A stretch of DNA of 64,000 nt. Source: Gammaproteobacteria bacterium (GTDB lineage: Bacteria; Pseudomonadota; Gammaproteobacteria; Xanthomonadales; SZUA-36). Position numbers and translations under genes: made by a program. Of this stretch, positions 1 through 64,000 are shown piece after piece. The notes below the pieces were generated by a model, which saw only the letters and a list, made by a program, of their open reading frames with translations, searched no databases and was not told the DNA's origin. The stretch covers positions 1 through 64,000 of the forward strand of contig JAJRRA010000064.1 of the NCBI GenBank assembly GCA_024279945.1, read 5' to 3'. Numbering within the stretch: the stretch's first letter is position 1; each line of letters opens with the position of its first letter.

Positions 1-145
1 GTGCTGCAGAGGACTCAGAGGCCGGATTAAAGGCACCGAAAATGCTGCTCACGGAATATTACTAACATCTACCAGAAATGTAGTGAATTGCACAATGACC
101 ATACAAACAAATCAATTCAATGGCTCAAGTCCGACAGACTGTTAG

Positions 146-159
146 CCTCAATATTGCAT
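146..159 (+). repeat. IS1380 left terminal inverted repeat (IRL)
   Basis: CCTCAATATTGCAT, immediately after the TTAG duplication at 142-145. It matches the right end in 13 of 14 positions. Confidence 0.9.
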
Positions 160-167
160 CAATAAAA

Positions 168-233
168 AGGCAAAACCTCATGTAATTCTTTATAATTCAA
201 TTGCCTAGATTGAATAAAGAAGAGGTTTTGCCT
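168..233 (+). promoter_or_regulatory. Fold-back hairpin over the transposase ribosome-binding site
   Basis: A perfect 12-bp inverted repeat (168-179 and 222-233) encloses a second imperfect pairing of about 13 bp (186-201 with 209-221) around a short loop near 202-208. The right arm contains the GAAGAGG ribosome-binding site at 219-225 and ends one base before the GTG start at 234. A transcript entering from outside the element would include both arms and bury the start region. A transcript starting inside the left arm would not. This would limit transposase translation from read-through transcripts, as fold-back structures do in some other IS elements. The pairing is seen; the function is inferred. 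Confidence 0.6.
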
Positions 234-1547
234 GTGACAAACTGTACCCAAGAATCATTTCAATTTCCAGTCTGTCAACGACGCCGTGTTGAAGTTAATT
301 TCCAAGGAGGTGATATCACCTCCGATGGCGGTGTGTTGCTGTTGCAGCAAGTCGACCGCCGACTGGGTTTGAGCGAAGCCATCGCGCGGGTCCTGGATGA
401 TCCGCGCCGCCAGGCGAGTTGTGACCATAACAACCTGAGCCTACTACGCCAGCGGGTCTATGCCCTGGCATTGGGCTATGAGGACCTCAACGACCACGAG
501 ACCCTTCGTCTGGATCTGGCGATCCAGACCGCACTGGGTCGTAGTGAAGAACTGGCCAGTAGTTCGACCCTGTGCCGCTGGGAAAACCGGGCGGATCGTC
601 AATCTGCTGTGGACATGCACAAAATCATCATTGAGCAGTTCATTGCTTCGTTTAAAAAGGTACCAAAAAAACTGATTCTGGACTTTGATGCCACCGATGA
701 TGCGGTACACGGTAAACAGGAAGGCCGTTTCTTTCACGGTTACTACGATCACTACTGCTTTTTGCCGTTGTATGTCTTTTGCCGTAACCAGCTTTTGGTC
801 GGTTACTTGCGGGAGAGCAAGATCGATGGTGCCAAACATGCCTGGGCCATCCTGGCACTGTTGGTCAAACGATTACGCCAGGCCTGGCCACAGGTGAAGA
901 TCATCTTTCGCGGCGACTCGGGCTTTTGCCGCTGGAAGATACTGTCATGGTGTGAACGCAACCAGGTGGGTTACATCGTCGGCATTGCCAAGAACAAACG
1001 TCTGAATGCCTTCACGGAGCAACTGCAACGTGATGCAAAAGAGTGTTATGCCGCGTTGGGCACCAAGGTGCGCTGGTTTACTGATGTCCGCTACGCCGCC
1101 GGCAGTTGGAACCGCAAGCGGCGAGTCATTGCCAAGATCGAGCATACGGATAAAGGGAGTAATCCACGTTACGTGGTAACCAACCTCAAGGGTGATGGGA
1201 AAATACTTTACGATAAGTTGTATTGCGCACGCGGTGAGATGGAAAACCGCATCAAGGAGCAACAACTTGACCTGTTCGCCGATCGCACTTCTTGCCACCG
1301 CTGGTGGCCCAACCAGTTCCGTCTGCTGCTCTCGTCATTGGCCTACATGCTGCTGGAAGCGATCCGCCGTCTGGCCTTGAAAGGCACTGAACTTGCCAAT
1401 GCCTATGTCGGTACCCTGCGGCTAAAACTACTGAAGGTCGGTGCGGTGATCTTGCGCAATTCCCGACGTATCCGCTTCCTGTTGTCGAGTGCTTACCCCT
1501 TCCAGCGCCTGTTCTTCCAGGTGGCTGCCCGGCTGGCGCCGGAATAG
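234..1547 (+). CDS. IS1380-family transposase
   Basis: DDE transposase that cuts and joins the ends of the surrounding IS. The protein has the family layout: an N-terminal segment with GGDITSDGGVLLL, the first catalytic Asp in LILDFDATDD, a second Asp in FRGDSGFC, and a late conserved segment ENRIKEQQLDLFADR that supplies the Glu. At 437 aa from GTG 234 it has a normal family length and no internal stop. An in-frame TTG lies upstream at 201, but only GTG 234 has a well-spaced ribosome-binding site (GAAGAGG, 8 nt upstream). That site sits in a stable hairpin stem. Confidence 0.93.
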   Translation: MTNCTQESFQFPVCQRRRVEVNFQGGDITSDGGVLLLQQVDRRLGLSEAIARVLDDPRRQASCDHNNLSLLRQRVYALALGYEDLNDHETLRLDLAIQTALGRSEELASSSTLCRWENRADRQSAVDMHKIIIEQFIASFKKVPKKLILDFDATDDAVHGKQEGRFFHGYYDHYCFLPLYVFCRNQLLVGYLRESKIDGAKHAWAILALLVKRLRQAWPQVKIIFRGDSGFCRWKILSWCERNQVGYIVGIAKNKRLNAFTEQLQRDAKECYAALGTKVRWFTDVRYAAGSWNRKRRVIAKIEHTDKGSNPRYVVTNLKGDGKILYDKLYCARGEMENRIKEQQLDLFADRTSCHRWWPNQFRLLLSSLAYMLLEAIRRLALKGTELANAYVGTLRLKLLKVGAVILRNSRRIRFLLSSAYPFQRLFFQVAARLAPE

Positions 1548-1752
1548 TCCCACCCGATCCGAAAAATGGTCGCGTTGAACCAAACGTGATGGACTGTTAT
1601 GTCTGGAGGGTGCTGAAAAGCACCATTCATGGGTAATAAGCGCCCGGAAAACAGGAACATTGCCAACCAACGGCCAAATGACCACCGTGCTCACAACCTT
1701 AACAGTCCAAACCCGGAATCAGCGGGCCAATCTGCTCAAGTCAGAGGTGCTC

Positions 1753-1766
1753 ATGCAATATTGCGG
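1753..1766 (-). repeat. IS1380 right terminal inverted repeat (IRR)
   Basis: ATGCAATATTGCGG on the plus strand, followed directly by TTAG at 1767-1770. It is the reverse complement of the left repeat with one mismatch. Confidence 0.9.
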
Positions 1767-1768
1767 TT

Positions 1769-1803
1769 AGGGCCGTGGAACTGAATCCTGTTTCCACGGC
1801 CCT
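1769..1803 (-). terminator. Hairpin downstream of the TonB receptor gene
   Basis: Perfect 12-bp arms (AGGGCCGTGGAA at 1769-1780, TTCCACGGCCCT at 1792-1803) with an 11-nt loop, 44 bp past the stop of the minus-strand receptor gene. There is no clear T-tract on either strand, so intrinsic termination may be weak. The TTAG target duplication of the IS overlaps its base, so the IS abuts this hairpin. Confidence 0.55.
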
Positions 1804-1846
1804 GTAAATTAAAGTCTGCAACAACAGTTAACGCGTACAACTCCGC

Positions 1847-4099
1847 TCAGAAATTGTACCGAACACTTAAGCCCCATTCCCGTGGTCTCCCGATTTGGGC
1901 CTCAGCAAAGCCCAGGCCGGTCAGAAAATCCGTTCCGCCAATGATATATTGCTTGTCGGCAAGATTCGTGACAAAGGTGGAAAACACCCAGGCGCTACCC
2001 CTGGTTTCAAAGCTTAATCGAGCATTGAGCAGGCCAAATGCATCTTGTGCAATTGACGCGCTGTTCTGGGGGTCATGGAAAACCTTGCTTCTATAGGTCC
2101 AGTCTATCCTTCCATTCAAATATCCATAGTCCCCGAGTTCAACGGTATAGTCTGTAGACAGGGCCAGGGACCACTTGGGAATTTCGGGGAAGCGATTATT
2201 TGTGCTGATCGGCACGCCAGGTTTAATATCCGTGTATTTGGCATCCGTGTAACCAACGCTGGCAGAAAAATTCAGCCCCTCCGCCACAATAGTCTTCATC
2301 TCAACTTCAAACCCCTTTATTTCTGCTTGACCCGCATTGTCAATTATGGAAATAGGCTGTGCTGTTACGGGGTCAGACGTCAGAGACTGAAATTGAATAT
2401 CGCTATAATCGCTATAAAAAATAGCTGCATTGATATTTAACCTGCGCTCGAGCCAATCCGATTTAATGCCTGCTTCGTAAGTCCAGACCGTCTCCGCACC
2501 AAAGGGGAGAAAATCATTACTCGCCATAGACCGTCCGTTAATACCACCACTCTTGAAGCCCTGAGCCGCTGATACATAGGTCATAAGGTCCGGATTCCAT
2601 TGATACTCAAATCCCACACGCGGAGAAAAGGAATCATAATTATCAGCCATCTCGCCATATAAAATATTCTCAACACCCGTATGGATCCTGAACCCCTGCC
2701 GTGCCATGCTCTTTTCTTCGTATGTGTATCGCAACCCTGCAGTCAAACTCATCTTTGGACTCAAAGCGTAAGTCGCCTGACCGAAACCTGCATAGCTTTT
2801 AATTTTCTGGCTGACTATTCTGCTGCCCCCAATGTCCGCACCAAACAGATACCAAAGTGGATCCAAAACCAGAGTCTCAACATAGTAGTCCATATCTTCT
2901 GAGTAGTAATACAGACCCATTACCCATTCCAGGCGATCGTCAAATGACAGACCGTTGACTAAAAATTCCTGGGAAAATTGATCTTGTTCCCAGTGATTTT
3001 GCTGATTGATGATGTCGTAGATACTTCCATCCGGATCAACGCCTGCGTCCAGTTCGAGATTTTTGTAACTGCTAATTGACTTTGCCGTCACCTCACCCAA
3101 ATCCCAGGTAACAGTCAAAGCTGCATCCCAGGCATCAGACTCGTTGCTGTTCGGTCCGGTGGCATAACTCTGGTAGAAATTCAAGCCGTCCAGAAAAGGG
3201 GCTCCCAGGGGCGGATCAAGAAAACTGTTTAGCAAGCGCATTAGTCCAAGGTCAGTGTTGTAATCCAATACCGTTCGGGTCCATCCTTTTTCCCGGACTT
3301 TCGTTGCCGATAAGGCTAACAGCGCGTCGACATTTTCACTGGCTGTCCAGAGAAACTGGAGGCGGCCACTTACCTTGTCGATATCACCCATTTCATCAAT
3401 TTTTTTTCCGCTAAAGACATCCAGTCGATCGCCGAAGCCATCTCTCTTGCGTACAGCCCCCGAGAAATTTGCCGCAAATTTGTCAGGAACCAGAGGGATA
3501 TTCATCCTTAGCGTGGCATCAATTCGATCAAAACTCCCCGTGATGACCTCTGCCTTTCCTCCGAATTCATTATTTGGTTTGGCGGTGATAATATTGATTG
3601 CCCCTCCCACGGTGTTTTTACCAAACAATGTACCCTGGGGACCACGCAAGACTTCGAGACGCTCAATATCAACCATGTCAAGATCGAGACCCAAAGGACG
3701 ACCCACGAAAACACCATCCAGATAGATTCCAACACCGGGATCAAAAAATATCTCATTGGATGCAGCCTGACCGATACCCCGAATAAAAATCGCCGGTGCC
3801 GATGACCCGGCAGGTCCCGTATTATTAAACACGACATTTGGCACAAATTGCGCCACCTCTCGAAGACTGGCAGCGGAGAGACCCTCAATATCCTTCTCAG
3901 AAAATACACTGACCGATATGGGTACTTTCTGCAGGGATTCCTGGCGTCTTCGAGCGGTAACTTTCACCTCTTCCAAAACCAATCCTTCACTGGTGTCGGT
4001 ATTTTCTGCGGCCTTCAGAGTCTGACCAGGTAGTAAAAACAAGCCGATCAAGCTAATGCCAATAGCCATTGGCAGAAAGAACTTCGAACTCATACTCAT
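1847..4099 (-). CDS. TonB-dependent outer-membrane receptor (cluster A)
   Basis: Outer-membrane gated channel for uptake of a scarce or poorly diffusing substrate, powered by TonB-ExbBD. The 750-aa protein starts with a signal peptide of about 30 residues, then a TonB-box-like LEEVKVTARRR. A plug domain follows with VLRGPQGTLFGKNTVGGAIN, then a long beta-barrel ending in the typical terminal aromatic (RYNF). ATG 4099 has a good AGGAGTAA site. It lies 64 bp downstream of the HyuB gene on the same strand, so it is probably co-transcribed with the carboxylase-like pair and imports its substrate or a precursor. It is a clear paralogue of the receptor at 38383-40620, a catabolic subtype rather than a typical siderophore receptor. 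Substrate unknown. Confidence 0.92.
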   Translation of the reverse strand: MSMSSKFFLPMAIGISLIGLFLLPGQTLKAAENTDTSEGLVLEEVKVTARRRQESLQKVPISVSVFSEKDIEGLSAASLREVAQFVPNVVFNNTGPAGSSAPAIFIRGIGQAASNEIFFDPGVGIYLDGVFVGRPLGLDLDMVDIERLEVLRGPQGTLFGKNTVGGAINIITAKPNNEFGGKAEVITGSFDRIDATLRMNIPLVPDKFAANFSGAVRKRDGFGDRLDVFSGKKIDEMGDIDKVSGRLQFLWTASENVDALLALSATKVREKGWTRTVLDYNTDLGLMRLLNSFLDPPLGAPFLDGLNFYQSYATGPNSNESDAWDAALTVTWDLGEVTAKSISSYKNLELDAGVDPDGSIYDIINQQNHWEQDQFSQEFLVNGLSFDDRLEWVMGLYYYSEDMDYYVETLVLDPLWYLFGADIGGSRIVSQKIKSYAGFGQATYALSPKMSLTAGLRYTYEEKSMARQGFRIHTGVENILYGEMADNYDSFSPRVGFEYQWNPDLMTYVSAAQGFKSGGINGRSMASNDFLPFGAETVWTYEAGIKSDWLERRLNINAAIFYSDYSDIQFQSLTSDPVTAQPISIIDNAGQAEIKGFEVEMKTIVAEGLNFSASVGYTDAKYTDIKPGVPISTNNRFPEIPKWSLALSTDYTVELGDYGYLNGRIDWTYRSKVFHDPQNSASIAQDAFGLLNARLSFETRGSAWVFSTFVTNLADKQYIIGGTDFLTGLGFAEAQIGRPREWGLSVRYNF

Positions 4100-4163
4100 G
4101 ACAATTACTCCTTACAGTTTGAGCCAGCTTTTTGATGACCTCTCCATATCGTATTGACTCCAA

Positions 4164-6467
4164 TCAAAACTTGATCCTGATATCACCCAGGATCGGGTCA
4201 TCGCGCAAGCAAATTTCTGTTTCCACAAGAAAGCCACAGCCGGGGCAAATAAATTGCCGAAAGACCGGATCGGCATCAACAAATCTGGCCGGGTCGCCAA
4301 TCAGTGGATTGGCGGCAGACAAAAGTAGATCTTCACGAATGCAGGCTTCTTTATAGTTTTCGCTGACGGCCCCAAGATCTGTTGAGCACCTGGAACAACA
4401 GAAGCGGTTACCCGTTTCGCCATGACGCACATTGATGCTCTGCGTCACTTCCAGAATCAAATCTCCATCAAGCTTTTTCGTTTCCACGCCATGGGAGTGA
4501 AGGCGCCGGCTACGAATTTCTTTCCGTAAGGCGACGGTTGATTTTTTGTCAACGTCACCGGTTTCGGTATCGAGAACCACCCCATAAATCGTTCGCGCCG
4601 CTTCACTGGATACCGCAAAAGATCTTACATCCCCGGCGACCCGTTCCGGATCACGTTCAAGCGGTTCACCGAACCCTCCCCCACCCGACCAGGTGACCGA
4701 AAATACATCGCCCATTTTTTGGGAGAAATTTTCCTGTCGCAGAGGAACTGCAACGGTGTTGTATCCAGACTCCTGCAAATCACCGGCCCTGAACCAGTCA
4801 GCCACCCCGGAGTGTCTGTGCGTATTCTCTGAAAAGGTAATAATATTGCTCACCCCGGGATAACCACCCATCATGCCGATTGAAGTCGGTACCGCATTGC
4901 CTGATGACACCGTATTGTGGAGAATTTCATCGGTGTGGTGCGGCATAAAGGCGACTTCTGCGGAAAGGCCGCCACGGAATTTTCCAGCCCCACCGGAATC
5001 CGTAATTTCCCTTCGGTAGAGAATAAGCAAGGGGTAGAGTTGCTCAGTATGCTCAATATTAGGTATTTTGCATATAGGGGTCCTGGCTTGCCCGCCAGTG
5101 GATATTCCATCCGCTTTTGCGAATGCGCCGATCGCACCGGCCAGGGGGTCAATCAAGCCCATAGCATATTGCTCGCCCCTTTGATCGATACCATTAAAGA
5201 AGACGGTTGGAAACTGGCTGGAACCACCGGTACACATGATATCGCCACGCATTTTACTGTCTGAATAGACCATCTTGGCCAGAACGTTATAGCTTGGGTA
5301 GAGTGCAATCTCCATAGCCTGTACCGGCGCCGTGGAAACCGATGCAGGATAACGCGCACAGGTAAACGTACCGGGCGTGGGATCAAAAGTGATGTGCCGC
5401 AGCGCACCCCCCATCGCGAATGATTGTTCCCAGCATAATATCTGGTTGACTGCCACCATGATGGACCCACGCCAACCAGAATAGGTCGCGTTCATTGCGC
5501 CGTCCTGAGGTGCCGTTCCGTGATTTTCAAAGGTCAGGTGATCACCTTCCTTGCGCACCAGAATGTGTGCCGGGTAGACCTTCCGGTCGCCAGGTCGGCA
5601 GCACTCAACATAAGTTCTTTCGCGCCATTCTCCATCGGGAATGCTTCTGAGTTTCTCCTGGAAAGCGACCTCTGCGTTGAAGATGATTTTCTTCATCACG
5701 CCCTTGATAATTTCCGGACCATAGCGATTGATCAAACTCAGTATTCGATCCTTCGCCGCCATGTTTCCGGCCATCTGGGCACGAAAATCCAGGGCCACTA
5801 TCTCGGGGCTTCGAGATGATCGCAGATAGAGTTCCTCAATATCTCGCCTGATCTCATTGTTCTCAATGATTTTAATCGGTGGTATCAGGATTCCTTCTTC
5901 AAAAGCAGATTCAGCCGCCGGACAAAAGCTTGCCGGTGTAATACCCCCAATATCATGCTGGTGGAGACAATTGGTCACCCAGCAGAAAAGTTCCCCTTGC
6001 CAGAAAACAGGGCAAATCAGCATGACATCCATCTGATGCGCCGCTCCCACCCAGGGATCATTGGCCAGAAACATGTCACCGTCAGCAATCCCCGGATTGT
6101 CCGAGCGGTTTTCCAGTATCCATTTCACCTGTACATCCGTAACCCCCGACATGTATTGCATGTAGGGGCCAAAAAAAACAAACTCGGCATCTTCCGTCAG
6201 GATAGATGGGTTCAGATCGAAGGCATATATGGCAACGGGTGATCCGGAAATCCGCTGAATTGTTGCCCCGTGTTCTTCATTGATATTCCAGAAATTATGC
6301 CTGATCACTTCATAGCTGATTGGGTCTATATCGTCCGACCAGGTGTTGTGCAGGCGCAATTTAGGTGAAATATTCAGCGTTGGGCCAGGAATATAGGGTT
6401 CCTTAACCCCATCGAAACAAACATCGCTAAGCTGGCTGACTTTCTTCATTGTCTCGAACTCGCTCAT
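4164..6467 (-). CDS. HyuB-type subunit fused to an acetone-carboxylase gamma-like zinc domain
   Basis: Hydantoinase B/oxoprolinase family protein, the partner of HyuA in ATP-dependent carboxylases and hydrolases. Residues to about 640 are the HyuB domain (landmarks LANDPWVGAAHQMDV, GGGGFGEP). The last 100 or so residues contain CCSRC and FICPGCGF and closely resemble the separate gamma protein at 47636-47995 (CCNRC, FYCPGCGI). So alpha and gamma functions appear fused here, explaining the 767-aa length compared with 686 aa for the HyuB at 42467. It overlaps the upstream hyuA by 4 bp (ATGA), which implies translational coupling. Substrate is not evident; a ketone carboxylase is favoured over a hydantoinase because of the gamma domain. 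Confidence 0.88.
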   Translation of the reverse strand: MSEFETMKKVSQLSDVCFDGVKEPYIPGPTLNISPKLRLHNTWSDDIDPISYEVIRHNFWNINEEHGATIQRISGSPVAIYAFDLNPSILTEDAEFVFFGPYMQYMSGVTDVQVKWILENRSDNPGIADGDMFLANDPWVGAAHQMDVMLICPVFWQGELFCWVTNCLHQHDIGGITPASFCPAAESAFEEGILIPPIKIIENNEIRRDIEELYLRSSRSPEIVALDFRAQMAGNMAAKDRILSLINRYGPEIIKGVMKKIIFNAEVAFQEKLRSIPDGEWRERTYVECCRPGDRKVYPAHILVRKEGDHLTFENHGTAPQDGAMNATYSGWRGSIMVAVNQILCWEQSFAMGGALRHITFDPTPGTFTCARYPASVSTAPVQAMEIALYPSYNVLAKMVYSDSKMRGDIMCTGGSSQFPTVFFNGIDQRGEQYAMGLIDPLAGAIGAFAKADGISTGGQARTPICKIPNIEHTEQLYPLLILYRREITDSGGAGKFRGGLSAEVAFMPHHTDEILHNTVSSGNAVPTSIGMMGGYPGVSNIITFSENTHRHSGVADWFRAGDLQESGYNTVAVPLRQENFSQKMGDVFSVTWSGGGGFGEPLERDPERVAGDVRSFAVSSEAARTIYGVVLDTETGDVDKKSTVALRKEIRSRRLHSHGVETKKLDGDLILEVTQSINVRHGETGNRFCCSRCSTDLGAVSENYKEACIREDLLLSAANPLIGDPARFVDADPVFRQFICPGCGFLVETEICLRDDPILGDIRIKF

Positions 6468-8587
6468 TCAGATCGTTTCCCTTGCACTATTCGAGTAATT
6501 TCCACATTGCGATACGGGTCTATGAAAGCCCGGCGCTGCGGGGGAATGACTATGGTTGTATCAACCATCTCAAGAATTGCAGGGCCGTCGATCGTATTTC
6601 CGGAAACCAACAATTCGGCATCATAGATTGGTGTATCCACACAACTTCCCAGGTCATCCCAGTAAACCGAACGGCTTCCCAGTAATGCGCCAGTGGGAAT
6701 ATCGCTCGATACGTCCGGGTCGTGAATCAAGTGTGGTTTTGGCGTTTCCACTACCGCACGCAGGCTGAAAGTTACCGCCTCGAGCGTTGCCTTTTGATAG
6801 TAGGAACCTACTCCATAAAGTTGCTCGTAACGAACATAGAACTCACGCTTTAGCTGCTCCAGGTCGGTGTCCGTCAAATGAGGGCCTGGCAGTAAAACTT
6901 CCACCTCATTAATCTGGCCCTTATGGCGCACAGAAATCGAAAACCGGTAACTAATTTCTCCTGCAACATTTTTTTCGCGATGAAATCGTGCGCAGGCCTG
7001 TGCTTCCAGCGCAGCAAGATGCTTACTGAACAGTGCGGCATCAAAGGGTTCTGAAATTATGTCGATAATTTCATATACATGCAGGATATCTGCTGCACCC
7101 GCACCGAATGCGCACCAGGTGGACGCCACCTTTCTTTGCGGAATGACGGCTTTGGTCGCTCCTGCTTCCAATGCATAAACTGCAGCATGCATCGGGCCCG
7201 CGCCACCGAAAGCAAATACGACAAATTCCCTTGGATCAATACCGCGTTGTACAGTGACCTTGCGGATAAGGTCGGCCATCTGGAACTCGGCAATTCTGAC
7301 TATGCCTGTAGCACAGGCCATGGGTGTCATATCAAGAGTGGCTGCGATATCGGCAATCCCTCGCTCAGCCTTTTCTTTTTCCAGCTTCATCGATCCGCTG
7401 GCGAATTTCTCCGGGCAAATATAGCCGAGTACAAGAGCGGCATCAGTCACGGTCACCTGGGTGCCGCCCTGGCCATAGCATATCGGGCCAGGTCTGGCTC
7501 CGGCACTTTGGGGGCCGACACGAATCAGGCCCTTTTTCTCATCGACATCAACCAGACTCCCGCCGCCGGAGCCGATCGTCTGAATATCCACATTGGGCAG
7601 AAAATACTCGTATTGATTGACCAGCCCGAGGGAAGATACTGCAGGTTCGCCGTCAACGATCAAGCCGACATCAAAAGAGGTACCCCCCATATCGGTGGTG
7701 ATAATATTCGGGTACCCAGTGATTTGCCCAAGGTACTTCGAGCCGGTAACGCCTGCTACCGGCCCCGAGTGCAACGTAAGAAGAGGCGCCTGAACAGCAC
7801 GCTCAACAGGAATAGTTCCACCACCGCATTGCACCACTTGCATCGGGTACGCGTAGCCAAGCTTCTCGAATTTTTGATCAAGGTTAAGCAAATATCCCGA
7901 CGTCAATGGCCCGATGTACGCATTTAGCACCGGTGCGGTGAGGCGCTCATATTCACCCCAACGGGGCACAAGCTCTGCAGAACAGGTGACAAAGACATGT
8001 GGGGCGATCTCCGACAACATGGCCTTTACGGCAAGTTCATGCTCTGGACGTTTGAATGACCAGAGGAAACATACGGCAATTGCATCAACGCCGTCATCCA
8101 GCAGTTCTTGAATCGCTCTTTTTGTCTCACCTTGATTCAAGGGCTCGACCACCTCACCCAGGTAGTCAACCCGTTCCAGTACACCCTTGATCAGGTTCTT
8201 CGGAACCAGCGGAACGGGTTTGCTGCTCTCGGGAAAATGAACAATTTTATTGATGTCCCGCCCGGTTAAACCACGCGATCCACGCATGATGTGGATAACA
8301 TCGTTATGTCCTTTTGTCGTGATAATGCCCACTTTTGCACCGCGCTTTTGCAACACTGCGTTGGTGCCAATGGTTGTACCGTGAGTGAGCAGTCGGGTTG
8401 ACTGACAGATTTCTTCCAGCGAGCAGCCAAGCTGGGTTGCGGCGGCTGACATGGAATCGAGGACACCTCGTGAATAGTCTTCAGGTGTTGATAGCGCCTT
8501 TGCCGTCGTAATCTGTCCGTCATCCCCGACCATCACACAATCGGTAAATGTGCCCCCAATATCCACTCCAATCAGATAAGACGCCAC
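6464..8587 (-). CDS. HyuA-type (hydantoinase A/acetone carboxylase beta-like) ATPase subunit
   Basis: ATP-dependent subunit of the hydantoinase/acetone-carboxylase superfamily, which phosphorylates the substrate (and bicarbonate in carboxylases). The N-terminus MASYLIGVDIGGTFTD is the ASKHA phosphate-binding loop. Other family segments are LTHGTTIGTNAVL, TDMGGTSFDVGLI and QTIGSGGGSLVDVD. At 707 aa it is of normal length. It is the first gene of a minus-strand operon (hyuA, hyuB-gamma, TonB receptor) and is divergent from the LysR gene, with a palindromic operator between them. Confidence 0.9.
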   Translation of the reverse strand: MASYLIGVDIGGTFTDCVMVGDDGQITTAKALSTPEDYSRGVLDSMSAAATQLGCSLEEICQSTRLLTHGTTIGTNAVLQKRGAKVGIITTKGHNDVIHIMRGSRGLTGRDINKIVHFPESSKPVPLVPKNLIKGVLERVDYLGEVVEPLNQGETKRAIQELLDDGVDAIAVCFLWSFKRPEHELAVKAMLSEIAPHVFVTCSAELVPRWGEYERLTAPVLNAYIGPLTSGYLLNLDQKFEKLGYAYPMQVVQCGGGTIPVERAVQAPLLTLHSGPVAGVTGSKYLGQITGYPNIITTDMGGTSFDVGLIVDGEPAVSSLGLVNQYEYFLPNVDIQTIGSGGGSLVDVDEKKGLIRVGPQSAGARPGPICYGQGGTQVTVTDAALVLGYICPEKFASGSMKLEKEKAERGIADIAATLDMTPMACATGIVRIAEFQMADLIRKVTVQRGIDPREFVVFAFGGAGPMHAAVYALEAGATKAVIPQRKVASTWCAFGAGAADILHVYEIIDIISEPFDAALFSKHLAALEAQACARFHREKNVAGEISYRFSISVRHKGQINEVEVLLPGPHLTDTDLEQLKREFYVRYEQLYGVGSYYQKATLEAVTFSLRAVVETPKPHLIHDPDVSSDIPTGALLGSRSVYWDDLGSCVDTPIYDAELLVSGNTIDGPAILEMVDTTIVIPPQRRAFIDPYRNVEITRIVQGKRSE

Positions 8588-8683
8588 GCCTGGAATAACT
8601 CCCTCTTAAATCAGATGCTCTGATTTCCACACGACAAAAACATTGGTTTCCGATTGTCCTCGTATCCGAGGTATAATTCAAAC

Positions 8684-8701
8684 ATAATATGAGCATATTA
8701 T
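8684..8701. promoter_or_regulatory. Candidate LysR operator in the divergent hyuA/lysR promoter
   Basis: ATAATATG-AG-CATATTAT, an inverted repeat with perfect 8-bp arms. It lies 97 bp upstream of hyuA and 51 bp upstream of lysR, where a LysR protein would regulate both its own gene and the divergent operon. A closely related palindrome precedes the BKACE gene (9688-9701). Binding by this LysR is inferred from position. Confidence 0.6.
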
Positions 8702-8751
8702 TTATGCTTTTTTGTTATGTATATTTATAGAATACGGAGGGATAAGGCAGT

Positions 8752-9660
8752 ATGGATATAAAGCAATTGAAGTACTTCCTGGACATAGTGGAAGCAAAAA
8801 GCTTCACCCGTGCCGCCGCACGCATTCGAATTGCTCAGCCCGCGTTGAGCCGGCAAATACGTCAACTTGAAGATGAACTGGGGATCCCCCTTCTCATCCG
8901 TCATGGCAAAGGCGTCCAGCTAACCGATGCGGGTGCACTGCTTAAAAAACGGGCAGAAATCCTGGTGCGCCAGATCGAGCACATTAAGGAAGAGGTCAGC
9001 GCACAGTCAAAGGAGCCCAAAGGTGAAGTCACGCTGGGACTGCCACCATCCCTGGGCTCCATGCTAAGCGCTCCATTGATTGAAAAGGTAACCCGGAAAT
9101 TTCCTGAAATATTTTTACGCGTAACCGTTGGCACGAGTGAGACACTGCTGGAATCCGTAGCAACCGGAAAGCTGGATATCGGCGTATTGTTATCTACTGA
9201 ACTGATGGGGCCACTGGTTTGCGAACCGCTTTTAACCGAAACCCTGTATTTGGTGGGGCTGGCGTCAAAATGGGCAAAGATAAGCGCCCCCATTCAGGCA
9301 GACATCATCGCCAGCGTGCCCCTTATTGTAACGGGCCTGCCTCATGGCATTCGCATTCTGATACAGGACTACCTTGCAGTTCATCACCTGGAAGCGCAAG
9401 TGAAGCTGGAAGTAAACAGCCTCCCCCTGATGCTGGAACTAACGCGCCGCGGCATCGGTTTTACCATTTTGCCACGCTGTGCGCTATATGACGTACCCCG
9501 GAGCGACCGCCTTCGGGCAGAACCGATTGACGGCCTCGAAATATCATGGATGACAACAACATTTAAAGAACGATACCAACCGCTTGCGGCCAAAAAAGTC
9601 AAGGCCATGCTGCTTGATGAAGCAAAAAAGATACCGAGGGACAAATTTCTCATACATTAG
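8752..9660 (+). CDS. LysR-family transcriptional regulator
   Basis: DNA-binding regulator of 302 aa. The N-terminal winged helix-turn-helix is typical (DIKQLKYFLDIVEAKSFTRA, then AQPALSRQIRQLEDELGIPL), followed by a periplasmic-binding-like effector domain from about residue 90. It sits between the divergent hyuA operon and the plus-strand BKACE and mmgE genes. Palindromes with the core AATATG...CATATT lie on both sides of it, so it probably controls all of cluster A. The inducer is unknown, likely the pathway substrate or a CoA/keto-acid intermediate. Confidence 0.93.
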   Translation: MDIKQLKYFLDIVEAKSFTRAAARIRIAQPALSRQIRQLEDELGIPLLIRHGKGVQLTDAGALLKKRAEILVRQIEHIKEEVSAQSKEPKGEVTLGLPPSLGSMLSAPLIEKVTRKFPEIFLRVTVGTSETLLESVATGKLDIGVLLSTELMGPLVCEPLLTETLYLVGLASKWAKISAPIQADIIASVPLIVTGLPHGIRILIQDYLAVHHLEAQVKLEVNSLPLMLELTRRGIGFTILPRCALYDVPRSDRLRAEPIDGLEISWMTTTFKERYQPLAAKKVKAMLLDEAKKIPRDKFLIH

Positions 9661-9687
9661 CGTCGATTCATGCTTATTCGATATATT

Positions 9688-9701
9688 TAATATGCATATT
9701 A
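9688..9701. promoter_or_regulatory. Candidate second LysR operator upstream of the BKACE gene
   Basis: TAATATGCATATTA is a perfect 14-bp palindrome 75 bp upstream of the BKACE start. It shares the half-site AATATG with the palindrome at 8684-8701, but with no spacer instead of two bases. The flanks are AT-rich, so chance cannot be excluded. Confidence 0.5.
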
Positions 9702-9776
9702 TGTATTGGTTATATTAAATCTATAGCGCTATGCTTCCTAGCTGAAGCCGTGTCTGAAATGCTCGTGTAGTGACGT

Positions 9777-10712
9777 ATGAAAAAAACTGGAAAAGTTATT
9801 ATCTCATGTGCGGTAACCGGCTCCATCCATACACCGAGCATGTCGCCTTATCTTCCCTGCACGCCGGATGAAATCGTCGAGCAAGCGGTAGCTGCAACCC
9901 AGGCGGGCGCGGCCATCCTTCACCTTCATGCACGCGACCCGGAGACGGGACAACCTGACCCAAGCCCGGAAATATTCAGCCAGTTCTTGCCCAGGATAAA
10001 GGAACGCACGGACGCGATAATCAATATCACAACTGGCGGCGGGATGGGGATGCACATGGATGAACGTCTTGCGGCCGCCAGGTGGGCTCAACCGGAACTT
10101 GCTTCACTCAATATGGGATCCATGAATTTTGGTGTCTTCCGGGCTGCAGATTCCCGAAAGGACTGGAAGTTTGACTGGGAAGAACCGTACCTGAGGAACT
10201 CAGAAGACTCCATTTACAGTAATACATTCAAACAGATCGAAACCATCATACAGACACTGGGGTCGACCTGTGGAACCCGTTTCGAATTCGAATGCTATGA
10301 CGTTGGGCATTTGTACACACTGGCTCATTTTGCTGATCAGGGTTTGATTAAGCCACCCTTTTTCATCCAGTTTGTTTGTGGAGTACTGGGTGGCATTGGC
10401 CCGGATATTGAAAATGTCACTCACATGGTGCGTATTGCTGACTCTCTTTTTGGTGAGGATTACTGTCTTTCGGTGTTTGGAGCCGGGCGCCATCAGATGC
10501 GCCTGACTACGCTATCCGCGCTTATGGGAGGAAATGTCCGTGTCGGGCTTGAGGATAACCTCTACTTGAGTAAAAACAGGCTGGCATTGAACAATGCCGA
10601 GCAGGTGATATTGATCAAACGGATTTTGTCGGATTTATGTATGGAAATCGCAAGTCCAACGGAAGCCAGGGAAATGCTAGAGCTCAAAGGTCTTGAGCAA
10701 GTTGCCTTCTGA
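9777..10712 (+). CDS. BKACE-family beta-keto acid cleavage enzyme (DUF849)
   Basis: Members of this TIM-barrel family condense a beta-keto acid with acetyl-CoA and cleave it to acetoacetate plus a new CoA ester; they need a divalent metal. The 311-aa protein shows family hallmarks: VIISCAVTGSIHTPSMSP at the N-terminus, the metal-binding LHLHARD, and INITTGGG. It follows lysR on the same strand with a probable LysR operator in between. If the neighbouring HyuAB enzyme carboxylates a ketone, its beta-keto acid product would be a natural BKACE substrate, giving CoA activation and cleavage without ATP. That coupling is inference. Confidence 0.88.
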   Translation: MKKTGKVIISCAVTGSIHTPSMSPYLPCTPDEIVEQAVAATQAGAAILHLHARDPETGQPDPSPEIFSQFLPRIKERTDAIINITTGGGMGMHMDERLAAARWAQPELASLNMGSMNFGVFRAADSRKDWKFDWEEPYLRNSEDSIYSNTFKQIETIIQTLGSTCGTRFEFECYDVGHLYTLAHFADQGLIKPPFFIQFVCGVLGGIGPDIENVTHMVRIADSLFGEDYCLSVFGAGRHQMRLTTLSALMGGNVRVGLEDNLYLSKNRLALNNAEQVILIKRILSDLCMEIASPTEAREMLELKGLEQVAF

Positions 10713-10767
10713 GCCTTCTTACAATTCACTTATCCTCTCATTACTTTTGCAATAAGTTGACCTTCAA

Positions 10768-12141
10768 ATGGAAAAAATAACCGCTTCACTTGCCAAAAAT
10801 ATCACTGAGAGTCGTTTTGAGGATCTATCGACTAAAGCCATTGAGAGCGCACGGCGGTCAACTTTGGATATTGTTGGCTGTATGCTTGCCGGCTCTTCGG
10901 TAGCCAGTGTTAAACCGGTCGTTGATCTTGCCTCAGAATGGGGGGGAAAGGAAGAATCCCGGGTTCTTGGTTTTTCAATCAAACTGCCCGCGCCATTAGC
11001 TGCCTGGTGCAACGGAATGATGGCCCGGGTTCTGGAACTTGACGACTGCACGGACTTCAGGCCAGTACACCCTTCAGCGTCTATTGTACCGGCTCTTTTG
11101 GCGATTTCAGAAGCCAGGGGCAATGTCTCCGGGCGAGAGTTTTTGACCGCTGTTGCCGTTGCCCAGGATTTGAATATTCGCCTTGCAATGGCTATTCGCG
11201 TAGATGCCATGGTTTCCGGTCGCTATAACCTGTTTAAAATTCTTGCGCCGGCGGCTGCGGTGGCGCGCGTACTAAAGCTTGATACTGAAAAAACACACAA
11301 CGCCCTGGGTATTGCTTACTCCTATGCCTGTGGTGAAGGCCAGTCCGCTCACGAAGGGGCATCATCACTACCACTGCAACAAGGCATTGTGGCCCAGTCT
11401 GCAACCGTGGCGGCGCTTCTTGCTGAAAAAGGCAATACTGGAAGCAAAGACTTTTTGTTCGGTCGCGCTGGATATTTTAACGCTTTCGAACCCGATCCAT
11501 ACGTGGAGCCCCTCACAGACCGGCTTGGCAGCTATTTTTTTGGTGAGCAAATTTCAATTAAGCCCTATGCCGCATGCCGCTGCTGTCATGAGGCTATTGA
11601 GTTGGCGCAACGCTTCTTTCAACAATCAGGAAGCATAAAGCCCGGGGCACAGATAAAAATCACCGTCGCTCCGAATATCAAAGATTTTGTCGGTGGACAA
11701 ATAGAGGAAGCAAGCAATCCGTACTCCCCAACCGCCGCACAGTTTTCTTTACCTTTCGCTGTAGCGGCCACACTGACACGGGGGGACTTTTTTCTGCGCG
11801 AACTTCAAGCTGATGTTATTGGCGATCCGGATATCCGTGCACTTGCAAACCGAATTGAGCTTGTGTCTAACCCTGAACTGGAAACTGAAGGATTTGTGCT
11901 CGGTCGCACTATTCTGGAAATCAAAGGCAATGGCAGTGCCCCACCACTGACTCTGGAAACTGACCTACCACCCGGCGGCCCATCTAAACCGATGAACTTT
12001 GATGACTGTAAAGAAAAGGTACAGAAATGCGCTGCATTTTCGCTAAATCCAGTCAATCCTGACAAACTTGCCCGGTTTATCACACGCATACTGGAACTTG
12101 AAGATATGGACGATGTTTCCTGCCTTACCGAAGGATTATGA
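10768..12141 (+). CDS. MmgE/PrpD family protein
   Basis: Family of 2-methylcitrate dehydratase (PrpD), cis-aconitate decarboxylase and many uncharacterised dehydratases. The 457-aa protein has the helical N-terminal domain (LDIVGCMLAGSS, ARVLELDDCTDF), the segment ISIKPYAACRCCHEAIELA, and a C-terminal alpha/beta lid. It begins 55 bp after the BKACE gene, so the two are likely co-transcribed. The last 84 bp form the left part of a 317-bp repeat that recurs at 27588-27904. Substrate not identifiable; no methylcitrate-cycle genes are nearby. Confidence 0.88.
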   Translation: MEKITASLAKNITESRFEDLSTKAIESARRSTLDIVGCMLAGSSVASVKPVVDLASEWGGKEESRVLGFSIKLPAPLAAWCNGMMARVLELDDCTDFRPVHPSASIVPALLAISEARGNVSGREFLTAVAVAQDLNIRLAMAIRVDAMVSGRYNLFKILAPAAAVARVLKLDTEKTHNALGIAYSYACGEGQSAHEGASSLPLQQGIVAQSATVAALLAEKGNTGSKDFLFGRAGYFNAFEPDPYVEPLTDRLGSYFFGEQISIKPYAACRCCHEAIELAQRFFQQSGSIKPGAQIKITVAPNIKDFVGGQIEEASNPYSPTAAQFSLPFAVAATLTRGDFFLRELQADVIGDPDIRALANRIELVSNPELETEGFVLGRTILEIKGNGSAPPLTLETDLPPGGPSKPMNFDDCKEKVQKCAAFSLNPVNPDKLARFITRILELEDMDDVSCLTEGL

Positions 12142-12374
12142 ATCTATTTTGTAACTCAGGATCTTCTGAAGTTGGGCAGGCGGTGCTCGGCGAAGGCTGT
12201 AATACCTTCAGCAGCATCATAAGAACCGGCGTGTTCAATACACATTTCTGACTCCCTCGCCAGACAATCCTGGTACGACATGGACATCGCGTTGGAAACC
12301 ATTTCCTTCATACAGGCGATACCACGGGGGCTTTTTGTTGCCAACCGTTCAACCAGTTCATCCACTGTTTCCAG
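12058..12374 (+). repeat. Left 317-bp direct repeat flanking the defence island
   Basis: Aligned without gaps to 27588-27904 there are 14 mismatches, about 96% identity. It contains the 3' end of mmgE (plus strand) and the 3' end of an enoyl-CoA hydratase gene (minus strand). Here mmgE is whole and the hydratase is cut; at the right copy the reverse holds. Confidence 0.92.
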
Positions 12375-12500
12375 ACCGGACAAACTCATTTGTTCGGCTA
12401 TCTGATCATGAGGAATCAAGAGATAGATCCAGGGGTTGCCGCCATAGCTCTGATACAGCAGGAATTCCATACCGGGTGCTTTGGGCACAAATTCATTCAT
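12156..12500 (-). pseudogene. Chimeric ORF: unknown N-terminus joined to an enoyl-CoA hydratase C-terminus
   Basis: The last 71 or so codons are nearly identical to the end of the enoyl-CoA hydratase at 27686 (ETVDELVERLATKSPRGIAC and on). The first 42 or so codons (MNEFVPKAPGMEFLLYQS and on) are unrelated to it and not recognised. The junction at 12374/12375 is exactly the edge of the 317-bp repeat. The ORF starts 4 nt after the TOPRIM gene stop, with GGAAGGG upstream, so it could be translated. The N-terminal part may be the stump of a further defence-operon gene. No hydratase active site remains. Confidence 0.75.
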
Positions 12501-12504
12501 CCCC

Positions 12505-13158
12505 TTACCCTTCCATTAGATTTCTGATTCCGTCACGAAACACCTGAAAACTTCTCGATTGATTAACCTCTACATCCAAGTGGGGTGCGATGTTATTCGC
12601 CCACTCACATTTTGCCTGTCCCGTGTGAGGCCATCCCATTTCTATTAATTTTTGCGATCCATTCTGATAGACAGCATCTGCTAGTTTTTCCCATGTACCA
12701 CATATGCTGTCTTGCACGTAATTGTCCAGCACCTGTTCTTTTGCGCAAGGGTAAGCAACTTTTACGGCGTTACGATCTCCCAACAGCCATGCTTCACCTT
12801 CTTCAATGGCAATCCTGAACAATGTTATAGGCTGCGGGTTGCAAACATCCAAAATTTCGAGCATTTCCTGTTTGAACTCAAGACAGTCTTTATCGTCCAG
12901 ATCCACGACCACAACAACCGCAGCAGTAAAGTCTTGGAGGCTTTTCCCATATCCCCTGAGTAACTTTGGTAGTCGATCCAGCAGAATCCTCCTCTGCGGA
13001 TCTATTGTTCCTCGTAGATTTTTTGGAATACGACCAATGCCTTTGTAAGCAATAACTCTGTAGCTGTGATCATGTCCGTTTGTGTTCAGGATTTTTTCCA
13101 AAACAGATTCCAATACTATTTTTCCTGATGCATCTTCGACAAGTATTTCAAAGTGCAT
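12505..13158 (-). CDS. TOPRIM-like (DUF4276-type) protein, partner of the upstream ATPase
   Basis: Likely nuclease or effector subunit of a two-gene defence module. Two motifs fit the TOPRIM fold: an N-terminal acidic motif FEILVEDASGK and the hydrophobic strand plus acidic cluster VVVVVDLDDKD near residues 75-85. ATG 13158 is chosen over a longer start because GAGGTGA lies just upstream and the ATPase stop is only 4 nt away, implying coupled translation. ATPase plus TOPRIM is the logic of OLD, PARIS and AbiL systems, but this TOPRIM-type protein looks distinct from those. The family assignment is from motif pattern, not a search. Confidence 0.7.
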   Translation of the reverse strand: MHFEILVEDASGKIVLESVLEKILNTNGHDHSYRVIAYKGIGRIPKNLRGTIDPQRRILLDRLPKLLRGYGKSLQDFTAAVVVVVDLDDKDCLEFKQEMLEILDVCNPQPITLFRIAIEEGEAWLLGDRNAVKVAYPCAKEQVLDNYVQDSICGTWEKLADAVYQNGSQKLIEMGWPHTGQAKCEWANNIAPHLDVEVNQSRSFQVFRDGIRNLMEG

Positions 13159-13162
13159 CGGC

Positions 13163-14455
13163 TCACCTCGCATCCAGATAATCGCTATACCAGAGGCCAC
13201 CAAGTGGTAACCCCTCATCTACCATCGCTTTGACAGTTGCATCATCACTGGCCCTGCGAATACGTGAAAAGCCATCCGGGCCTTTTTCAAGAACCCATGT
13301 CTCATCTGGCGAGAGTGCATCGACAAAATAGGGTTGATGAGTTGTAACAAAAATTTGCGGTGCATTTTTCCTGCCGGTTGCATGTACACGAAATTCAGTC
13401 GCCAGAGTCTCAAGAAGTTTGTGATAAAGACCGTTTTCAGGCTCTTCAATACAGATGAATGGCGGCGGTGTTGGATCTTCCAGTAAAAGCAAATAAGCAA
13501 ATATTTTGAGCGTACCATCAGACATTTGCTGGGCGTAAAACGGGTCTTTGAAGCCTTTATCATTAAAACGGAGAAGCAAACGTTTATCCGGACTCTCTTC
13601 GGTGTCGATCTGGTCAATTCCAGGGATTTTCTCAGCAATACGATCGAGTATGTTCTTAAAACGTCTAGGGTGTTCACGCTCCATGAACTGAACGACATTG
13701 CCTAAATTGTCTCCGTGAATATTTAAATGCCTTTGGGGACCAGACAAGGGCAGGCTGCGGGCGGCATCTGGTGTAAAATAACTCAAATACCATCCTTCAA
13801 TGAACTGTCGAAATGCCGATATCCGAGGATGTTGTTTTAGGGCACCGAGGGTTGCAATACCCAGTTTTCGCTTATCTTGCAACTCAATAATCTCAGTTTC
13901 GCGGCCTTCTTCTTTTTGTGATGTCGCTTCAATTTCCTCAATCAACTGGAATAAGTCAAAACCCGTCTTACCTTCATCGATCTCTTGTCCGGATTCCTCA
14001 CCTTTCCACACGACTCCTTTGCTTTCATTCATCATAAGAAATGAGAAAGGTCGGCCATAAGTTTGTCCTTTGCGCCGCTGGCGGAGACGTTCCTGTTTTA
14101 CATAGGGGCGACCATTTTTATCCACATCAATTGCAAGTTCATAGGTAATCGGCCGAGCATTTCCATCTTGCTTGTAATAAATTTGAAACTCAATCGGGTC
14201 AAAACTTCCCTGAGAGCGAATACGGTCAATTCCTCCCCGCCCTCTGGTATCACAGGCTTCTTCAACACCAAATTTCAGGCAATCAGCAAGAAACCCGAAA
14301 GCATCGAACAGAGAACTCTTGCCGACACCGTTTTTCCCAATAACGGCCGTCATAGGTGTCAAGGGCTTAGCTTTTTGCAGATTCCATAGTTTCCCGAGTG
14401 TCACATCTTTCAGCACACCGTAATTTTTTATCCTGAATCCTTCTATTTTTGCCAT
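13163..14455 (-). CDS. AAA/ABC-type ATPase of an OLD/PARIS-like two-gene module
   Basis: SMC/RecF-like ATPase of 430 aa. The N-terminal FRIKNYGVL is the usual first strand of AAA_15/AAA_21 proteins. Walker A is GKNGVGKSS, a signature-like MSDGTLKIFAYLL follows later, Walker B is FICIEEPENGLY, and the H-loop is VTTHQPYFVD. There is no long coiled coil, so it is an OLD-like rather than a Rad50-like ATPase. ATG 14455 has GGGAGAAG 7 nt upstream; an in-frame start 14 codons earlier lacks one. It probably senses infection and controls the TOPRIM-like partner. Confidence 0.82.
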   Translation of the reverse strand: MAKIEGFRIKNYGVLKDVTLGKLWNLQKAKPLTPMTAVIGKNGVGKSSLFDAFGFLADCLKFGVEEACDTRGRGGIDRIRSQGSFDPIEFQIYYKQDGNARPITYELAIDVDKNGRPYVKQERLRQRRKGQTYGRPFSFLMMNESKGVVWKGEESGQEIDEGKTGFDLFQLIEEIEATSQKEEGRETEIIELQDKRKLGIATLGALKQHPRISAFRQFIEGWYLSYFTPDAARSLPLSGPQRHLNIHGDNLGNVVQFMEREHPRRFKNILDRIAEKIPGIDQIDTEESPDKRLLLRFNDKGFKDPFYAQQMSDGTLKIFAYLLLLEDPTPPPFICIEEPENGLYHKLLETLATEFRVHATGRKNAPQIFVTTHQPYFVDALSPDETWVLEKGPDGFSRIRRASDDATVKAMVDEGLPLGGLWYSDYLDAR

Positions 14456-14534
14456 GAATATTCTTCTCCCGCTCTTGATAAAGTCTGATCGTAGCAATAA
14501 TGTCGTCCAAGCCGTAGAAATAGGTGAGCTTGGT

Positions 14535-14561
14535 AGAAAATTCGGAATTTCTGAATTTTCT
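14535..14561. repeat. Inverted repeat between the STAND and ATPase genes
   Basis: AGAAAATTC, 9-nt loop, GAATTTTCT: perfect 9-bp arms. It lies in the 116-bp gap upstream of the ATPase. It could be an operator or processing site that separates the ATPase/TOPRIM module from the rest of the island; nothing else supports a function. Confidence 0.4.
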
Positions 14562-14571
14562 CATCACTCGT

Positions 14572-16854
14572 TTACAAATCTACATCATCGAAAATCGAGC
14601 GAGTGGAATCCTGCACTTGCTCTTGTGCGCGTTTGCTAAATGAACTGCCCTCATCTGACATTTCAGGAAATTCCGACTGTAACTCTTCTATGAGCAGGTC
14701 AATATTTGCCAATGCTTTGGCAATTCGCTCAGTGGCAAATTCGTTTTCCTCAAACTCTTCCCCATAGTCCTGTAGTGCGCTTTTTAAATCATCGAAATAT
14801 ACTTCAGGATCGTCATCACCGTTGTAATTATCTCGCCATTGCTCTATGTGCCAATCGAGGTTGGGTAGTAGCGTCGTTTGAACATGCTCAAGAAGTTGGG
14901 TCAATTCATCACGAGTCATAAGCCTTCGAATGTCTTCTCGCAAGAACCCTGAATCTGGAACATCAATGGCCAATTCCCGAATCGTTGCGACAGCGAGAAG
15001 TCTTTCTGGCTCCGGCAAAAGAGCGAATTCATGAAGGCGCACCAATACATCTACGTCTGAGACGGCGTAAAGGTACGCCCTTACGCTTAGGCTTGAGATG
15101 AATTCTGGATATTGAACTATATAACGCCGTAGAAACTCTCGATCACAGCGATGCGAAAAAAAACGATGTAAAGCAGATTTGTTATACCATTTCTTCATGT
15201 CGAATGATTCAAGACGAGTCATCACGGCATCATATCGATCCAGAGGAACAATCACCTTTATTCCTTCGACTCCTACATTGCCGCAAGAAACCTCTTCGAC
15301 CAGTTTATCCAGCGGTGCCCCAGCGAGGTAAATATCCATCAAATCTCGATTCTCGGCGACTACTGCGGCGAATGCATCACGAACCGTAGGGTGTTTAAAA
15401 CGCCACGCATAATCGCCACCCTGAAGAGAATTAAGAAGCAGCCCCCCATCTAGGGATTTGAGCGCATTCAACACATCTGCGGTAGAACCGCCTAATCGTG
15501 CAATTGCCTGATCTTCATCTTCAGACATCTGAACCGGACTCGACAGCATCCCCCCTCGCATAAATACAAGCGCAAGTGCCGAACGGCTACCATCATCCAG
15601 TGTGTTGATAATTTCGCAGAGAAGCTCCAAGGGTTTCGCCACAAAATTATCAAGCCCGAATTTCGATACCATGAATCCCTTCGTAAACAATGGATTGCCG
15701 AGTCTCCTTGCGATTTCAGGGCTAAATCTTTCGTGAGCAGCTACGTCTGGAAGAAAAGGTTTGAGTTTGGCTTTAAATTCTCGCGACTGAGTGCCAAGCC
15801 GGATATGATTGTAGAGAATCTGTTCGCGTTCATCTTTGGTCAGATTTTCTACATGAATGACCACTTGTGATTCCTTCATTACCGGCAACGCTGATTCCTT
15901 GAGGTGTCGCCTTGCTGCCTGGTAGATATAATCACGGGAAGTGAATAGCACTTTTGCGCCTCGGTAAATTGCTGCATTTATGTGAGGAAATGCCTGACTC
16001 CATGCGAAGGCACTGCCCCAATCGATTTGTGTTGGACCAAAGGCATCATCCACCCAAAAAAATTGCTTTTCATGTGGATTAGAATGTTTCACAAAATCGT
16101 CTGCGTCACGAACCTTAACGGTTGAGCACTCCCATTCATCAAGCGCGCCCAAAGCTAGTGCGGCCGCAATCGTGGACTTACCGCAGGCTGGTTCGCCAAG
16201 CAAAAGTACAAACCCATGTTCCACCAAGGCCTTTGCACTCTCTCGGTATGCATCGGTAATGATAAATTTCGCAAAATCTTCACCCAACGCGCTTAGAATT
16301 TCTTGTGCTTGATCATAGGAACGCTGGTCTAAAATTTGACTGAGATCACCAAGGCCATAAACGCGCGGAACCAACATTCTGAGTCGTGATGACTCCCGAA
16401 TTATTTGTGATATGCGATCACACCCAAATGCTGCAAATCGCTTGATTCCAGGAATCTCTTCAAATGCATGACGAATCTCTGCCTCGGTTGACCCAGTAAG
16501 GCGGGCGTTGGTGAAAAGTATATAGTTATCCGCAAGTTTCCTTGTTGCAAGCCGTTTGGCCTTTGCGAATTCATCTTTCAAATCGGAAAGTTGAAGGCAC
16601 TTGTCAGCCTTGGCAGTAAACTTACACTGCGCTGTGAATGTTCCACAAAATGCTTCGCCACCCACCGGTGTCCATGTACCGTGGAACGCACCATCCCTTC
16701 CACCATCATGTGAATCGAAAAATCCCTGAACCGTTTGCCCCCAAACTTCACCCATTATGGTTAGGCAGAGGTTTTGAAAAGCTTTCCAGCCGAGGGAATG
16801 AAGTTCATATGTGACCTCTCCTCCTTGAACTATTGGCAAGATGCTTTTTGTCAT
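14572..16854 (-). CDS. STAND-type NTPase with N-terminal restriction-endonuclease-like domain
   Basis: Probable intracellular phage sensor joined to a nuclease. Residues from about 15 to 130 look like a PD-(D/E)XK fold of the Mrr type: HDGGRDG near residue 50 and QCKF near 76, a D...QxK active site. From about residue 215 a P-loop NTPase follows, with Walker A GEPACGKST and Walker B FFWVDDAFGP, then helical C-terminal repeats with acidic stretches. The layout fits the nSTAND3 group and resembles Avs proteins (nuclease, STAND ATPase, sensor), but 760 aa is short for Avs. ATG 16854 is preferred to TTG 16866; neither has a clear ribosome-binding site. Confidence 0.75.
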   Translation of the reverse strand: MTKSILPIVQGGEVTYELHSLGWKAFQNLCLTIMGEVWGQTVQGFFDSHDGGRDGAFHGTWTPVGGEAFCGTFTAQCKFTAKADKCLQLSDLKDEFAKAKRLATRKLADNYILFTNARLTGSTEAEIRHAFEEIPGIKRFAAFGCDRISQIIRESSRLRMLVPRVYGLGDLSQILDQRSYDQAQEILSALGEDFAKFIITDAYRESAKALVEHGFVLLLGEPACGKSTIAAALALGALDEWECSTVKVRDADDFVKHSNPHEKQFFWVDDAFGPTQIDWGSAFAWSQAFPHINAAIYRGAKVLFTSRDYIYQAARRHLKESALPVMKESQVVIHVENLTKDEREQILYNHIRLGTQSREFKAKLKPFLPDVAAHERFSPEIARRLGNPLFTKGFMVSKFGLDNFVAKPLELLCEIINTLDDGSRSALALVFMRGGMLSSPVQMSEDEDQAIARLGGSTADVLNALKSLDGGLLLNSLQGGDYAWRFKHPTVRDAFAAVVAENRDLMDIYLAGAPLDKLVEEVSCGNVGVEGIKVIVPLDRYDAVMTRLESFDMKKWYNKSALHRFFSHRCDREFLRRYIVQYPEFISSLSVRAYLYAVSDVDVLVRLHEFALLPEPERLLAVATIRELAIDVPDSGFLREDIRRLMTRDELTQLLEHVQTTLLPNLDWHIEQWRDNYNGDDDPEVYFDDLKSALQDYGEEFEENEFATERIAKALANIDLLIEELQSEFPEMSDEGSSFSKRAQEQVQDSTRSIFDDVDL

Positions 16855-16947
16855 TGAAAAATTCAACTAATTGACTTGACCTAAGTTGACCCTATTCCAG
16901 GAGAAATCTCTTCCGAAGAGTATCATTGTAATCGTTCGCCTAGGTTT

Positions 16948-19722
16948 TCAAAGACGGCGACCCTCCAATGCAATGCGGCGATAGCGCTGTTCGAAGGCCT
17001 TGCTTCCACCCTCCATAACCGTGCAAATCGTCTGCCGAACCAGGCTCTCTTGAAGGCTACCTTCACACTCCATCTGTGTTTCTCCACCACGCGCGGCGAG
17101 AGCAACCACCAACTCCGCGTCACCGTTGACGACTATGTTCGCGTTGTGCGTAACCACGACCACCTGCCGATGGCATTTGGCCTCCCGCAACTGTGTCACG
17201 ATCAAGTCACTGATCAGGTGATTGTCCAGATCATCCTCCGGCTGGTCAAGAATCAGCGGCTCCTCACCGTAGGAAAGTAGAAAAGCCAAGAGCGCCGCGG
17301 TTTTCTGACCGGGCGAGCCCTCCTGGATCGAACGAAAATGCTGTCCATCACCTGTTGTGCTGTATTGGACGTCGAGGGAGTCCTCTGGAAACCACAGGTC
17401 GAGGCGATCAATAACCTCGGGCTGGAGTTTACCAATGTGGGTCGCGAAACGTCGGTCTGCCACTGTTCCCGCGTCGTATTGGTCCAAGGCAATCTTCCTG
17501 ATCTTGTCCTTTATGTTTGTCAGATTCTTTTCGATGTCCTCGGTGCCGTTACTGCTCCTGTAGAGTTCGCCGAGTATCCCTTCCTCGCGATCCGGATCCG
17601 GCGACCCAATATCTTTCTCAAAACTGCTGTCTTCTCTTTGCAGCAATCGGCGAAAATCGGCTTCGACAGTCTCACGGGCACCGTAAGGAAGAACCTGTAT
17701 CCGGACATACCGGTTTTCACTTAAGACATCATTGAGGAATTTCCGACGAAATTCAGTCAACTCACGGCGGATTTCCACCAGTCGATGCAAGCGTGCGCCT
17801 GCCTGCTCTTTAAGCTTTTCGACGTGTTTTTTGCGCTCATCCAGTTCTTTCAGGCGTTGCTCGATGGCTTGGCGGCGCTGTACGAACTCGCCGTAAGCCG
17901 CAGGATCGCCGGCCCCTTCTTTGGCCAGGCTCTCTCGCAACTCTTGATAGGCCTGTGCAGCAGCGTCAGCGCTCTGTTTCCAGGACGACTCATCCTTGCT
18001 TTTTCGCCACTCGGCGACAACTTCATCCGTTTGCGATGCGAGAGTTTCAAGCGCTTTGCGAATTTCATCCAGGCGTTTGTTTACCGTGGCAGCATGCTCG
18101 CACAATTCAATGTCTGCCGCTGAATCCGGATCGAAGGTGGTTTCGTGGAGAAGGTCAGGAACGATTTCGGCTGCGACTGTTCGCAACTGCTCTCCCGCAC
18201 CCGTCCAGCCTTCCTCCCATGCCTCGACCTCCCGCTGCTGGCGGCTCCTTTTCTGGAAGGCTTTAAGGACATCGGCATGTCCTGCCTGCTCGAAGATAAT
18301 CAGTTTCCGCCTCACGTCGTCGAGTTCTCCCCGAAGACGTGGTTCTTCGGCGAGACCAACCTCGATCTCCCTCGCCTTGGCCCGCAGTGAAAGGAATCGG
18401 CCCTCCTCCTCATTCCATCTTTCGACCCAGGAATGGCGATCGACCTGGGGAGCTTCGTCGACAACCCCGAGCAGCGCAAGCGGTGTTTTCGCAAGCTGGA
18501 ATATCTGTTTCTGGCTGTAAATCCGCACCGGAAACCGCTGCCGAATGTCGCCTTCTGCGCCGCGCCATTCTCCATCGACTTCTTGTTCAATGGGTTCAAG
18601 GTCCCCAGCAGGATTCCACTGGATACGAAACCGAGAACCATTCTTGCGATAAATCGCCCTAATTGCAGTGTCGCTTGTGAGCAGACCACCATCTTCTCGA
18701 TCTGGGTAAACCCGCCCGTATTTTTCAAATTCTGCTCTCAAATAGTCCGGCAGTTCGTCCTCCCGTTGCAGGGCAATGCGAAGGAACTCGACAACAGTAG
18801 ACTTTCCCGTACCCCTGCCACCAATGACAGCATTTAGCCAGGGGTTGAGCCCGATCGCGAAGGGCTGGGAACGGCCTAAATAGCGCGCTTGCGAAACCTC
18901 TATCGATTCCAATACCAGCGGCGCGTGCTCGTTCGGGTTGCCCGTCTCCTGGTCAGACCGGCGCACGGAGAGCGAACCGTCCAGGAGAGCCAACCGCAAC
19001 CCCTCGATGCTGGGCGAACCCATCTTGACCCAAGTGAAGTGACTACCGGGATATCGCTGTCCCACATTACCGGAAGGATGATGGGCGTCCGATCCAAGGA
19101 TTTCGGTCCAGCACAGGCTTTTATCAATGTAGGGTTGTGGCTTCTTATTCGCGGGGTTCATTAGCTCCATGGCGAAGATATCTTTGCAGTCTAATGTCTG
19201 CTGTAACGTAGTCCCCGCCAACTGAAAAAGCCCGCTGTTCTCATCAACATGGGCAGGAATGGCTATACCATTGGCCAACTCAATAGAATCGACCACCTCA
19301 GTAAATGATTTGGTTGTGACAGCATCACTCGAACCCTTTGTTCCAGAGAATCCGGCTGCACCGAGGAGCGAGTCGATATCTGATGTCGTTTTTTCGCACC
19401 CCAATATCGCCAGAAGGTGCACACCGCCGTTGACCGAAATTTCTACACCGGGGAACACGTGCAGTGACCTGAACCCTTCAGGCCGCTCTGATTCGAGGTC
19501 ACTGAGTGCTGTCTTAACACGATCAACCCACGCGCCAGTGTTATGATCTGTGATCGCAACGCAATCAATGTCGGCTCGCATGTAGTCGAGCAGCCATTCC
19601 TTTGGTGTACGCTGTTTAAGAGTCGTCTGATCTGAACCCTTGCCGTAATCGTCTGAGGCTGGAGTATGGGTGTGGAAGTCAAACTTCCACCAACGCGCCC
19701 CATTCCATTTCCAGTCCGTCAT
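16948..19722 (-). CDS. PHP-domain/SMC-like ATPase (TrlF-like)
   Basis: Fusion of a PHP metal-dependent phosphoesterase with an SMC/ABC ATPase. PHP motifs are FDFHTHT (16-20), ITDHN (57-61), PGVEIS (91-96), PAHVDE (156-161) and GSDAHH (210-215). The ATPase Walker A is GGRGTGKST (301-309). A long charged, coiled-coil-like middle follows (about 420-660). Near 800-830 come a signature-like EGSPGQKTAALLAF and Walker B LILDQPEDDLDN. At 924 aa it matches PHP-ATPases found in defence islands. It overlaps the small upstream ORF by 4 bp. A nuclease or nucleotide phosphoesterase gated by the ATPase is likely; the target is not evident. Confidence 0.85.
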   Translation of the reverse strand: MTDWKWNGARWWKFDFHTHTPASDDYGKGSDQTTLKQRTPKEWLLDYMRADIDCVAITDHNTGAWVDRVKTALSDLESERPEGFRSLHVFPGVEISVNGGVHLLAILGCEKTTSDIDSLLGAAGFSGTKGSSDAVTTKSFTEVVDSIELANGIAIPAHVDENSGLFQLAGTTLQQTLDCKDIFAMELMNPANKKPQPYIDKSLCWTEILGSDAHHPSGNVGQRYPGSHFTWVKMGSPSIEGLRLALLDGSLSVRRSDQETGNPNEHAPLVLESIEVSQARYLGRSQPFAIGLNPWLNAVIGGRGTGKSTVVEFLRIALQREDELPDYLRAEFEKYGRVYPDREDGGLLTSDTAIRAIYRKNGSRFRIQWNPAGDLEPIEQEVDGEWRGAEGDIRQRFPVRIYSQKQIFQLAKTPLALLGVVDEAPQVDRHSWVERWNEEEGRFLSLRAKAREIEVGLAEEPRLRGELDDVRRKLIIFEQAGHADVLKAFQKRSRQQREVEAWEEGWTGAGEQLRTVAAEIVPDLLHETTFDPDSAADIELCEHAATVNKRLDEIRKALETLASQTDEVVAEWRKSKDESSWKQSADAAAQAYQELRESLAKEGAGDPAAYGEFVQRRQAIEQRLKELDERKKHVEKLKEQAGARLHRLVEIRRELTEFRRKFLNDVLSENRYVRIQVLPYGARETVEADFRRLLQREDSSFEKDIGSPDPDREEGILGELYRSSNGTEDIEKNLTNIKDKIRKIALDQYDAGTVADRRFATHIGKLQPEVIDRLDLWFPEDSLDVQYSTTGDGQHFRSIQEGSPGQKTAALLAFLLSYGEEPLILDQPEDDLDNHLISDLIVTQLREAKCHRQVVVVTHNANIVVNGDAELVVALAARGGETQMECEGSLQESLVRQTICTVMEGGSKAFEQRYRRIALEGRRL

Positions 19723-19868
19723 TTATCTTCTCCCTTTTTTGTCACCATCTGATAGTGCCACGCAAGAAGTTTGGAATTATCTTGGAAAATCTTCTCTGGA
19801 ATCCTGGGTATTGCTGCGGTGATCTTGGAGTAGGAGTTCTTCAGGTCAATGGAGTGGATAAGTTTCAC
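19719..19868 (-). CDS. Small ORF (49 aa) bridging the methyltransferase and PHP-SMC genes
   Basis: Begins with GTG one base after the methyltransferase TGA and ends in an ATGA overlap with the PHP-SMC start. It reads VKLIHSIDLKNSYSKITAAI at the start and finishes basic (KKGEDK). The exact fit between two coupled genes suggests it is translated, perhaps as a coupling peptide or small regulatory partner. No known family recognised. It could also be a chance open stretch of 150 nt. Confidence 0.45.
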   Translation of the reverse strand: MKLIHSIDLKNSYSKITAAIPRIPEKIFQDNSKLLAWHYQMVTKKGEDK

Positions 19869-19869
19869 C

Positions 19870-22800
19870 TCAGACTTTCCCTTCTTCCTTGATCACGCGA
19901 AGCAAGTCGGGGCTATCGATCGGAATCCGGATGAGACGGTTGCGAATTGGGTGTTTCGGAGCGTTGACTGTCTCATAGAAGGATTGGACCTGTTGCCAGT
20001 TGGTGCTGTTGGAGGCGGTTTCTTTCAATGGTTTGATCGCCTGGCCCACTTCGGCAATAACCGTTAGCTTCTTCTCCGCCATATGGTCTGCGAAATAGAC
20101 TTCCATTACACAAGCGTCGATTAATTCTTCCAGGAATGCGGCAATGACGGTGGGGGGTGTGCCATTCGATGTGGTTTTCCTGGCGTAGATTTTTGCGAAC
20201 TGGATGTAATTCACCAATGTTTCGAACAGGGTGACTGTCGTTGCATCGGATCTCTTGATCGGGATCTTATCGAAGAAAATCTTCTTCATTCGACTCGCAT
20301 TTCCAGAATATTCTGGAAAGTTATTCTTGAAACAACAGCGGAACAAGGAAGAATTGAATATTGCTGTTAGGTATGGAAGTGCCTCTTTGTCGCTGCTCAT
20401 CATGAAGCAGGTGGTGTCCATAAAAAACTGATCTTTGTCGTAATAAAACGGCATAGTAACTGCAATTTCCTGATAGATGATCTTCGATTTACGAAACTCT
20501 CCGTGGTAACCGATTGAGTCCTGCGTTTCGAACCATTCATATGAGCCAGCCTTACGTCCTGGCCACTTACTGCCCTTAAATGTCTTGGGTTTGGGTTCCA
20601 ATCGTTTCCGATACTGCGAGAGATAATTTGCTAGCAACGGGTAGTTTTCAATCTCTAGTTTGTAAGTTGGAAACGTCCCAATCATCCAAGTGCCATCCCA
20701 AGAGTGGCCGTAACGTTCAACGTAACGCCCGCGCAAGAGCGGCACGATAATTTCTTCAGCCCGCGGTTCTTGAACAATGAGTTCATCACGCTGTTCCTGG
20801 GTAAGGTAAAAGGCATCATTGAGGCCGGTCTTGATTCCATAGTTGATACTCAAATCCCATTCTTCAAGGGGAACGCCCTGCGCTTCAACGGCTTTCTTGA
20901 TGCGATAGCGTTCAGGGGTGACAACGACCCACGAGCTTTCGCCCAGCTCCGGCATGTGTACCGCGTTTTTCTGGAAATATTTTGCGGGGTCGGCCATGGC
21001 AGCCTTGTCGTCGGCAGCGTAGCAAGAATAAGTGAGATCGGTAGACGGCCTGTTTTCAAAGCTCAGAATACAAGTATAGGTAGTGGCGGCGCCAAAATTC
21101 TGTGCCATGCCGAAATCAAGGACGGTCTCGGTATCCACTGTCGATGAGAGAAAGGCCCGCAGTTTTTGGCCGTAACCTGCCCGCATCCATTTGTTGGACG
21201 TGATGTAGCAGAGATGCCCGCCGGGCCGAAGTAGTTGGGCACCACGTTCATAGAAAAGACAGTAAATATCGGCGGTGGCGGCATAGGTCTGATAGTTCTG
21301 TGCCACCCAGGTTTCTTTCTGGCTCTTGGGGAACTTCTGGATCTGAACATAAGGTGGATTGCCAATAACAACATCGAACCCGTCCGTAATCCCATACATC
21401 CACTCTGGATCAAAGAACGACGCAGAAGTGTTCTGATCATACGGGTCCCACGCAGCAAGCTGGTGAGAGGCTTCGCTACTCATGCCGCCATCGGCAAGAA
21501 CCGTAGCAATTTTTTTGCGGAGTTCTGCATCCCGCTTCTGCAAGGCGAGCTTGCTACTCCTGCGCTGGGCGGCAAAGTGTCTGTGACGCACGGCTGCCAG
21601 ATCGCTCTCCAGTTTAGGCAAGCGTGGATCAGTCAGTAGCAATTGACCCTGCCCCCGATCTAATGAGATCAGAGTATTAGCGGCAACGAACCGGGTCTCC
21701 AGGTTCGGCAGCGGGCGGACACCGCAGTTCTGGGCTTTGTTCTTGTTGGTGCGCTGATCGCAGATGAGGGAGATGAAGAAGCGCAGCTTCGAGATCTGAA
21801 TGGCGATGGGCTGAATGTCCACGCCGTAGATGCAATTTTCAATCAGGTACAGTTTGCGCCCGTAATTATCGTCGTTATCCCGGAATATGCGCTCCAACTC
21901 ATCCCGCATGGATACCGAGTCCAGTTTGTCGAGCTGTTTCTGCTTCCAACGTTCATTGTGCGGGTCAAGCTTGCCGAGTATGAACACCAACTTGTGCAGA
22001 ATACCCATCGGGAATGCACCGGAGCCGCAGGCAGGGTCGAGGATTTTGCATGTGTCGATCGCATCGATCAGGGCGTCGACTTCCTCTTCATCGAAGGGAT
22101 GGTCTTTCTCTGTGTAGGCAAAAACTTCCCGCAGTAGATCCTGGAGGTCCTTCATTTCCGCAAGCTTCGGCACCTTCGCCTTCAATTGACCTTCCAGGTA
22201 CGCGACCAGGGATTCATCCACCATGTAGTGGACAATTTCACGGGGCGTGTAGAAAGAGCCGGTCTGTTTGCGAGCGGTAGTGCCAGTTTCGGGGTTGTAG
22301 CTGGCCAGGAGATTCTCAAAGACCTTGCCGAGTAATTCGGGGTCGAGGGCGATTTCCTCTTCGATCGGAGTGTTCTCGGTAACGGTGAATTTGTAGCTGT
22401 CCAGTAGGTTGATCAGGCCCTGCACTTTCTCCTTCTTTCTCTTCTTATCACCGTAGGCATCGCTGAGATCGAGGGTTTGATAATCAGAGAAAAACAGGAA
22501 ATTGGGAACCTTGGGTTGCTTCCGGGGATTGCGCGAGAAACCATCAACGTAGATGACTTTGCCTGATTCGTCTTCCTTGTCCAGACAGTCAAACAGTCCA
22601 CCATTCAGGAATGGGATATCAGAAAACAGTTTAACTGCTTCATCTTCGGCAATAGTGAACAGCTTCTGAAAGCGATACAAATTTTTAACCCCATATTCAT
22701 CTTTTCGCTTCAAGAAAGAGCCGTCGCTAGTAAATTTCCGGTTTGCCGGGCTACCGGTATTCATACGTTGATTGAGTGTTCCAAAGAACAGATTCTGGAG

Positions 22801-23721
22801 AATGGCCCGGTAGAATGTACTGTCGTTGTCCTTGAGAGAAATGAGGACACCGGCGAGTTTGCGTTCACTGAAGAGCTCGGAAGGAATGAGGCCTTTTTCC
22901 TTGAGGAACCAGCAGAAAATCAGCCGCGTGAGTAGCCGAATGACGTTGGTCGCATTTCGCGTGGCTTCGTCCTTCTCGACATCGGCGGGGAACTCGACAT
23001 GATCCAGCGCCCAGAAGTACCAGTCCGCAAGCTCACGGTAAAACTTTTTGTTCAGCTCGTTGGTATCCAGAGTCTTGCGCCAGGCTTCGTGAAGCTGTTG
23101 GAAATCCCTGCACTCGTGCTTCGCTATCAGCGCCTGGAGTGAGAGGTCATACAGGATTTCGATGTGCGCCCGGTGTGGGTACTGATAGCGGATATCCTTG
23201 ATCAGCTTGATCTTTTCCAACACGTCGCGGCTTTGATCCTTCTTGTGCAGCCGCCGGTCAATGATCGAGAAGGTCAGCGCACCGTTATGCCGTATGAGCA
23301 GCATAGCGGGCATATCGAACAGCAGATTGATCTCACGAGTGATGTCAGCGAGCTGGGTGCGCGTGTAATGGTTCTTCTCCAGGTCAAGAGCGAAGAACAG
23401 GTAGGACTGGTAGTTGCGGGCGTCGTAACCTGATTGAAAGTTCAGGGCAGCCTGCCCTCCGGCGCTCTGTACTTCATCATCAGTCATCTGGAACAGGAAT
23501 TCGACGGACTTCCAGCGTTCGAACAGGGCCTTGTCTTTGCGAAATTTCCGGTCACGTTTGTCGAATTCGGCAAGAAAGGCGTCCGGTGTATTGTCGAGAT
23601 CAAGGGGTTTCTCACTTTGGTAACCAAGGGTGTGCAGCAGACCAATGGCGGCGGCGTGCAAGTCGGCACCGGGAAAAGCCCCCAGTGCTGTTTGTAATTG
23701 TTGCCGCGAGTCTGTGTTCAT
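19870..23721 (-). CDS. Eco57I-like class I DNA methyltransferase (type IIG/defence-associated)
   Basis: Large N6-adenine methyltransferase-type protein of 1283 aa. Motif I is LDPACGSGAF near residues 560-569 and the catalytic motif IV is NPPY near 787. The first 500 or so residues form a helical N-terminal region typical of Eco57I, BREX PglX and DISARM-like enzymes, and the last 300 or so a target-recognition region. There is no obvious PD-(D/E)XK nuclease motif at the N-terminus, so it may only methylate, with cutting done by the PLD-helicase 56 bp upstream. It is the second gene of the island operon. BREX (pglZ, brxC) and DISARM (drmA, drmB) core genes are absent. Confidence 0.87.
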   Translation of the reverse strand: MNTDSRQQLQTALGAFPGADLHAAAIGLLHTLGYQSEKPLDLDNTPDAFLAEFDKRDRKFRKDKALFERWKSVEFLFQMTDDEVQSAGGQAALNFQSGYDARNYQSYLFFALDLEKNHYTRTQLADITREINLLFDMPAMLLIRHNGALTFSIIDRRLHKKDQSRDVLEKIKLIKDIRYQYPHRAHIEILYDLSLQALIAKHECRDFQQLHEAWRKTLDTNELNKKFYRELADWYFWALDHVEFPADVEKDEATRNATNVIRLLTRLIFCWFLKEKGLIPSELFSERKLAGVLISLKDNDSTFYRAILQNLFFGTLNQRMNTGSPANRKFTSDGSFLKRKDEYGVKNLYRFQKLFTIAEDEAVKLFSDIPFLNGGLFDCLDKEDESGKVIYVDGFSRNPRKQPKVPNFLFFSDYQTLDLSDAYGDKKRKKEKVQGLINLLDSYKFTVTENTPIEEEIALDPELLGKVFENLLASYNPETGTTARKQTGSFYTPREIVHYMVDESLVAYLEGQLKAKVPKLAEMKDLQDLLREVFAYTEKDHPFDEEEVDALIDAIDTCKILDPACGSGAFPMGILHKLVFILGKLDPHNERWKQKQLDKLDSVSMRDELERIFRDNDDNYGRKLYLIENCIYGVDIQPIAIQISKLRFFISLICDQRTNKNKAQNCGVRPLPNLETRFVAANTLISLDRGQGQLLLTDPRLPKLESDLAAVRHRHFAAQRRSSKLALQKRDAELRKKIATVLADGGMSSEASHQLAAWDPYDQNTSASFFDPEWMYGITDGFDVVIGNPPYVQIQKFPKSQKETWVAQNYQTYAATADIYCLFYERGAQLLRPGGHLCYITSNKWMRAGYGQKLRAFLSSTVDTETVLDFGMAQNFGAATTYTCILSFENRPSTDLTYSCYAADDKAAMADPAKYFQKNAVHMPELGESSWVVVTPERYRIKKAVEAQGVPLEEWDLSINYGIKTGLNDAFYLTQEQRDELIVQEPRAEEIIVPLLRGRYVERYGHSWDGTWMIGTFPTYKLEIENYPLLANYLSQYRKRLEPKPKTFKGSKWPGRKAGSYEWFETQDSIGYHGEFRKSKIIYQEIAVTMPFYYDKDQFFMDTTCFMMSSDKEALPYLTAIFNSSLFRCCFKNNFPEYSGNASRMKKIFFDKIPIKRSDATTVTLFETLVNYIQFAKIYARKTTSNGTPPTVIAAFLEELIDACVMEVYFADHMAEKKLTVIAEVGQAIKPLKETASNSTNWQQVQSFYETVNAPKHPIRNRLIRIPIDSPDLLRVIKEEGKV

Positions 23722-23777
23722 GGTTGCAACTGTGGTATCAGTTCCATTTCTGATCCTGTTTTATTAACACCTTGAAA

Positions 23778-26700
23778 TCAGCGATCCGCTCTCCCTGATT
23801 TGATGACCAGCCAGGTGATGAGCTCGAAATCAGAGGCGCCGGTGGCCTGATCTTGTTTGTCGGGGATGACAAAATCCCGACTTGACTGCAGCCCGGCTGC
23901 GGTTCGTTTCTGGAAGGTGCGGACGATGGATTTAATCGCCTTTTTTAACAAGTCGCTGTACCTGTCCATCCTCTCGCCGCTTTGTGTCTCCTGGTCAAAA
24001 AGGTCGCAAAGCGCTTGATATGGTGCATCTTTGCCGACACAGAGTTTCTGGAACATGGAAAGTACATTCTTCGCCTGAGTAAAAGTAAAACGGACGGTGC
24101 CATCATTGCGAATATAGAGCAGGTAATAGCGCCCCAGCGGATTAACGTTTGAGGATCGTTTCTCTTGCGGCGGGTTCTTGTGCCGCAAGCAGAAGATCAC
24201 GCCGGGTTTTACGATCTTGTGCCAGTTCTGGTCGAACAGCTCTGCACCCTTCATTTCGTCAAGTATCGGTGTCACAGCATAGAGGCCCAGCGGGGTTTCC
24301 TCCAGCAGTTTGCGGTTGTTGGCCAGGAAATTCATGAGCTCAACCCGGAAATCATCGAGTGTGAATTCACTGAGTGAAACGTTGTCGTCCATCTCCTCCA
24401 GATCGATCACTTCGTCTCTGAGCCGGATGAGCTGCTTCTCACGATAGGTCAGTTCTTCAGAAACCAGTGCTTCGAGTTGATCGGGATCGAGAAGATTGTC
24501 CCCGCCGCTCGCAGCAAGATCCACCATCGCCATGCGCGCCTCTACGCGGTCCTTGAGGTTGATGTACTTATTCAGATCGTCAGTGGGCCAGAAATTGACG
24601 AGTTGAATCTGTTTGTTGGTGCTACCCAGGCGGTCGATGCGACCGAAGCGCTGGATGATCCGCACCGGGTTCCAGTGAATGTCATAGTTTATGACGTAAT
24701 CGCAGTCCTGTAGGTTCTGGCCCTCTGAGATGCAGTCAGTAGCGATTAGGATGTCGATCTCACCCTCCTGCGGCATGTTCAGCATCTTCTCGCGAAGCTT
24801 GGAACGGGGCGAGAAGTTGCTCAGGATAGAGATGAAATCAGTCTGGCGAGCATAGCCGGTCTGATTGAAGGTGGTGCGGTTGTCGCCGGTGCCGGTCACC
24901 AGCGCGCAGTGCAGATCCAGTTCCTTAAACACCCAGTCCTTCAGATTGCCATAGAGATATTGTGCGGTGTCGGAATAGGCGGTAAAAACCAGCACTTTCC
25001 GATTATTGTTGTTCAGTGGGTGGTTGATTTTGTCCTGAATCAGGCGTTTCAACTCCTGTAGCTTAGCATCCCGGTCCGGCGTGACGGCTGCGGCTTTCTC
25101 GTGGATGGCAATCAACTGCGTTCGATCCTTTTCGAGGTCTTTTTTCCATTCCCTGCGTTTCAGGTGCTCCAACCGGATCGGGAGCTTCTTGCCTACCATC
25201 AGCCTTTCCAGAAGCTCCGCGTCCTCTTCATCACCCTGGCCCTTGAACAAATCGGGGTTTGTGTATTCATCAAAGTTGCCTTCGAAATGGTCGATCTTCT
25301 GCAACAGGTCTTCGATCTTCTTGATCGTTCGGTCGATCGATACCTCAAAGCTGTACACGGAGCTTTCGAGCCGCTTCAGGTAGTTTGTGCGCATCATGCC
25401 AATCAAATAAGACTCGCGTGTTTTCTGATCGTTAAAAAGGACCAGTTGCTCGCTGTCTTTGATGTAGCTATTGACATGGACATCTTCCAGATAGGCGGAC
25501 GGATTGAAGATGGTCAGCTTGTACTCCGAGATAGCTGCATGCAGGTCATCGTAGGATGGGAAGTATCCTTTGAGATCTGTCGCCGGGTGCAAGGCGATTG
25601 GTTTTAGCCTTTTGGGAAATTCACCTATTTCTCTGGTTCCGTAGTAACTGATGATGTGTCGCCGAGACCGTGCGATCGTCAGTTCGTCAAGCAATTTGAA
25701 GAATGTGGAATCCAGGGCATCAAGCAGACGACTAACCTTACGTTCCGGGTTCTTCTTCGGATCCGCCCACTGTGTAAAGTTAGTCTGCGCGTTTTTCATT
25801 GTCTGGGCGATGCTGTAAATACCAAGTGACTCGTAGAAAGCCGTGTCCTGATCCTGTGTGATCAGCAGGAACTGGTTTCGCAAATCTTTGAGGCTGTTGT
25901 TCACCGGGGTTGCCGAGAGCAGCAACACCCTGGTATCAACACCCTTCTTAAGAACCTGCTCCATCAAAAATTCATAACGCGTTATCTTGCGGGTACCGTC
26001 CTCGTTAATCTTGCCTCGGGTGTTATTGCGAAAGTTATGAGACTCGTCAATCACGATGAGATCATAATTGCCCCAATTATGAGTATCATAGGCATCTCGC
26101 CCCAAATCGGTATGCGATAGTACAGTAAAGGCAAACCGATCCCTGAGAAGGGGGTTGCGTGTATCGTTTTCGCGGTAGACCTTCCAGTTATCCTCCAGCT
26201 TTTTAGGGCAGAGTACGAGTACACGCCCGTTGAGAAGCTCAAAGTACTTGATGACTGCCAACGCTTCGAATGTTTTTCCCAAACCAACGCTGTCTGCGAT
26301 GATGCAACCGTGATGCTTCAGGACTTTGTTAATTGCACCCTTTACTCCGTCCTTCTGAAATTCGTAGAGCATGTCCCATACGTCGGATTCAAAAAAGCCG
26401 GTTTTCTCATCGAGGAGCCCACCGCGCTCCGCGTCCGACAAATAATCCTCAAAGATGTGGAAAAGCGTCTTGAAATAAATGAATTCAGGAGAATGGTTTT
26501 GGTATAACTGAGATAGGTAGTTCAGGACTTCATCTTTGACATCCTCTACAAGGTCCGTATCGTTCCAGACTTCATCGAACCAATTCTTCAGGTCTTTTCG
26601 ATCCCTGTTGCTGTCAACTTCCAGATTAAGCTCAATATTGTTACCTGAATTACCAAGACCAAGGCCACGAACTGTGAAGTTGGAGCTACCGATGATAGCT

Positions 26701-27109
26701 TCGTGAACGCCATTGTTGTCCATGTGGTACATCTTGCCGTGAAGAAAGCCGGGTTTGACAATCGACCTGATATCTACTTTCGCTTTAGCCAGTCAGCACA
26801 TTCTCTCGCTACACGTTTTTGTTGAAGCTTGTTTTCAAGCGCAAGAACGTCATTCTCTATTCTGAAGGCCTTTTTCTCTGTCTTGTCGGGGTCAAGGGAC
26901 TGGATGAATTGCGGTTCTCCGAATAAGAAGCGGAGATGACTGATCTGGTCGAGCTCACTCTTGAGGGCGGAGTAGGCATAAATGGTGAAATATGCAGAAA
27001 CGAATGAGATATCCGATCCCGAGGTGATTTTCTCTTTTAGGAAATCACCGATCGATCCACGATGATGGTTATCCCAGATGCCGGATGCTCTACGGCCGGA
27101 TGACGCCAT
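23778..27109 (-). pseudogene. PLD-nuclease/SNF2 helicase, split by a single-base frameshift
   Basis: The first gene of the island operon. It starts at ATG 27109 (AGAGGAG upstream) and opens with a phospholipase-D-type nuclease domain. Near 26770 it hits TAG; one added base restores the frame and gives about 1110 aa. The HKD-like motif (HGK, then GSSNFT) lies just past the break. The helicase then shows ADSVGLGKTF (Walker A), VIDESHNF (motif II), LLLSATP (III) and QRFGRIDR (VI). In defence islands such helicases work with a methyltransferase as restriction module. The break could be a real mutation, an assembly error, or a -1 slip at AAG-TAG (AAG to AAA). An internal ATG at 26732 would give a helicase lacking most of the nuclease domain. 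Confidence 0.82.
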
Positions 27110-27231
27110 GCACAAACGCTCCTCTTGTTCTGGTGATGATCTATGCAAAAGATCAAGAGTCAAGTGAGGTTTAGAGTATATCAGGCTGGGATAATTATCT
27201 GGATTACTGGGCCTATTTCAGGTCAATCTCA

Positions 27232-27387
27232 TTAAACTGGACCCTCATCTTGCTGTTCCAGCACAGCCGCCGTATCCGGATGAATGAACAGGTCGCATCG
27301 GTTCTTGCCTTTCACCAGACGCTGGCTGTTGTGCATCCGGGAGTTGTTGGTGCGCAGATCCCGCCGGCCAATCAACAGTAATGATGA
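27232..27387 (-). pseudogene. Fragment of a molybdopterin oxidoreductase C-terminus
   Basis: About 50 codons read LLIGRRDLRTNNSRMHNS followed by RLVKGKNRC and IHPDTAA. This is the molybdopterin-dinucleotide-binding segment of formate-dehydrogenase-like enzymes. It has no start, no other domain and no functional neighbour. With the mmgE scrap beside it, it forms a junkyard of gene ends at the island border and records earlier rearrangement. Confidence 0.6.
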
Positions 27388-27402
27388 ATCTCCGGCAGCA
27401 GC

Positions 27403-27671
27403 GGTGGCGCCCCCTGACTCTGGAAACTGATCTGCCGCCCGGTGGCCCATCTAACCCGCAAATTGCACCAGTTTTACTGCAGCTTACTTGATTATTTAAT
27501 TATATCAACGCATTGCAGGAATAATTCAGGCTTTTAAAAATACAGTTTGTACCGTTGCCGGTTTCTCGCCCGATTGCACGAGCACAGCCTGACAAACTTG
27601 CCCGGTTTATCACGCGCATACTGGAACTTGAAGATATGGACGATGTTTCCTGCCTCATCGAAGGATTATGA
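27403..27671 (+). pseudogene. Decayed 3' end of a second mmgE/prpD copy
   Basis: 27403-27457 matches codons near 11932-11990 of the intact mmgE (CTGACTCTGGAAACTGA and flanks) with small indels. 27588-27671 matches its last 84 bp almost exactly, including the stop. The 130 bp between do not match. So the right island border carries the tail of an mmgE gene that has lost its front. The space from 27458 to 27587 holds nothing I recognise. Confidence 0.75.
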
Positions 27672-27904
27672 GTCTATTTTGTAACTCAGGATCCTCTGAA
27701 TTTAGGCAGGCGGTGCTCGGCGAAGGCTGCAATACCTTCAGCAGCGTCATCAGAACCAGCGTGTTCAATACACATCTCTGACTCCCTCGCCAGACAATCC
27801 TGGTAGGACATGGACATCGCGTTGGAAACTATTTCCTTCATACAGGCGATACCACGGGGGCTTTTTGTTGCCAACCGTTCAACCAGTTCATCCACTGTTT
27901 CCAG
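27588..27904 (+). repeat. Right 317-bp direct repeat flanking the defence island
   Basis: Gapless match to 12058-12374 with 14 mismatches. It covers the stop end of the mmgE remnant and the 3' third of the intact enoyl-CoA hydratase gene. Confidence 0.92.
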
Positions 27905-28474
27905 CAGCTTGTCGTCCGCAACGGTTTGATTAACCAGCCCCATTTCTTCCAGCTTTTCTGCCGAATAAGAGCGGCCTGTAAACAGCAACTCCCTGGCCCG
28001 CATTGGACCAATGCATTGCACTAAATGTACCGCGCTACCACCGCCTGGAACCAGCCCAAAATTGGCGTGTGCGTCCCCAAAGCGAGCACTCTGACCGGCA
28101 ATAATCAGATCACAACATCGCAATAGAAGCTCCAGACCTCCCGCCAGGGCGATACCTTGCACCGCCGCAATCACGGGCAGAGGCGATCTGCCGATTTGGC
28201 TGAAAACCGGCGTCGCAATTTCCATAAACGCCTTGATGTCTGCAGCGTGATCACCTCTGCTTCCTATGGCCTTAAGATCAGCGCCCACACAAAAAGCCGC
28301 TCCGGCGCCTGCTATCACCAGGGCCCGTACATCAGTATCTCCTTCTGCCTGAGCAACCGCATCCCCCAGTTCAATCACCAGTTCCGGGCTCAGAGCGTTC
28401 ATCACCTCCGGCCGGTTCAAGGTCAACCATAAGCCACTACCGCGGCGCTCCACCAAAATATTTCTGTAAGTCAT
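27686..28474 (-). CDS. Enoyl-CoA hydratase/isomerase family protein
   Basis: Crotonase-fold enzyme of 262 aa acting on acyl-CoA thioesters. The oxyanion-hole segments are AGAAFCVGADLKAIG and ALAGGLELLLRCCDLII. The C-terminal helix region follows and is duplicated in truncated form at 12156. It lies directly behind the acyl-CoA ligase gene (TAATG, one-base overlap), so the two act in one pathway: CoA activation, then hydration or isomerisation. Exact reaction unknown; it is distinct from the dienoyl-CoA hydratase at 59243. Confidence 0.9.
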   Translation of the reverse strand: MTYRNILVERRGSGLWLTLNRPEVMNALSPELVIELGDAVAQAEGDTDVRALVIAGAGAAFCVGADLKAIGSRGDHAADIKAFMEIATPVFSQIGRSPLPVIAAVQGIALAGGLELLLRCCDLIIAGQSARFGDAHANFGLVPGGGSAVHLVQCIGPMRARELLFTGRSYSAEKLEEMGLVNQTVADDKLLETVDELVERLATKSPRGIACMKEIVSNAMSMSYQDCLARESEMCIEHAGSDDAAEGIAAFAEHRLPKFRGS

Positions 28475-30024
28475 TAACTGTCGCTCTCTTGTTTGCTCCA
28501 GTAGGGATCCCGCAATATGTTTTTGACAATCTTGCCTGTCGCATTCTTTGGAAGACTGTCTGTAAATACGATTTTTTTCGGCTTTTTATAGTTAGACATC
28601 CGATCAGAACAGTGCTCTATGACCTCATTATCCGTTACTTCTACATGCTGTTTCAGGACAATCGTCGCACAAACCGACTCACCGTAAATCTCATCGGGAA
28701 TACCGAATACAACGACTTCCTTAACCGCGGGATGGCTGCTGATAACATCCTCGACTTCTTTCGCATAAATATTTTCAGCACCGCTGATGATCATATCCTT
28801 TGTGCGTCCCACAACCGTGAAATAACCATCCGCCTCAACCCGGGCGAGATCCTCGGTATAGACCCATCCATTCCGGATTGTTTTTGCTGTGGCCTGCGGA
28901 TTATTCAAATACCCCATCATGGTATTGTCCGACCTGGTAATAAGCTCTCCAACTTCACCTTCAGGAACATCATTACCGCTGTCATCAACAATCCGGACTT
29001 CACAGTTATACATTTCTCGCCCGGTACAAAATCTCCTGCCGCTGTGCTCTTCCGGCCTTAAAATCGAAACCAGACCACTCTCAGTCTGCCCATAAAACTG
29101 ATACAAGTTCGATTTGAATATCGATTTCACCTTGTTGTAAACCCGTGAGGAAATAGGTGATGCACCGTAATACAATTTTTTCAGGGACGAGAGATCAAAT
29201 TGCTTTATATTTTCCACCTCAACCAACCTGGCAAGCATGGTCGGGACCCACATCACCAGGGTGATACGGTATTGCTCAACCAGGCTCAGTATTTTTTCTG
29301 CCTGAAAACTTCCGGACAGGATCAAGACCGATGCCCCCCTCATCAACAGCGGCATGGCCACCGCAAAGATTCCCCCGGCATGGAATAAAGGAAGATTTAT
29401 CATGCCGAAATCGCTATTTTCGACATCCGCTTCGATGATCATCGAGTGAAATGTACTCATCAAACAACGCTGCGATAAAAGAACTCCTTTGGGGGTTCCG
29501 GTCGTGCCGCTGGTATACATCAAAGAAACAGCCGTATCCGGTGTAATGGCAAGGTCAAGCTCATTGTCCGATGGACTGGATAGCAAATCCCTGTACAACC
29601 GCCAACCCGACCGGGCAGTAGCAGAGAGTTGCACTATGATCGGCGCCAGCTTAAAACGGCAGTAACTGTCACTGACCAGATCACATTGTTTTTCACCGAC
29701 AAACAGAACTCCTGGCTTTGCATCGTTAACAACATGTACCAGTTCATCGGCAAGATAGGCAGGATTTATTGTTTGGAATATGGCGCCACATTTTGCCGCC
29801 GCGAAAAAAACCACGATATACTCAATGCAGTTTCCCGATAAAATACCTACCCTGTCACCCACGCCAACACCCATTTCCATCAAACTCACGGCCATGCTGT
29901 TGGAGGCTCGATGGAGTTCCCGATAACTAAGGCTCTTGCCTTCATGAATAAGGGCAGGCTTTTTACCGTAGCGCCTGGCGCCGAGTCTTGCTATATCCCC
30001 AACAAAAAGCATGTGCAATTCCAC
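28474..30024 (-). CDS. Acyl-CoA ligase (AMP-binding family)
   Basis: Activates a carboxylic acid to its CoA ester through an acyl-adenylate. The P-loop-like motif is MYTSGTTGTPKGV, the hinge is GRTKDMIISGAENIYAKEVE, and the catalytic lysine motif is KNATGKIVKNIL at the C-terminus. At 516 aa it has the usual length. Its start lies 26 bp from a 34-bp palindrome (30050-30083) shared with the divergent marR gene, so it is very likely repressed by that MarR and induced by an acyl-CoA. Substrate could be an aromatic or medium-chain acid. No dedicated benzoate-CoA ligase is otherwise seen in the window. Confidence 0.9.
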   Translation of the reverse strand: MELHMLFVGDIARLGARRYGKKPALIHEGKSLSYRELHRASNSMAVSLMEMGVGVGDRVGILSGNCIEYIVVFFAAAKCGAIFQTINPAYLADELVHVVNDAKPGVLFVGEKQCDLVSDSYCRFKLAPIIVQLSATARSGWRLYRDLLSSPSDNELDLAITPDTAVSLMYTSGTTGTPKGVLLSQRCLMSTFHSMIIEADVENSDFGMINLPLFHAGGIFAVAMPLLMRGASVLILSGSFQAEKILSLVEQYRITLVMWVPTMLARLVEVENIKQFDLSSLKKLYYGASPISSRVYNKVKSIFKSNLYQFYGQTESGLVSILRPEEHSGRRFCTGREMYNCEVRIVDDSGNDVPEGEVGELITRSDNTMMGYLNNPQATAKTIRNGWVYTEDLARVEADGYFTVVGRTKDMIISGAENIYAKEVEDVISSHPAVKEVVVFGIPDEIYGESVCATIVLKQHVEVTDNEVIEHCSDRMSNYKKPKKIVFTDSLPKNATGKIVKNILRDPYWSKQESDS

Positions 30025-30049
30025 CCGTCAGGGATTTTTACAGTTAGCG

Positions 30050-30083
30050 AACCATAATAATAACATCTGTTATTATTATGGTT
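30050..30083. promoter_or_regulatory. 34-bp palindromic MarR operator between marR and the acyl-CoA ligase
   Basis: Perfect 16-bp arms (30050-30065 and 30068-30083) around TC. The core is AATAAC-ATCT-GTTATT. Position and symmetry fit a MarR dimer site controlling both divergent genes. The same 6-4-6 core recurs exactly at 58003-58018 and with two mismatches at 31698-31713. Confidence 0.8.
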
Positions 30084-30194
30084 ACAGTAATTTATAAAAA
30101 ACAAGCGGGTCAAGATCTTTTCCTCATGCTGTCTTCCCTTGCTTTTCAGCTTTGATTCGCTATTCTCTATTGCTTGACCGCTTGGTTTTGGAAC

Positions 30195-30695
30195 ATGACA
30201 GAAATAGCTATCGTGAAAAAGGAAGGCAAAAAAACAGACTGGAAGTCAATACCATTGAATGTGGATAATTCTATACTTTTCAAAATGGTACGGCTTACAA
30301 ACTATATGTCCCAGCACTATAAACACGAACCCGTTAAGCAATTTGGCCTTTCGAAAAGAGATTGGCGCATCATGCTCGCCATAGCCGCCCATCAGGGAAG
30401 CACTGCTGTGAAGATCAGCAAGTTCACCGGTTATGACCAAATGTCCGTAGGCCGTACCGTCAGCAAACTGGTGCGTCCAAAACGAGTGATCCGGGTGCAA
30501 AACCCATCAGACCGGCGTGAGACATTTTTGCATTTAACTGATGAGACGTGGGAATCTTATGAGACAACCGCGAAACTGATTCAGGATTTTGAGCAGGATA
30601 TTCTTTCCGTACTTTCTCCCTCTGAACAAAAATCACTGGACAGAATTTTCACCAAGTTGACTGAGCGCATCATCAGCTATACACCGGGTCAATAG
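30195..30695 (+). CDS. MarR-family transcriptional regulator
   Basis: Winged-helix regulator of 166 aa from ATG 30195 (an in-frame TTG lies 7 codons upstream). The DNA-binding core is AVKISKFTGYDQMSVGRTVS, with the wing near PSDRRETFLHLTDE. MarR proteins in aromatic catabolism, such as BadR in Rhodopseudomonas, often respond to pathway acyl-CoAs. It is divergent from a CoA ligase gene and flanked by a near-perfect operator. A copy of that operator core lies between korA and oah, which suggests it also controls the benzoyl-CoA genes; that link is inferred. Confidence 0.9.
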   Translation: MTEIAIVKKEGKKTDWKSIPLNVDNSILFKMVRLTNYMSQHYKHEPVKQFGLSKRDWRIMLAIAAHQGSTAVKISKFTGYDQMSVGRTVSKLVRPKRVIRVQNPSDRRETFLHLTDETWESYETTAKLIQDFEQDILSVLSPSEQKSLDRIFTKLTERIISYTPGQ

Positions 30696-30700
30696 CCCCT

Positions 30701-31678
30701 TCAGTTCCGGACAATATTCAGGCCCGCTGCCTGCATGGCCTTTTTGGCCCTTATCTTGTCCCCCCGGGTAAATTGAAGCCTGGGATATCTCATTTCCCCT
30801 CCCGACATCCCCACCAATCCTTCCATGTATTTCCACATCTGATAGTTGTAAAGTCCTGTCCGCCCTATCTGGCTTTGCATGGCACTCATGAAGTACTTCC
30901 TCAAACCGTCCATTTTCCAGTACAACTCCATAGCCTCAGCCATTCGTCCTTGTTGGATAAGCTCGAATAAACGGAGTTGCCGGGGGTCATCCGGAGTCTG
31001 AAAGACCTGCCAGGGCGCCGACCCGGACCATTGCATCCCGTAATTCTGGATAAAAATAGGCCAGGCCTCATCAAACGGATGGCCGATCATGATTTTGTCT
31101 CCAAACAAACGGAAGCATTCATCCATCCAGGCGTATTCAATCACACCGATTTTCATCGCCACCACGTTTTCAATTTCCGCCATTCGATTGAGCAAGGAGG
31201 GTGGAAAAGAGCCAATAAAGGGAAAGCCATACTTGTGCGAAGGGAACAACTCGACGGCCAGGTCAGTTGCCTGGCAAATAGCCAGAGTGTAGTCGAACAC
31301 CTGATCCTCAGTTTCGGCATGAAAATTAGGATGGTAACTTATCATGACGACATCACAGCCTGCCGCCTCGGCGAATTTTGCCATTTCAATATTTTCTTTG
31401 AGCGTGGGATAACGCAGCGAAAAACCAATACCGATTTTTCCCCTGGCTTCATCTACGCACCATTGTGCGAAGCACTTGTCCTCTTCTTTGCTTGTTCCCG
31501 TATCATTTACCGTAATCGCAGAAAAAAACCCGTGCTTGATGAGTTCCCTCACGTCATGCCGGACTGCCGCCTCATCCAGGGCCAACTCATCCGGGGTAAA
31601 CGAAGGGAGGATGGTTGCCTCCAGTCCGCGATAAAAACTTTTAGCCCATTCCTTTGCTTCCGCCTTTTTGTATTTCAT
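30701..31678 (-). CDS. DapA-family (dihydrodipicolinate synthase/N-acetylneuraminate lyase) aldolase
   Basis: Class I (Schiff-base) TIM-barrel lyase family. Family features are LIKHGFFSAITVNDTGTSKE near the N-terminus, VVMISYHPNFHAETEDQVFD mid-protein, and the active-site lysine segment ENVVAMKIGVIEYAWMDE. Catabolic members (for example hydratase-aldolases) act on aromatic side-chain intermediates, so a degradative role fits better than lysine synthesis; this is inference. ATG 31678 has GAGGG 7 nt upstream. A degenerate MarR site overlaps the promoter region. It converges tail-to-tail with marR. Confidence 0.85.
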   Translation of the reverse strand: MKYKKAEAKEWAKSFYRGLEATILPSFTPDELALDEAAVRHDVRELIKHGFFSAITVNDTGTSKEEDKCFAQWCVDEARGKIGIGFSLRYPTLKENIEMAKFAEAAGCDVVMISYHPNFHAETEDQVFDYTLAICQATDLAVELFPSHKYGFPFIGSFPPSLLNRMAEIENVVAMKIGVIEYAWMDECFRLFGDKIMIGHPFDEAWPIFIQNYGMQWSGSAPWQVFQTPDDPRQLRLFELIQQGRMAEAMELYWKMDGLRKYFMSAMQSQIGRTGLYNYQMWKYMEGLVGMSGGEMRYPRLQFTRGDKIRAKKAMQAAGLNIVRN

Positions 31679-31697
31679 GCAATTGCCCTCATCTGAT

Positions 31698-31713
31698 AAT
31701 ATCATTTGTTAGT
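31698..31713. promoter_or_regulatory. Degenerate MarR-type operator before the DapA-like gene
   Basis: AATATC-ATTT-GTTAGT matches the consensus AATAAC-N4-GTTATT in 10 of 12 half-site positions. It lies 19-35 bp upstream of the dapA-like start, where binding would block transcription. AT-rich context makes this the weakest of the three sites. Confidence 0.4.
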
Positions 31714-31917
31714 ATTTAAAAAAATTATACGACATTTGCTAAAGGTTTGTCAGTTTTCACATATTTATATGGAGAAGTGGTACTTCGCTCCCCCTGTGTC
31801 ATCCGAAGTCCCAGTGTTTCCACAACAATAGCATTGAAGCAAAAGGCATTTCACTGCTGCACAGAAAATTCTTTATTATCCTTGTATTCTCGGAGTTAAT
31901 ATACGAATATACAGGGT

Positions 31918-33084
31918 ATGATAAGTAGATGGATTAGTAAAAAGCTTGAGCAAACTTTACAACACACGCCTGCTGTAGCCCTTTTGGGTGCACGGCAGGT
32001 GGGTAAAACCACTCTGGCACAAGACATTGTCAAAAGTCGCTCCACTATCTATTTGGATCTTGAGTCTCCCGAAGATTTAGTCAAATTAAGTGATCCAACA
32101 GCATTTCTGTCCTCACATAGCGACAAACTTGTAATTTTGGATGAAATTCAGCGTACCCCGGATCTATTCAGGATTCTGCGAGGCCTTATTGATAAGAACC
32201 GGCAAGCGGGGCGCAGAGGTGAGCAGTTCCTGCTCTTGGGCTCTGCATCAATGGACTTGTTAAGGCAATCTTCAGAAAGCCTTGCAGGCCGAATCAGTTA
32301 CATTGAAATGGCCGGCCTGAATTTACTGGAAGTGCCGGCACAAACACGTGCACACATACAAAAGCTCTGGTTGCGCGGAGGATTTCCTGAAAGCTATCTT
32401 GCCAACACAGATGCTTTTGGCATGGACTGGCTTGAGAATCTGATCCGCACCTATCTGGAGCGGGATATTCCTCAGATGGGTTTCAGGGTACCTGCCAACA
32501 GGCTTCGCAGGCTCTGGACCATGCTGGCTCATCTACAGGGTGAGACGGTCAATTTTTCCAAATTGGCAAGCAATTTGGAAGTTGATAGTAAAACAGTCAG
32601 TTACTATCTCGAGATCCTGGCAGATCTGCTGCTGGTGCGTCGCCTCGAACCCTGGTATGCCAACGTCAAAAAACGGCTGGTAAAATCACCACGTTTCTAT
32701 ATTCGTGACAGCGGCATTCTTCACAAACTCCTCAGTATTTCCGATTACGATGCGCTTCTCTCCCATCCGGTGCTTGGTAAAAGCTGGGAGGGCTTCGCCA
32801 TCGAAAATATTTTGTCTGTCCTGCCTGGCGGAACGGAAGCCTACTTCTATCGCACAGCAGTCGGAGCAGAAATTGATCTGTTACTCAGGCTTTCCAGCCG
32901 GGAGTTGTGGGCAATAGACATAAAAAAGGGAACCGCGCCAAAAATCACACGCGGATTTCACCAGGCTTGTGAGGATGTGCGCGCTACACAAAAATTTGTT
33001 GTGTATGGGGGCGATGAGGAGTTTCCGCTTAAACACGACACCACATGCATTTCCTTGCAAAACCTGATGAGACGATTGCTATAA
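31918..33084 (+). CDS. AAA_14/DUF4143 ATPase
   Basis: P-loop ATPase of 388 aa with the archaeal-ATPase-like layout. Walker A is GARQVGKTTLA, Walker B is LVILDEIQRTPDLF, and sensor 1 is FLLLGSAS. A DUF4143 C-terminal domain carries a degraded nuclease-like signature (GAEIDLLLR, then WAIDIKKG, a D...D-x-K pattern). Such genes are scattered in accessory DNA and some behave like toxin or defence components; a physiological role is generally unknown. It sits in a patch that replaced most of an SDR gene and is followed by an antitoxin remnant, so it probably arrived by transfer. Start context is poor (AGGG directly before ATG). Confidence 0.88.
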   Translation: MISRWISKKLEQTLQHTPAVALLGARQVGKTTLAQDIVKSRSTIYLDLESPEDLVKLSDPTAFLSSHSDKLVILDEIQRTPDLFRILRGLIDKNRQAGRRGEQFLLLGSASMDLLRQSSESLAGRISYIEMAGLNLLEVPAQTRAHIQKLWLRGGFPESYLANTDAFGMDWLENLIRTYLERDIPQMGFRVPANRLRRLWTMLAHLQGETVNFSKLASNLEVDSKTVSYYLEILADLLLVRRLEPWYANVKKRLVKSPRFYIRDSGILHKLLSISDYDALLSHPVLGKSWEGFAIENILSVLPGGTEAYFYRTAVGAEIDLLLRLSSRELWAIDIKKGTAPKITRGFHQACEDVRATQKFVVYGGDEEFPLKHDTTCISLQNLMRRLL

Positions 33085-33108
33085 AAAAAGCTGTCCCTCC
33101 TGGACAGC
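33083..33108 (-). terminator. Intrinsic terminator reading leftward
   Basis: GCTGTCC (33090-33096), 5-nt loop, GGACAGC (33102-33108). On the minus strand it is followed by seven T (33083-33089). It would stop transcripts of the esterase/SDR operon, although it now lies beyond the truncated SDR and directly behind the AAA_14 gene. Confidence 0.75.
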
Positions 33109-33109
33109 G

Positions 33110-33211
33110 CATCAGGAAACCGGTCAACACCTGTCCGACCAGGAAGTACGCGACTGGTTGAATACCTGGGGTACAGATAGAGAGACCGAAATCCCGCAGT
33201 GCCACAAGTAA
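33110..33211 (+). pseudogene. C-terminal remnant of a CopG-type antitoxin/regulator
   Basis: An open stretch of 33 codons reads HQETGQHLSDQEVRDWLNTW and ends ETEIPQCHK before TAA. This resembles the C-terminus of small CopG-like proteins that often end in ECHK/QCHK. There is no start or ribbon-helix-helix part. It marks the foreign patch between the AAA_14 gene and the broken SDR. Confidence 0.45.
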
Positions 33212-33293
33212 TTATTACCGCGGGCGCGGCGCGGGGATTGGAGCGTTGTCGGCGCTTCAAAGCCGACTCTGTGTTTGTGCTTGCCTTCCGGCA

Positions 33294-33461
33294 CCAAAAT
33301 GCGTTGTCACCCAGTTGGGCAGCTACCGACTTGCCCGCTTCAGTATTTATGTCTGTCAACATGACTCGCGCCCCCTCACAAGCCAGCATTTTTGCAATCG
33401 CCCTACCGATACCGGAAGCAGCGCCGGTAACTATGGCCACCTTATTCTCAACCCGATTCAT
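33294..33461 (-). pseudogene. N-terminal fragment of a short-chain dehydrogenase/reductase
   Basis: The first 56 codons are a normal SDR start: VAIVTGAASGIGRAIA (the TGxxxGIG cofactor loop) and VMLTDIN. Homology stops abruptly after NAFW at about 33294, and the catalytic YxxxK half is missing. The gene began 3 nt after the esterase stop, so it was part of that operon. In anaerobic ethylbenzene pathways an SDR oxidises 1-phenylethanol to acetophenone. A similar alcohol-oxidising step may have been lost here when the AAA_14 patch came in; that role is inference. Confidence 0.82.
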
Positions 33462-33464
33462 AGC

Positions 33465-34424
33465 TCACTCCGTTCCGAAAAAGTTCTTGATGGTATCCGC
33501 GACCAGTTTCTGGCCTTCTTTACCCGCATCGATCACGCCGTCAAACAGGAAAAACGGATGAATGGTCTGTTCAAAACATTTGTAAGTAACGGCTACGCCG
33601 TCTGCTGCAAGCCGGTCTGCATAGAGTATGCTTTCGTCCAGGCAGGTGTCGTAGCCAGCGGTTATGACCAGGGCCGGTGGCAGATCACGGTAGTTGTCCG
33701 CGTAGATCGGTGATACCAGCGGATCACGGACTTCTTTTTCCGGATCATTCAGATAAAGATCTCTGAAAAATGCAAAATCATCCACTGAAATAAAATAGTC
33801 ACCTGAACCGTATTTGATTCGTGAAGGAAACTCTTCGCCGTCCGTCATGGATAATGCCGGATAAACCACAACCTGAAAAGCGACTTTGGGACCACCTTTC
33901 TGTTTGGCCAGCAAGCAGCAACTGACCACCAAAGTGCCGCCTGCGCTGTCGCCGACGAGTGCAAGATGATCAGCGTCGACACCAATTTCTGCACCATTTT
34001 CAGCCACCCAGCGCAGTGCCGCGTAGCAATCCTCCAATCCGGCAGGAAATTTGTTTTCCGGTGCCAGAGCGTAATCCACTGCGATGACGATTATGCCGGC
34101 GTGCCTGCACAAAAAGCGGCAAACATGATCATGGGTTTCCAGATCGCCCAGGTACATACCACCACCGTGAAAGAATAAAACGGCCGGTGCGACCTGCCCC
34201 TTGATTTGGGCGGCATGGCGGTAAATACGAACAGGAATATCGCCCCCCGGTCCGGCAATGTGACGATCTTCGCTTGCATAGACATCCACTTTTGGCCCCG
34301 CCATAGTGACTGCCATTTGCGTCAGTCCGGCGCGGGATTCCTCAATTGGAATTTGACTTGCAGGTTTGAAACCGGCCTGTTTCATCTGGTCAATCAAGGC
34401 CTGAGTTTGCTGATCAAGTGGCAT
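33465..34424 (-). CDS. Alpha/beta hydrolase of the hormone-sensitive-lipase family
   Basis: Carboxylesterase-type enzyme of 319 aa. The oxyanion motif HGGGMYLGD and nucleophile elbow VGDSAGGTLV define the HSL (family IV) group. The acid is probably in VITAGYDTCLDE and the histidine in QTIHPFF near the C-terminus. It could release the acid or alcohol part of an ester substrate of cluster B. The upstream small secreted-protein gene ends 4 nt away, and both would be read from the promoter region that carries two TAGAAC-type operators. Confidence 0.9.
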   Translation of the reverse strand: MPLDQQTQALIDQMKQAGFKPASQIPIEESRAGLTQMAVTMAGPKVDVYASEDRHIAGPGGDIPVRIYRHAAQIKGQVAPAVLFFHGGGMYLGDLETHDHVCRFLCRHAGIIVIAVDYALAPENKFPAGLEDCYAALRWVAENGAEIGVDADHLALVGDSAGGTLVVSCCLLAKQKGGPKVAFQVVVYPALSMTDGEEFPSRIKYGSGDYFISVDDFAFFRDLYLNDPEKEVRDPLVSPIYADNYRDLPPALVITAGYDTCLDESILYADRLAADGVAVTYKCFEQTIHPFFLFDGVIDAGKEGQKLVADTIKNFFGTE

Positions 34425-34428
34425 GTTT

Positions 34429-34716
34429 TTATACTCCCTCTTGGCAATGTTTCATTCTTTCTATCCTGACCAGGGCCGTTGCAACGAGCTGATTCTTCAG
34501 AACGTCGTACATAGACAGGTCGTTGATGACCTGCGTGTCGGGCTCCACATAATTTTTGGACGGAGAGAAAAGAAAATTATCTATATTGTGGGACAGGGAC
34601 AGCAAGTCCCGATCCATTTCCAAATCCAATACCAGTTTGTCTGCAGCCAGCGCCACCGGGCCCAGGATGAAGTTCAGGCAAACGAGTAGTACGGCAATTT
34701 TTGACATGATCATCAT
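34429..34716 (-). CDS. Small predicted secreted protein, unknown function
   Basis: 95 aa with a clear signal peptide (MSKIAVLLVCLNFILGPVAL, cleavage probably after ALA). The mature part is short and polar with no recognised domain. It may start at the fourth codon. Its stop is 4 nt before the esterase start and its promoter region carries the TetR-type operator, both of which support a real gene. A periplasmic accessory role is possible; function unknown. Confidence 0.55.
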   Translation of the reverse strand: MMIMSKIAVLLVCLNFILGPVALAADKLVLDLEMDRDLLSLSHNIDNFLFSPSKNYVEPDTQVINDLSMYDVLKNQLVATALVRIERMKHCQEGV

Positions 34717-34742
34717 ACTCAGATGTACTACTGCTTATTGAC

Positions 34743-34788
34743 TAGAACATATGTTCTATTTCAGAGTATAATTGGAATGATCGTTCTA
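34743..34788. promoter_or_regulatory. Paired TetR-type operators around a TATAAT box (esterase/VOC divergent promoter)
   Basis: Site 1 is a perfect palindrome TAGAAC-ATAT-GTTCTA (34743-34758). Site 2 is TGGAAT-GATC-GTTCTA (34773-34788), with two half-site mismatches. They are exactly 30 bp apart and bracket TATAAT at 34767-34772, which would serve the plus-strand VOC/ligase genes. The same pair could repress the leftward esterase genes. The motif recurs at three other cluster B promoters including tetR. Confidence 0.75.
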
Positions 34789-34881
34789 GATCAAGCGCTC
34801 CCTTTAGATTAACGGCGCCCATGCTGCCAACACATTATGGCTGTCCGTACTGAACCGAGAAATCGTGCAAAGGAAAACGAA

Positions 34882-35834
34882 ATGGAAATTGAAGGTATTG
34901 ACCGTGTGGTGATCGGGGTAAAAGACCTGGATAGAGGGATGGAATTCTTCTCCCGACTGCTTGAAGTGGACTTTGTTGAAATAACCGGCCCTGCTCCGGC
35001 AGCAGGGGGCGTGCGCTTTGCTGTCAATCTCGATAAGCACATAGAACTGATCTCACCTGTTTACCCGCTTAAAGACGCTAACCCCCCGAACCCAAAAAGC
35101 TGGCAAGACTTCTTGATGAGCAGGGTGATGGTGCGCTATTCGCAGTCGCTTTCAAGGTCAAGAGTGCAGTCGAAGCTGCTGCTGACCTGGAAAGAAAAGG
35201 AATTGGTATATTAAAGCCCCTGGAGTTGGAAGACATTGAACCTTTTACCAAGTCCAAATGTACGGAAATATTCACGCGGGATGAAGACACATTTGGAGTC
35301 GGAATGGCGTTTTGCGAATATGAGCCCATGACTAAATCGATGGGACCCACCGTCGCGAAGGCACGCAAAGACAGAGTTGAGGGTGTTGACCGTGTGCTTA
35401 TCGCGGTAAAGGATATGGATAAAGCGATGGCATGGTTCTCGAAACTTTTCGACATCAACTTTGATGAAATTACAACAGGCCCCATCAAGGAATCTGCCCT
35501 GGCCAGGGTTGCCATCAGATTCGGCAAGCAAGTGGAGTTGATCTCACCCGTTTATCCGCTCAAGGATGTTAACCCCCCTGACCCGATAACAATGGCAAAA
35601 CAAATTGAGGAACAGGGTGAGGGCACATTATATGCCCTGGTCTTGAAGGCAAGGGATGCATTCGACACCATAGCTGAAACGGAAAAAAAAGGAATTCGTG
35701 TTGCCGCAACCCTGGAACTGGAGAATATGGAGCCTTACCCGTTTTTCAATTATAAGGAAGTGGTCTTGAACGAAGATGACACGCTTGATGTGAAGATTGG
35801 ATACGCATCGTACGAGTCTAACAAAAAGGAATAA
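34882..35834 (+). pseudogene. Tandem VOC (glyoxalase/dioxygenase-fold) protein with a frameshift
   Basis: Two consecutive VOC domains that are clearly related: GIDRVVIGVKDLDRGMEFFS then ELISPVYPLKD in the first, GVDRVLIAVKDMDKAMAWFS then ELISPVYPLKD in the second. The frame breaks near 35095 in a run of five A; adding one A restores a continuous 317-aa product. A missing base in a homopolymer suggests mutation or sequencing error; a -1 slip on the A-run is less likely. ATG 34882 has AAGGA 7 nt upstream. If read as broken, the second piece (from about 35226) still encodes most of the second domain. Metal ligands and reaction are unclear. Confidence 0.75.
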
Positions 35835-35916
35835 AGTAACTTTTAAATGAGCGGGCATTCCTGATCAGGCAGTAGCGTGATCGTGGCCACGCCAAACAAA
35901 AGAAGGTATTGAAAAA

Positions 35917-37485
35917 ATGAGAGTTATCGATTATTTCGACAAAGGTGTGGAAATCGCGCCGGATCGTGCCGCTATCGTTGCCGGGGATCTGGAATACGAC
36001 TATCGGCAAGCACAGGCTGTAACACACGAAATCGCCGCCGGACTATGGGCTGCCGGCTTCGACCTCGGTCAGCGGGTAGCGATCTATTCCAACAACGATG
36101 CACAGGCCTTCCTCTGCATGCTCGGCCTGTGGCGCGCCGGTGGCATCTGGGTGCCGGCCAATGTGCGCAATGCCCTGCAAAGCAACGTTGATTATTTCAA
36201 TGATGTCGGCGTTCAATGGCTTTTTTATCACAGTGAATTCCAGGAGGATGCGGTAAAACTGCGTGACACCGTACCTACCTTGAAGCATCTCTTTTGCCTC
36301 GATCGCGACTCGGCGGAGCATCCAGCACTGGAGCGGTTGATTGAGGGCGGCCGGGGCACCACGGTCCCAGACTGGGGCGATCCTTTTGGCAATCCCGAAC
36401 AGGTCATAGCCTTGTGGCCCACCGGCGGAACCACTGGCCGATCCAAGGCCGTGATGATGAATAACAGCAGTTGGGGAACAACCACTGAAATCGCTGCGCG
36501 GCACTGGCATTGCGATGATCTGCCGCCGGTGTGCCTGATGGTTGCCCCCATTACGCATGCCGCAGGCGGTATCGCCGTGATGATGACCAATATTGCCGCG
36601 ACCAATGTCATCATGCTCGGTTTCGATGCTTTGCAAGTGATGCAGAATATAGAAAAGCACCACGTTACCCATTTGTTTTTACCGCCCACCGCTTACTACG
36701 CGATGCTGGCCCATCCACAGGTAAGGGACTTCGACTATTCCAGCCTGCGCTATTTCATGGTTTCCTCCGCGCCAGTGGCTGCGGACAAACTGAAACAGGG
36801 TCTCGAAATATTCGGCCCGTGCCTGTGCCAGTCCTTTGGGCAAGCGGAATCGCCGGTGATTCTGACCTGGAACAGCCCCGAAACCATCGCTGCAGCCGGG
36901 GCCGGCAAACACCCGGAACGCCTGCACAGTTGCGGAAAAGAAACCTATCCGGTGCGGGTCGCTGTGATGGATGATGAGGGTAATCTGTTGCCGCCGGGCG
37001 AGCGCGGTGAAATTGTGGCGCGTGGATCCCTGGTGACGCCGGGATATTACAACAATCCCGAAGCCACCGCCGAGATCCGGACCTTCGGCTGGCACCATAC
37101 CGGCGACATTGGCTATAAAGATGAATACGGTTATTTCTACATCGTCGATCGTAAAAAGGACATGATCATCAGCGGCGGTTTCAATGTCTATTCAGTTGAA
37201 GTGGAGGCAGCGATCCTCGCCATGCCGGCAATCAGGGAATGCGCCGTCATTGGCGTGCCGGATGAAAAGTGGGGGGAAGCAGTCAAGGCCATCGTGATCC
37301 TGAAGGAAGGCGCAGTTCTCGATGAAGGCAACATCCTTGATCACTGCAAGGAAAAGCTCGGCAGTGTCAAGGCGCCGAAAACGGTGGAGTTCCGGGATGA
37401 AATACCCAAAACGCCAACTGGAAAAACCGACAAGAAAGCGCTCCGCAGTCCCTACTGGGCGGATCTGGATCGGGCGGTCCACTAA
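35917..37485 (+). CDS. Acyl-CoA ligase (AMP-binding family), cluster B
   Basis: 522-aa acid:CoA ligase with LWPTGGTTGRSKAVMM (adenylate loop), HTGDIGYKDEYGYFYIVDRK, the hinge DRKKDMIISGGFNVYSVEVE, and the catalytic lysine region PTGKTDKKALR. It follows the VOC gene in the operon behind the paired TetR-type operators. In a ketone-carboxylation pathway a CoA ligase is needed to activate the beta-keto acid (benzoylacetate-CoA ligase in the acetophenone pathway), and this is the best local candidate. It may instead activate another acid. Confidence 0.9.
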   Translation: MRVIDYFDKGVEIAPDRAAIVAGDLEYDYRQAQAVTHEIAAGLWAAGFDLGQRVAIYSNNDAQAFLCMLGLWRAGGIWVPANVRNALQSNVDYFNDVGVQWLFYHSEFQEDAVKLRDTVPTLKHLFCLDRDSAEHPALERLIEGGRGTTVPDWGDPFGNPEQVIALWPTGGTTGRSKAVMMNNSSWGTTTEIAARHWHCDDLPPVCLMVAPITHAAGGIAVMMTNIAATNVIMLGFDALQVMQNIEKHHVTHLFLPPTAYYAMLAHPQVRDFDYSSLRYFMVSSAPVAADKLKQGLEIFGPCLCQSFGQAESPVILTWNSPETIAAAGAGKHPERLHSCGKETYPVRVAVMDDEGNLLPPGERGEIVARGSLVTPGYYNNPEATAEIRTFGWHHTGDIGYKDEYGYFYIVDRKKDMIISGGFNVYSVEVEAAILAMPAIRECAVIGVPDEKWGEAVKAIVILKEGAVLDEGNILDHCKEKLGSVKAPKTVEFRDEIPKTPTGKTDKKALRSPYWADLDRAVH

Positions 37486-37588
37486 GCAACCAATTGAAAG
37501 CCGCGCGTTGACTAATTGAAAGAGCAATCCCGCCTCCTACCCAATCTGGTGAAATTTGGTCTAACTCTCACAAATTATCTTTAATATT

Positions 37589-37615
37589 CGGCACGGTTCA
37601 ATCTTGGGCGTGCCG
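37589..37615. terminator. Candidate bidirectional terminator
   Basis: CGGCACG and CGTGCCG (7-bp arms, 13-nt loop) between the convergent ligase and higA genes. Neither side has a good T-tract, so termination is uncertain. Confidence 0.35.
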
Positions 37616-37619
37616 CATG

Positions 37620-37910
37620 CTATATACCCGCAGCGACAAGTGGCTGAACATGATGATCAGGACGATTTGCTGACAAATCGTGAATTGCCTGCAGGTTTAG
37701 CCAAAACTCCGGAGAGGTATTAAGTGCTTCGGCTAATAACCAGGCCGTTGCAGGTGTAATCCCACGTTTGCCACGTATGATTTCGTTACTCCGCTGTAAA
37801 GGAACACCAACATGCATGGCCAATGCTTTTTGAGTTAACTCAAGCGGTTCAAGAAATTCTTTGCGCAGAATAATACCTGGGTGTGTTGCCGTTCTGTTTA
37901 GTGGAATCAT
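37620..37910 (-). CDS. higA: HigA-family antitoxin
   Basis: XRE-type helix-turn-helix antitoxin of 96 aa. It has the family's HPGIILRKEFLEPLELTQKA N-terminus and the GKRGITPATAWLLAEAL recognition region. It neutralises the HigB toxin encoded 14 bp upstream and represses the operon. The order toxin then antitoxin is typical of higBA. Confidence 0.9.
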   Translation of the reverse strand: MIPLNRTATHPGIILRKEFLEPLELTQKALAMHVGVPLQRSNEIIRGKRGITPATAWLLAEALNTSPEFWLNLQAIHDLSANRPDHHVQPLVAAGI

Positions 37911-37924
37911 AAGTCACCTCACTC

Positions 37925-38215
37925 TTAGTGATAGTCCGTTATTTGGACATCATGTGCTGCATTTGAGTCCCAACGGAATACAATGCGCCATTGGGAGTTG
38001 ATACGGATACTACAAAAACCCTTGAGATTCCCTTTAAGTTGCTCGAGCCTGTTGCCAGGTGGAGACTTGAGATCATCAAGATTTTGGGCGGCATTTATCA
38101 CATCAAGTTTGTACAGAGCAGGTTCGTGAATCTGGTTCGGCAGTTTGCGAACCCGACGGCTTGCTACGCCGTGATACAGATCAGCTGTCGCCTTGTCCCC
38201 AAATGAAACAATCAT
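37925..38215 (-). CDS. higB: HigB-family toxin (RelE-like mRNA interferase)
   Basis: Small basic RelE/HigB-fold protein, which in this family cuts mRNA on the ribosome. The 96 aa from ATG 38215 include LYKLDVINAAQNLDDLKSPP and INSQWRIVFRWDS, typical of HigB. An in-frame start 12 codons upstream would overlap the palindromic operator, so the shorter start is chosen. It sits between the ligase and TonB-receptor genes as an independent stability module. Confidence 0.88.
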   Translation of the reverse strand: MIVSFGDKATADLYHGVASRRVRKLPNQIHEPALYKLDVINAAQNLDDLKSPPGNRLEQLKGNLKGFCSIRINSQWRIVFRWDSNAAHDVQITDYH

Positions 38216-38230
38216 AATGCCGATATTAAC

Positions 38231-38245
38231 GGATACACGGTATCC
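38231..38245. promoter_or_regulatory. Palindromic higBA operator
   Basis: GGATAC-ACG-GTATCC, perfect 6-bp arms, 16 bp upstream of the higB start. This is the expected place for autorepression by HigA. Confidence 0.65.
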
Positions 38246-38382
38246 ATGCAATTGCTAAAATAGTGCAAAACGGAGCAATCACCGGCAAGTAGGAAACCAG
38301 GTCATTGATGCCCGTTTTTCGGCGGCGGTGATGTGCACATCATTGCTCAAAGATTTTAATGCCCATTCGCTAGCTGCATGAA

Positions 38383-40620
38383 TCAGAAATTATACTGAAC
38401 GCTCAGGCCCCACTCTCTTGGCCGGGCATACTGCACTTCAGCAAACCCGAGAGACGGCAGGAAATCCGTACCGGCCAGTATGTAGTGTTCGTCCATCAGG
38501 TTGGTGACGAAAGCCGACAGTACCCATTTGCCGTTGCCTTCCGCCAACGACAGATTTGCATTCAGTAAACCATAGGGTTCCTGAACGACTATCGGGCTGT
38601 TCGCTGCATCATGATAGATTTTGGTCTTGTAGGCCCAATCAACGCGCCCGACCAGGTCACCAAAGCCACCAACCGGAATAGCATATTCAGCAGCAAGATT
38701 GACGGACCACTTGGGCGTCTTGACAAACTTACTTTCCTCGGTGATACCTGTTGATGGGTCTGCGTTGGTGTACTTCGCGTCAATCAGACCAACACCTGCA
38801 CTAAGAAGCATGCCTTGTGTGGGCGCAACGATGAGTTCCGCCTCGAATCCCTGAATCTGGGCCTTGGCCGCGTTAGCGACCAAAAATAAGGGTACGGCAT
38901 CTTCGCCGGCCACAATAACGCTGAACTGGATATCGTCGTAATCGCTGTAATAGACCGAGGTATTGAAGCGCACCCGGTCATCGACCAGGTCGGAGCGAAG
39001 GCCGATCTCGTAGGTCCAGAGGTATTCAGGGTCGAAGGGGACAAATTCTTTCGCGTTTGAGCCACGCGCATTAATGCCGCCGCCTTTGTATCCGCGAGCC
39101 ACCGATGCATAGGTCATAACGTCCTCGTTCCATTGGTATTCGATTCCCAGTCGGCCCGTAACGGCGCTCCAACTGTCACTGGCGGTTTCCAACGGCGAAA
39201 TGACCACTCCGCTGTGGTGACGATATTGTTCCCGGGTGACCCCTTTCTTGTCGCGAGTGTAACGAAGTCCTGCCGTAATACTCAATTGATCACTCAGAGC
39301 AAAAGTACCCTGCCCAAAGGCGGAATAGCTCTTGTTGTCGATCCAGATGGGCAGTACATAGCCGATATCGAGCCCAATGAAGGTATAAAGTTCCTCATAG
39401 ACATCCACGAACCCGCCGGACAGGCCGTCTTCCTCAAAGTAATACAGGCCGGTCACCCAGTTTAACCGCTGGTCAAAGGCCAGACCGCTGAACTGAAACT
39501 CCTGGCTGAACTGATCCTGCGTCATTTCATCTTGCTGGTTGATGACGGTATAAATACTGCCGTCCGGATCAACGCCGCTAAGTACATCCATATCCCGGTA
39601 ACTTGTGATGGACTTCAGCGCCCAGTCACCAAAATCCCAGTCCACGGTCAGACCAACGCCCCAAAGATCGACATTGTTCACATTGAGTTCGTTGGAATAG
39701 CTGGTAAAGTCACTGTCCGTTAAAAAAGCATCACCGTAATCCGGCTCGACAAACATGTTCAGCAGAAAAGCCAGCAACGGCTCATTGTACTGCACGACCT
39801 TGCGCACCGGCCCGAACTCACGCGACCGTGTACCGTCAAAAGACAACAGCACATTGACGTTATCGCTGGCCTTCCAGTCAATCAGCGCCCGGGCACTGAA
39901 ACTATCCCGGTCACCCATCTGGTCAATTTTATCGCCGCTGAAATAGTCGAAACGTGAGCCGAAGCCGTCGCGGTTGCGCGTGACTGCAGTGACTCTGGCA
40001 GCCAGTATTCCCGGCACCAGGGGAAGGTTGAGACTGGCTCTGGCGTCCCTGCGGTCATAATCGCCAATGGTAAGTTCAACGAAACCTTCCAGTTCGTCCG
40101 TGGGCTTGGTGCTGATCAGGTTGATGGCGCCGCCAATCGTATTTTTTCCATAAAGGGTGCCCTGGGGACCGCGCAGCACTTCGACCTGTTCAAGGTCACC
40201 CAGATCCATGTTATTCCCCTGCATCCGGCCCAGGTAGACACCGTCCAGGTAAATACCAACACCCGGATCCCAGGAATAGCCGGGATCCACCTGGCCAACA
40301 CCACGGATGAAAACAACGGCTGAGGTACCGCCGGTCTGGCCGTGATTGAAGAACGTCAAATTGGGCGTGAACTGGCCGAGTTCCTTGAGATTGGTCAGCG
40401 ACATGGCCTTGATGCTATCGGCTGAAAAAGCGGCGACTGAGATGGGTACTTCCTGCAGTGATTCCTCGCGCTTGCGCGCGGAGACTATGACTTCTTCAAT
40501 AAGGAAATCTTCCTCCCCGGCTTCCTGCGCCACTGCAACTGGTATTTGGAAAACCAGAATATACGACAGGACCAAAAAAAAAGTTACCCGCAAAGTTGAT
40601 CTTGAAGCATCATTTTTCAT
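38383..40620 (-). CDS. TonB-dependent outer-membrane receptor (cluster B)
   Basis: TonB-driven outer-membrane transporter of 745 aa. A signal peptide is followed by the TonB-box-like IEEVIVSARKREESLQEVP, the plug motif VLRGPQGTLYGKNTIGGAIN, and a barrel ending in VQYNF. ATG 40620 has AGGAGG 6 nt upstream. It is strongly similar to the receptor at 1847-4099 along its length, including the DPDGSIY.VINQQ segment. Its promoter contains a TetR-type operator, so uptake is switched on with the cluster B enzymes; the substrate is likely the compound they degrade. Confidence 0.93.
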   Translation of the reverse strand: MKNDASRSTLRVTFFLVLSYILVFQIPVAVAQEAGEEDFLIEEVIVSARKREESLQEVPISVAAFSADSIKAMSLTNLKELGQFTPNLTFFNHGQTGGTSAVVFIRGVGQVDPGYSWDPGVGIYLDGVYLGRMQGNNMDLGDLEQVEVLRGPQGTLYGKNTIGGAINLISTKPTDELEGFVELTIGDYDRRDARASLNLPLVPGILAARVTAVTRNRDGFGSRFDYFSGDKIDQMGDRDSFSARALIDWKASDNVNVLLSFDGTRSREFGPVRKVVQYNEPLLAFLLNMFVEPDYGDAFLTDSDFTSYSNELNVNNVDLWGVGLTVDWDFGDWALKSITSYRDMDVLSGVDPDGSIYTVINQQDEMTQDQFSQEFQFSGLAFDQRLNWVTGLYYFEEDGLSGGFVDVYEELYTFIGLDIGYVLPIWIDNKSYSAFGQGTFALSDQLSITAGLRYTRDKKGVTREQYRHHSGVVISPLETASDSWSAVTGRLGIEYQWNEDVMTYASVARGYKGGGINARGSNAKEFVPFDPEYLWTYEIGLRSDLVDDRVRFNTSVYYSDYDDIQFSVIVAGEDAVPLFLVANAAKAQIQGFEAELIVAPTQGMLLSAGVGLIDAKYTNADPSTGITEESKFVKTPKWSVNLAAEYAIPVGGFGDLVGRVDWAYKTKIYHDAANSPIVVQEPYGLLNANLSLAEGNGKWVLSAFVTNLMDEHYILAGTDFLPSLGFAEVQYARPREWGLSVQYNF

Positions 40621-40676
40621 TTTATCCTCCTGCTGGAAATACACGGCGGACCATTGTTAGTTCATGTTTTAAGATT

Positions 40677-40705
40677 AGTATAGAACGAACGTTCTATACA
40701 GTAAA
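40677..40705 (-). promoter_or_regulatory. Sigma70-like promoter with TetR-type operator in its spacer (TonB receptor)
   Basis: On the minus strand: TTTACT (-35), a spacer of exactly 17 nt, and TATACT (-10). The palindrome at 40678-40699 (perfect 10-bp arms around AA) contains TAGAAC-GAAC-GTTCTA at 40681-40696 and fills the spacer. Bound repressor would exclude RNA polymerase. The gene start is 57 bp downstream. Confidence 0.75.
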
Positions 40706-40844
40706 GTGGATTTTTTATCTGGGTCTTACTCCGGTTTGAAGAAAGCTGGCAGAGGACTTCATGCGAGTACGGATTCGCAGCAACACCGAACAGGTGGAAA
40801 AGAATTTCTTTGCTACCGCCTTCTGCTTATTTTAAGAACTATTG

Positions 40845-41984
40845 TTATCTGGAAAGTACAACGATTGTGCAGGATTTGGTATCGCCCTTGCGGTCGCCGC
40901 CCATGCAGTGGGCAAGACCAGTCTTGCAGTTTGCTACCTGGCGCGAGCCTGCTTCCTGGCGTAATTGCAGCACCAGTTCTGCTATCTGGGCAATGCCGGT
41001 TGCCGCCACCGGATGACCCCGGCTCAGCAAGCCTCCTGATGCATTCACGGGTATGCGCCCGCCCAGAGACGTTGCACCGGAGGCCACCAGGGCGCCGCCT
41101 TCTCCCGGACGACACAGGCCAAGACCTTCATAGTGCATGATCTCAGCAATGGTGAAGGCATCGTGGCATTCCACCAGATCGAGATCCCCCGGTCCAATAC
41201 CCGCTTGTTCGTAGGCCTGCTCTGCTGTCCGGCTATCCGTTTCCCAGCAGGCGATATCTGCCTGATTTTCATAGGATCCAGAAGTCAGTACTGCAGCATC
41301 GATTCGAATGCCGCGCTCAAGTCGCGCTGCGTAGTCATCACTGGCCAGCAGCAGGGCGGCCGCACCGTCGGCTATGGGGCAACACTGGGAGCGGGTAAGC
41401 GGATCGGCGATCAGCGGTGATGCGAGAATTTCATCAATTGTTTCCGGGGTTCGAAATTGAGCAAGAGGGTTGAGCGCTGCTTGTTTTCTGCTCTTGACCG
41501 TGACGGCAGCAAGCTGTTCTCTGGTCGTCCCGAATTCGTACATATGGCGCTGCGCCCGCATGGCAAAGCCTGCTGGTGTGACCATGCCAAGTTGCGTGTC
41601 CAATTCGTTCGCTCCGGAATCGATCAGACCCAACTCCGGCACACACATCTTCTCCGACCCAATGACCAGGGCGAGGTCTGATTGACCGGCCGCGATACAG
41701 GACTGGGCAAGATAAAATGCGGTTGAGCCGGAGGTGCAGGCGTTTTCTGTATTGATAACCGGGATTTGACTGAGCCCCAGTTCGGCAAATACATTCTGAC
41801 CAATGGTCATGTCGCCAAAAAGTTTTGCCCCCAGCGCATTGGCAAAAAAACCGACACCGACTTGTGCAAAATTCACGTTTGCATCTCGCATGGCCCCAAG
41901 ACCCGCTTCCACGGCCATTGAGACGATCGAGCGACCCGGTTTGCGACCGAATGCGATGACACTGGCGCCGATGATCATAGCCAT
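40845..41984 (-). CDS. Thiolase-fold acyl-CoA acetyltransferase (SCP2-thiolase-like)
   Basis: Thiolase family protein that would cleave a beta-ketoacyl-CoA with CoA. The nucleophile Cys is in ENACTSGSTAF (about residue 83), with ECHDAFTIAE and GGLLSRGHPVAATG carrying the conserved His residues. From ATG 41984 the protein is 379 aa. It overlaps the DUF35 gene end and is the last gene of the carboxylase operon. Thiolases of this type usually act with a DUF35 partner, encoded here just upstream. In a carboxylation pathway it would split the 3-oxoacyl-CoA (for example benzoylacetyl-CoA) to benzoyl-CoA and acetyl-CoA; substrate is inferred. Confidence 0.88.
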   Translation of the reverse strand: MAMIIGASVIAFGRKPGRSIVSMAVEAGLGAMRDANVNFAQVGVGFFANALGAKLFGDMTIGQNVFAELGLSQIPVINTENACTSGSTAFYLAQSCIAAGQSDLALVIGSEKMCVPELGLIDSGANELDTQLGMVTPAGFAMRAQRHMYEFGTTREQLAAVTVKSRKQAALNPLAQFRTPETIDEILASPLIADPLTRSQCCPIADGAAALLLASDDYAARLERGIRIDAAVLTSGSYENQADIACWETDSRTAEQAYEQAGIGPGDLDLVECHDAFTIAEIMHYEGLGLCRPGEGGALVASGATSLGGRIPVNASGGLLSRGHPVAATGIAQIAELVLQLRQEAGSRQVANCKTGLAHCMGGDRKGDTKSCTIVVLSR

Positions 41985-41989
41985 GGTAT

Positions 41990-42448
41990 TCAGAAATCTC
42001 TGTTTTCTGGAAGCAACTGGAAAAATGGACGCAAGCAATCCTGCCCCACATTGTTGATGCCCAACTGACCTACACTGAGCCGGACACCGGCACCGATGGC
42101 GATGTCCCCGGTTTGTTCGGGATCCAGCAGGCAGAACACGCGTAGGGGAACATCCTTGAGGTCAATATAGGCCACGGCGTAGGGTTGCGGCAGTCCAAGG
42201 GGCGGCCTGGTGCGCACAACGGTAAAACTGTAAATCACGCCATCAGTACCAAGACCAACCAGTCTTGTGTCCGCGTGGCAACGATGACAGTGTTCCGATT
42301 GTGGAAAGGAATAGTCATCACAAGCATCACAGTAACCACCCAAAAGTTCGAACTGTTCGGGGTCTCCTGCAGAGGACGCAAAAATATTATTTGCTACCGG
42401 GGGTGACTCTGTCTCTTTGGCGGGCGCTTCCTGAAGATCGATGGTCAT
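41990..42448 (-). CDS. DUF35 zinc-ribbon/OB-fold protein, thiolase partner
   Basis: 152-aa acyl-CoA-associated protein. The N-terminal rubredoxin-like zinc ribbon has CDACDDYSFPQSEHCHRC (two CxxC pairs), followed by an OB-fold with GVIYSFTVVR and VAYIDLKDVPLRVFC. DUF35 proteins bind thiolases and channel CoA intermediates. The thiolase start overlaps this gene's end, which fits a stable complex. Confidence 0.87.
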   Translation of the reverse strand: MTIDLQEAPAKETESPPVANNIFASSAGDPEQFELLGGYCDACDDYSFPQSEHCHRCHADTRLVGLGTDGVIYSFTVVRTRPPLGLPQPYAVAYIDLKDVPLRVFCLLDPEQTGDIAIGAGVRLSVGQLGINNVGQDCLRPFFQLLPENRDF

Positions 42449-42466
42449 TTTGTTGTTTCTTCCTGC

Positions 42467-44527
42467 TTATGAGTCCGATAAACCAGCTTCAGGATCGGGA
42501 TAACTACCGTAGTAGGTCAGAAGTTCTGCCGGTGGAGACAATTGCTCCCACTCTTCAACAAACTCGTCATAAGGTTTGCCGCGTTTCTTTCTTTCTTCAC
42601 GAACCTCCATGCGGAGTGCCTCTGTGGCAGGGGAATCGAGCCGTAAACTTTCTCCGTCATAGGCCACATGATAGATATTGCGTGCAGCCCAGTGTGAAAC
42701 CAGCCCCCGGCGCAAGTCCCGGATCACGGCTGCCGGTTCACGCTCAATGGCATCACCATAACCACCGCCACCTCCCACACCCAGGTAGTAAGTATCACCA
42801 TTGGCAAAGGGGCGTACCGTCATATTGGTCTCATTAAAATGGCGATCACCCTGTTCAGGGTTTTCCGCTTCATAAACCGCTGTCAGATTATTTGGTAATC
42901 GGGAATCCGCCTCTGACATCAGTTCATTCAAATTGCTGTTGTGTACGTACTGAACAAAGGTTGGAGGGACAGCATTGCCGCCAAACAGTCCCAGCGTCGT
43001 CGGGAACCTCGTGCCCCCACCCATGGCTCCCAGCACCAGCATGGGCGTGTCATGCACCATCAATCCAAAACCAACACCGGCGCCACCGCGAAACTTGCCA
43101 TGACCGTATGAATTATTGAACAGATTGCGAAATGTATAAACGAAGGGGCGGTCTTCTTCAGTGGTTTCGATATCACTGCAGTCGCTCATGGTGGCGAAAA
43201 AAGCACCGGCAGCATCAACGCCGTCCTGGTCGTAACGCGCTCCACAGCCGGTCGCATTGATCTCCGGGGTCAAATCGGCAATGGGTTCACCCTTTTGATT
43301 GAGTCCGCCAAAGTTGGGGATGGCGAAACCGCTGAACCAAGCTGCCACGGCCCGTGACGGATCATGGCTATAAGTCATGCGTGCGCCACACAGAAACATG
43401 CCTTGGGTAAAACAAATCTGTGTCAGCGGTGCCAGTGATGTGGATACATCCCCTTTCGCATTGACCAGGCTGTTGTCCGGGAACTTCCAGTCCACCGCTT
43501 CCAACAAACCGTTGTTGGCAGGCAGGTCGTGAAACAACCAGCCGCAGAAATACACCATGGTCAGGCCGATGAGGCCCTGAAAATACGTATTGATGGGACG
43601 GTCCATGGCCATCGGTGAGCTGTTGCTGAAATCCAGCAGCACCCGTTCGCCTTTCTTGACTACCGTCAGGTTGATTTTTGTCAGGCCGGGCGCCGTGCCC
43701 AGCGAGTCCAGAAATCGAGGTTGCCGAAAAACACCATCATTCAGCTCAGCTATTTTTTTCCTCGCCGCCTCACCGGTCACGGTCAGGGTCTTGCGCAGAG
43801 CCCCGATAAAGAAATCAACGCCCTTGTCTGCAACGACCTCCTGGATTCGCCGCTGCGCGATACGCACGGCGGCAAGCCGCGCCTTGATGTCCAGAATCAT
43901 GGTGCGCTCATCACGAGTCATTGCTCCCAGCATGGTGAGCAGATCTTCTTTAAGCCGAAAGTTCTCACCGATCTTGATCGGAGGGATCAACATGCCCTCG
44001 TCGTACTTACTCCTGGCGGACGTAATCACGCCGCCCGGTTCTGTTCCCCCGGCTTCCCCGGTATGTACGGCGGCCCCGACAAAACAAATCAATTCGTCGC
44101 CGTGGAACACCGGTATGGCGAGGCCCATATCCGCATTGTGTACACCACCATAGAAGGGATCGTTATAAAAGAAGCTGTCCCCCTCACGAACCCCTACCGA
44201 GGCTTCATCCGCCCAGTGCTTAACAATGTACTTGAGCGGTATCTGCCCGAGTACCGCGTGATGGTAGATTCCTGTCGCACATACAGCTAAATCACCCTGT
44301 GCGGTAAAAATCCCAAAGGCGACATCCCCAAAACGCATGGCTGTAGATGCCCCCAGTTTCATCGTGGTCTCCTTCCCCTCCAGGGCAATCATATGCATTT
44401 TGTGCTTGAAGATATCGAAATCGATATCCTGTACCGCGCCCTGTGCAAGTTGTTCCCTGTCGGTAACGGGTTCAGGACGCAATCGCTGCACTACCTCATA
44501 ATCACGACCATAACTGGTTTTACTCAT
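42467..44527 (-). CDS. HyuB-type subunit of an acetophenone-carboxylase-like enzyme
   Basis: Beta-type (HyuB/acetone carboxylase alpha-like) subunit of 686 aa. Landmarks are FYNDPFYGGVHNADMGLA, DFSNSSPMAMDRPINTYFQG, SYGHGKFRGGAGVGFG and GVGGGGGYGDA. Its size and its neighbours match the 75-kDa subunit of acetophenone carboxylase from the Aromatoleum/Azoarcus group. It lacks the fused C-terminal zinc domain seen in the cluster A homologue; a separate gamma gene supplies that here. It starts 2 nt after the hyuA stop. Confidence 0.9.
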   Translation of the reverse strand: MSKTSYGRDYEVVQRLRPEPVTDREQLAQGAVQDIDFDIFKHKMHMIALEGKETTMKLGASTAMRFGDVAFGIFTAQGDLAVCATGIYHHAVLGQIPLKYIVKHWADEASVGVREGDSFFYNDPFYGGVHNADMGLAIPVFHGDELICFVGAAVHTGEAGGTEPGGVITSARSKYDEGMLIPPIKIGENFRLKEDLLTMLGAMTRDERTMILDIKARLAAVRIAQRRIQEVVADKGVDFFIGALRKTLTVTGEAARKKIAELNDGVFRQPRFLDSLGTAPGLTKINLTVVKKGERVLLDFSNSSPMAMDRPINTYFQGLIGLTMVYFCGWLFHDLPANNGLLEAVDWKFPDNSLVNAKGDVSTSLAPLTQICFTQGMFLCGARMTYSHDPSRAVAAWFSGFAIPNFGGLNQKGEPIADLTPEINATGCGARYDQDGVDAAGAFFATMSDCSDIETTEEDRPFVYTFRNLFNNSYGHGKFRGGAGVGFGLMVHDTPMLVLGAMGGGTRFPTTLGLFGGNAVPPTFVQYVHNSNLNELMSEADSRLPNNLTAVYEAENPEQGDRHFNETNMTVRPFANGDTYYLGVGGGGGYGDAIEREPAAVIRDLRRGLVSHWAARNIYHVAYDGESLRLDSPATEALRMEVREERKKRGKPYDEFVEEWEQLSPPAELLTYYGSYPDPEAGLSDS

Positions 44528-44529
44528 AA

Positions 44530-46698
44530 CTAATGATCTCCCGGACCGGTAGCTGTTTCAATGACAGCGCTGCCCCAATTATCCAGTGTGAACCTCCACC
44601 CATGGGCGACGACATAGGTAGTTTGTGCCGCCTCAACAATTGCGGGGCCCCTGATCCGGTTACCCGGTCGCAACAACGAGTAGTCGTAGATCGGGGTATC
44701 GGTAAATCCCTGTTGTGGATCCCAGTACACCGGTCTGAGACACAGCAATGCTGCACTATCCGGTTCCGGCCCAGCCGGATCGGCTGCCTGCAGTGAAAGC
44801 GCAGGCTTGATGATGGAGGCGGTCAGATGAAATGTTTCAACATTGATGCCACCACTGGGGAAGGTCGCTTCCGGTGAGTAGATTTCCGAATACCGCTGGG
44901 TAAAGGAATCGCACAGCGTACCGACATCCTCTGAATTCTTCAGGAACAGGGCCGGGGCTTCTACGCTGGTCAGTTTGTACTGGCTGCCATAGCGCATTTC
45001 CAGTTCGAGATTGAAACCTATTTCGTTTTCATCGTAACCTTCCAGCTTGAGGTCACGGATTGCCGATTTCTTCATTGACGTAACCACGCTGTTGAATACC
45101 GCGAGATCCTGCAGATATTTCTGTTCAGCCCAGTTATACATTCTGATGGCCCGCGAACGTTCCCACACTTCCTTTATCTGCATGGTTGAGGCGCCGAAAG
45201 CGCCGAACACGGAAGACTGACCCGGCACCAGTATTCTTTGTGTCCCGATATAGGGCGCATACCCACAGGCATGCGCACCACCCGCACCTCCACAGGCCAG
45301 CAGGATAAAGTTACGTGGATCGTGGCCTTTCAATGAAACTTCGTTGTATACCTCATGGCCCATACGGGCATCGACCAGTCGGCGTATGCGCCAGGCCGCC
45401 TCCAGTGGATCAATACCGAGCGGCCCGGCAATTTTTTCGGAAATAACATCGTGAGCAAGATCGACATCCAGCAACATCTCACCACCCAGATAGTTTTCCG
45501 GGTTATAGAGTCCCAACAACAGATCTGCATCGGTCACCGTGGGGTCCTGTCCACCCTGGTCGTAACAAGCCGGTCCCGGCATGGCGCCCGCCGATTGGGG
45601 CCCCACTTCCATGGCATTGTCCATCAAGGTATTGATCCAGGCGATGGAGCCACCTCCGGCACCGATTGACTTGACCTCGATGGCAGGAATATTGGTCCGC
45701 CAGCGATCAATGACAGGAATAAACTCATGGGTCTTGATCTCACCTTTTTCGATCAGGCCGATATCAAAAGAAGTTCCACCCATGTCGGTAAAGATAATAT
45801 TGTGCTCGTCATTCAACCGGCCCAGTGTGGCCGCCCCATGCAGACCCGCTACCGGTCCCGCATTATGGGTGAGAACAGCGCGTGTGCGTGAGGCTTTCTT
45901 GGTTCCGCCGGTGTTGTGCACCAAAGTCAGGGGGCGTGTATACCCATGGTCCCGTAATTCATTGGCCAGCGCGTTAATTTCATCGCTCATGACACCGTGA
46001 ATATAGGAATTAACCACCGCTGTCATGGTCCGCGTGTATTCTCCGGCCTTGGGCGAAATGGCTGATGACAGGATCACCGGCATGGAACCGAGATAATCTT
46101 CGGGATATTCATCTTCGATGATGTCCCGGATCATCTTTTCATGCTGAGGATTGATGAATGACCACAACAAGGACACGACAAAACCCTGTGCGCCCTTGTC
46201 TACCAGTTCCTGCAGTTTTTCCAGTACTTCTTCCCGCTGTAACGGAGTAATCACCTTGCCGCTGTAGTCGAGACGTTCACGGACGCCAACCACCATTTCC
46301 GGTTCAATCAGCGGTTCCGGTTTCTGAATACGGGCCTGATCCCGGCACTGCTGCAAACTAAGGCCATCGGCCCAGCTACGGGCGCGTCCAATAAAGATCG
46401 TGTCTTCGAACCCGGCCGTGGTGAACAGGCCCAGCTTGGGGCCGTTGCGCTCGATCAGGACATTGGTACCCACCGTGGTGGAATACCGCAGAGATACGAT
46501 CTGACCAAGAAAGGCATCGAAAGGCAGTTTATGGACCTCGGCCAGTTGGCGTATACCCTGCATAAACCCGACCGACAGGTCATAGTGGGTAGTAGGAGTC
46601 TTGGTCGTAATGGCTACACCATCTGCGGCACAATAAAAATCGGTAAAGGTGCCGCCGACATCGATGCCAACGGTGTACTGTATGGAATTGTTCATCAT
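44530..46698 (-). CDS. HyuA-type subunit (second, larger) of the carboxylase
   Basis: ASKHA-type ATPase subunit of about 722 aa: TVGIDVGGTFTD at the N-terminus, TTVGTNVLIERNG, TDMGGTSFDIGLIEKG and KSIGAGGGSIAWI. It differs clearly from the other HyuA at 47998, so the enzyme would contain two non-identical HyuA subunits, a hallmark of acetophenone carboxylase (alpha and alpha-prime). ATG 46698 is chosen over TTG 46716; the upstream gene's stop lies between them. Confidence 0.9.
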   Translation of the reverse strand: MMNNSIQYTVGIDVGGTFTDFYCAADGVAITTKTPTTHYDLSVGFMQGIRQLAEVHKLPFDAFLGQIVSLRYSTTVGTNVLIERNGPKLGLFTTAGFEDTIFIGRARSWADGLSLQQCRDQARIQKPEPLIEPEMVVGVRERLDYSGKVITPLQREEVLEKLQELVDKGAQGFVVSLLWSFINPQHEKMIRDIIEDEYPEDYLGSMPVILSSAISPKAGEYTRTMTAVVNSYIHGVMSDEINALANELRDHGYTRPLTLVHNTGGTKKASRTRAVLTHNAGPVAGLHGAATLGRLNDEHNIIFTDMGGTSFDIGLIEKGEIKTHEFIPVIDRWRTNIPAIEVKSIGAGGGSIAWINTLMDNAMEVGPQSAGAMPGPACYDQGGQDPTVTDADLLLGLYNPENYLGGEMLLDVDLAHDVISEKIAGPLGIDPLEAAWRIRRLVDARMGHEVYNEVSLKGHDPRNFILLACGGAGGAHACGYAPYIGTQRILVPGQSSVFGAFGASTMQIKEVWERSRAIRMYNWAEQKYLQDLAVFNSVVTSMKKSAIRDLKLEGYDENEIGFNLELEMRYGSQYKLTSVEAPALFLKNSEDVGTLCDSFTQRYSEIYSPEATFPSGGINVETFHLTASIIKPALSLQAADPAGPEPDSAALLCLRPVYWDPQQGFTDTPIYDYSLLRPGNRIRGPAIVEAAQTTYVVAHGWRFTLDNWGSAVIETATGPGDH

Positions 46699-46709
46699 CT
46701 GTGATTCCG

Positions 46710-47633
46710 TCAGCAAAAAGACAATAGCCCGCTGGTAATTGCGCGCGCCGTATCCAGATCAGTGTCCCGGGCGAGATCCCCTGGAGTTGTAAACAGAAGG
46801 TTTTTTCCGGCAAGGGTTTTTTTGCACAGCTCAGCATGCGTCAAGGCTTCTGTTACATCACCAAACGGTAGCGCAATGCCAATACCCTTGACACTCTGGG
46901 CCAGGTCCAAAAACAAACCCGGATCAGGGATGGTTCCCTCCGCGGTCTCACCAAAGAAATAAAAATCCATCCTCAGTTTATCGATGCTCGCTAGGGTTTC
47001 CGGCGTGTAGCCTTCGACATAGATGGCGGTCGGGATATCGAAGTACCTGGCGACATTGCGCAGTGTATTGAATGCCTTGCGTTGCGGCATGCCGATATCA
47101 TCTTCACAGATTGCCGGCCCCTCTCTGAACAATAGTAAATCCGGGCGCTTTTGACACAGGGCCTGTGCAATTTCCACGGTAATCTGCTTCAACTCACCGG
47201 CCTGACCATCTGTTGTATCCAACAGCGCCGCCAGGGTAATGGGACCGCTCATCGCCGCAATGCAGCAAAAATCATCACGAACGGTCTGGATCAAGCGGCC
47301 CAGCGCTTCAACGGCTGCTTCCAGGCGACCGTTGATCGCCTCAGTCACTGCAGGCAAAACTCCTGCCTCGACCACGACCGGCTGGTCATCCCGCCACTGC
47401 ACGTCGGCGCCGCAAGCCTCCGCCAGCAAAGTGTCATCAAAACCAAGAATCAGCGCATCGGCCCGGAGCAATTGACCCGCTTTGCCGAGACTGCTGCTCC
47501 AGTGGGCCGGATCACCCGTCATGGACCGGTAGCTCATACCACCCACACGTGCAGCCAGTGGCTCCATTGCCGGCACGAACGCATTTCCGGCGCCCGGCGT
47601 GTTGGCTAAAAATGCATCCATTGCTGAGCGCAT
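46710..47633 (-). CDS. Fifth carboxylase-operon protein, URO-D-like fold (epsilon-subunit candidate)
   Basis: A 307-aa protein with features of the uroporphyrinogen-decarboxylase/corrinoid-methyltransferase superfamily (LRADALILGFDDTLLAEACG, VCCIAAMSG-like and GPAICEDDIGMP segments). It lies between the gamma and second HyuA genes. Acetophenone carboxylase needs a separate subunit of about 34 kDa besides its core; this protein has that mass and position. It is unlikely to act in haem synthesis. The family call is moderate, the epsilon role is inference. Confidence 0.6.
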   Translation of the reverse strand: MRSAMDAFLANTPGAGNAFVPAMEPLAARVGGMSYRSMTGDPAHWSSSLGKAGQLLRADALILGFDDTLLAEACGADVQWRDDQPVVVEAGVLPAVTEAINGRLEAAVEALGRLIQTVRDDFCCIAAMSGPITLAALLDTTDGQAGELKQITVEIAQALCQKRPDLLLFREGPAICEDDIGMPQRKAFNTLRNVARYFDIPTAIYVEGYTPETLASIDKLRMDFYFFGETAEGTIPDPGLFLDLAQSVKGIGIALPFGDVTEALTHAELCKKTLAGKNLLFTTPGDLARDTDLDTARAITSGLLSFC

Positions 47634-47635
47634 GA

Positions 47636-47995
47636 TCAGCCACTCCGTTTATCTGCCGGGCGTTGGTCAGCCTGGCGTGCCTTCAGGGCATCAATATCAA
47701 GTTCGATCTCGTGCGTGATCGGATGACCGGGTGGTAAGTACTCGTTTTCAATCTGGATACCGCAGCCTGGACAATAAAATTCGATTAAACGGCAGAATTC
47801 CTTGTTGGGCGTGAAGTTGAAGTCGGCATCGGGCGCCAGTGGGGGATGTACCTGTTCCAGGGGGTTCTCGTAGACCAAACAACCCTTTTTGTAGTTACCA
47901 CGGGCATCGTAAAGTTCATACCCACACCGGTTGCAGCACCATTTTTCAGTATCGCAGTCGATTTCCAGGTACTCGGTGATGCGCACTTTTCCCAT
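47636..47995 (-). CDS. Acetone/acetophenone carboxylase gamma-like zinc subunit
   Basis: Small protein of 119 aa with CCNRCGYELYD and FYCPGCGIQIENE, a CxxC...CxxC zinc site typical of gamma subunits. It closely resembles the C-terminal extension of the HyuB protein at 4164. ATG 47995 has GGAG 8 nt upstream and the HyuA stop overlaps the region, implying coupling. It is probably structural or needed for assembly of the carboxylase core. Confidence 0.85.
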   Translation of the reverse strand: MGKVRITEYLEIDCDTEKWCCNRCGYELYDARGNYKKGCLVYENPLEQVHPPLAPDADFNFTPNKEFCRLIEFYCPGCGIQIENEYLPPGHPITHEIELDIDALKARQADQRPADKRSG

Positions 47996-47997
47996 CA

Positions 47998-50019
47998 CTA
48001 TTTCTCCGTCAATATGGCATTGTTGAATGGATCAATCTTCATGTTCCAGTTCTGACTGAGCAGCAGGGTAGTCTGGTCTGATTCAATCAGTGCCGGACCG
48101 GCCAGTTCATGCCCATAAGCCAGGCGGCTACGGTCATAAACGGGTACCTCTATGCTGTCCTCGCCCGTAAACAAGCGGCGTCGCATCTTGATGGCATCGT
48201 CAGGATGAGATCGGGTTTTCTCCAGTTCCGTGACCGCCTGGCTCACTCGGCTTGCTTTTACCAGACAAGCGACGGAAGAAAGAACACACGATGCATCACT
48301 TCCGTTTGGATATATCGCGGTTTCGGCCCGTTTGATCAGGTCTTTGAGTACATCACCTTGCCGATAAAAATCGATCTGTGTATCCAGTCGGATTTCCCTG
48401 TTTTCGCCGGTATTCTTGATAAACAACTGTAGGGAATAATTCAACTCGTGCTCTGCGAAGCCTTCGCCGCGCATATCCCGGTCTGCTTCACAGCGCATTT
48501 CCGCAATTGCGCTTTCGAGTTTTTTCGGATCAAATGAATCGTTGAATGGGCCGTCTATACGGCGGTAGTAAATGTGACCAACCTCCATCAGCGAGGATGA
48601 ATAAGCTGAGAAAATAGCTGAAAATGGCGTCATGACAATTTTTCTGATACCAGCAGCAGTGGCAATATCGCAGGCGTGCAGACCACCAGCGCCACCATAG
48701 GCAACAATGACCGCATCGTTTCCATTATTTAAATGACTTGCTGCTTCGGAAACCGCGATACCCAGATCCTTATCCACCTGCTGCTTGATCAGCCAGGCTG
48801 CCTGATCCACCGAAAGACCCAGGGGCCTGGCGATTACTTCATCGACAATAGTGCGCGCCCTGTCGATATGTAACGGCATGCTGCCACCAAGAAAAAATTC
48901 CGGATCGAGTATGCCCAGTATCAAATTGGCATCGGTAACTGTAGGTTGGGAACCACCCAGGTTATATGCCGCCGGACCGGGTAAGGCACCTGCAGACAAT
49001 GGGCCTACCTTAACGCCGCTGCCATCAACTGAAGCAACAGATCCTCCGCCCGTTCCCAGGGCCCGGATCGACAACATGGGCAAATTGCAGCTAAACCCTT
49101 CAACATCGGGCTCCAGAGAATAACTCGGCTTGCCGTCACATGCGTAGGCAATATCCAACGATGTGCCACCCATATCCGTTGAAATGATATTGTTTAATCC
49201 ATAACTCTTTCCGACTTCGCAGGCGCCGAGGAGTCCCGCAGCCGGACCCGAATTGTAGGTATTGACTGCACGGGTCTTGGCAACTCGCGCCACCGTACCG
49301 TTGTTGTGATTGATGAACAGTGTTCCCCGGTACTCCCGTTGACGCAGGTCTTCACCCGCCTTGTACAACAGGCGCGCGAGTTTGGCATGGATATAGGCAT
49401 TCAGCACAGCGGTGTTCATTCGTTGCTGCAGACCCGAGCGCGTGGAAATATCCGAGGAGAGAAAAACCGGCACGGAACCCAGGTAATCACGCGGATATTC
49501 CGCCTTGATGATGCGCCTCACGGCGCGTTCGTTGACCGGATTGATTTCTGCGTTGGCCAGCGCAACCACCAGGCAGCGCGCACCCTGATCAATCAGCGTC
49601 TGTGCCGTAATCAACACGGATTCGGCATCCGGTGCTTCCTCCATGACTCCACCAGAGCTGATCACCTCGTCGATACCTATCACCATATTGGCGTCGATCA
49701 ATGGTGAATTCCCGCTGTCGGCCCTGGCCGGGAAATGGTCTTCCGTCCCCTTCGTCACGATAAGGCCCAGCTTGGAGCCATCGCGCTGAATGATCGTGTT
49801 GGTGCCGATGGTATTGGAAAAACGGACGATGTCCGCGTTATAAAGCAGATCCTGTGCAGTCATGGCAAAAGCCTCGGCCCCCGCCTTAATGCACTCCAGA
49901 AAACAGAGGGTCAAATCATGCGGTGTGGTGGGGACCTGTACCGTTTTTATCTCACCATTACAGGCAAAAAAACCATCGGTGAAAGTGCCGCCGGTATCGA
50001 TATCAATCGTAATAGCCAT
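47998..50019 (-). CDS. HyuA-type subunit (first gene) of the acetophenone-carboxylase-like operon
   Basis: ATPase subunit of about 673 aa: ITIDIDTGGTFTDGF (note D-I-D-T in place of G-I-D-I-G), NTIGTNTIIQRDGSK, TDMGGTSLDIAYA and RALGTGGGSVASV. Its mass of about 72 kDa fits the 70-kDa subunit of acetophenone carboxylase. It is first in a seven-gene minus-strand operon (hyuA, gamma, URO-D-like, hyuA, hyuB, DUF35, thiolase) with almost no gaps. A TetR-type operator lies 69 bp upstream of ATG 50019. TTG 50037 is an alternative start. Confidence 0.9.
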   Translation of the reverse strand: MAITIDIDTGGTFTDGFFACNGEIKTVQVPTTPHDLTLCFLECIKAGAEAFAMTAQDLLYNADIVRFSNTIGTNTIIQRDGSKLGLIVTKGTEDHFPARADSGNSPLIDANMVIGIDEVISSGGVMEEAPDAESVLITAQTLIDQGARCLVVALANAEINPVNERAVRRIIKAEYPRDYLGSVPVFLSSDISTRSGLQQRMNTAVLNAYIHAKLARLLYKAGEDLRQREYRGTLFINHNNGTVARVAKTRAVNTYNSGPAAGLLGACEVGKSYGLNNIISTDMGGTSLDIAYACDGKPSYSLEPDVEGFSCNLPMLSIRALGTGGGSVASVDGSGVKVGPLSAGALPGPAAYNLGGSQPTVTDANLILGILDPEFFLGGSMPLHIDRARTIVDEVIARPLGLSVDQAAWLIKQQVDKDLGIAVSEAASHLNNGNDAVIVAYGGAGGLHACDIATAAGIRKIVMTPFSAIFSAYSSSLMEVGHIYYRRIDGPFNDSFDPKKLESAIAEMRCEADRDMRGEGFAEHELNYSLQLFIKNTGENREIRLDTQIDFYRQGDVLKDLIKRAETAIYPNGSDASCVLSSVACLVKASRVSQAVTELEKTRSHPDDAIKMRRRLFTGEDSIEVPVYDRSRLAYGHELAGPALIESDQTTLLLSQNWNMKIDPFNNAILTEK

Positions 50020-50087
50020 TTCAAATTTCTGACTCAATCGCCAAATCCCTTGCTGAGGTATCCAGAATATATTATTTCTTTCGCGTC

Positions 50088-50103
50088 TAGAACGTTTGTT
50101 CTA
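50088..50103. promoter_or_regulatory. TetR-type operator before the carboxylase operon
   Basis: TAGAAC-GTTT-GTTCTA: both half-sites perfect. It sits upstream of the first carboxylase gene in the same spacing to a -35/-10-like pair (TTCAAT, 17 nt, TAGACG on the minus strand) as at 40677-40705, though these boxes are weak. Confidence 0.75.
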
Positions 50104-50326
50104 CTCATTGAACCATTTCAGGACATGGTCTGTCAAGACTGGAAGTGTCACTGTTAGAGGGGCTCAAGCAACGGTCATCAAACCAGGAACGGTCAATGAT
50201 TTCGTCGCTCAATTGTTGGCGGTCCGGCGAGCGAATGATGCCTGAGGTGGTCCCACTGGCTGTTGGCATCCGATCATGATGGCGCCACACCGTCCCGCAG
50301 GATCACTTGGAAAAAGTGCTATATCA
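50104..50326. other. Non-coding gap between the ThDP enzyme and carboxylase operons
   Basis: A 223-bp space between two minus-strand operons. It holds the transcription end of the ThDP-enzyme gene and the upstream promoter region of hyuA. I see no gene, terminator or repeat in it that I can support. Confidence 0.5.
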
Positions 50327-52075
50327 TTATGCTATTGCTTGTATCCGCTGCTGTTCTGGTTCCGGAAACTGGAAACCATGCAGGATGACGCCGGGCCACA
50401 TGAAGTCCATCGGATGCGGTGTGTACTCCACTTCGACATTGATCACCGCAGGCTTTCCGGCCGTTAAGGCGCGTTGAAATGCTTCGGGTAATGCCTCAAT
50501 TGTAGAAATATTTTCACCGTAGCAACCAACACCCTCGGCAATTTTTGCAAAGTTAACCTTGGTCAATTGCGTACCGAAGTTTGGATTATTCAACATTTCC
50601 CCGAACGGCTTGTACATGCCCCAGTGGCTGTCATTGAGTAACAGGACCACGATATTCAGCCCGTAACGCGCAGCCGTTTCCAGTTCCTGAATGGTTAAAC
50701 CCAGTGCGCCGTCACCGGTAACACAAATCACCGGCCGCTCCGGGTGCGCCAGCTTGGCGGCATTGGCAAAGGGTAAACCGAATCCCAGATGCCCCATGCC
50801 GGGATCGGCCAGAATACGGTTGGGATCATCTGCCTGGATGAAAGTCGTCCCCCACATCATGGCCTGGCCGCCATCGATAATGGTAATGGCATCTTCCGGT
50901 ATCAGTTCGCTGATGGCGCGGGCAACGAGTGCTTCATTCAGCACGCTGCCGCCACCCACTACTTTGGCATTGGCGATAGCTTCAACTGAATCACGATGAT
51001 TTTGCTGCACCTTTTTCAGGGAGCTGATCCAGTCAGGAGCAATATTCGATTCAGGCGCATCGGCAAGCAGGCCCAGCAGGCCCTGCAAGGTGGCCTTCGC
51101 ATCACCGACCAATCCGATGTCAATCGCTGCGGCTTTGCCGATGGATTCAGCATCGATGTCAATCTGAATGATCTTTTGTCCCACAGGTTTCGGGAAGGCA
51201 GGTTCTTTACTGAGTGGTGTGAACGTTCCAAACTTGCAACCCAGGGCCAAAACCACATCTGCATTTTCGCATGCATCGATAACACTCTGACCTGCAACCA
51301 GACCGCCCGAACCGATATTGAGAACACTATCCGGTGCCAGAACGCCCCGGCCCATGATGGTTGAAATGGCGGGAAAACCGGTCGCTTCAAGCAGCGCACG
51401 AAACTCTGCAGTCGCGCCGGAACGGACCACGCCACCACCGGCAATCAGCAGCGGCTTACGAGCACTTAATAAAATTTCCAACACACGCTGCATTTCTTCG
51501 GGACCGGGCATCGGCCGCATCAGTCTGAAGGGGGGTATCGTTGCCAGATCATACTCACACAACTGGGTGCCGACATCGCAGGGAATATCCAGGTGTACCG
51601 GGCCGGGCCGCCCGGATCGCGCAATATGAACGGCGCGTTCAACCAATTCCGGTGCGCGCTCGGCGTGATGTATGCTGGCATTCCACTTGGTAATCGAACG
51701 GAACAGTGCAAGCTGGTCCGCAGATTGCAATTGCTCCCGGCTGGGATCGACCTCGGCGGCCTGATTTTGTCCGGTTATAACCAGCAGTGGAATGTTGTCC
51801 GCATAAGCCGCCGCTACGCCCGGCACCAGATTGGTGGCGCCCGGCCCGACCGTGCCAAAGCAAACCCCCATGGTATCGGTAACCCGGGATATCGCATGGG
51901 CCATATGGCCAGCCGCTTCTTCGTGACGGGTGGTCACATAGCTGAAATCCGGATCGCTTGATGCACCGTGCATAATCAAGCCGATTTGCGCTGCCGGCAA
52001 TCCACAGATATAACGGACGCCATGTTTCTTGAGTATCGCGAGAATTACATCACTTACGGAACCCTGCCATTTCAT
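50327..52075 (-). CDS. ThDP-dependent enzyme (acetolactate synthase/decarboxylase family)
   Basis: Thiamine-diphosphate enzyme of 582 aa. The activating Glu is in TTRHEEAAGHMAHA, PVHLDIPCDV ends the Pyr domain, and the ThDP/Mg motif begins TGDGALGLTIQELE and ends LLNDSHWG. There is no regulatory subunit gene, and the position in a catabolic cluster argues against branched-chain synthesis. Relatives include benzoylformate decarboxylase, oxalyl-CoA decarboxylase and 2-hydroxyacyl-CoA lyase; sequence alone does not decide. It lies 51 bp downstream of tetR on the same strand and is probably co-transcribed. ATG 52075 follows AGGAGG by only 2 nt; TTG 52120 is an alternative. Confidence 0.85.
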   Translation of the reverse strand: MKWQGSVSDVILAILKKHGVRYICGLPAAQIGLIMHGASSDPDFSYVTTRHEEAAGHMAHAISRVTDTMGVCFGTVGPGATNLVPGVAAAYADNIPLLVITGQNQAAEVDPSREQLQSADQLALFRSITKWNASIHHAERAPELVERAVHIARSGRPGPVHLDIPCDVGTQLCEYDLATIPPFRLMRPMPGPEEMQRVLEILLSARKPLLIAGGGVVRSGATAEFRALLEATGFPAISTIMGRGVLAPDSVLNIGSGGLVAGQSVIDACENADVVLALGCKFGTFTPLSKEPAFPKPVGQKIIQIDIDAESIGKAAAIDIGLVGDAKATLQGLLGLLADAPESNIAPDWISSLKKVQQNHRDSVEAIANAKVVGGGSVLNEALVARAISELIPEDAITIIDGGQAMMWGTTFIQADDPNRILADPGMGHLGFGLPFANAAKLAHPERPVICVTGDGALGLTIQELETAARYGLNIVVLLLNDSHWGMYKPFGEMLNNPNFGTQLTKVNFAKIAEGVGCYGENISTIEALPEAFQRALTAGKPAVINVEVEYTPHPMDFMWPGVILHGFQFPEPEQQRIQAIA

Positions 52076-52126
52076 CACCTCCTGATTAAGGGTTAGATTA
52101 CTCCCTGATTCTGATTTCAAGAACGC

Positions 52127-52729
52127 CTACGATTTTCTTGCCTGATCAGTCAACCCAATACCCATTCCGCGTAAAATGTAGTTGACCACCTCGTTACGGA
52201 CGCTCTGTTTCGACATACTCCTGATTTTGTCTTGCCAGCGGAGATGCCAATTGATATTACCCAGTATATTGAATGCCAACACACTCAGGTTGCTACTCTC
52301 GATTACACCCTCGTCCTGCAAAATAAGTAGCTGCTCCGTGTATAAACTGAAAATTTCTTTCTGCACTCGCTGATTGATTTTCTTCCCCCTGCGAGAGAGG
52401 CGTTCTTCATCGATGAAAAAAATCTTGGCTTCACGACGATGCTTCATGGATTCTTTCAGGTGTGCGTGGAGCATCTTGGCAAAGCGTTCAACCGGCTCAC
52501 CTGGCGCCTGCGCCGCGCTCTTTAACAGTTCCGGTATTCCGCTGGCCGAATGCTCAAGAATTGCCAGCCACAGGGCTTCCTTATTTTCAAAATAATGATA
52601 AACATTTGAAACGCTATGGCCAGTCACATTGGCGATATCGCGAATGGATGTACCGGCATATCCATGGGCTGCAAACAGGTCTATTGCCACTTGAATCAAC
52701 TCATCGCGACGGGAATATGCTTTTGCCAC
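52127..52729 (-). CDS. TetR-family repressor of cluster B
   Basis: Regulator of 200 aa from GTG 52729 (GAGG 5 nt upstream; a longer open frame exists to 52825 but lacks a site). The DNA-binding helix-turn-helix is GYAGTSIRDIANVTGHSVSN followed by VYHYFENKEALW, the TetR signature. The C-terminal ligand domain is not assignable. A perfect TAGAAC-N4-GTTCTA palindrome lies 99 bp upstream of its start and the same motif sits at three other cluster B promoters, so it most likely represses the whole cluster and itself. Confidence 0.92.
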   Translation of the reverse strand: MAKAYSRRDELIQVAIDLFAAHGYAGTSIRDIANVTGHSVSNVYHYFENKEALWLAILEHSASGIPELLKSAAQAPGEPVERFAKMLHAHLKESMKHRREAKIFFIDEERLSRRGKKINQRVQKEIFSLYTEQLLILQDEGVIESSNLSVLAFNILGNINWHLRWQDKIRSMSKQSVRNEVVNYILRGMGIGLTDQARKS

Positions 52730-52827
52730 AACAACCTCGTTAGTATGTTTTACGCTTTTTAGCAGAAAAGCCCTGTTGCAGGGCATCACCAGAACAGCCA
52801 TAGTGGCATTTGATAAAAGCATCAATC

Positions 52828-52843
52828 TAGAACAACCGTTCTA
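52828..52843. promoter_or_regulatory. TetR-type operator of the tetR gene
   Basis: TAGAAC-AACC-GTTCTA, perfect half-sites, in the gap between bzdR and tetR. It gives tetR its own autoregulated promoter, separate from the upstream korA-bzdR operon. Confidence 0.78.
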
Positions 52844-52856
52844 GTCATTACACCAT

Positions 52857-53738
52857 TTACCCGCCTGTACTGTCAAGGCAGTTTTCCGACAACGCGGCAA
52901 GGAATTGCCCATAACTGTGTTCAAGATCATGGCCTGTGGTGTCGATAATAGTATGTGCCTGGGCATAGAAGGGTTCACGGGCCTCAAGAATGCGCTGCAG
53001 GGAAGCCATCGCATCGTCGTTACTCTGCATCGGGCGCATGTCACCCTGGTCGATGACCCGCTGCATATGCTCTTCGGGCGCAGCCTTGATCCAGACGACA
53101 TGGCAGGTCGTCAACAGCGTGTTTAACAAGCGGGTTTCCGATACGATGCTGCCGCCGGTCTCGATGACGCATTTTTCCATGCGTGCCAGTACATCGAACA
53201 GTGCTTTTTCTTCCAGGCTGCGGTAGCCGTCCTGTCCCGACAGCGCAAGAATCTCACCGACAGGCATGCCGCCGATTTTCTCAATTTCAGTGACCAACTG
53301 GACAAAAGGTACATCAAGATATTTCGCTACCCGTTTACCGAGGCTGGTCTTCCCTGCGCCACGCATCCCCACCAGTGCAATGCGGCTGCATTCCCGCGAT
53401 GAGGCAAAGTTCTGGTACAGCAATTCCAGTGCACGATGCTGATCGTCGCTGTCCAGACGCTGGATCAGTTCATTGATCAGCACCTGTTCCGCGCTTTGCT
53501 CCCGGTCCCCGCGCACCAGAGTGACCAGATCGGTCCGCAGGGCCAGGGCCACACGTTGCAGCAGGCCAATTGATATATTCCCCTGACCCTGCTCCAGTTG
53601 CGCCAGGTAGCGCTCCGAAACGGCTGAATCCGCCGCCAGCATCTTGCGCGTCATGCCTCGGCCGGCCCGTAGCGCCCTCACCTTGCGGCCGAGTTGCTCG
53701 AGCAATTGATCAGGAGCTTCTTTTACGTCTGCCGTCAT
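52857..53738 (-). CDS. bzdR: BzdR/BoxR-type regulator (XRE helix-turn-helix plus shikimate-kinase-like domain)
   Basis: Regulator of benzoyl-CoA catabolism. Residues 15-70 are an XRE helix-turn-helix (LAADSAVSERYLAQLEQGQG). From about 118 a shikimate-kinase-like domain begins with P-loop GMRGAGKTS (124-132), the fold that binds benzoyl-CoA in BzdR. At 293 aa it matches the family. It lies 11 bp behind had at the end of the korA-bzdR operon, so the pathway regulator is encoded within its own operon. In known cases it represses until benzoyl-CoA is present. Confidence 0.93.
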   Translation of the reverse strand: MTADVKEAPDQLLEQLGRKVRALRAGRGMTRKMLAADSAVSERYLAQLEQGQGNISIGLLQRVALALRTDLVTLVRGDREQSAEQVLINELIQRLDSDDQHRALELLYQNFASSRECSRIALVGMRGAGKTSLGKRVAKYLDVPFVQLVTEIEKIGGMPVGEILALSGQDGYRSLEEKALFDVLARMEKCVIETGGSIVSETRLLNTLLTTCHVVWIKAAPEEHMQRVIDQGDMRPMQSNDDAMASLQRILEAREPFYAQAHTIIDTTGHDLEHSYGQFLAALSENCLDSTGG

Positions 53739-53749
53739 GATCTGCTGGA

Positions 53750-54817
53750 TTATGGAACCATCACCGGCCGTTGCTCAATTTCATGCGCATGGGAAGCTGT
53801 GAATACTTGGTTGATTTGCGCCAGGGGAAACTGGCGGATGAACGGCTTCATCGAAATCTTTCCATCCAGCACCATTTCCAGCGCTGCCGGATAGTATTCA
53901 GGCAAACAGCCCCAGTTTCCAACCGCCTGTGCGTGGAAAGCCATCAGGTTCGACAGTCGCACTTCCACTTTCGCCATGGTGAAGCCGACGATGGCCAGCC
54001 TGGCACCGTGGGTCAGCAAGCCGTAGGCAGCCGTCTGCCCCGGAGCGGTACCGGAACATTCAAATATTTTCCACTCGGTCTGGCGCAAGCTGTTTTCTTT
54101 GGCGAAGGTTTTGACCGCTTTTTTCAGGTCACGGCCGGAGATGTCGCGAGAGTTGAGGACCAGGTCGGCGCCATAGCTTGTCAGTTTGTCGAGTTTTTCC
54201 TGCACTACATCGATCGCCACGACCTTTGCGCCCATTGCACTGGCAATCTGTACGGCATAACCGCCAACGCCGCCAACGCCAACAACAATAGCCAGGTCAC
54301 CCGGCTGTATATCAAGTTGGGCTGCCGACTGGTACGGCGTGGTTACGGCATCAGCGATTACCGAAAGATCTGCAAGATCAAGACCTACAGAGGACAGGCG
54401 CTGCTCATCGACCGTACAAAGCCCCGTTGACGGCACCACGATATGACTGGCGAAACCACCGTGCATATCATTGCCCGGCATCAACTGCCTGCTGCAGATA
54501 TTTCCCATGCCCCGCAGGCACACATCACACTCACCACAAGGCATGACCGCCGGAATGATCACCGCGGCATCCTGCCATCGATTACTTTCAGAGCCGGTGG
54601 CGATGACGCGGCCGCTGATCTCATGACCCAGGGTCAGGGGAAGCTCATGCCGGGTGCGCACACCGTCATAGTAAAAACCAAGGTCCGTGTGGCACACACC
54701 ACAACCCGCCACTTCCACCAGCACTTCATTTTTTTCCAGGGGCGCTGCTTCAACTTCTGTTTCCACCAGCGGCTCATCACCTGATCGCATTTCCCAACGC
54801 GTGATTGTTTGGCTCAC
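53750..54817 (-). CDS. had: 6-hydroxycyclohex-1-ene-1-carbonyl-CoA dehydrogenase
   Basis: Zinc- and NAD-dependent alcohol dehydrogenase acting on the hydrated product of benzoyl-CoA reduction, forming 6-oxocyclohex-1-ene-1-carbonyl-CoA. The 355-aa MDR protein has [12 protein letters not shown] and the structural zinc site [15 protein letters not shown], then the NAD loop [14 protein letters not shown]. Together with dch and oah in the divergent operon it completes the modified beta-oxidation of the Thauera/Azoarcus pathway, which fixes the specific call over other MDR enzymes. Confidence 0.88.
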
Positions 54818-54860
54818 AATTTACTCCTGATTAGTATTACTTCCAGTTCGGTTTTGACTG

Positions 54861-55397
54861 CTACTCCTGGATCATGGGCGGATCCAGATCATCGTCCCAG
54901 CCTTCTTCGGGTTTCGGAAATCGCTTTTGCCATTTTTCGAGCAATTCCACGTGCTCTTCTTCCTCGACAACGAGTTCAAGCGCCATCGCAACCACTTTCT
55001 CATCAGAAGATGTTTCAGCTACATGACGAAAAAAAGCAACGGCGCGCTTTTCACCTTGCCTGGCCAGTTCAATGGCATGCCAGGGATGCATCAGGTAATG
55101 CGCATCTTCCATCGCTCCGCCTTCCGGTGACTCGCCACCAGCCCACTCAAATTCCCAGGCCAGGAGTTCCGGCAGTTCTTTGCCTTCAGACGCCTTGCTG
55201 ACGTTTTCTATGTGCAAGCCCTCGATCACTGCAAGTTTGCGAAACAGATCAGCAACGTCATAGTTGAAATGTATTTCCATCTGGTCTGCCAGGTCGGTAA
55301 AACGCTCCACTGCCTCCTTTTCAATGGCCAGTGAATAAGCCAGCAATTCTTCCGTACTGCCGATTGAGTGCTTTGGACTGGAAACAGGGTCATTCAT
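54861..55397 (-). CDS. Ferritin-like (rubrerythrin-type) diiron protein
   Basis: 178-aa four-helix-bundle protein with repeated E...ExxH patterns (AIEKEAVERF, EGLHIENV, ARQGEKRAVAFFRH, VVEEEEHVELLEKW) typical of the rubrerythrin/ferritin-like diiron site. There is no C-terminal rubredoxin CxxC pair. It overlaps korB by 4 bp, so it is made with the ferredoxin oxidoreductase. A role in removing peroxide or oxygen near oxygen-sensitive KorAB and Bcr is plausible but inferred. Confidence 0.78.
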   Translation of the reverse strand: MNDPVSSPKHSIGSTEELLAYSLAIEKEAVERFTDLADQMEIHFNYDVADLFRKLAVIEGLHIENVSKASEGKELPELLAWEFEWAGGESPEGGAMEDAHYLMHPWHAIELARQGEKRAVAFFRHVAETSSDEKVVAMALELVVEEEEHVELLEKWQKRFPKPEEGWDDDLDPPMIQE

Positions 55398-56236
55398 AAG
55401 CGGAATTCCTTATCTAGCTCTGCGATATTGTCGATACTGGGTTCAATCTGCGGCTGGTAGGGGGGCCGGTCTCCTACATAAAGTATGCCGGTAAACAGGC
55501 CGTCCTCATCGGTCAACAGACGCCGTGCTGCCCGGGCCGCGTCCGAGGTAGCGTCCACCGGCGCCGGCCGCGTCAGCTTTTTCCACTCACGCTGCTCAGG
55601 CCGGAAGGTGACGCAGGGGCTGAGCACTTGCACCATGGAGAAACCCGGATGTCTGATTGCTTCCATGATGGCCCGGGCGGTACCGTTTGTATCTGAACTG
55701 GAACAGCGGGCAATAAAATTGGCCCCCGATGCCAGGGCGATGACCAGCGGCTGAAACGGGTTGATGCCGGTACCACTGGGGGTGAGCTTGCCTTTCTCCC
55801 AGTTCGGTTCGGTTGTCGGTGATGCCTGACCCTTGGTCATGCCATAAACCTGGTTATCCATGACAATATAGGTCATGTCGGTATTGCGCCGGCAGGTATG
55901 CAGGAAGTGATTACCGCCAATGGAAAAACCATCACCGTCGCCACCCGTTGCGATCACCGTTATATCCGGTCGGGCTACCTTGAGCCCGGTTGCCAGCGCC
56001 AGCGCACGACCGTGCACTCCGTGGAATCCGTAGGTGCTCAGGTAGGTCGGCATCCGGGAAGAACAGCCGATACCGGAGATAATGGCCACGTTTTCCGGCT
56101 GTAAGCGCAAGCCCGATAAGGCCTTGGTTAGTGAACCCAGGACGCTGTAATCCCCGCAACCCGGGCACCATACAGGTTTGACACCTGACTTGTATCCGCG
56201 CGGCTCGATTAGCGCGCATGCCGTATCACTGCTCAT
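55394..56236 (-). CDS. korB: 2-oxoacid:ferredoxin oxidoreductase, beta subunit (KorB)
   Basis: ThDP-binding subunit of 280 aa: WCPGCGDYSVLGSL near the N-terminus, the ThDP motif TGGDGDGFSIGGNH ending in MDNQVYGMTKGQ. In Thauera the KorAB enzyme oxidises 2-oxoglutarate and reduces the ferredoxin that drives benzoyl-CoA reductase. Its start overlaps the korA stop by 4 bp. Confidence 0.92.
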   Translation of the reverse strand: MSSDTACALIEPRGYKSGVKPVWCPGCGDYSVLGSLTKALSGLRLQPENVAIISGIGCSSRMPTYLSTYGFHGVHGRALALATGLKVARPDITVIATGGDGDGFSIGGNHFLHTCRRNTDMTYIVMDNQVYGMTKGQASPTTEPNWEKGKLTPSGTGINPFQPLVIALASGANFIARCSSSDTNGTARAIMEAIRHPGFSMVQVLSPCVTFRPEQREWKKLTRPAPVDATSDAARAARRLLTDEDGLFTGILYVGDRPPYQPQIEPSIDNIAELDKEFRL

Positions 56237-57954
56237 GTTTCGAAGACCTCAGCCAATTGCTCAATAATTTCGTTCGGGCGAAACGGTAACGGCCCGGGAC
56301 GGTTAAATACTTTGACCTCACCCGGAAGGTCATAAGCCGCCCGAAGGTAGCGATGGAACTGCCTTGAATGGCTCTGCTCAATGATCAAAATTCGTTTAAC
56401 CCCCTCCAATGCCGCAGCCATTTCCTCGGGACGTTCCGGCGCCAACAGGCGAATCGCAAGCAGGCGAATATCTTCACCCTGCTCCCGCAAGCGCGCCAGC
56501 GCCTCCCGCACCGGTCCACAGGTGGAGCCCCAGGTAATAACCATCGTTTCCCCTGAACCCTCAATATCGGCCCAGTGTTCTCCAAAATTGAAATCGGTGA
56601 TTTTGTGTTGCCGCTTATCCAACTGTGCCAGGTGATCCGCAGGCATGCTGGAGGGTGCGCCTGACTCGGTATGCTCCAATCCGTCGGCGGTGTATTGACC
56701 TCCGGGCTGCCCCGGAATCGCCATGGGAGATACGCCGGAATCACCGATGGCATAACGGCAGTAGTTCTCTTCAAACTGTTCAGGCACTGACCGCCGGGTA
56801 ATGAAGGCGAGATCAGCCGGCCGATTGATGTTTGCCCGCGTCTGGCCCAGTGACTGGTCCGACAACACAATGGCCGGGGCTTGCAGCGATTCAGCCAGGT
56901 ATACCGCCCATTGCGTTGTGAATACACAATCTGCGACCGAAGTGGGGGCCAACACCAGATGTGGCGCATCACCATGCAGGCCATTCAGTGCAATGTTCAG
57001 ATCTGACTGTTCGTTTTTGGTTGCAATTCCGGTGGACGGACCGCAACGCATGACATCCAGAATCACCACCGGTGTTTCTGAACACACGGACCAGCCGATC
57101 GCTTCGGTCATCAGGGCAAGACCGGGTCCCGATGTTGCGGTCAGAGAAGGCGTTCCGCCAAATGATGCACCAATAATCTGGTTCATCGAGGCCAGTTCAT
57201 CCTCGGCCTGGACCAGCACACCACCGGCTCTGGGCAGAGCCCCAGCCAGCCATTCCAGCACTTCCGTGGCAGGCGTAATCGGGTAGGCAGCCACGAAACG
57301 AACGCCACCGCGCAGCGCACCCAGCCCGGCGGCCTCATTACCGGTAATACTCCAGCGCTCACCGGCAGAGGTCTTATCGATCGGCGGACTGCTGAATTCC
57401 GGCAGGTCTGCTGCAGCAGAAAATCCAAGTTCTACACAGGCTCGGCTGGATTCGAGCGCATCCGGGCCTTGTGATTTCAGGATTTTTTCAAGAATGGAAT
57501 GGATTGAAGTTGTGGACAGCCCAACAAGCTTTGCGACAGCCCCCAGTGCGATCATGTTGGGGCGACCGCCCTTAATGCTCTTTGCCAGTTGCTTCATCGG
57601 CAGGTCGAGTACTTGTGCCGGTGTATCGGGAAGCGGCCCGCTCCGCCTCCCACCTTCTGCATCGCTGATGATGAAGCTGTCGGAACGCAAGGGAATTTCC
57701 TCGACAAAGCGTCCCATGCTGCCCGGATCAATCGCCAGCACCAGGTCGAAACAGTCATCGTGCGATTCGATAGGCTCGTTCGATACCCGAAGCAGCGCAG
57801 CGGCTTCGCCACCCCGGATTTGGGGTCCGGCAGAGCGGGTCATGATCCCATACCAACCGGCCTGTCCAGCGGCCTCCAGCAACATGCTTCCGGTAGTCAT
57901 GACACCCGAACCGCCACTACCGGTAAGCGCGATGGACAAACTCTGACGACTCAT
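56233..57954 (-). CDS. korA: 2-oxoacid:ferredoxin oxidoreductase, fused gamma-alpha subunit (KorA)
   Basis: 573-aa protein with an N-terminal gamma domain (TGSGGSGVMTTGSMLLEAAG, residues 1-185) followed by the alpha domain (GNEAAGLGALRGGVRFVAAY, TATSGPGLALMTEAIG). The fused order matches KorA of benzoyl-CoA-degrading Thauera. It is the first gene of the minus-strand operon korA-korB-ferritin-had-bzdR. Its promoter shares an operator with the divergent oah operon. No ferredoxin domain is present; a separate ferredoxin gene is expected beyond the window. Confidence 0.92.
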   Translation of the reverse strand: MSRQSLSIALTGSGGSGVMTTGSMLLEAAGQAGWYGIMTRSAGPQIRGGEAAALLRVSNEPIESHDDCFDLVLAIDPGSMGRFVEEIPLRSDSFIISDAEGGRRSGPLPDTPAQVLDLPMKQLAKSIKGGRPNMIALGAVAKLVGLSTTSIHSILEKILKSQGPDALESSRACVELGFSAAADLPEFSSPPIDKTSAGERWSITGNEAAGLGALRGGVRFVAAYPITPATEVLEWLAGALPRAGGVLVQAEDELASMNQIIGASFGGTPSLTATSGPGLALMTEAIGWSVCSETPVVILDVMRCGPSTGIATKNEQSDLNIALNGLHGDAPHLVLAPTSVADCVFTTQWAVYLAESLQAPAIVLSDQSLGQTRANINRPADLAFITRRSVPEQFEENYCRYAIGDSGVSPMAIPGQPGGQYTADGLEHTESGAPSSMPADHLAQLDKRQHKITDFNFGEHWADIEGSGETMVITWGSTCGPVREALARLREQGEDIRLLAIRLLAPERPEEMAAALEGVKRILIIEQSHSRQFHRYLRAAYDLPGEVKVFNRPGPLPFRPNEIIEQLAEVFET

Positions 57955-57979
57955 TGCAGCTTCTCCTTATAGAATATGC

Positions 57980-58039
57980 ATTATATTACCACTAAAATGG
58001 AAAATAACACTAGTTATTTATGAAAAAGAGAAGTATAGT
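57980..58039. promoter_or_regulatory. Divergent korA/oah promoter with MarR-type operator
   Basis: A palindrome AATAAC-ACTA-GTTATT (58003-58018, arms extend to 7 bp) has the same half-sites as the marR operator at 30050. A TATAAT box for korA lies on the minus strand at 57985-57980, its -35 region coinciding with the palindrome. TATAGT at 58034-58039 may serve oah, again with the palindrome near -35. One bound dimer could therefore control both operons. Confidence 0.65.
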
Positions 58040-58092
58040 ACATCTCAAATAGGCTATTTCCACCATTACGACCTATCAGGAAAAGTGAAATC

Positions 58093-59226
58093 ATGGCAAC
58101 GACCCAAGAAATTTCTGCACAAACAGCCCCCGATGACCTGATCGACCATAATCTCGTGGACCTGGCGCTGGACGCCGGTGTGCTGTACGAAAAAAAACCC
58201 GCTAAAACCCCTGACGGAAAAGAAGTTCCCGGACTTTTCAATGCCTGGATTACGCTGAACAACCCAGGCCAGTTCAACTCCTACACAACAGAAATGGTGA
58301 AGAGTGTCATCCTCGCCTTCCGAGCCGCTTCAAATGCACGCGACGTAGTCTGTGTTGTGTTTACCGGAACCGGCAACCGGGCTTTTTGCACCGGCGGCAA
58401 CACCAAGGAGTATGCCGAGTACTACGCCGGCAACCCGCAGGAATACCGTCAGTACATGCGCCTGTTCAACGACATGGTCTCCAGCATTCTCGGCTGCGAC
58501 AAACCCGTTATTTGCCGGGTTAATGGAATGAGAATCGGTGGCGGTCAGGAAATCGGCATGGCCTGTGATTTCACGATTACCCAGGATCTGGCGAATTTTG
58601 GCCAGGCAGGCCCCAAGCACGGCTCTGCGGCCATTGGTGGCGCGACTGATTTTCTGCCTTTGATGATCGGCGCGGAACAGGCCATGGTTTCCGGCACGCT
58701 GTGTGAACCTTTTTCAGCCCACAAGGCATACCGCCTGGGGATCGCATCAGGTCTGGTGCCGGCACTGAAAGTCGATGGTGAATTTGTCGCCAATCCGATG
58801 GTTGTTACCGATCAGTTTCTCGATGAGTATGGACGCATCGTACACGGTGAGTTCAAGACCGGCACGGATTTTGGTGCCGGCAAAGCCCTGTTCAAGACCG
58901 GAACGGTGGATCTCAGCCTGCTGGATGAGGCAGTCGAAGCCATGTGCAGCAAATTACTGCTGACCTTCCCCGACTGCATGACCAAGAGCCTGGAAGAACT
59001 GCGCAAGCCCAAACTGGAAGCCTGGAACCGGAATCACGAAGATTCCCGCGCCTGGCTGGCGCTGAACATGATGACCGAGGCACGCGCCGGATTCCGTGCG
59101 TTCAACGAAGGCAACCGCGAAACCGGCCGCGAAATCAGTTTCGTCGAGCTGCGCCAGGCCCTGGCCGCAGGCACACCCTGGACATCAGAGCTCACCGAGA
59201 GCCTGATGCCCGGCAACAACAAGTGA
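58093..59226 (+). CDS. oah: 6-oxocyclohex-1-ene-1-carbonyl-CoA hydrolase (Oah/BamA)
   Basis: Ring-opening hydrolase of the benzoyl-CoA pathway, a crotonase-fold enzyme that adds water and cleaves the alicyclic ring to 3-hydroxypimelyl-CoA. The 377 aa match the family length. Diagnostic segments are NRAFCTGGNTKEYAEYYAGN, MRIGGGQEIGMACDF and FGQAGPKHGSAAIGGATDF. Oah/BamA is the usual marker of anaerobic aromatic ring cleavage. First gene of the plus-strand operon; GGAAAAG upstream of ATG. Confidence 0.95.
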   Translation: MATTQEISAQTAPDDLIDHNLVDLALDAGVLYEKKPAKTPDGKEVPGLFNAWITLNNPGQFNSYTTEMVKSVILAFRAASNARDVVCVVFTGTGNRAFCTGGNTKEYAEYYAGNPQEYRQYMRLFNDMVSSILGCDKPVICRVNGMRIGGGQEIGMACDFTITQDLANFGQAGPKHGSAAIGGATDFLPLMIGAEQAMVSGTLCEPFSAHKAYRLGIASGLVPALKVDGEFVANPMVVTDQFLDEYGRIVHGEFKTGTDFGAGKALFKTGTVDLSLLDEAVEAMCSKLLLTFPDCMTKSLEELRKPKLEAWNRNHEDSRAWLALNMMTEARAGFRAFNEGNRETGREISFVELRQALAAGTPWTSELTESLMPGNNK

Positions 59227-59242
59227 AGCGGGATATCTGACC

Positions 59243-60013
59243 ATGACCGATTCACCGCTCAAAGCCTGGCTGGAACGTGACGGGCGCCTGCTGCGCCTGA
59301 GCCTGGCCAGACCAAAAGCCAACCTGATCGATGCGGCCATGATTTCAGCGCTGGACAGCGCACTTTCCGAACACCTGGCTGATCCGGCGCTCGCCTGCAT
59401 CCTGCTGGATGCACAAGGCCCGCACTTCAGTTTTGGCGCCAGCGTGGAAGAGCACTTACCGGAACAATGCGCCGCAATGCTTGCCTCTCTGCACGGCCTG
59501 ATCATCAAAATGCTGGAAAGCCCGGTCCCCATTCTGGCGGCGGTCAAGGGGCAGTGCCTGGGTGGCGGACTGGAAGTCGTCTGTGGCGCCAGCCAGATCT
59601 TTGCCTCCGATGATGCTAAATTCGGCCAGCCTGAAATCAAGCTGGCGGTATTTGCACCGGCTGCTTCCTGCCTCCTGCCCGAACGCATTGGCCAGGCCAA
59701 CGCCGAAGACCTGCTGTTTTCCGGGCGCAGTATTTCCGCCGAAGAAGCTTTTCGCATGGGTCTGGTCCAGGGTGTGGATCAAGACCCGGAAGCAGCAGCC
59801 CTTAACTGGTTCGACCAGAACCTCACCCATTTGAGTTCAAGCTCTTTGCGCTTTGCCGTACGCGCGGCTCGCTTGCAAAGCATCGAACGGATCCGGGAAA
59901 AACTGGCCCGGGTGGAAAGCCTCTATATTGACGAACTCATGTCAACCCATGACGCGTTGGAAGGCCTGACGGCTTTCGTGGAGAAACGCAGAGCAAGCTG
60001 GAAAAATAACTAG
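59243..60013 (+). CDS. dch: Cyclohexa-1,5-diene-1-carbonyl-CoA hydratase (Dch)
   Basis: Crotonase-family hydratase of 256 aa that adds water to the dienoyl-CoA product of Bcr. SFGASVEEHLPE replaces the more common oxyanion segment, and CLGGGLEVVCGASQIFAS follows, both typical of Dch/BzdW. It starts 16 bp after oah and is followed 8 bp later by bcrC. Confidence 0.92.
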   Translation: MTDSPLKAWLERDGRLLRLSLARPKANLIDAAMISALDSALSEHLADPALACILLDAQGPHFSFGASVEEHLPEQCAAMLASLHGLIIKMLESPVPILAAVKGQCLGGGLEVVCGASQIFASDDAKFGQPEIKLAVFAPAASCLLPERIGQANAEDLLFSGRSISAEEAFRMGLVQGVDQDPEAAALNWFDQNLTHLSSSSLRFAVRAARLQSIERIREKLARVESLYIDELMSTHDALEGLTAFVEKRRASWKNN

Positions 60014-60021
60014 GAGTAATA

Positions 60022-61182
60022 ATGTCTACCGCTGAAATCATTGCCCGATGCCAGGCGCTATACGACGATCTGGATTTCACCAGCGCACGTGAATGGAAAA
60101 ATGCTGACCCCAAGCGCAAGGTTATCGGCTATATGCCGGTGTACGTGCCACGGGAAATCATCCATGCCGCCGGTATGCTGCCGCTTGGTATTCTGGGTGG
60201 TGGCGACCAGATGGAAGTCATTCACGGCGATGCCTACTACCAGAGTTATATTTGCCGCATTCCGCGCTCCACTATCGAATTGGGCTTGACCAAGAAACTG
60301 GACTTTGTTGATGGCATGCTGTTTCCAAGCATCTGTGACGTGATCCGGAACCTGTCTGGCATGTGGCAACTGATGTTCCCCGATACCTATGTGCGTTACT
60401 TCGATGTGCCGCAAACCTACCAGGATCACATTGCAGGCGAATACTACATCGAAGAACTCAAAGAGTTGATGGCCGGCCTCGAAAAACTCGGTGGCGTTAC
60501 CATCACTGCCGAAGCCCTGCGTGAATCCACTGCGATCTATAACGAAAACCGCCGCCTCATCAATGCGGTTTATGATTTCCGGGCCAAACAACCCTCGAAA
60601 GCACCTTCGGTGGAAGTCTACCTGTTGATGCGCGCCGGAATGGTCCTGCCGGTGGAAGAACATAATCAGGTACTGACTGACTACCTGGCGGCCGCGGCTG
60701 AAGAAGAAAGACCGTTGCGCGATAACTGCAAGATCGTCATCAACGGTGCGTTTTGCGAGCAACCGCCGCTGAATCTGATTCGCTCAATCGAGATGGCCGG
60801 TTGTTATATCGTCGATGATGACTACATGCTGATCAACCGCTGGCTACTGGACGATGTGCCGCTGGAAGGTGACCCGATCGCCAATCTCTCAGCCGCTTTC
60901 CTGCATGCATCGGCTGATACGGCAGCCAAGTACTGCGACCGGGCCGAAGACGTGGGCCAGTATTTGCTGTCTACCGTCAAAAAGACCGGTGCCGAGGGTG
61001 TGATTTTCACCGCCCCCAGTTTCTGCGACCCGGCTTTGCTGGAACGTCCCATGCTGGCGGATCGCATGGACGAACACGACGTCCCCTACATTTCATTCAA
61101 ATACGCTGAGAATTCCGGCCAGATGCAACCCATCCGCGAGCAGGCCGGAACCTTCGCCGATTCGATCAAACTCTGGAGCTAG
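60022..61182 (+). CDS. bcrC: Benzoyl-CoA reductase subunit C
   Basis: Substrate- and cluster-binding subunit (HgdB/HgdC-like) of class I ATP-dependent benzoyl-CoA reductase, which reduces benzoyl-CoA to cyclohexa-1,5-diene-1-carbonyl-CoA with ferredoxin electrons and ATP. The 386 aa match Thauera BcrC. Conserved Cys lie in SYICRIPRSTIELG, FPSICDVIRNLSGMW, NGAFCEQPP and TAPSFCDPALLERP. GGAG lies 5 nt before the ATG. Order oah-dch-bcrCBAD is a standard anaerobic benzoate operon. Confidence 0.95.
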   Translation: MSTAEIIARCQALYDDLDFTSAREWKNADPKRKVIGYMPVYVPREIIHAAGMLPLGILGGGDQMEVIHGDAYYQSYICRIPRSTIELGLTKKLDFVDGMLFPSICDVIRNLSGMWQLMFPDTYVRYFDVPQTYQDHIAGEYYIEELKELMAGLEKLGGVTITAEALRESTAIYNENRRLINAVYDFRAKQPSKAPSVEVYLLMRAGMVLPVEEHNQVLTDYLAAAAEEERPLRDNCKIVINGAFCEQPPLNLIRSIEMAGCYIVDDDYMLINRWLLDDVPLEGDPIANLSAAFLHASADTAAKYCDRAEDVGQYLLSTVKKTGAEGVIFTAPSFCDPALLERPMLADRMDEHDVPYISFKYAENSGQMQPIREQAGTFADSIKLWS

Positions 61183-61191
61183 GACAAAACC

Positions 61192-62487
61192 ATGAACGCA
61201 ACTGCACAAACAGAAGTAATCAAAGACTCGTCCATGCTCCTGCAAAAGACGATGATCGCCGAAAACTACGATGAACTGACCAGTGTGCAAGAGACCGGCA
61301 AGAAAGTTTCTGCCACTTTTGTACCGGGCAACCTCAACGAACTGGTCATGTGCTTCGACATGCTCAACAACCTGCCCGAGATCAATGCCATCAACAACGG
61401 CATGCGTAAGAAAAGCGGCATGATGGTCATGCAGGCAGAAAAAATGGGCCACTCCGAGGATGTCTGCACCTACGTCAAAGCAGACATTGGCTCGATGTCC
61501 CGCGGTAATATCGCACCCAACGGCAAACCCATGCCACCGCCTGACCTGCTGCTGCTGTCTTACACCGGTTGTTTCACCTTCATGAAATGGTTTGAACTGC
61601 TACGCCATGAATATGGCTGTGAGACTGCCATGTTACATGTGCCTTATGAGGGAGACGGCATCGTCACGCAGAACATGCGTGACTACGTGGTCAAACAAAT
61701 CAAGGAAAACCTGATCCCCACGCTGGAAAAAGTCAGCGGTGTCAAGTTCGACATCGACCGCTTGCGTGAAAATCTGCGTCACTCGGCCAAAGCGGAAGAT
61801 GACTTTGTCTGGGTGCTGGAAAGCGCCAAGAACAAGCCTTCACCGATTGATGCCTATTTCGGTGGCGTCTATTACATCGGCCCCATTTTCACCGCATTCC
61901 GCGGCACGGAAAAAGCAGTCGACTATTACAAAGCACTGCGCAAGGAAATAGAACAACGCATCGCCGAGGGTAAAGGTCCGATTACACCGGAAGGCGACAT
62001 GAAAGACGAACGCTACCGCCTGGTCGTCGAGGGCCCGCCCAACTGGACCAACTTCCGTGAGTTCTGGAAGATGTTTTATGAAGACGGTGCGGTAGTTGTC
62101 GCCAGCACGTACACCAAGGTTGGCGGTGTCTATGACCTGGGTTTCCGTCACGACCCGGATAACCCGATCGAAACCCTGGCCGACTACTGCCTGGGCTGCT
62201 ACACCAATCGCAACCTTTCGCAGCGCGTCGACATGTTGGAAAAATATGTCAACGAGTACCAGGCGGACGGTCTGCTGATCAACTCCATCAAGAGTTGCAA
62301 CAGCTTCTCCGCCGGCCAGTTATTGATGATGCAGGAAGTCGAAAAACGTACCGGAAAGCCGGGAGCATTCATCGAGACTGACCTGGTTGACCCGCGATAT
62401 TTCTCGGCAGCCAATGTCAAGAACCGCCTGGAAAGTTATTTCCAGATGATTGAGCAAAAACGCCAGGGCGCACGATCAGCGGCTTGA
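61192..62487 (+). CDS. bcrB: Benzoyl-CoA reductase subunit B
   Basis: Second catalytic-module subunit, 431 aa, homologous to BcrC and forming the heterodimer that binds benzoyl-CoA and an iron-sulfur cluster. Cys segments include [26 protein letters not shown] and [11 protein letters not shown]. It starts 9 bp after bcrC. Confidence 0.95.
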
Positions 62488-62512
62488 GCCCCCAGCACAT
62501 AAGGATTGCATA

Positions 62513-63826
62513 ATGAAGTGTTTTATTGGAATTGATCTCGGATCGACCACCACCAAGGCGGTCATGATGGATTCGAATGGCGAGGTACTGGGTCGCGGCA
62601 TCACCAACTCCCGCTCGAACTATGACACGGCAAGCCAGGTTTCCAAGCTTGAGGCGGTGGTCAGTACCCGCCTGGAACTGTGCCACCGGGCCCTGAGCAA
62701 AGTCCCCGAAATGAAGGACATGGTGGGTGAACTACTGGCGGCGCTGGAACGGAATTTCCGGCTTGAGCTTTTTCTCAACATGCTCAATGATCTGAAAGAA
62801 ACCTGCATGCATAACGCGGCCGATGTACGCCATGCGGAAATCGGCAAAGAACTGGCAAATGCTCTGGACGAAGTCTTCGAACGCATGAAAAAGGAACTCT
62901 CTCTGCTGTTTGGCCCCGGCGTCGACCGTAAATCTGACTTTTTTCGTGACCTGGCGGGCTCGGTGTACATGAACCAGGCTGAAGACGTTGCCGATCAGGC
63001 CAAGCTGCCTTTTGATGTGCTGATCAATATTTATGACAAATCCATTATCGAAACCGAAAACCGGCCGCCCGCCGAAGACCTGGTAGAAACATTTCTGCGG
63101 GCGCTGGACCGGGTCATGGATGAACAGGTTGACCTGCCGGTCGAGCAGGAGACCATCCGGAAACTGGTCAAGAGCGCGCTGGAAATCGAACTCGAGGAAA
63201 CCTATGTCGTCGGCACCGGTTATGGCCGTGTTCGCCTGCCCTTCCCGAAAGAACATATCCGCTCGGAAATTCTCTGCCATGGGCTTGGCGCTCACTTGAT
63301 GTACCCCGGCACCCGCACCGTACTCGACATTGGCGGTCAGGACACCAAGGGCATTCAGGTCGATGAAAAAGGTATCGTAGTTAACTTCCAGATGAACGAT
63401 CGCTGCGCCGCGGGCTGCGGTCGCTACCTCGGCTACATCGCTGATGAAATGAACATCGGCCTGCACGAACTCGGCCCCATCGCGATGAAAGCCACCAAAA
63501 CGATTCGTATCAATTCAACCTGCACCGTATTCGCCGGCGCGGAATTGCGTGACCGCCTGGCCATGGGTGAGAGCCGCTCCGACATCCTGGCGGGATTACA
63601 CAGGGCCATCGTGCTGCGGGCCATCTCCATCATCTCCCGCTCCGGCGGTGTAACCAGCGAATTTACCTTTACCGGTGGTGTAGCCAAGAACGAGGCGGCC
63701 GTCAAGGAATTGAAAAAGCTGGTCAAGGAAAATTATGGCGATGTAACCATCAACATCGATCCTGATTCAATATATACAGGGGCACTGGGCGCGGCCGAAT
63801 TCGCACGCCGTGCCGTGGAGGCCTAA
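62513..63826 (+). CDS. bcrA: Benzoyl-CoA reductase ATPase subunit A
   Basis: ASKHA ATPase and electron-activating subunit. ATG 62513 gives 437 aa, equal to Thauera Bcr[21 protein letters not shown] is the phosphate loop; [16 protein letters not shown] and [13 protein letters not shown] carry the second ATPase segment and the Cys that bind the bridging [4Fe-4S] cluster; [15 protein letters not shown] is near the C-terminus. The length, with an insert before the Cys region, marks the Thauera (Bcr) rather than the Azoarcus (Bzd) subtype. An in-frame start at 62450 would overlap bcrB and is unlikely. Confidence 0.93.
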
Positions 63827-63903
63827 GTGTTAGGTACAACGCCGCGGCCAACCACTTCCCAACTCGCTGAACCCACAGTTATCACATTGAAGGAGCACTA
63901 GAA

Positions 63904-64000
63904 ATGACAATCACTGCTGGAGTGGATCTGGGAACCGGAACGATCAAGACCGTTCTGTTCAATATTGAAGGCGATCAAATTGAATGGCTGGCCCGGCGCT
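63904..64000 (+). CDS. bcrD: Benzoyl-CoA reductase ATPase subunit D, 5' end only
   Basis: The window ends 32 codons into this gene. MTITAGVDLGTGTIKTVLF is the N-terminal phosphate loop of BcrD. GAAGGAG lies 9 nt before the ATG. It forms the ATPase heterodimer with BcrA. The 77-bp gap after bcrA has no other gene. Confidence 0.9.
   Translation, partial: MTITAGVDLGTGTIKTVLFNIEGDQIEWLARR

Follow-up and report, generated by a model that had tools for sequence, protein, structure and literature searches.

A shared TAGAAC-N4-GTTCTA operator and a predicted TetR regulon at a putative aromatic ketone carboxylase cluster of a gammaproteobacterium

Background

The palindrome TAGAAC-N4-GTTCTA occurs four times without mismatch on a gammaproteobacterial contig, within 18 kb and always upstream of genes, which raises the question of whether these copies are operators of a single regulator, which protein reads them and what is controlled through them. 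The window, i.e. the whole stretch of DNA that was analysed (64,000 nucleotides), carries a tetR gene at 52127-52729 within a cluster of putative ketone degradation genes. The reading favoured here, to which a probability of about 0.87 is assigned, is that this TetR is an autoregulated local repressor of the cluster, acting through the palindrome and released by a metabolite.

Results

Gene content of the cluster

The genes of the cluster are the following:

32958-33461, minus strand: SDR fragment, family match over residues 7-57 only
33465-34424, minus: alpha/beta hydrolase (esterase), PF07859; 77% identical gene in locus L121, 47% in L118
34429-34716, minus: 95-aa ORF, first on the esterase side, signal-peptide-like start (by eye)
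34837-35214, plus: VOC/glyoxalase-fold protein
35226-35834, plus: second VOC protein
35917-37485, plus: acyl-CoA ligase (AMP-binding); 74% identical gene in L121
38383-40644, minus: TonB-dependent receptor
40845-42038, minus: thiolase
41990-42448, minus: OB-fold (ChsH2-type) protein, adjoining the thiolase
42467-44527, minus: apcD-like (hydantoinase B); 5l9w_A delta subunit, E 1.2e-114
44530-46716, minus: apcC-like (hydantoinase A); 5l9w_B gamma subunit, E 3.2e-182
46710-47633, minus: apcE-like; 9fou epsilon subunit, E 1e-4 (weak), sole match at E <= 0.01
47636-47998, minus: apcB-like (acetone carboxylase gamma family), PF08882
47998-50037, minus: apcA-like (hydantoinase A); 5l9w gamma and alpha subunits, E 3.7e-111 and 4.6e-99
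50327-52120, minus: ThDP-dependent enzyme, 6 bases downstream of tetR
52127-52729, minus: TetR regulator (TetR_N and TetR_C_24), GTG start

Relatives of all five acetophenone carboxylase subunits thus lie in one operon, the epsilon match being the weak one. The enzymes resemble the five-subunit acetophenone carboxylase, and ketone carboxylation is their putative activity. The cluster adjoins a benzoyl-CoA cluster, which carries a BoxR/BzdR-like regulator gene of its own.

The protein encoded at 52127-52729 belongs to the TetR family, with a TetR_N helix-turn-helix (PF00440, E 6.5e-13) followed by a helical C-terminal domain (PF17932, E 9e-12). Its structure model (mean pLDDT 82.7) reached Z scores of up to 18.7 with TetR proteins, as compared over the 1000 chains ranked highest by Foldseek.

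Operator sites in the window and the genome

A pattern scan of the window recovered the four perfect palindromes and the degenerate copy, with two mismatches, where a preliminary description of the sequence had placed them:

34743-34758: O1, perfect; between the esterase side (minus) and the VOC/ligase operon (plus); TTGAC abuts on the plus strand, as in L121
34773-34788: O2, two mismatches; 30 bp from O1; occupies 16 of the 18 spacer bases of a minus-strand TTGATC-N18-TATACT and directly follows TATAAT on the plus strand
40681-40696: perfect; in the TonB-receptor promoter TTTACT-N17-TATACT
50088-50103: perfect; apc operon; TTGACA 50136-50131 and TTCAAT 50112-50107, minus strand
52828-52843: perfect; tetR; TTGACA 52876-52871 and TGTAAT 52852-52847, minus strand

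An order-1 model built on the window composition predicts 0.001 perfect sites for the window and 0.06 for the whole genome. With the spacer varied, TAGAAC-Nk-GTTCTA occurs four times in the window at k=4 and never at k=0-3 or 5-8. With three mismatches allowed the window is not enriched (16 matches found, 14.84 expected from shuffles). The signal resides in the perfect sites and not in weak matches, and the copy at 34773, taken alone, is at chance level. None of the perfect sites falls in a likely gene, in agreement with the earlier claim; the site at 50088 lies only within a mechanical antisense ORF (49735-50157) and is taken as intergenic because that ORF overlaps apcA. The adjoining benzoyl-CoA cluster lacks the operator: only three-mismatch matches were found between 53 and 64 kb of the window, and the idea that this TetR also governs the benzoyl-CoA genes was rejected on that ground.

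The genome scan proposed in the preliminary description bore out its expectation. Across the 3.92 Mb, all four perfect sites are at the cluster rather than at random intragenic positions, and the only site with one mismatch (C77:18680) falls in an ORF of 570 aa. Of the 43 two-mismatch sites, those at 6837 and 34773 belong to the window. With the reversed pattern as control, 135 matches were obtained at up to two mismatches, and weak matches are therefore not enriched in this genome; outside the window, 37 of the 42 weak sites are inside ORFs of at least 100 aa. Scans relaxed to two or three mismatches were at or below chance and added no regulon members. In a class sample of 339 genomes, including the source genome, nine contain a perfect site: four sites are in the source genome, and the other 338 hold nine together, spread over eight genomes with at most two in each.

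Conservation with tetR and choice of the regulator

Thirteen TetR orthologues (48-79% identical, some near-identical to one another and hence not independent) were found, and the motif is present within 400 bp upstream of the gene in 13/13. These upstream regions, 5.2 kb out of 180 kb of orthologue loci, contain 25 of the 27 motif matches and all 23 matches with at most one mismatch. Directly after tetR lies apcA in 12 of the 13 loci, while in the thirteenth it is on a separate contig with a perfect site of its own; apcB, C, D, the ligase, the OB protein and the thiolase come next, as far as each stretch reaches. This conservation and synteny support the earlier proposal of one repressor with a shared operator.

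Other cluster promoters are marked as well. The gammaproteobacterium G369 has perfect sites at tetR, at the divergent TonB receptor/apcA promoter and beside the ThDP gene. In G370, also a gammaproteobacterium, the tetR site is again perfect, and a TonB receptor-esterase-ligase run is preceded by a tandem of one-mismatch sites with 30-bp spacing. The same tandem spacing, that of O1 and O2, precedes the TonB receptor of L121. In the alphaproteobacterial stretches examined, the only sites found were those of tetR and those close to a hydrolase/SDR pair in divergent orientation; the TonB receptor gene of L130 has no motif site, and the distant relative L129 (42%) has a two-mismatch site only.

Among 14 genomes searched at up to one mismatch, 37 sites were found: 23 upstream of tetR, four at other cluster promoters and ten elsewhere. 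The reversed control pattern is at least as frequent there, and the regulon case rests, because of this, on the placement of the sites. Eight of the ten sites elsewhere were inspected (all except G379 C25 and G120 C52); five are inside ORFs (G369 C21, G370 C15 and C302, G371, G374) and three not clearly so, namely that of G372, an unlinked one-mismatch site before a metallopeptidase gene in G375, and one in G377 between Asp/Glu racemase-family and PhyH-family genes, 38 kb from its tetR.

A different TetR encoded in the genome might instead recognise the palindrome, or two regulators might compete for it, within a wider subfamily that shares a very similar operator. Less related TetRs of the same scan lend this some substance, 43 of 67 loci having a copy with at most two mismatches within 400 bp upstream, none of them perfect, and a TetR too distant for the own-genome search at E <= 1 could still play such a part. 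However, that search returned 15 places (21 first-look candidates), and the YHYFENKE region was found only in the TetR of the window; the next best protein, 30% identical, reads IYHHFDSKEA. Across genomes, the site accompanies tetR genes of the 52127-52729 type, and in the alignment of 15 proteins the helix-turn-helix region SIRDIA...S-SN-YHYF is nearly invariant. A different reader is considered improbable.

Promoter geometry

The tetR and apcA promoters share the module TTGACA-N18-hexamer-N3-operator, and the other window sites are placed in promoter spacers. The operator nearest to tetR is preceded by TTGACA at a distance of 29-38 bp in all 15 loci compared (the window, L129 and the 13 orthologues), with 6/6 bases matching in 14 of them and 5/6 in L027; the -33 geometry is common to the tetR and apcA promoters of the window and to both L118 sites. 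At the TonB receptor the operator does lie in the promoter, as previously described, but it does not exactly fill the 17-nt spacer (40677-40705): it covers 14 of the 17 bases and the first two of TATACT. The esterase likewise stands among the genes first assigned to the operator, while its proposed SDR partner looks like a fragment. Every window operator overlaps promoter-like sequence, an arrangement that fits repression; against this, a promoter scan finds such sequence in close to the shuffled number.

Activation, or mixed regulation at some promoters, has a slightly smaller chance still. It would draw on several Alphaproteobacteria in which two or three sites precede tetR, the farthest at a distance of about 290-310 bp, where upstream action or looping could occur, yet these far sites adjoin the divergent hydrolase/SDR pair, and the window operators are all within promoter-like sequence. 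A non-regulatory mobile-element or structural repeat, which four copies in 18 kb might bring to mind, is rejected as having a negligible chance, since the central four bases differ in each of the 4/4 perfect copies, all are upstream of genes and the site is kept before tetR in divergent species.

Discussion

Proposed mechanism

Under autoregulated repression, a TetR dimer would bind TAGAAC-N4-GTTCTA just past the -10 element and across the transcription start at tetR-ThDP and the apc operon, and between -35 and -10 at the TonB-receptor and esterase-side promoters, while two dimers 30 bp apart, about three helical turns, would occupy the divergent VOC-ligase/esterase region. Bound TetR would sterically keep RNA polymerase away from the promoters. 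Release may come from a metabolite of the pathway that binds the C-terminal domain, most likely one of the CoA thioesters that the ligase would form (aroylacetyl-CoA or aroyl-CoA), inducing together outer-membrane uptake, ester cleavage, ATP-dependent methyl ketone carboxylation, CoA activation and thiolysis; the resulting aroyl-CoA would pass into the adjoining benzoyl-CoA pathway. One TetR probably governs the genes by which an aromatic ketone would be taken up, carboxylated and activated with CoA.

The fold neighbours of the model include KstR2 and FadR, which are CoA-ester-responsive regulators, AibR, CoA-ester-responsive according to the title of its structure entry, and MbdR, described likewise (PMC4424350); they say little about the effector because TetR folds are alike.

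Significance

As a TetR repressor with a shared operator, the regulon prediction is strong but ordinary in kind. It gives an ATP-dependent ketone carboxylase cluster a regulon with defined limits that can be tested, the studied Aromatoleum aromaticum case being assigned to two-component systems in the excerpted source (PMC4729919). The TonB receptor and the esterase are tied to the pathway, which hints at a natural substrate larger than acetophenone. A more tentative proposal, held at somewhat less than even odds, is that the TetR represents an undescribed orthologous group, shared by alpha- and gammaproteobacteria, which regulates their aromatic-ketone carboxylase clusters and senses a CoA intermediate, inside a wider subfamily in which the operator TAGAAY-N4-RTTCTA can be predicted from the common YHYFENKE recognition region, with the ketone entering as a larger precursor via the co-regulated receptor and esterase. 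Operator and regulator together might serve as a ketone or aryl-CoA biosensor. Should recognition region and operator prove to be linked in many TetRs, this could aid regulon prediction elsewhere.

Comparison with known systems

No description of this regulon was found in searches of the open papers of PubMed Central, and papers elsewhere may hold one. MbdR of Azoarcus sp. CIB is a TetR repressor of anaerobic 3-methylbenzoate degradation whose operators span -10/+1 and which responds to 3-methylbenzoyl-CoA as its inducer (PMC4424350, in part). As predicted here, a single aromatic cluster contains several of its target promoters, that of a CoA ligase among them, and its structure 4uds belongs to the best fold matches (Z 18.0; rmsd 2.7 over 184 aligned residues), but it is only 18% identical over the aligned residues and its operator is ATAC-N10-GTAT (PMC4424350).

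The half-sites are those of mycobacterial KstR, whose 14-bp palindrome is TAGAAC-N2-GTTCTA, and a multi-promoter catabolic regulon with autoregulation, predicted here, is also common to both (PMC1995591, in part). In contrast, the KstR spacer is two bases long instead of four, and its regulon serves actinobacterial lipid degradation; a KstR operator was rejected on spacing, the two-base form occurring 0 times in the window against four for spacer 4.

In gene content the cluster resembles the apc-bal operon of A. aromaticum, where the genes for acetophenone carboxylase (ApcABCDE) are joined by those for a CoA ligase and a potential thiolase (PMC4729919). Its regulators, in the excerpt of that report, are predicted two-component systems (adiRS for acetophenone) and not a TetR; here the gene order is A-B-E-C-D and a TonB receptor, a ThDP enzyme and an esterase share the operator. 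In manner of prediction and in its CoA-linked catabolism, the regulon resembles the comparatively predicted FadP and LiuQ TetR regulons of betaproteobacteria (PMC5343134, in part).

Occurrence and placement of the predicted operator

The palindrome TAGAAC-N4-GTTCTA, which the preliminary description had located in the window and read as the operator of a TetR regulon, was recovered there by a motif scan:

34743-34758, perfect
34773-34788, copy with two mismatches
40681-40696, perfect
50088-50103, perfect
52828-52843, perfect

All four perfect sites of the whole 3.92 Mb genome lie in the window, against 0.06 expected genome-wide (order-1 model, window composition), and in this genome perfect sites were not found equally often inside genes, the pattern named earlier as contradicting the regulon. 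In a sample of 339 genomes of the class, the remaining 338 hold nine perfect sites, spread over eight genomes with at most two each. Weak matches are not enriched in the genome (48 with up to two mismatches vs 135 for the reversed control pattern); 37 of the 42 outside the window fall within ORFs of at least 100 aa, and two-mismatch sites are positioned as by chance.

The TetR (52127-52729, minus strand) was used as a tblastn query against genome contigs, and 80 loci were kept. Thirteen (L022-L034) are orthologues, with 50-79% identity (48-79% in alignments of the stretches used), and the other 67 share 27-49% over the whole or part of the protein. At E <= 1e-15 a class sample of 369 genomes holds five matches besides that of the window genome, one of which (42%, genome G120) also precedes an acetophenone-carboxylase-like (apc) operon. 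Across the 13 orthologue loci, all 23 motif matches with at most one mismatch, and 25 of 27 with at most two, lie in upstream regions of tetR that make up 5.2 of the 180 kb covered; the binomial value of 1e-36 is overstated because the loci are related. In 12 of them tetR is directly followed by apcA and, where stretches are long enough, by apcB, apcE, apcC, apcD, ligase, OB protein and thiolase genes; apcE is weak in loci L030 and L031 and was not detected in L032 and L033. In the thirteenth (L022, from the nearest relative, G369) the gene after tetR is that of the ThDP enzyme, which is also the window arrangement, and apcA lies on a separate contig. A TetR regulon of an already known type is a well-supported prediction from sequence; the observation behind it was confirmed and its interpretation supported, with small corrections.

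Promoter geometry

At the window tetR and apcA promoters, TTGACA is followed by 18 bases, a -10-like hexamer (TGTAAT and TTCAAT, respectively), three bases and then the operator. TTGACA occupies the same -33 position in L022-L026 and at both sites of L118, a further stretch of G369. In all 15 tetR genes compared, a hexamer resembling TTGACA precedes the operator nearest tetR by 29-38 bp, matching at 6/6 positions in 14 and at 5/6 in L027. A consensus promoter scan did not list the tetR or apcA promoters, because their -10 hexamers fail its rule. At the TonB-receptor promoter that it did list, TTTACT-N17-TATACT, the operator at 40681 overlaps the spacer by 14 bases and the -10 by two, rather than exactly filling the spacer as first described; the listed esterase-side promoter, TTGATC-N18-TATACT, contains the 34773 copy. 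The number of these finds, two, is close to what shuffled sequences yield (0.4 and 0.7 per region), which leaves individual promoter assignments only suggestive; the conserved TTGACA-operator geometry is the stronger argument.

Two further features lie beside these operators:

52770-52784, minus strand, hairpin resembling a terminator, separating the tetR operator from the tetR start (0.4 expected)
34429-34716, minus strand, 95-aa ORF located between operator and esterase; its start resembles a signal peptide

Probable regulon sites in other genomes

G369 carries perfect sites in three places: at tetR, in the interval separating a TonB receptor gene from apcA, and in that separating the ThDP gene from a LuxR-type gene. 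Another gammaproteobacterium, G370, has one at tetR; a pair of sites with one mismatch each, spaced 30 bp, precedes a TonB receptor that is followed by esterase and ligase. The same 30-bp tandem precedes the window VOC-ligase operon, and in both genomes TTGAC abuts its first operator. Several Alphaproteobacteria carry a further site next to a divergent hydrolase-SDR pair, about 280-310 bp from tetR on its upstream side (gene families determined for L026 and L028). In 14 genomes searched with up to one mismatch, 37 sites comprise 23 upstream of tetR, four at other cluster promoters and ten elsewhere; in every genome the reversed pattern is at least as common, and the signal is therefore the placing of sites, not their number. 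This placing supports predicted regulon membership of tetR-apc in all 13 orthologue loci; outside the window, support for TonB receptor, esterase and ligase as members comes from gammaproteobacteria alone.

Genes near these sites include:

L118:1308-2462, LuxR-type regulator gene of G369, 110 bp beyond a perfect operator
32958-33461, window SDR gene, family match over residues 7-57 only, adjoining a DUF4143 ATPase gene (31918-33084); the L026 SDR is intact (258 aa)

Less related TetR loci

Of 63 motif matches in the 67 less related loci, 59 lie within 400 bp upstream, where 43 loci have a copy with at most two mismatches and none has a perfect site. Most of the 40 upstream copies listed are GHIYHYFENKEAI or near it, which suggests that the operator may be fixed by the recognition region; the loci were chosen partly by the peptide YHYFENKE, and the share with the motif is thus uninformative for TetRs at large. 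TetRs with IYHYFENKEAI (L040, L041, L044, L047, L071, L090, L092, L100; Azoarcus, Thauera, Stenotrophomonas and others) have one-mismatch copies, frequently arranged in tandem, some 110-170 bp ahead of the point where the match begins.

Carboxylase and neighbouring genes

The window carboxylase subunits match acetophenone carboxylase chains, weakly for epsilon, and one further subunit matches PF08882. Among the neighbouring genes, NCBIfam models score above cut-off for bcrC, bcrB, bcrA, dch, oah, had and a BoxR-like regulator; a two-subunit 2-oxoacid oxidoreductase is encoded there as well. In Aromatoleum, the ketone is converted into a beta-keto acid, then a CoA ester, and finally aroyl-CoA and acetyl-CoA. 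The same chemistry is likely here, in agreement with the Aromatoleum account in PMC4729919. The presence of receptor, esterase, VOC and ThDP genes suggests that the ketone may derive from a larger precursor.

52857-63826, anaerobic benzoyl-CoA cluster, bcr type, including a BoxR-like HTH-shikimate kinase regulator and a ferritin-like protein; the operator of this TetR is absent from it
6509-8584, minus strand, another protein of hydantoinase-A type, sharing 34% identity with the ApcC-like protein; four more near-full-length relatives lie elsewhere in the genome

Comparison with known regulators

The predicted TetR model (mean pLDDT 82.7) resembles many TetR proteins (Z 16.2-18.7 among the 50 matches listed), including MbdR, KstR2, AibR and FadR. 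MbdR is a repressor of anaerobic 3-methylbenzoate genes that is induced by 3-methylbenzoyl-CoA and whose operators overlap -10/+1; its authors present it as the first of the aromatic-CoA-sensing regulators from the TetR family to govern anaerobic aromatic catabolism (PMC4424350). The system described here seems to be another case of this kind, with a different operator. Its half-sites are identical to those described for KstR (PMC1995591), with a spacing of four here and two in KstR.
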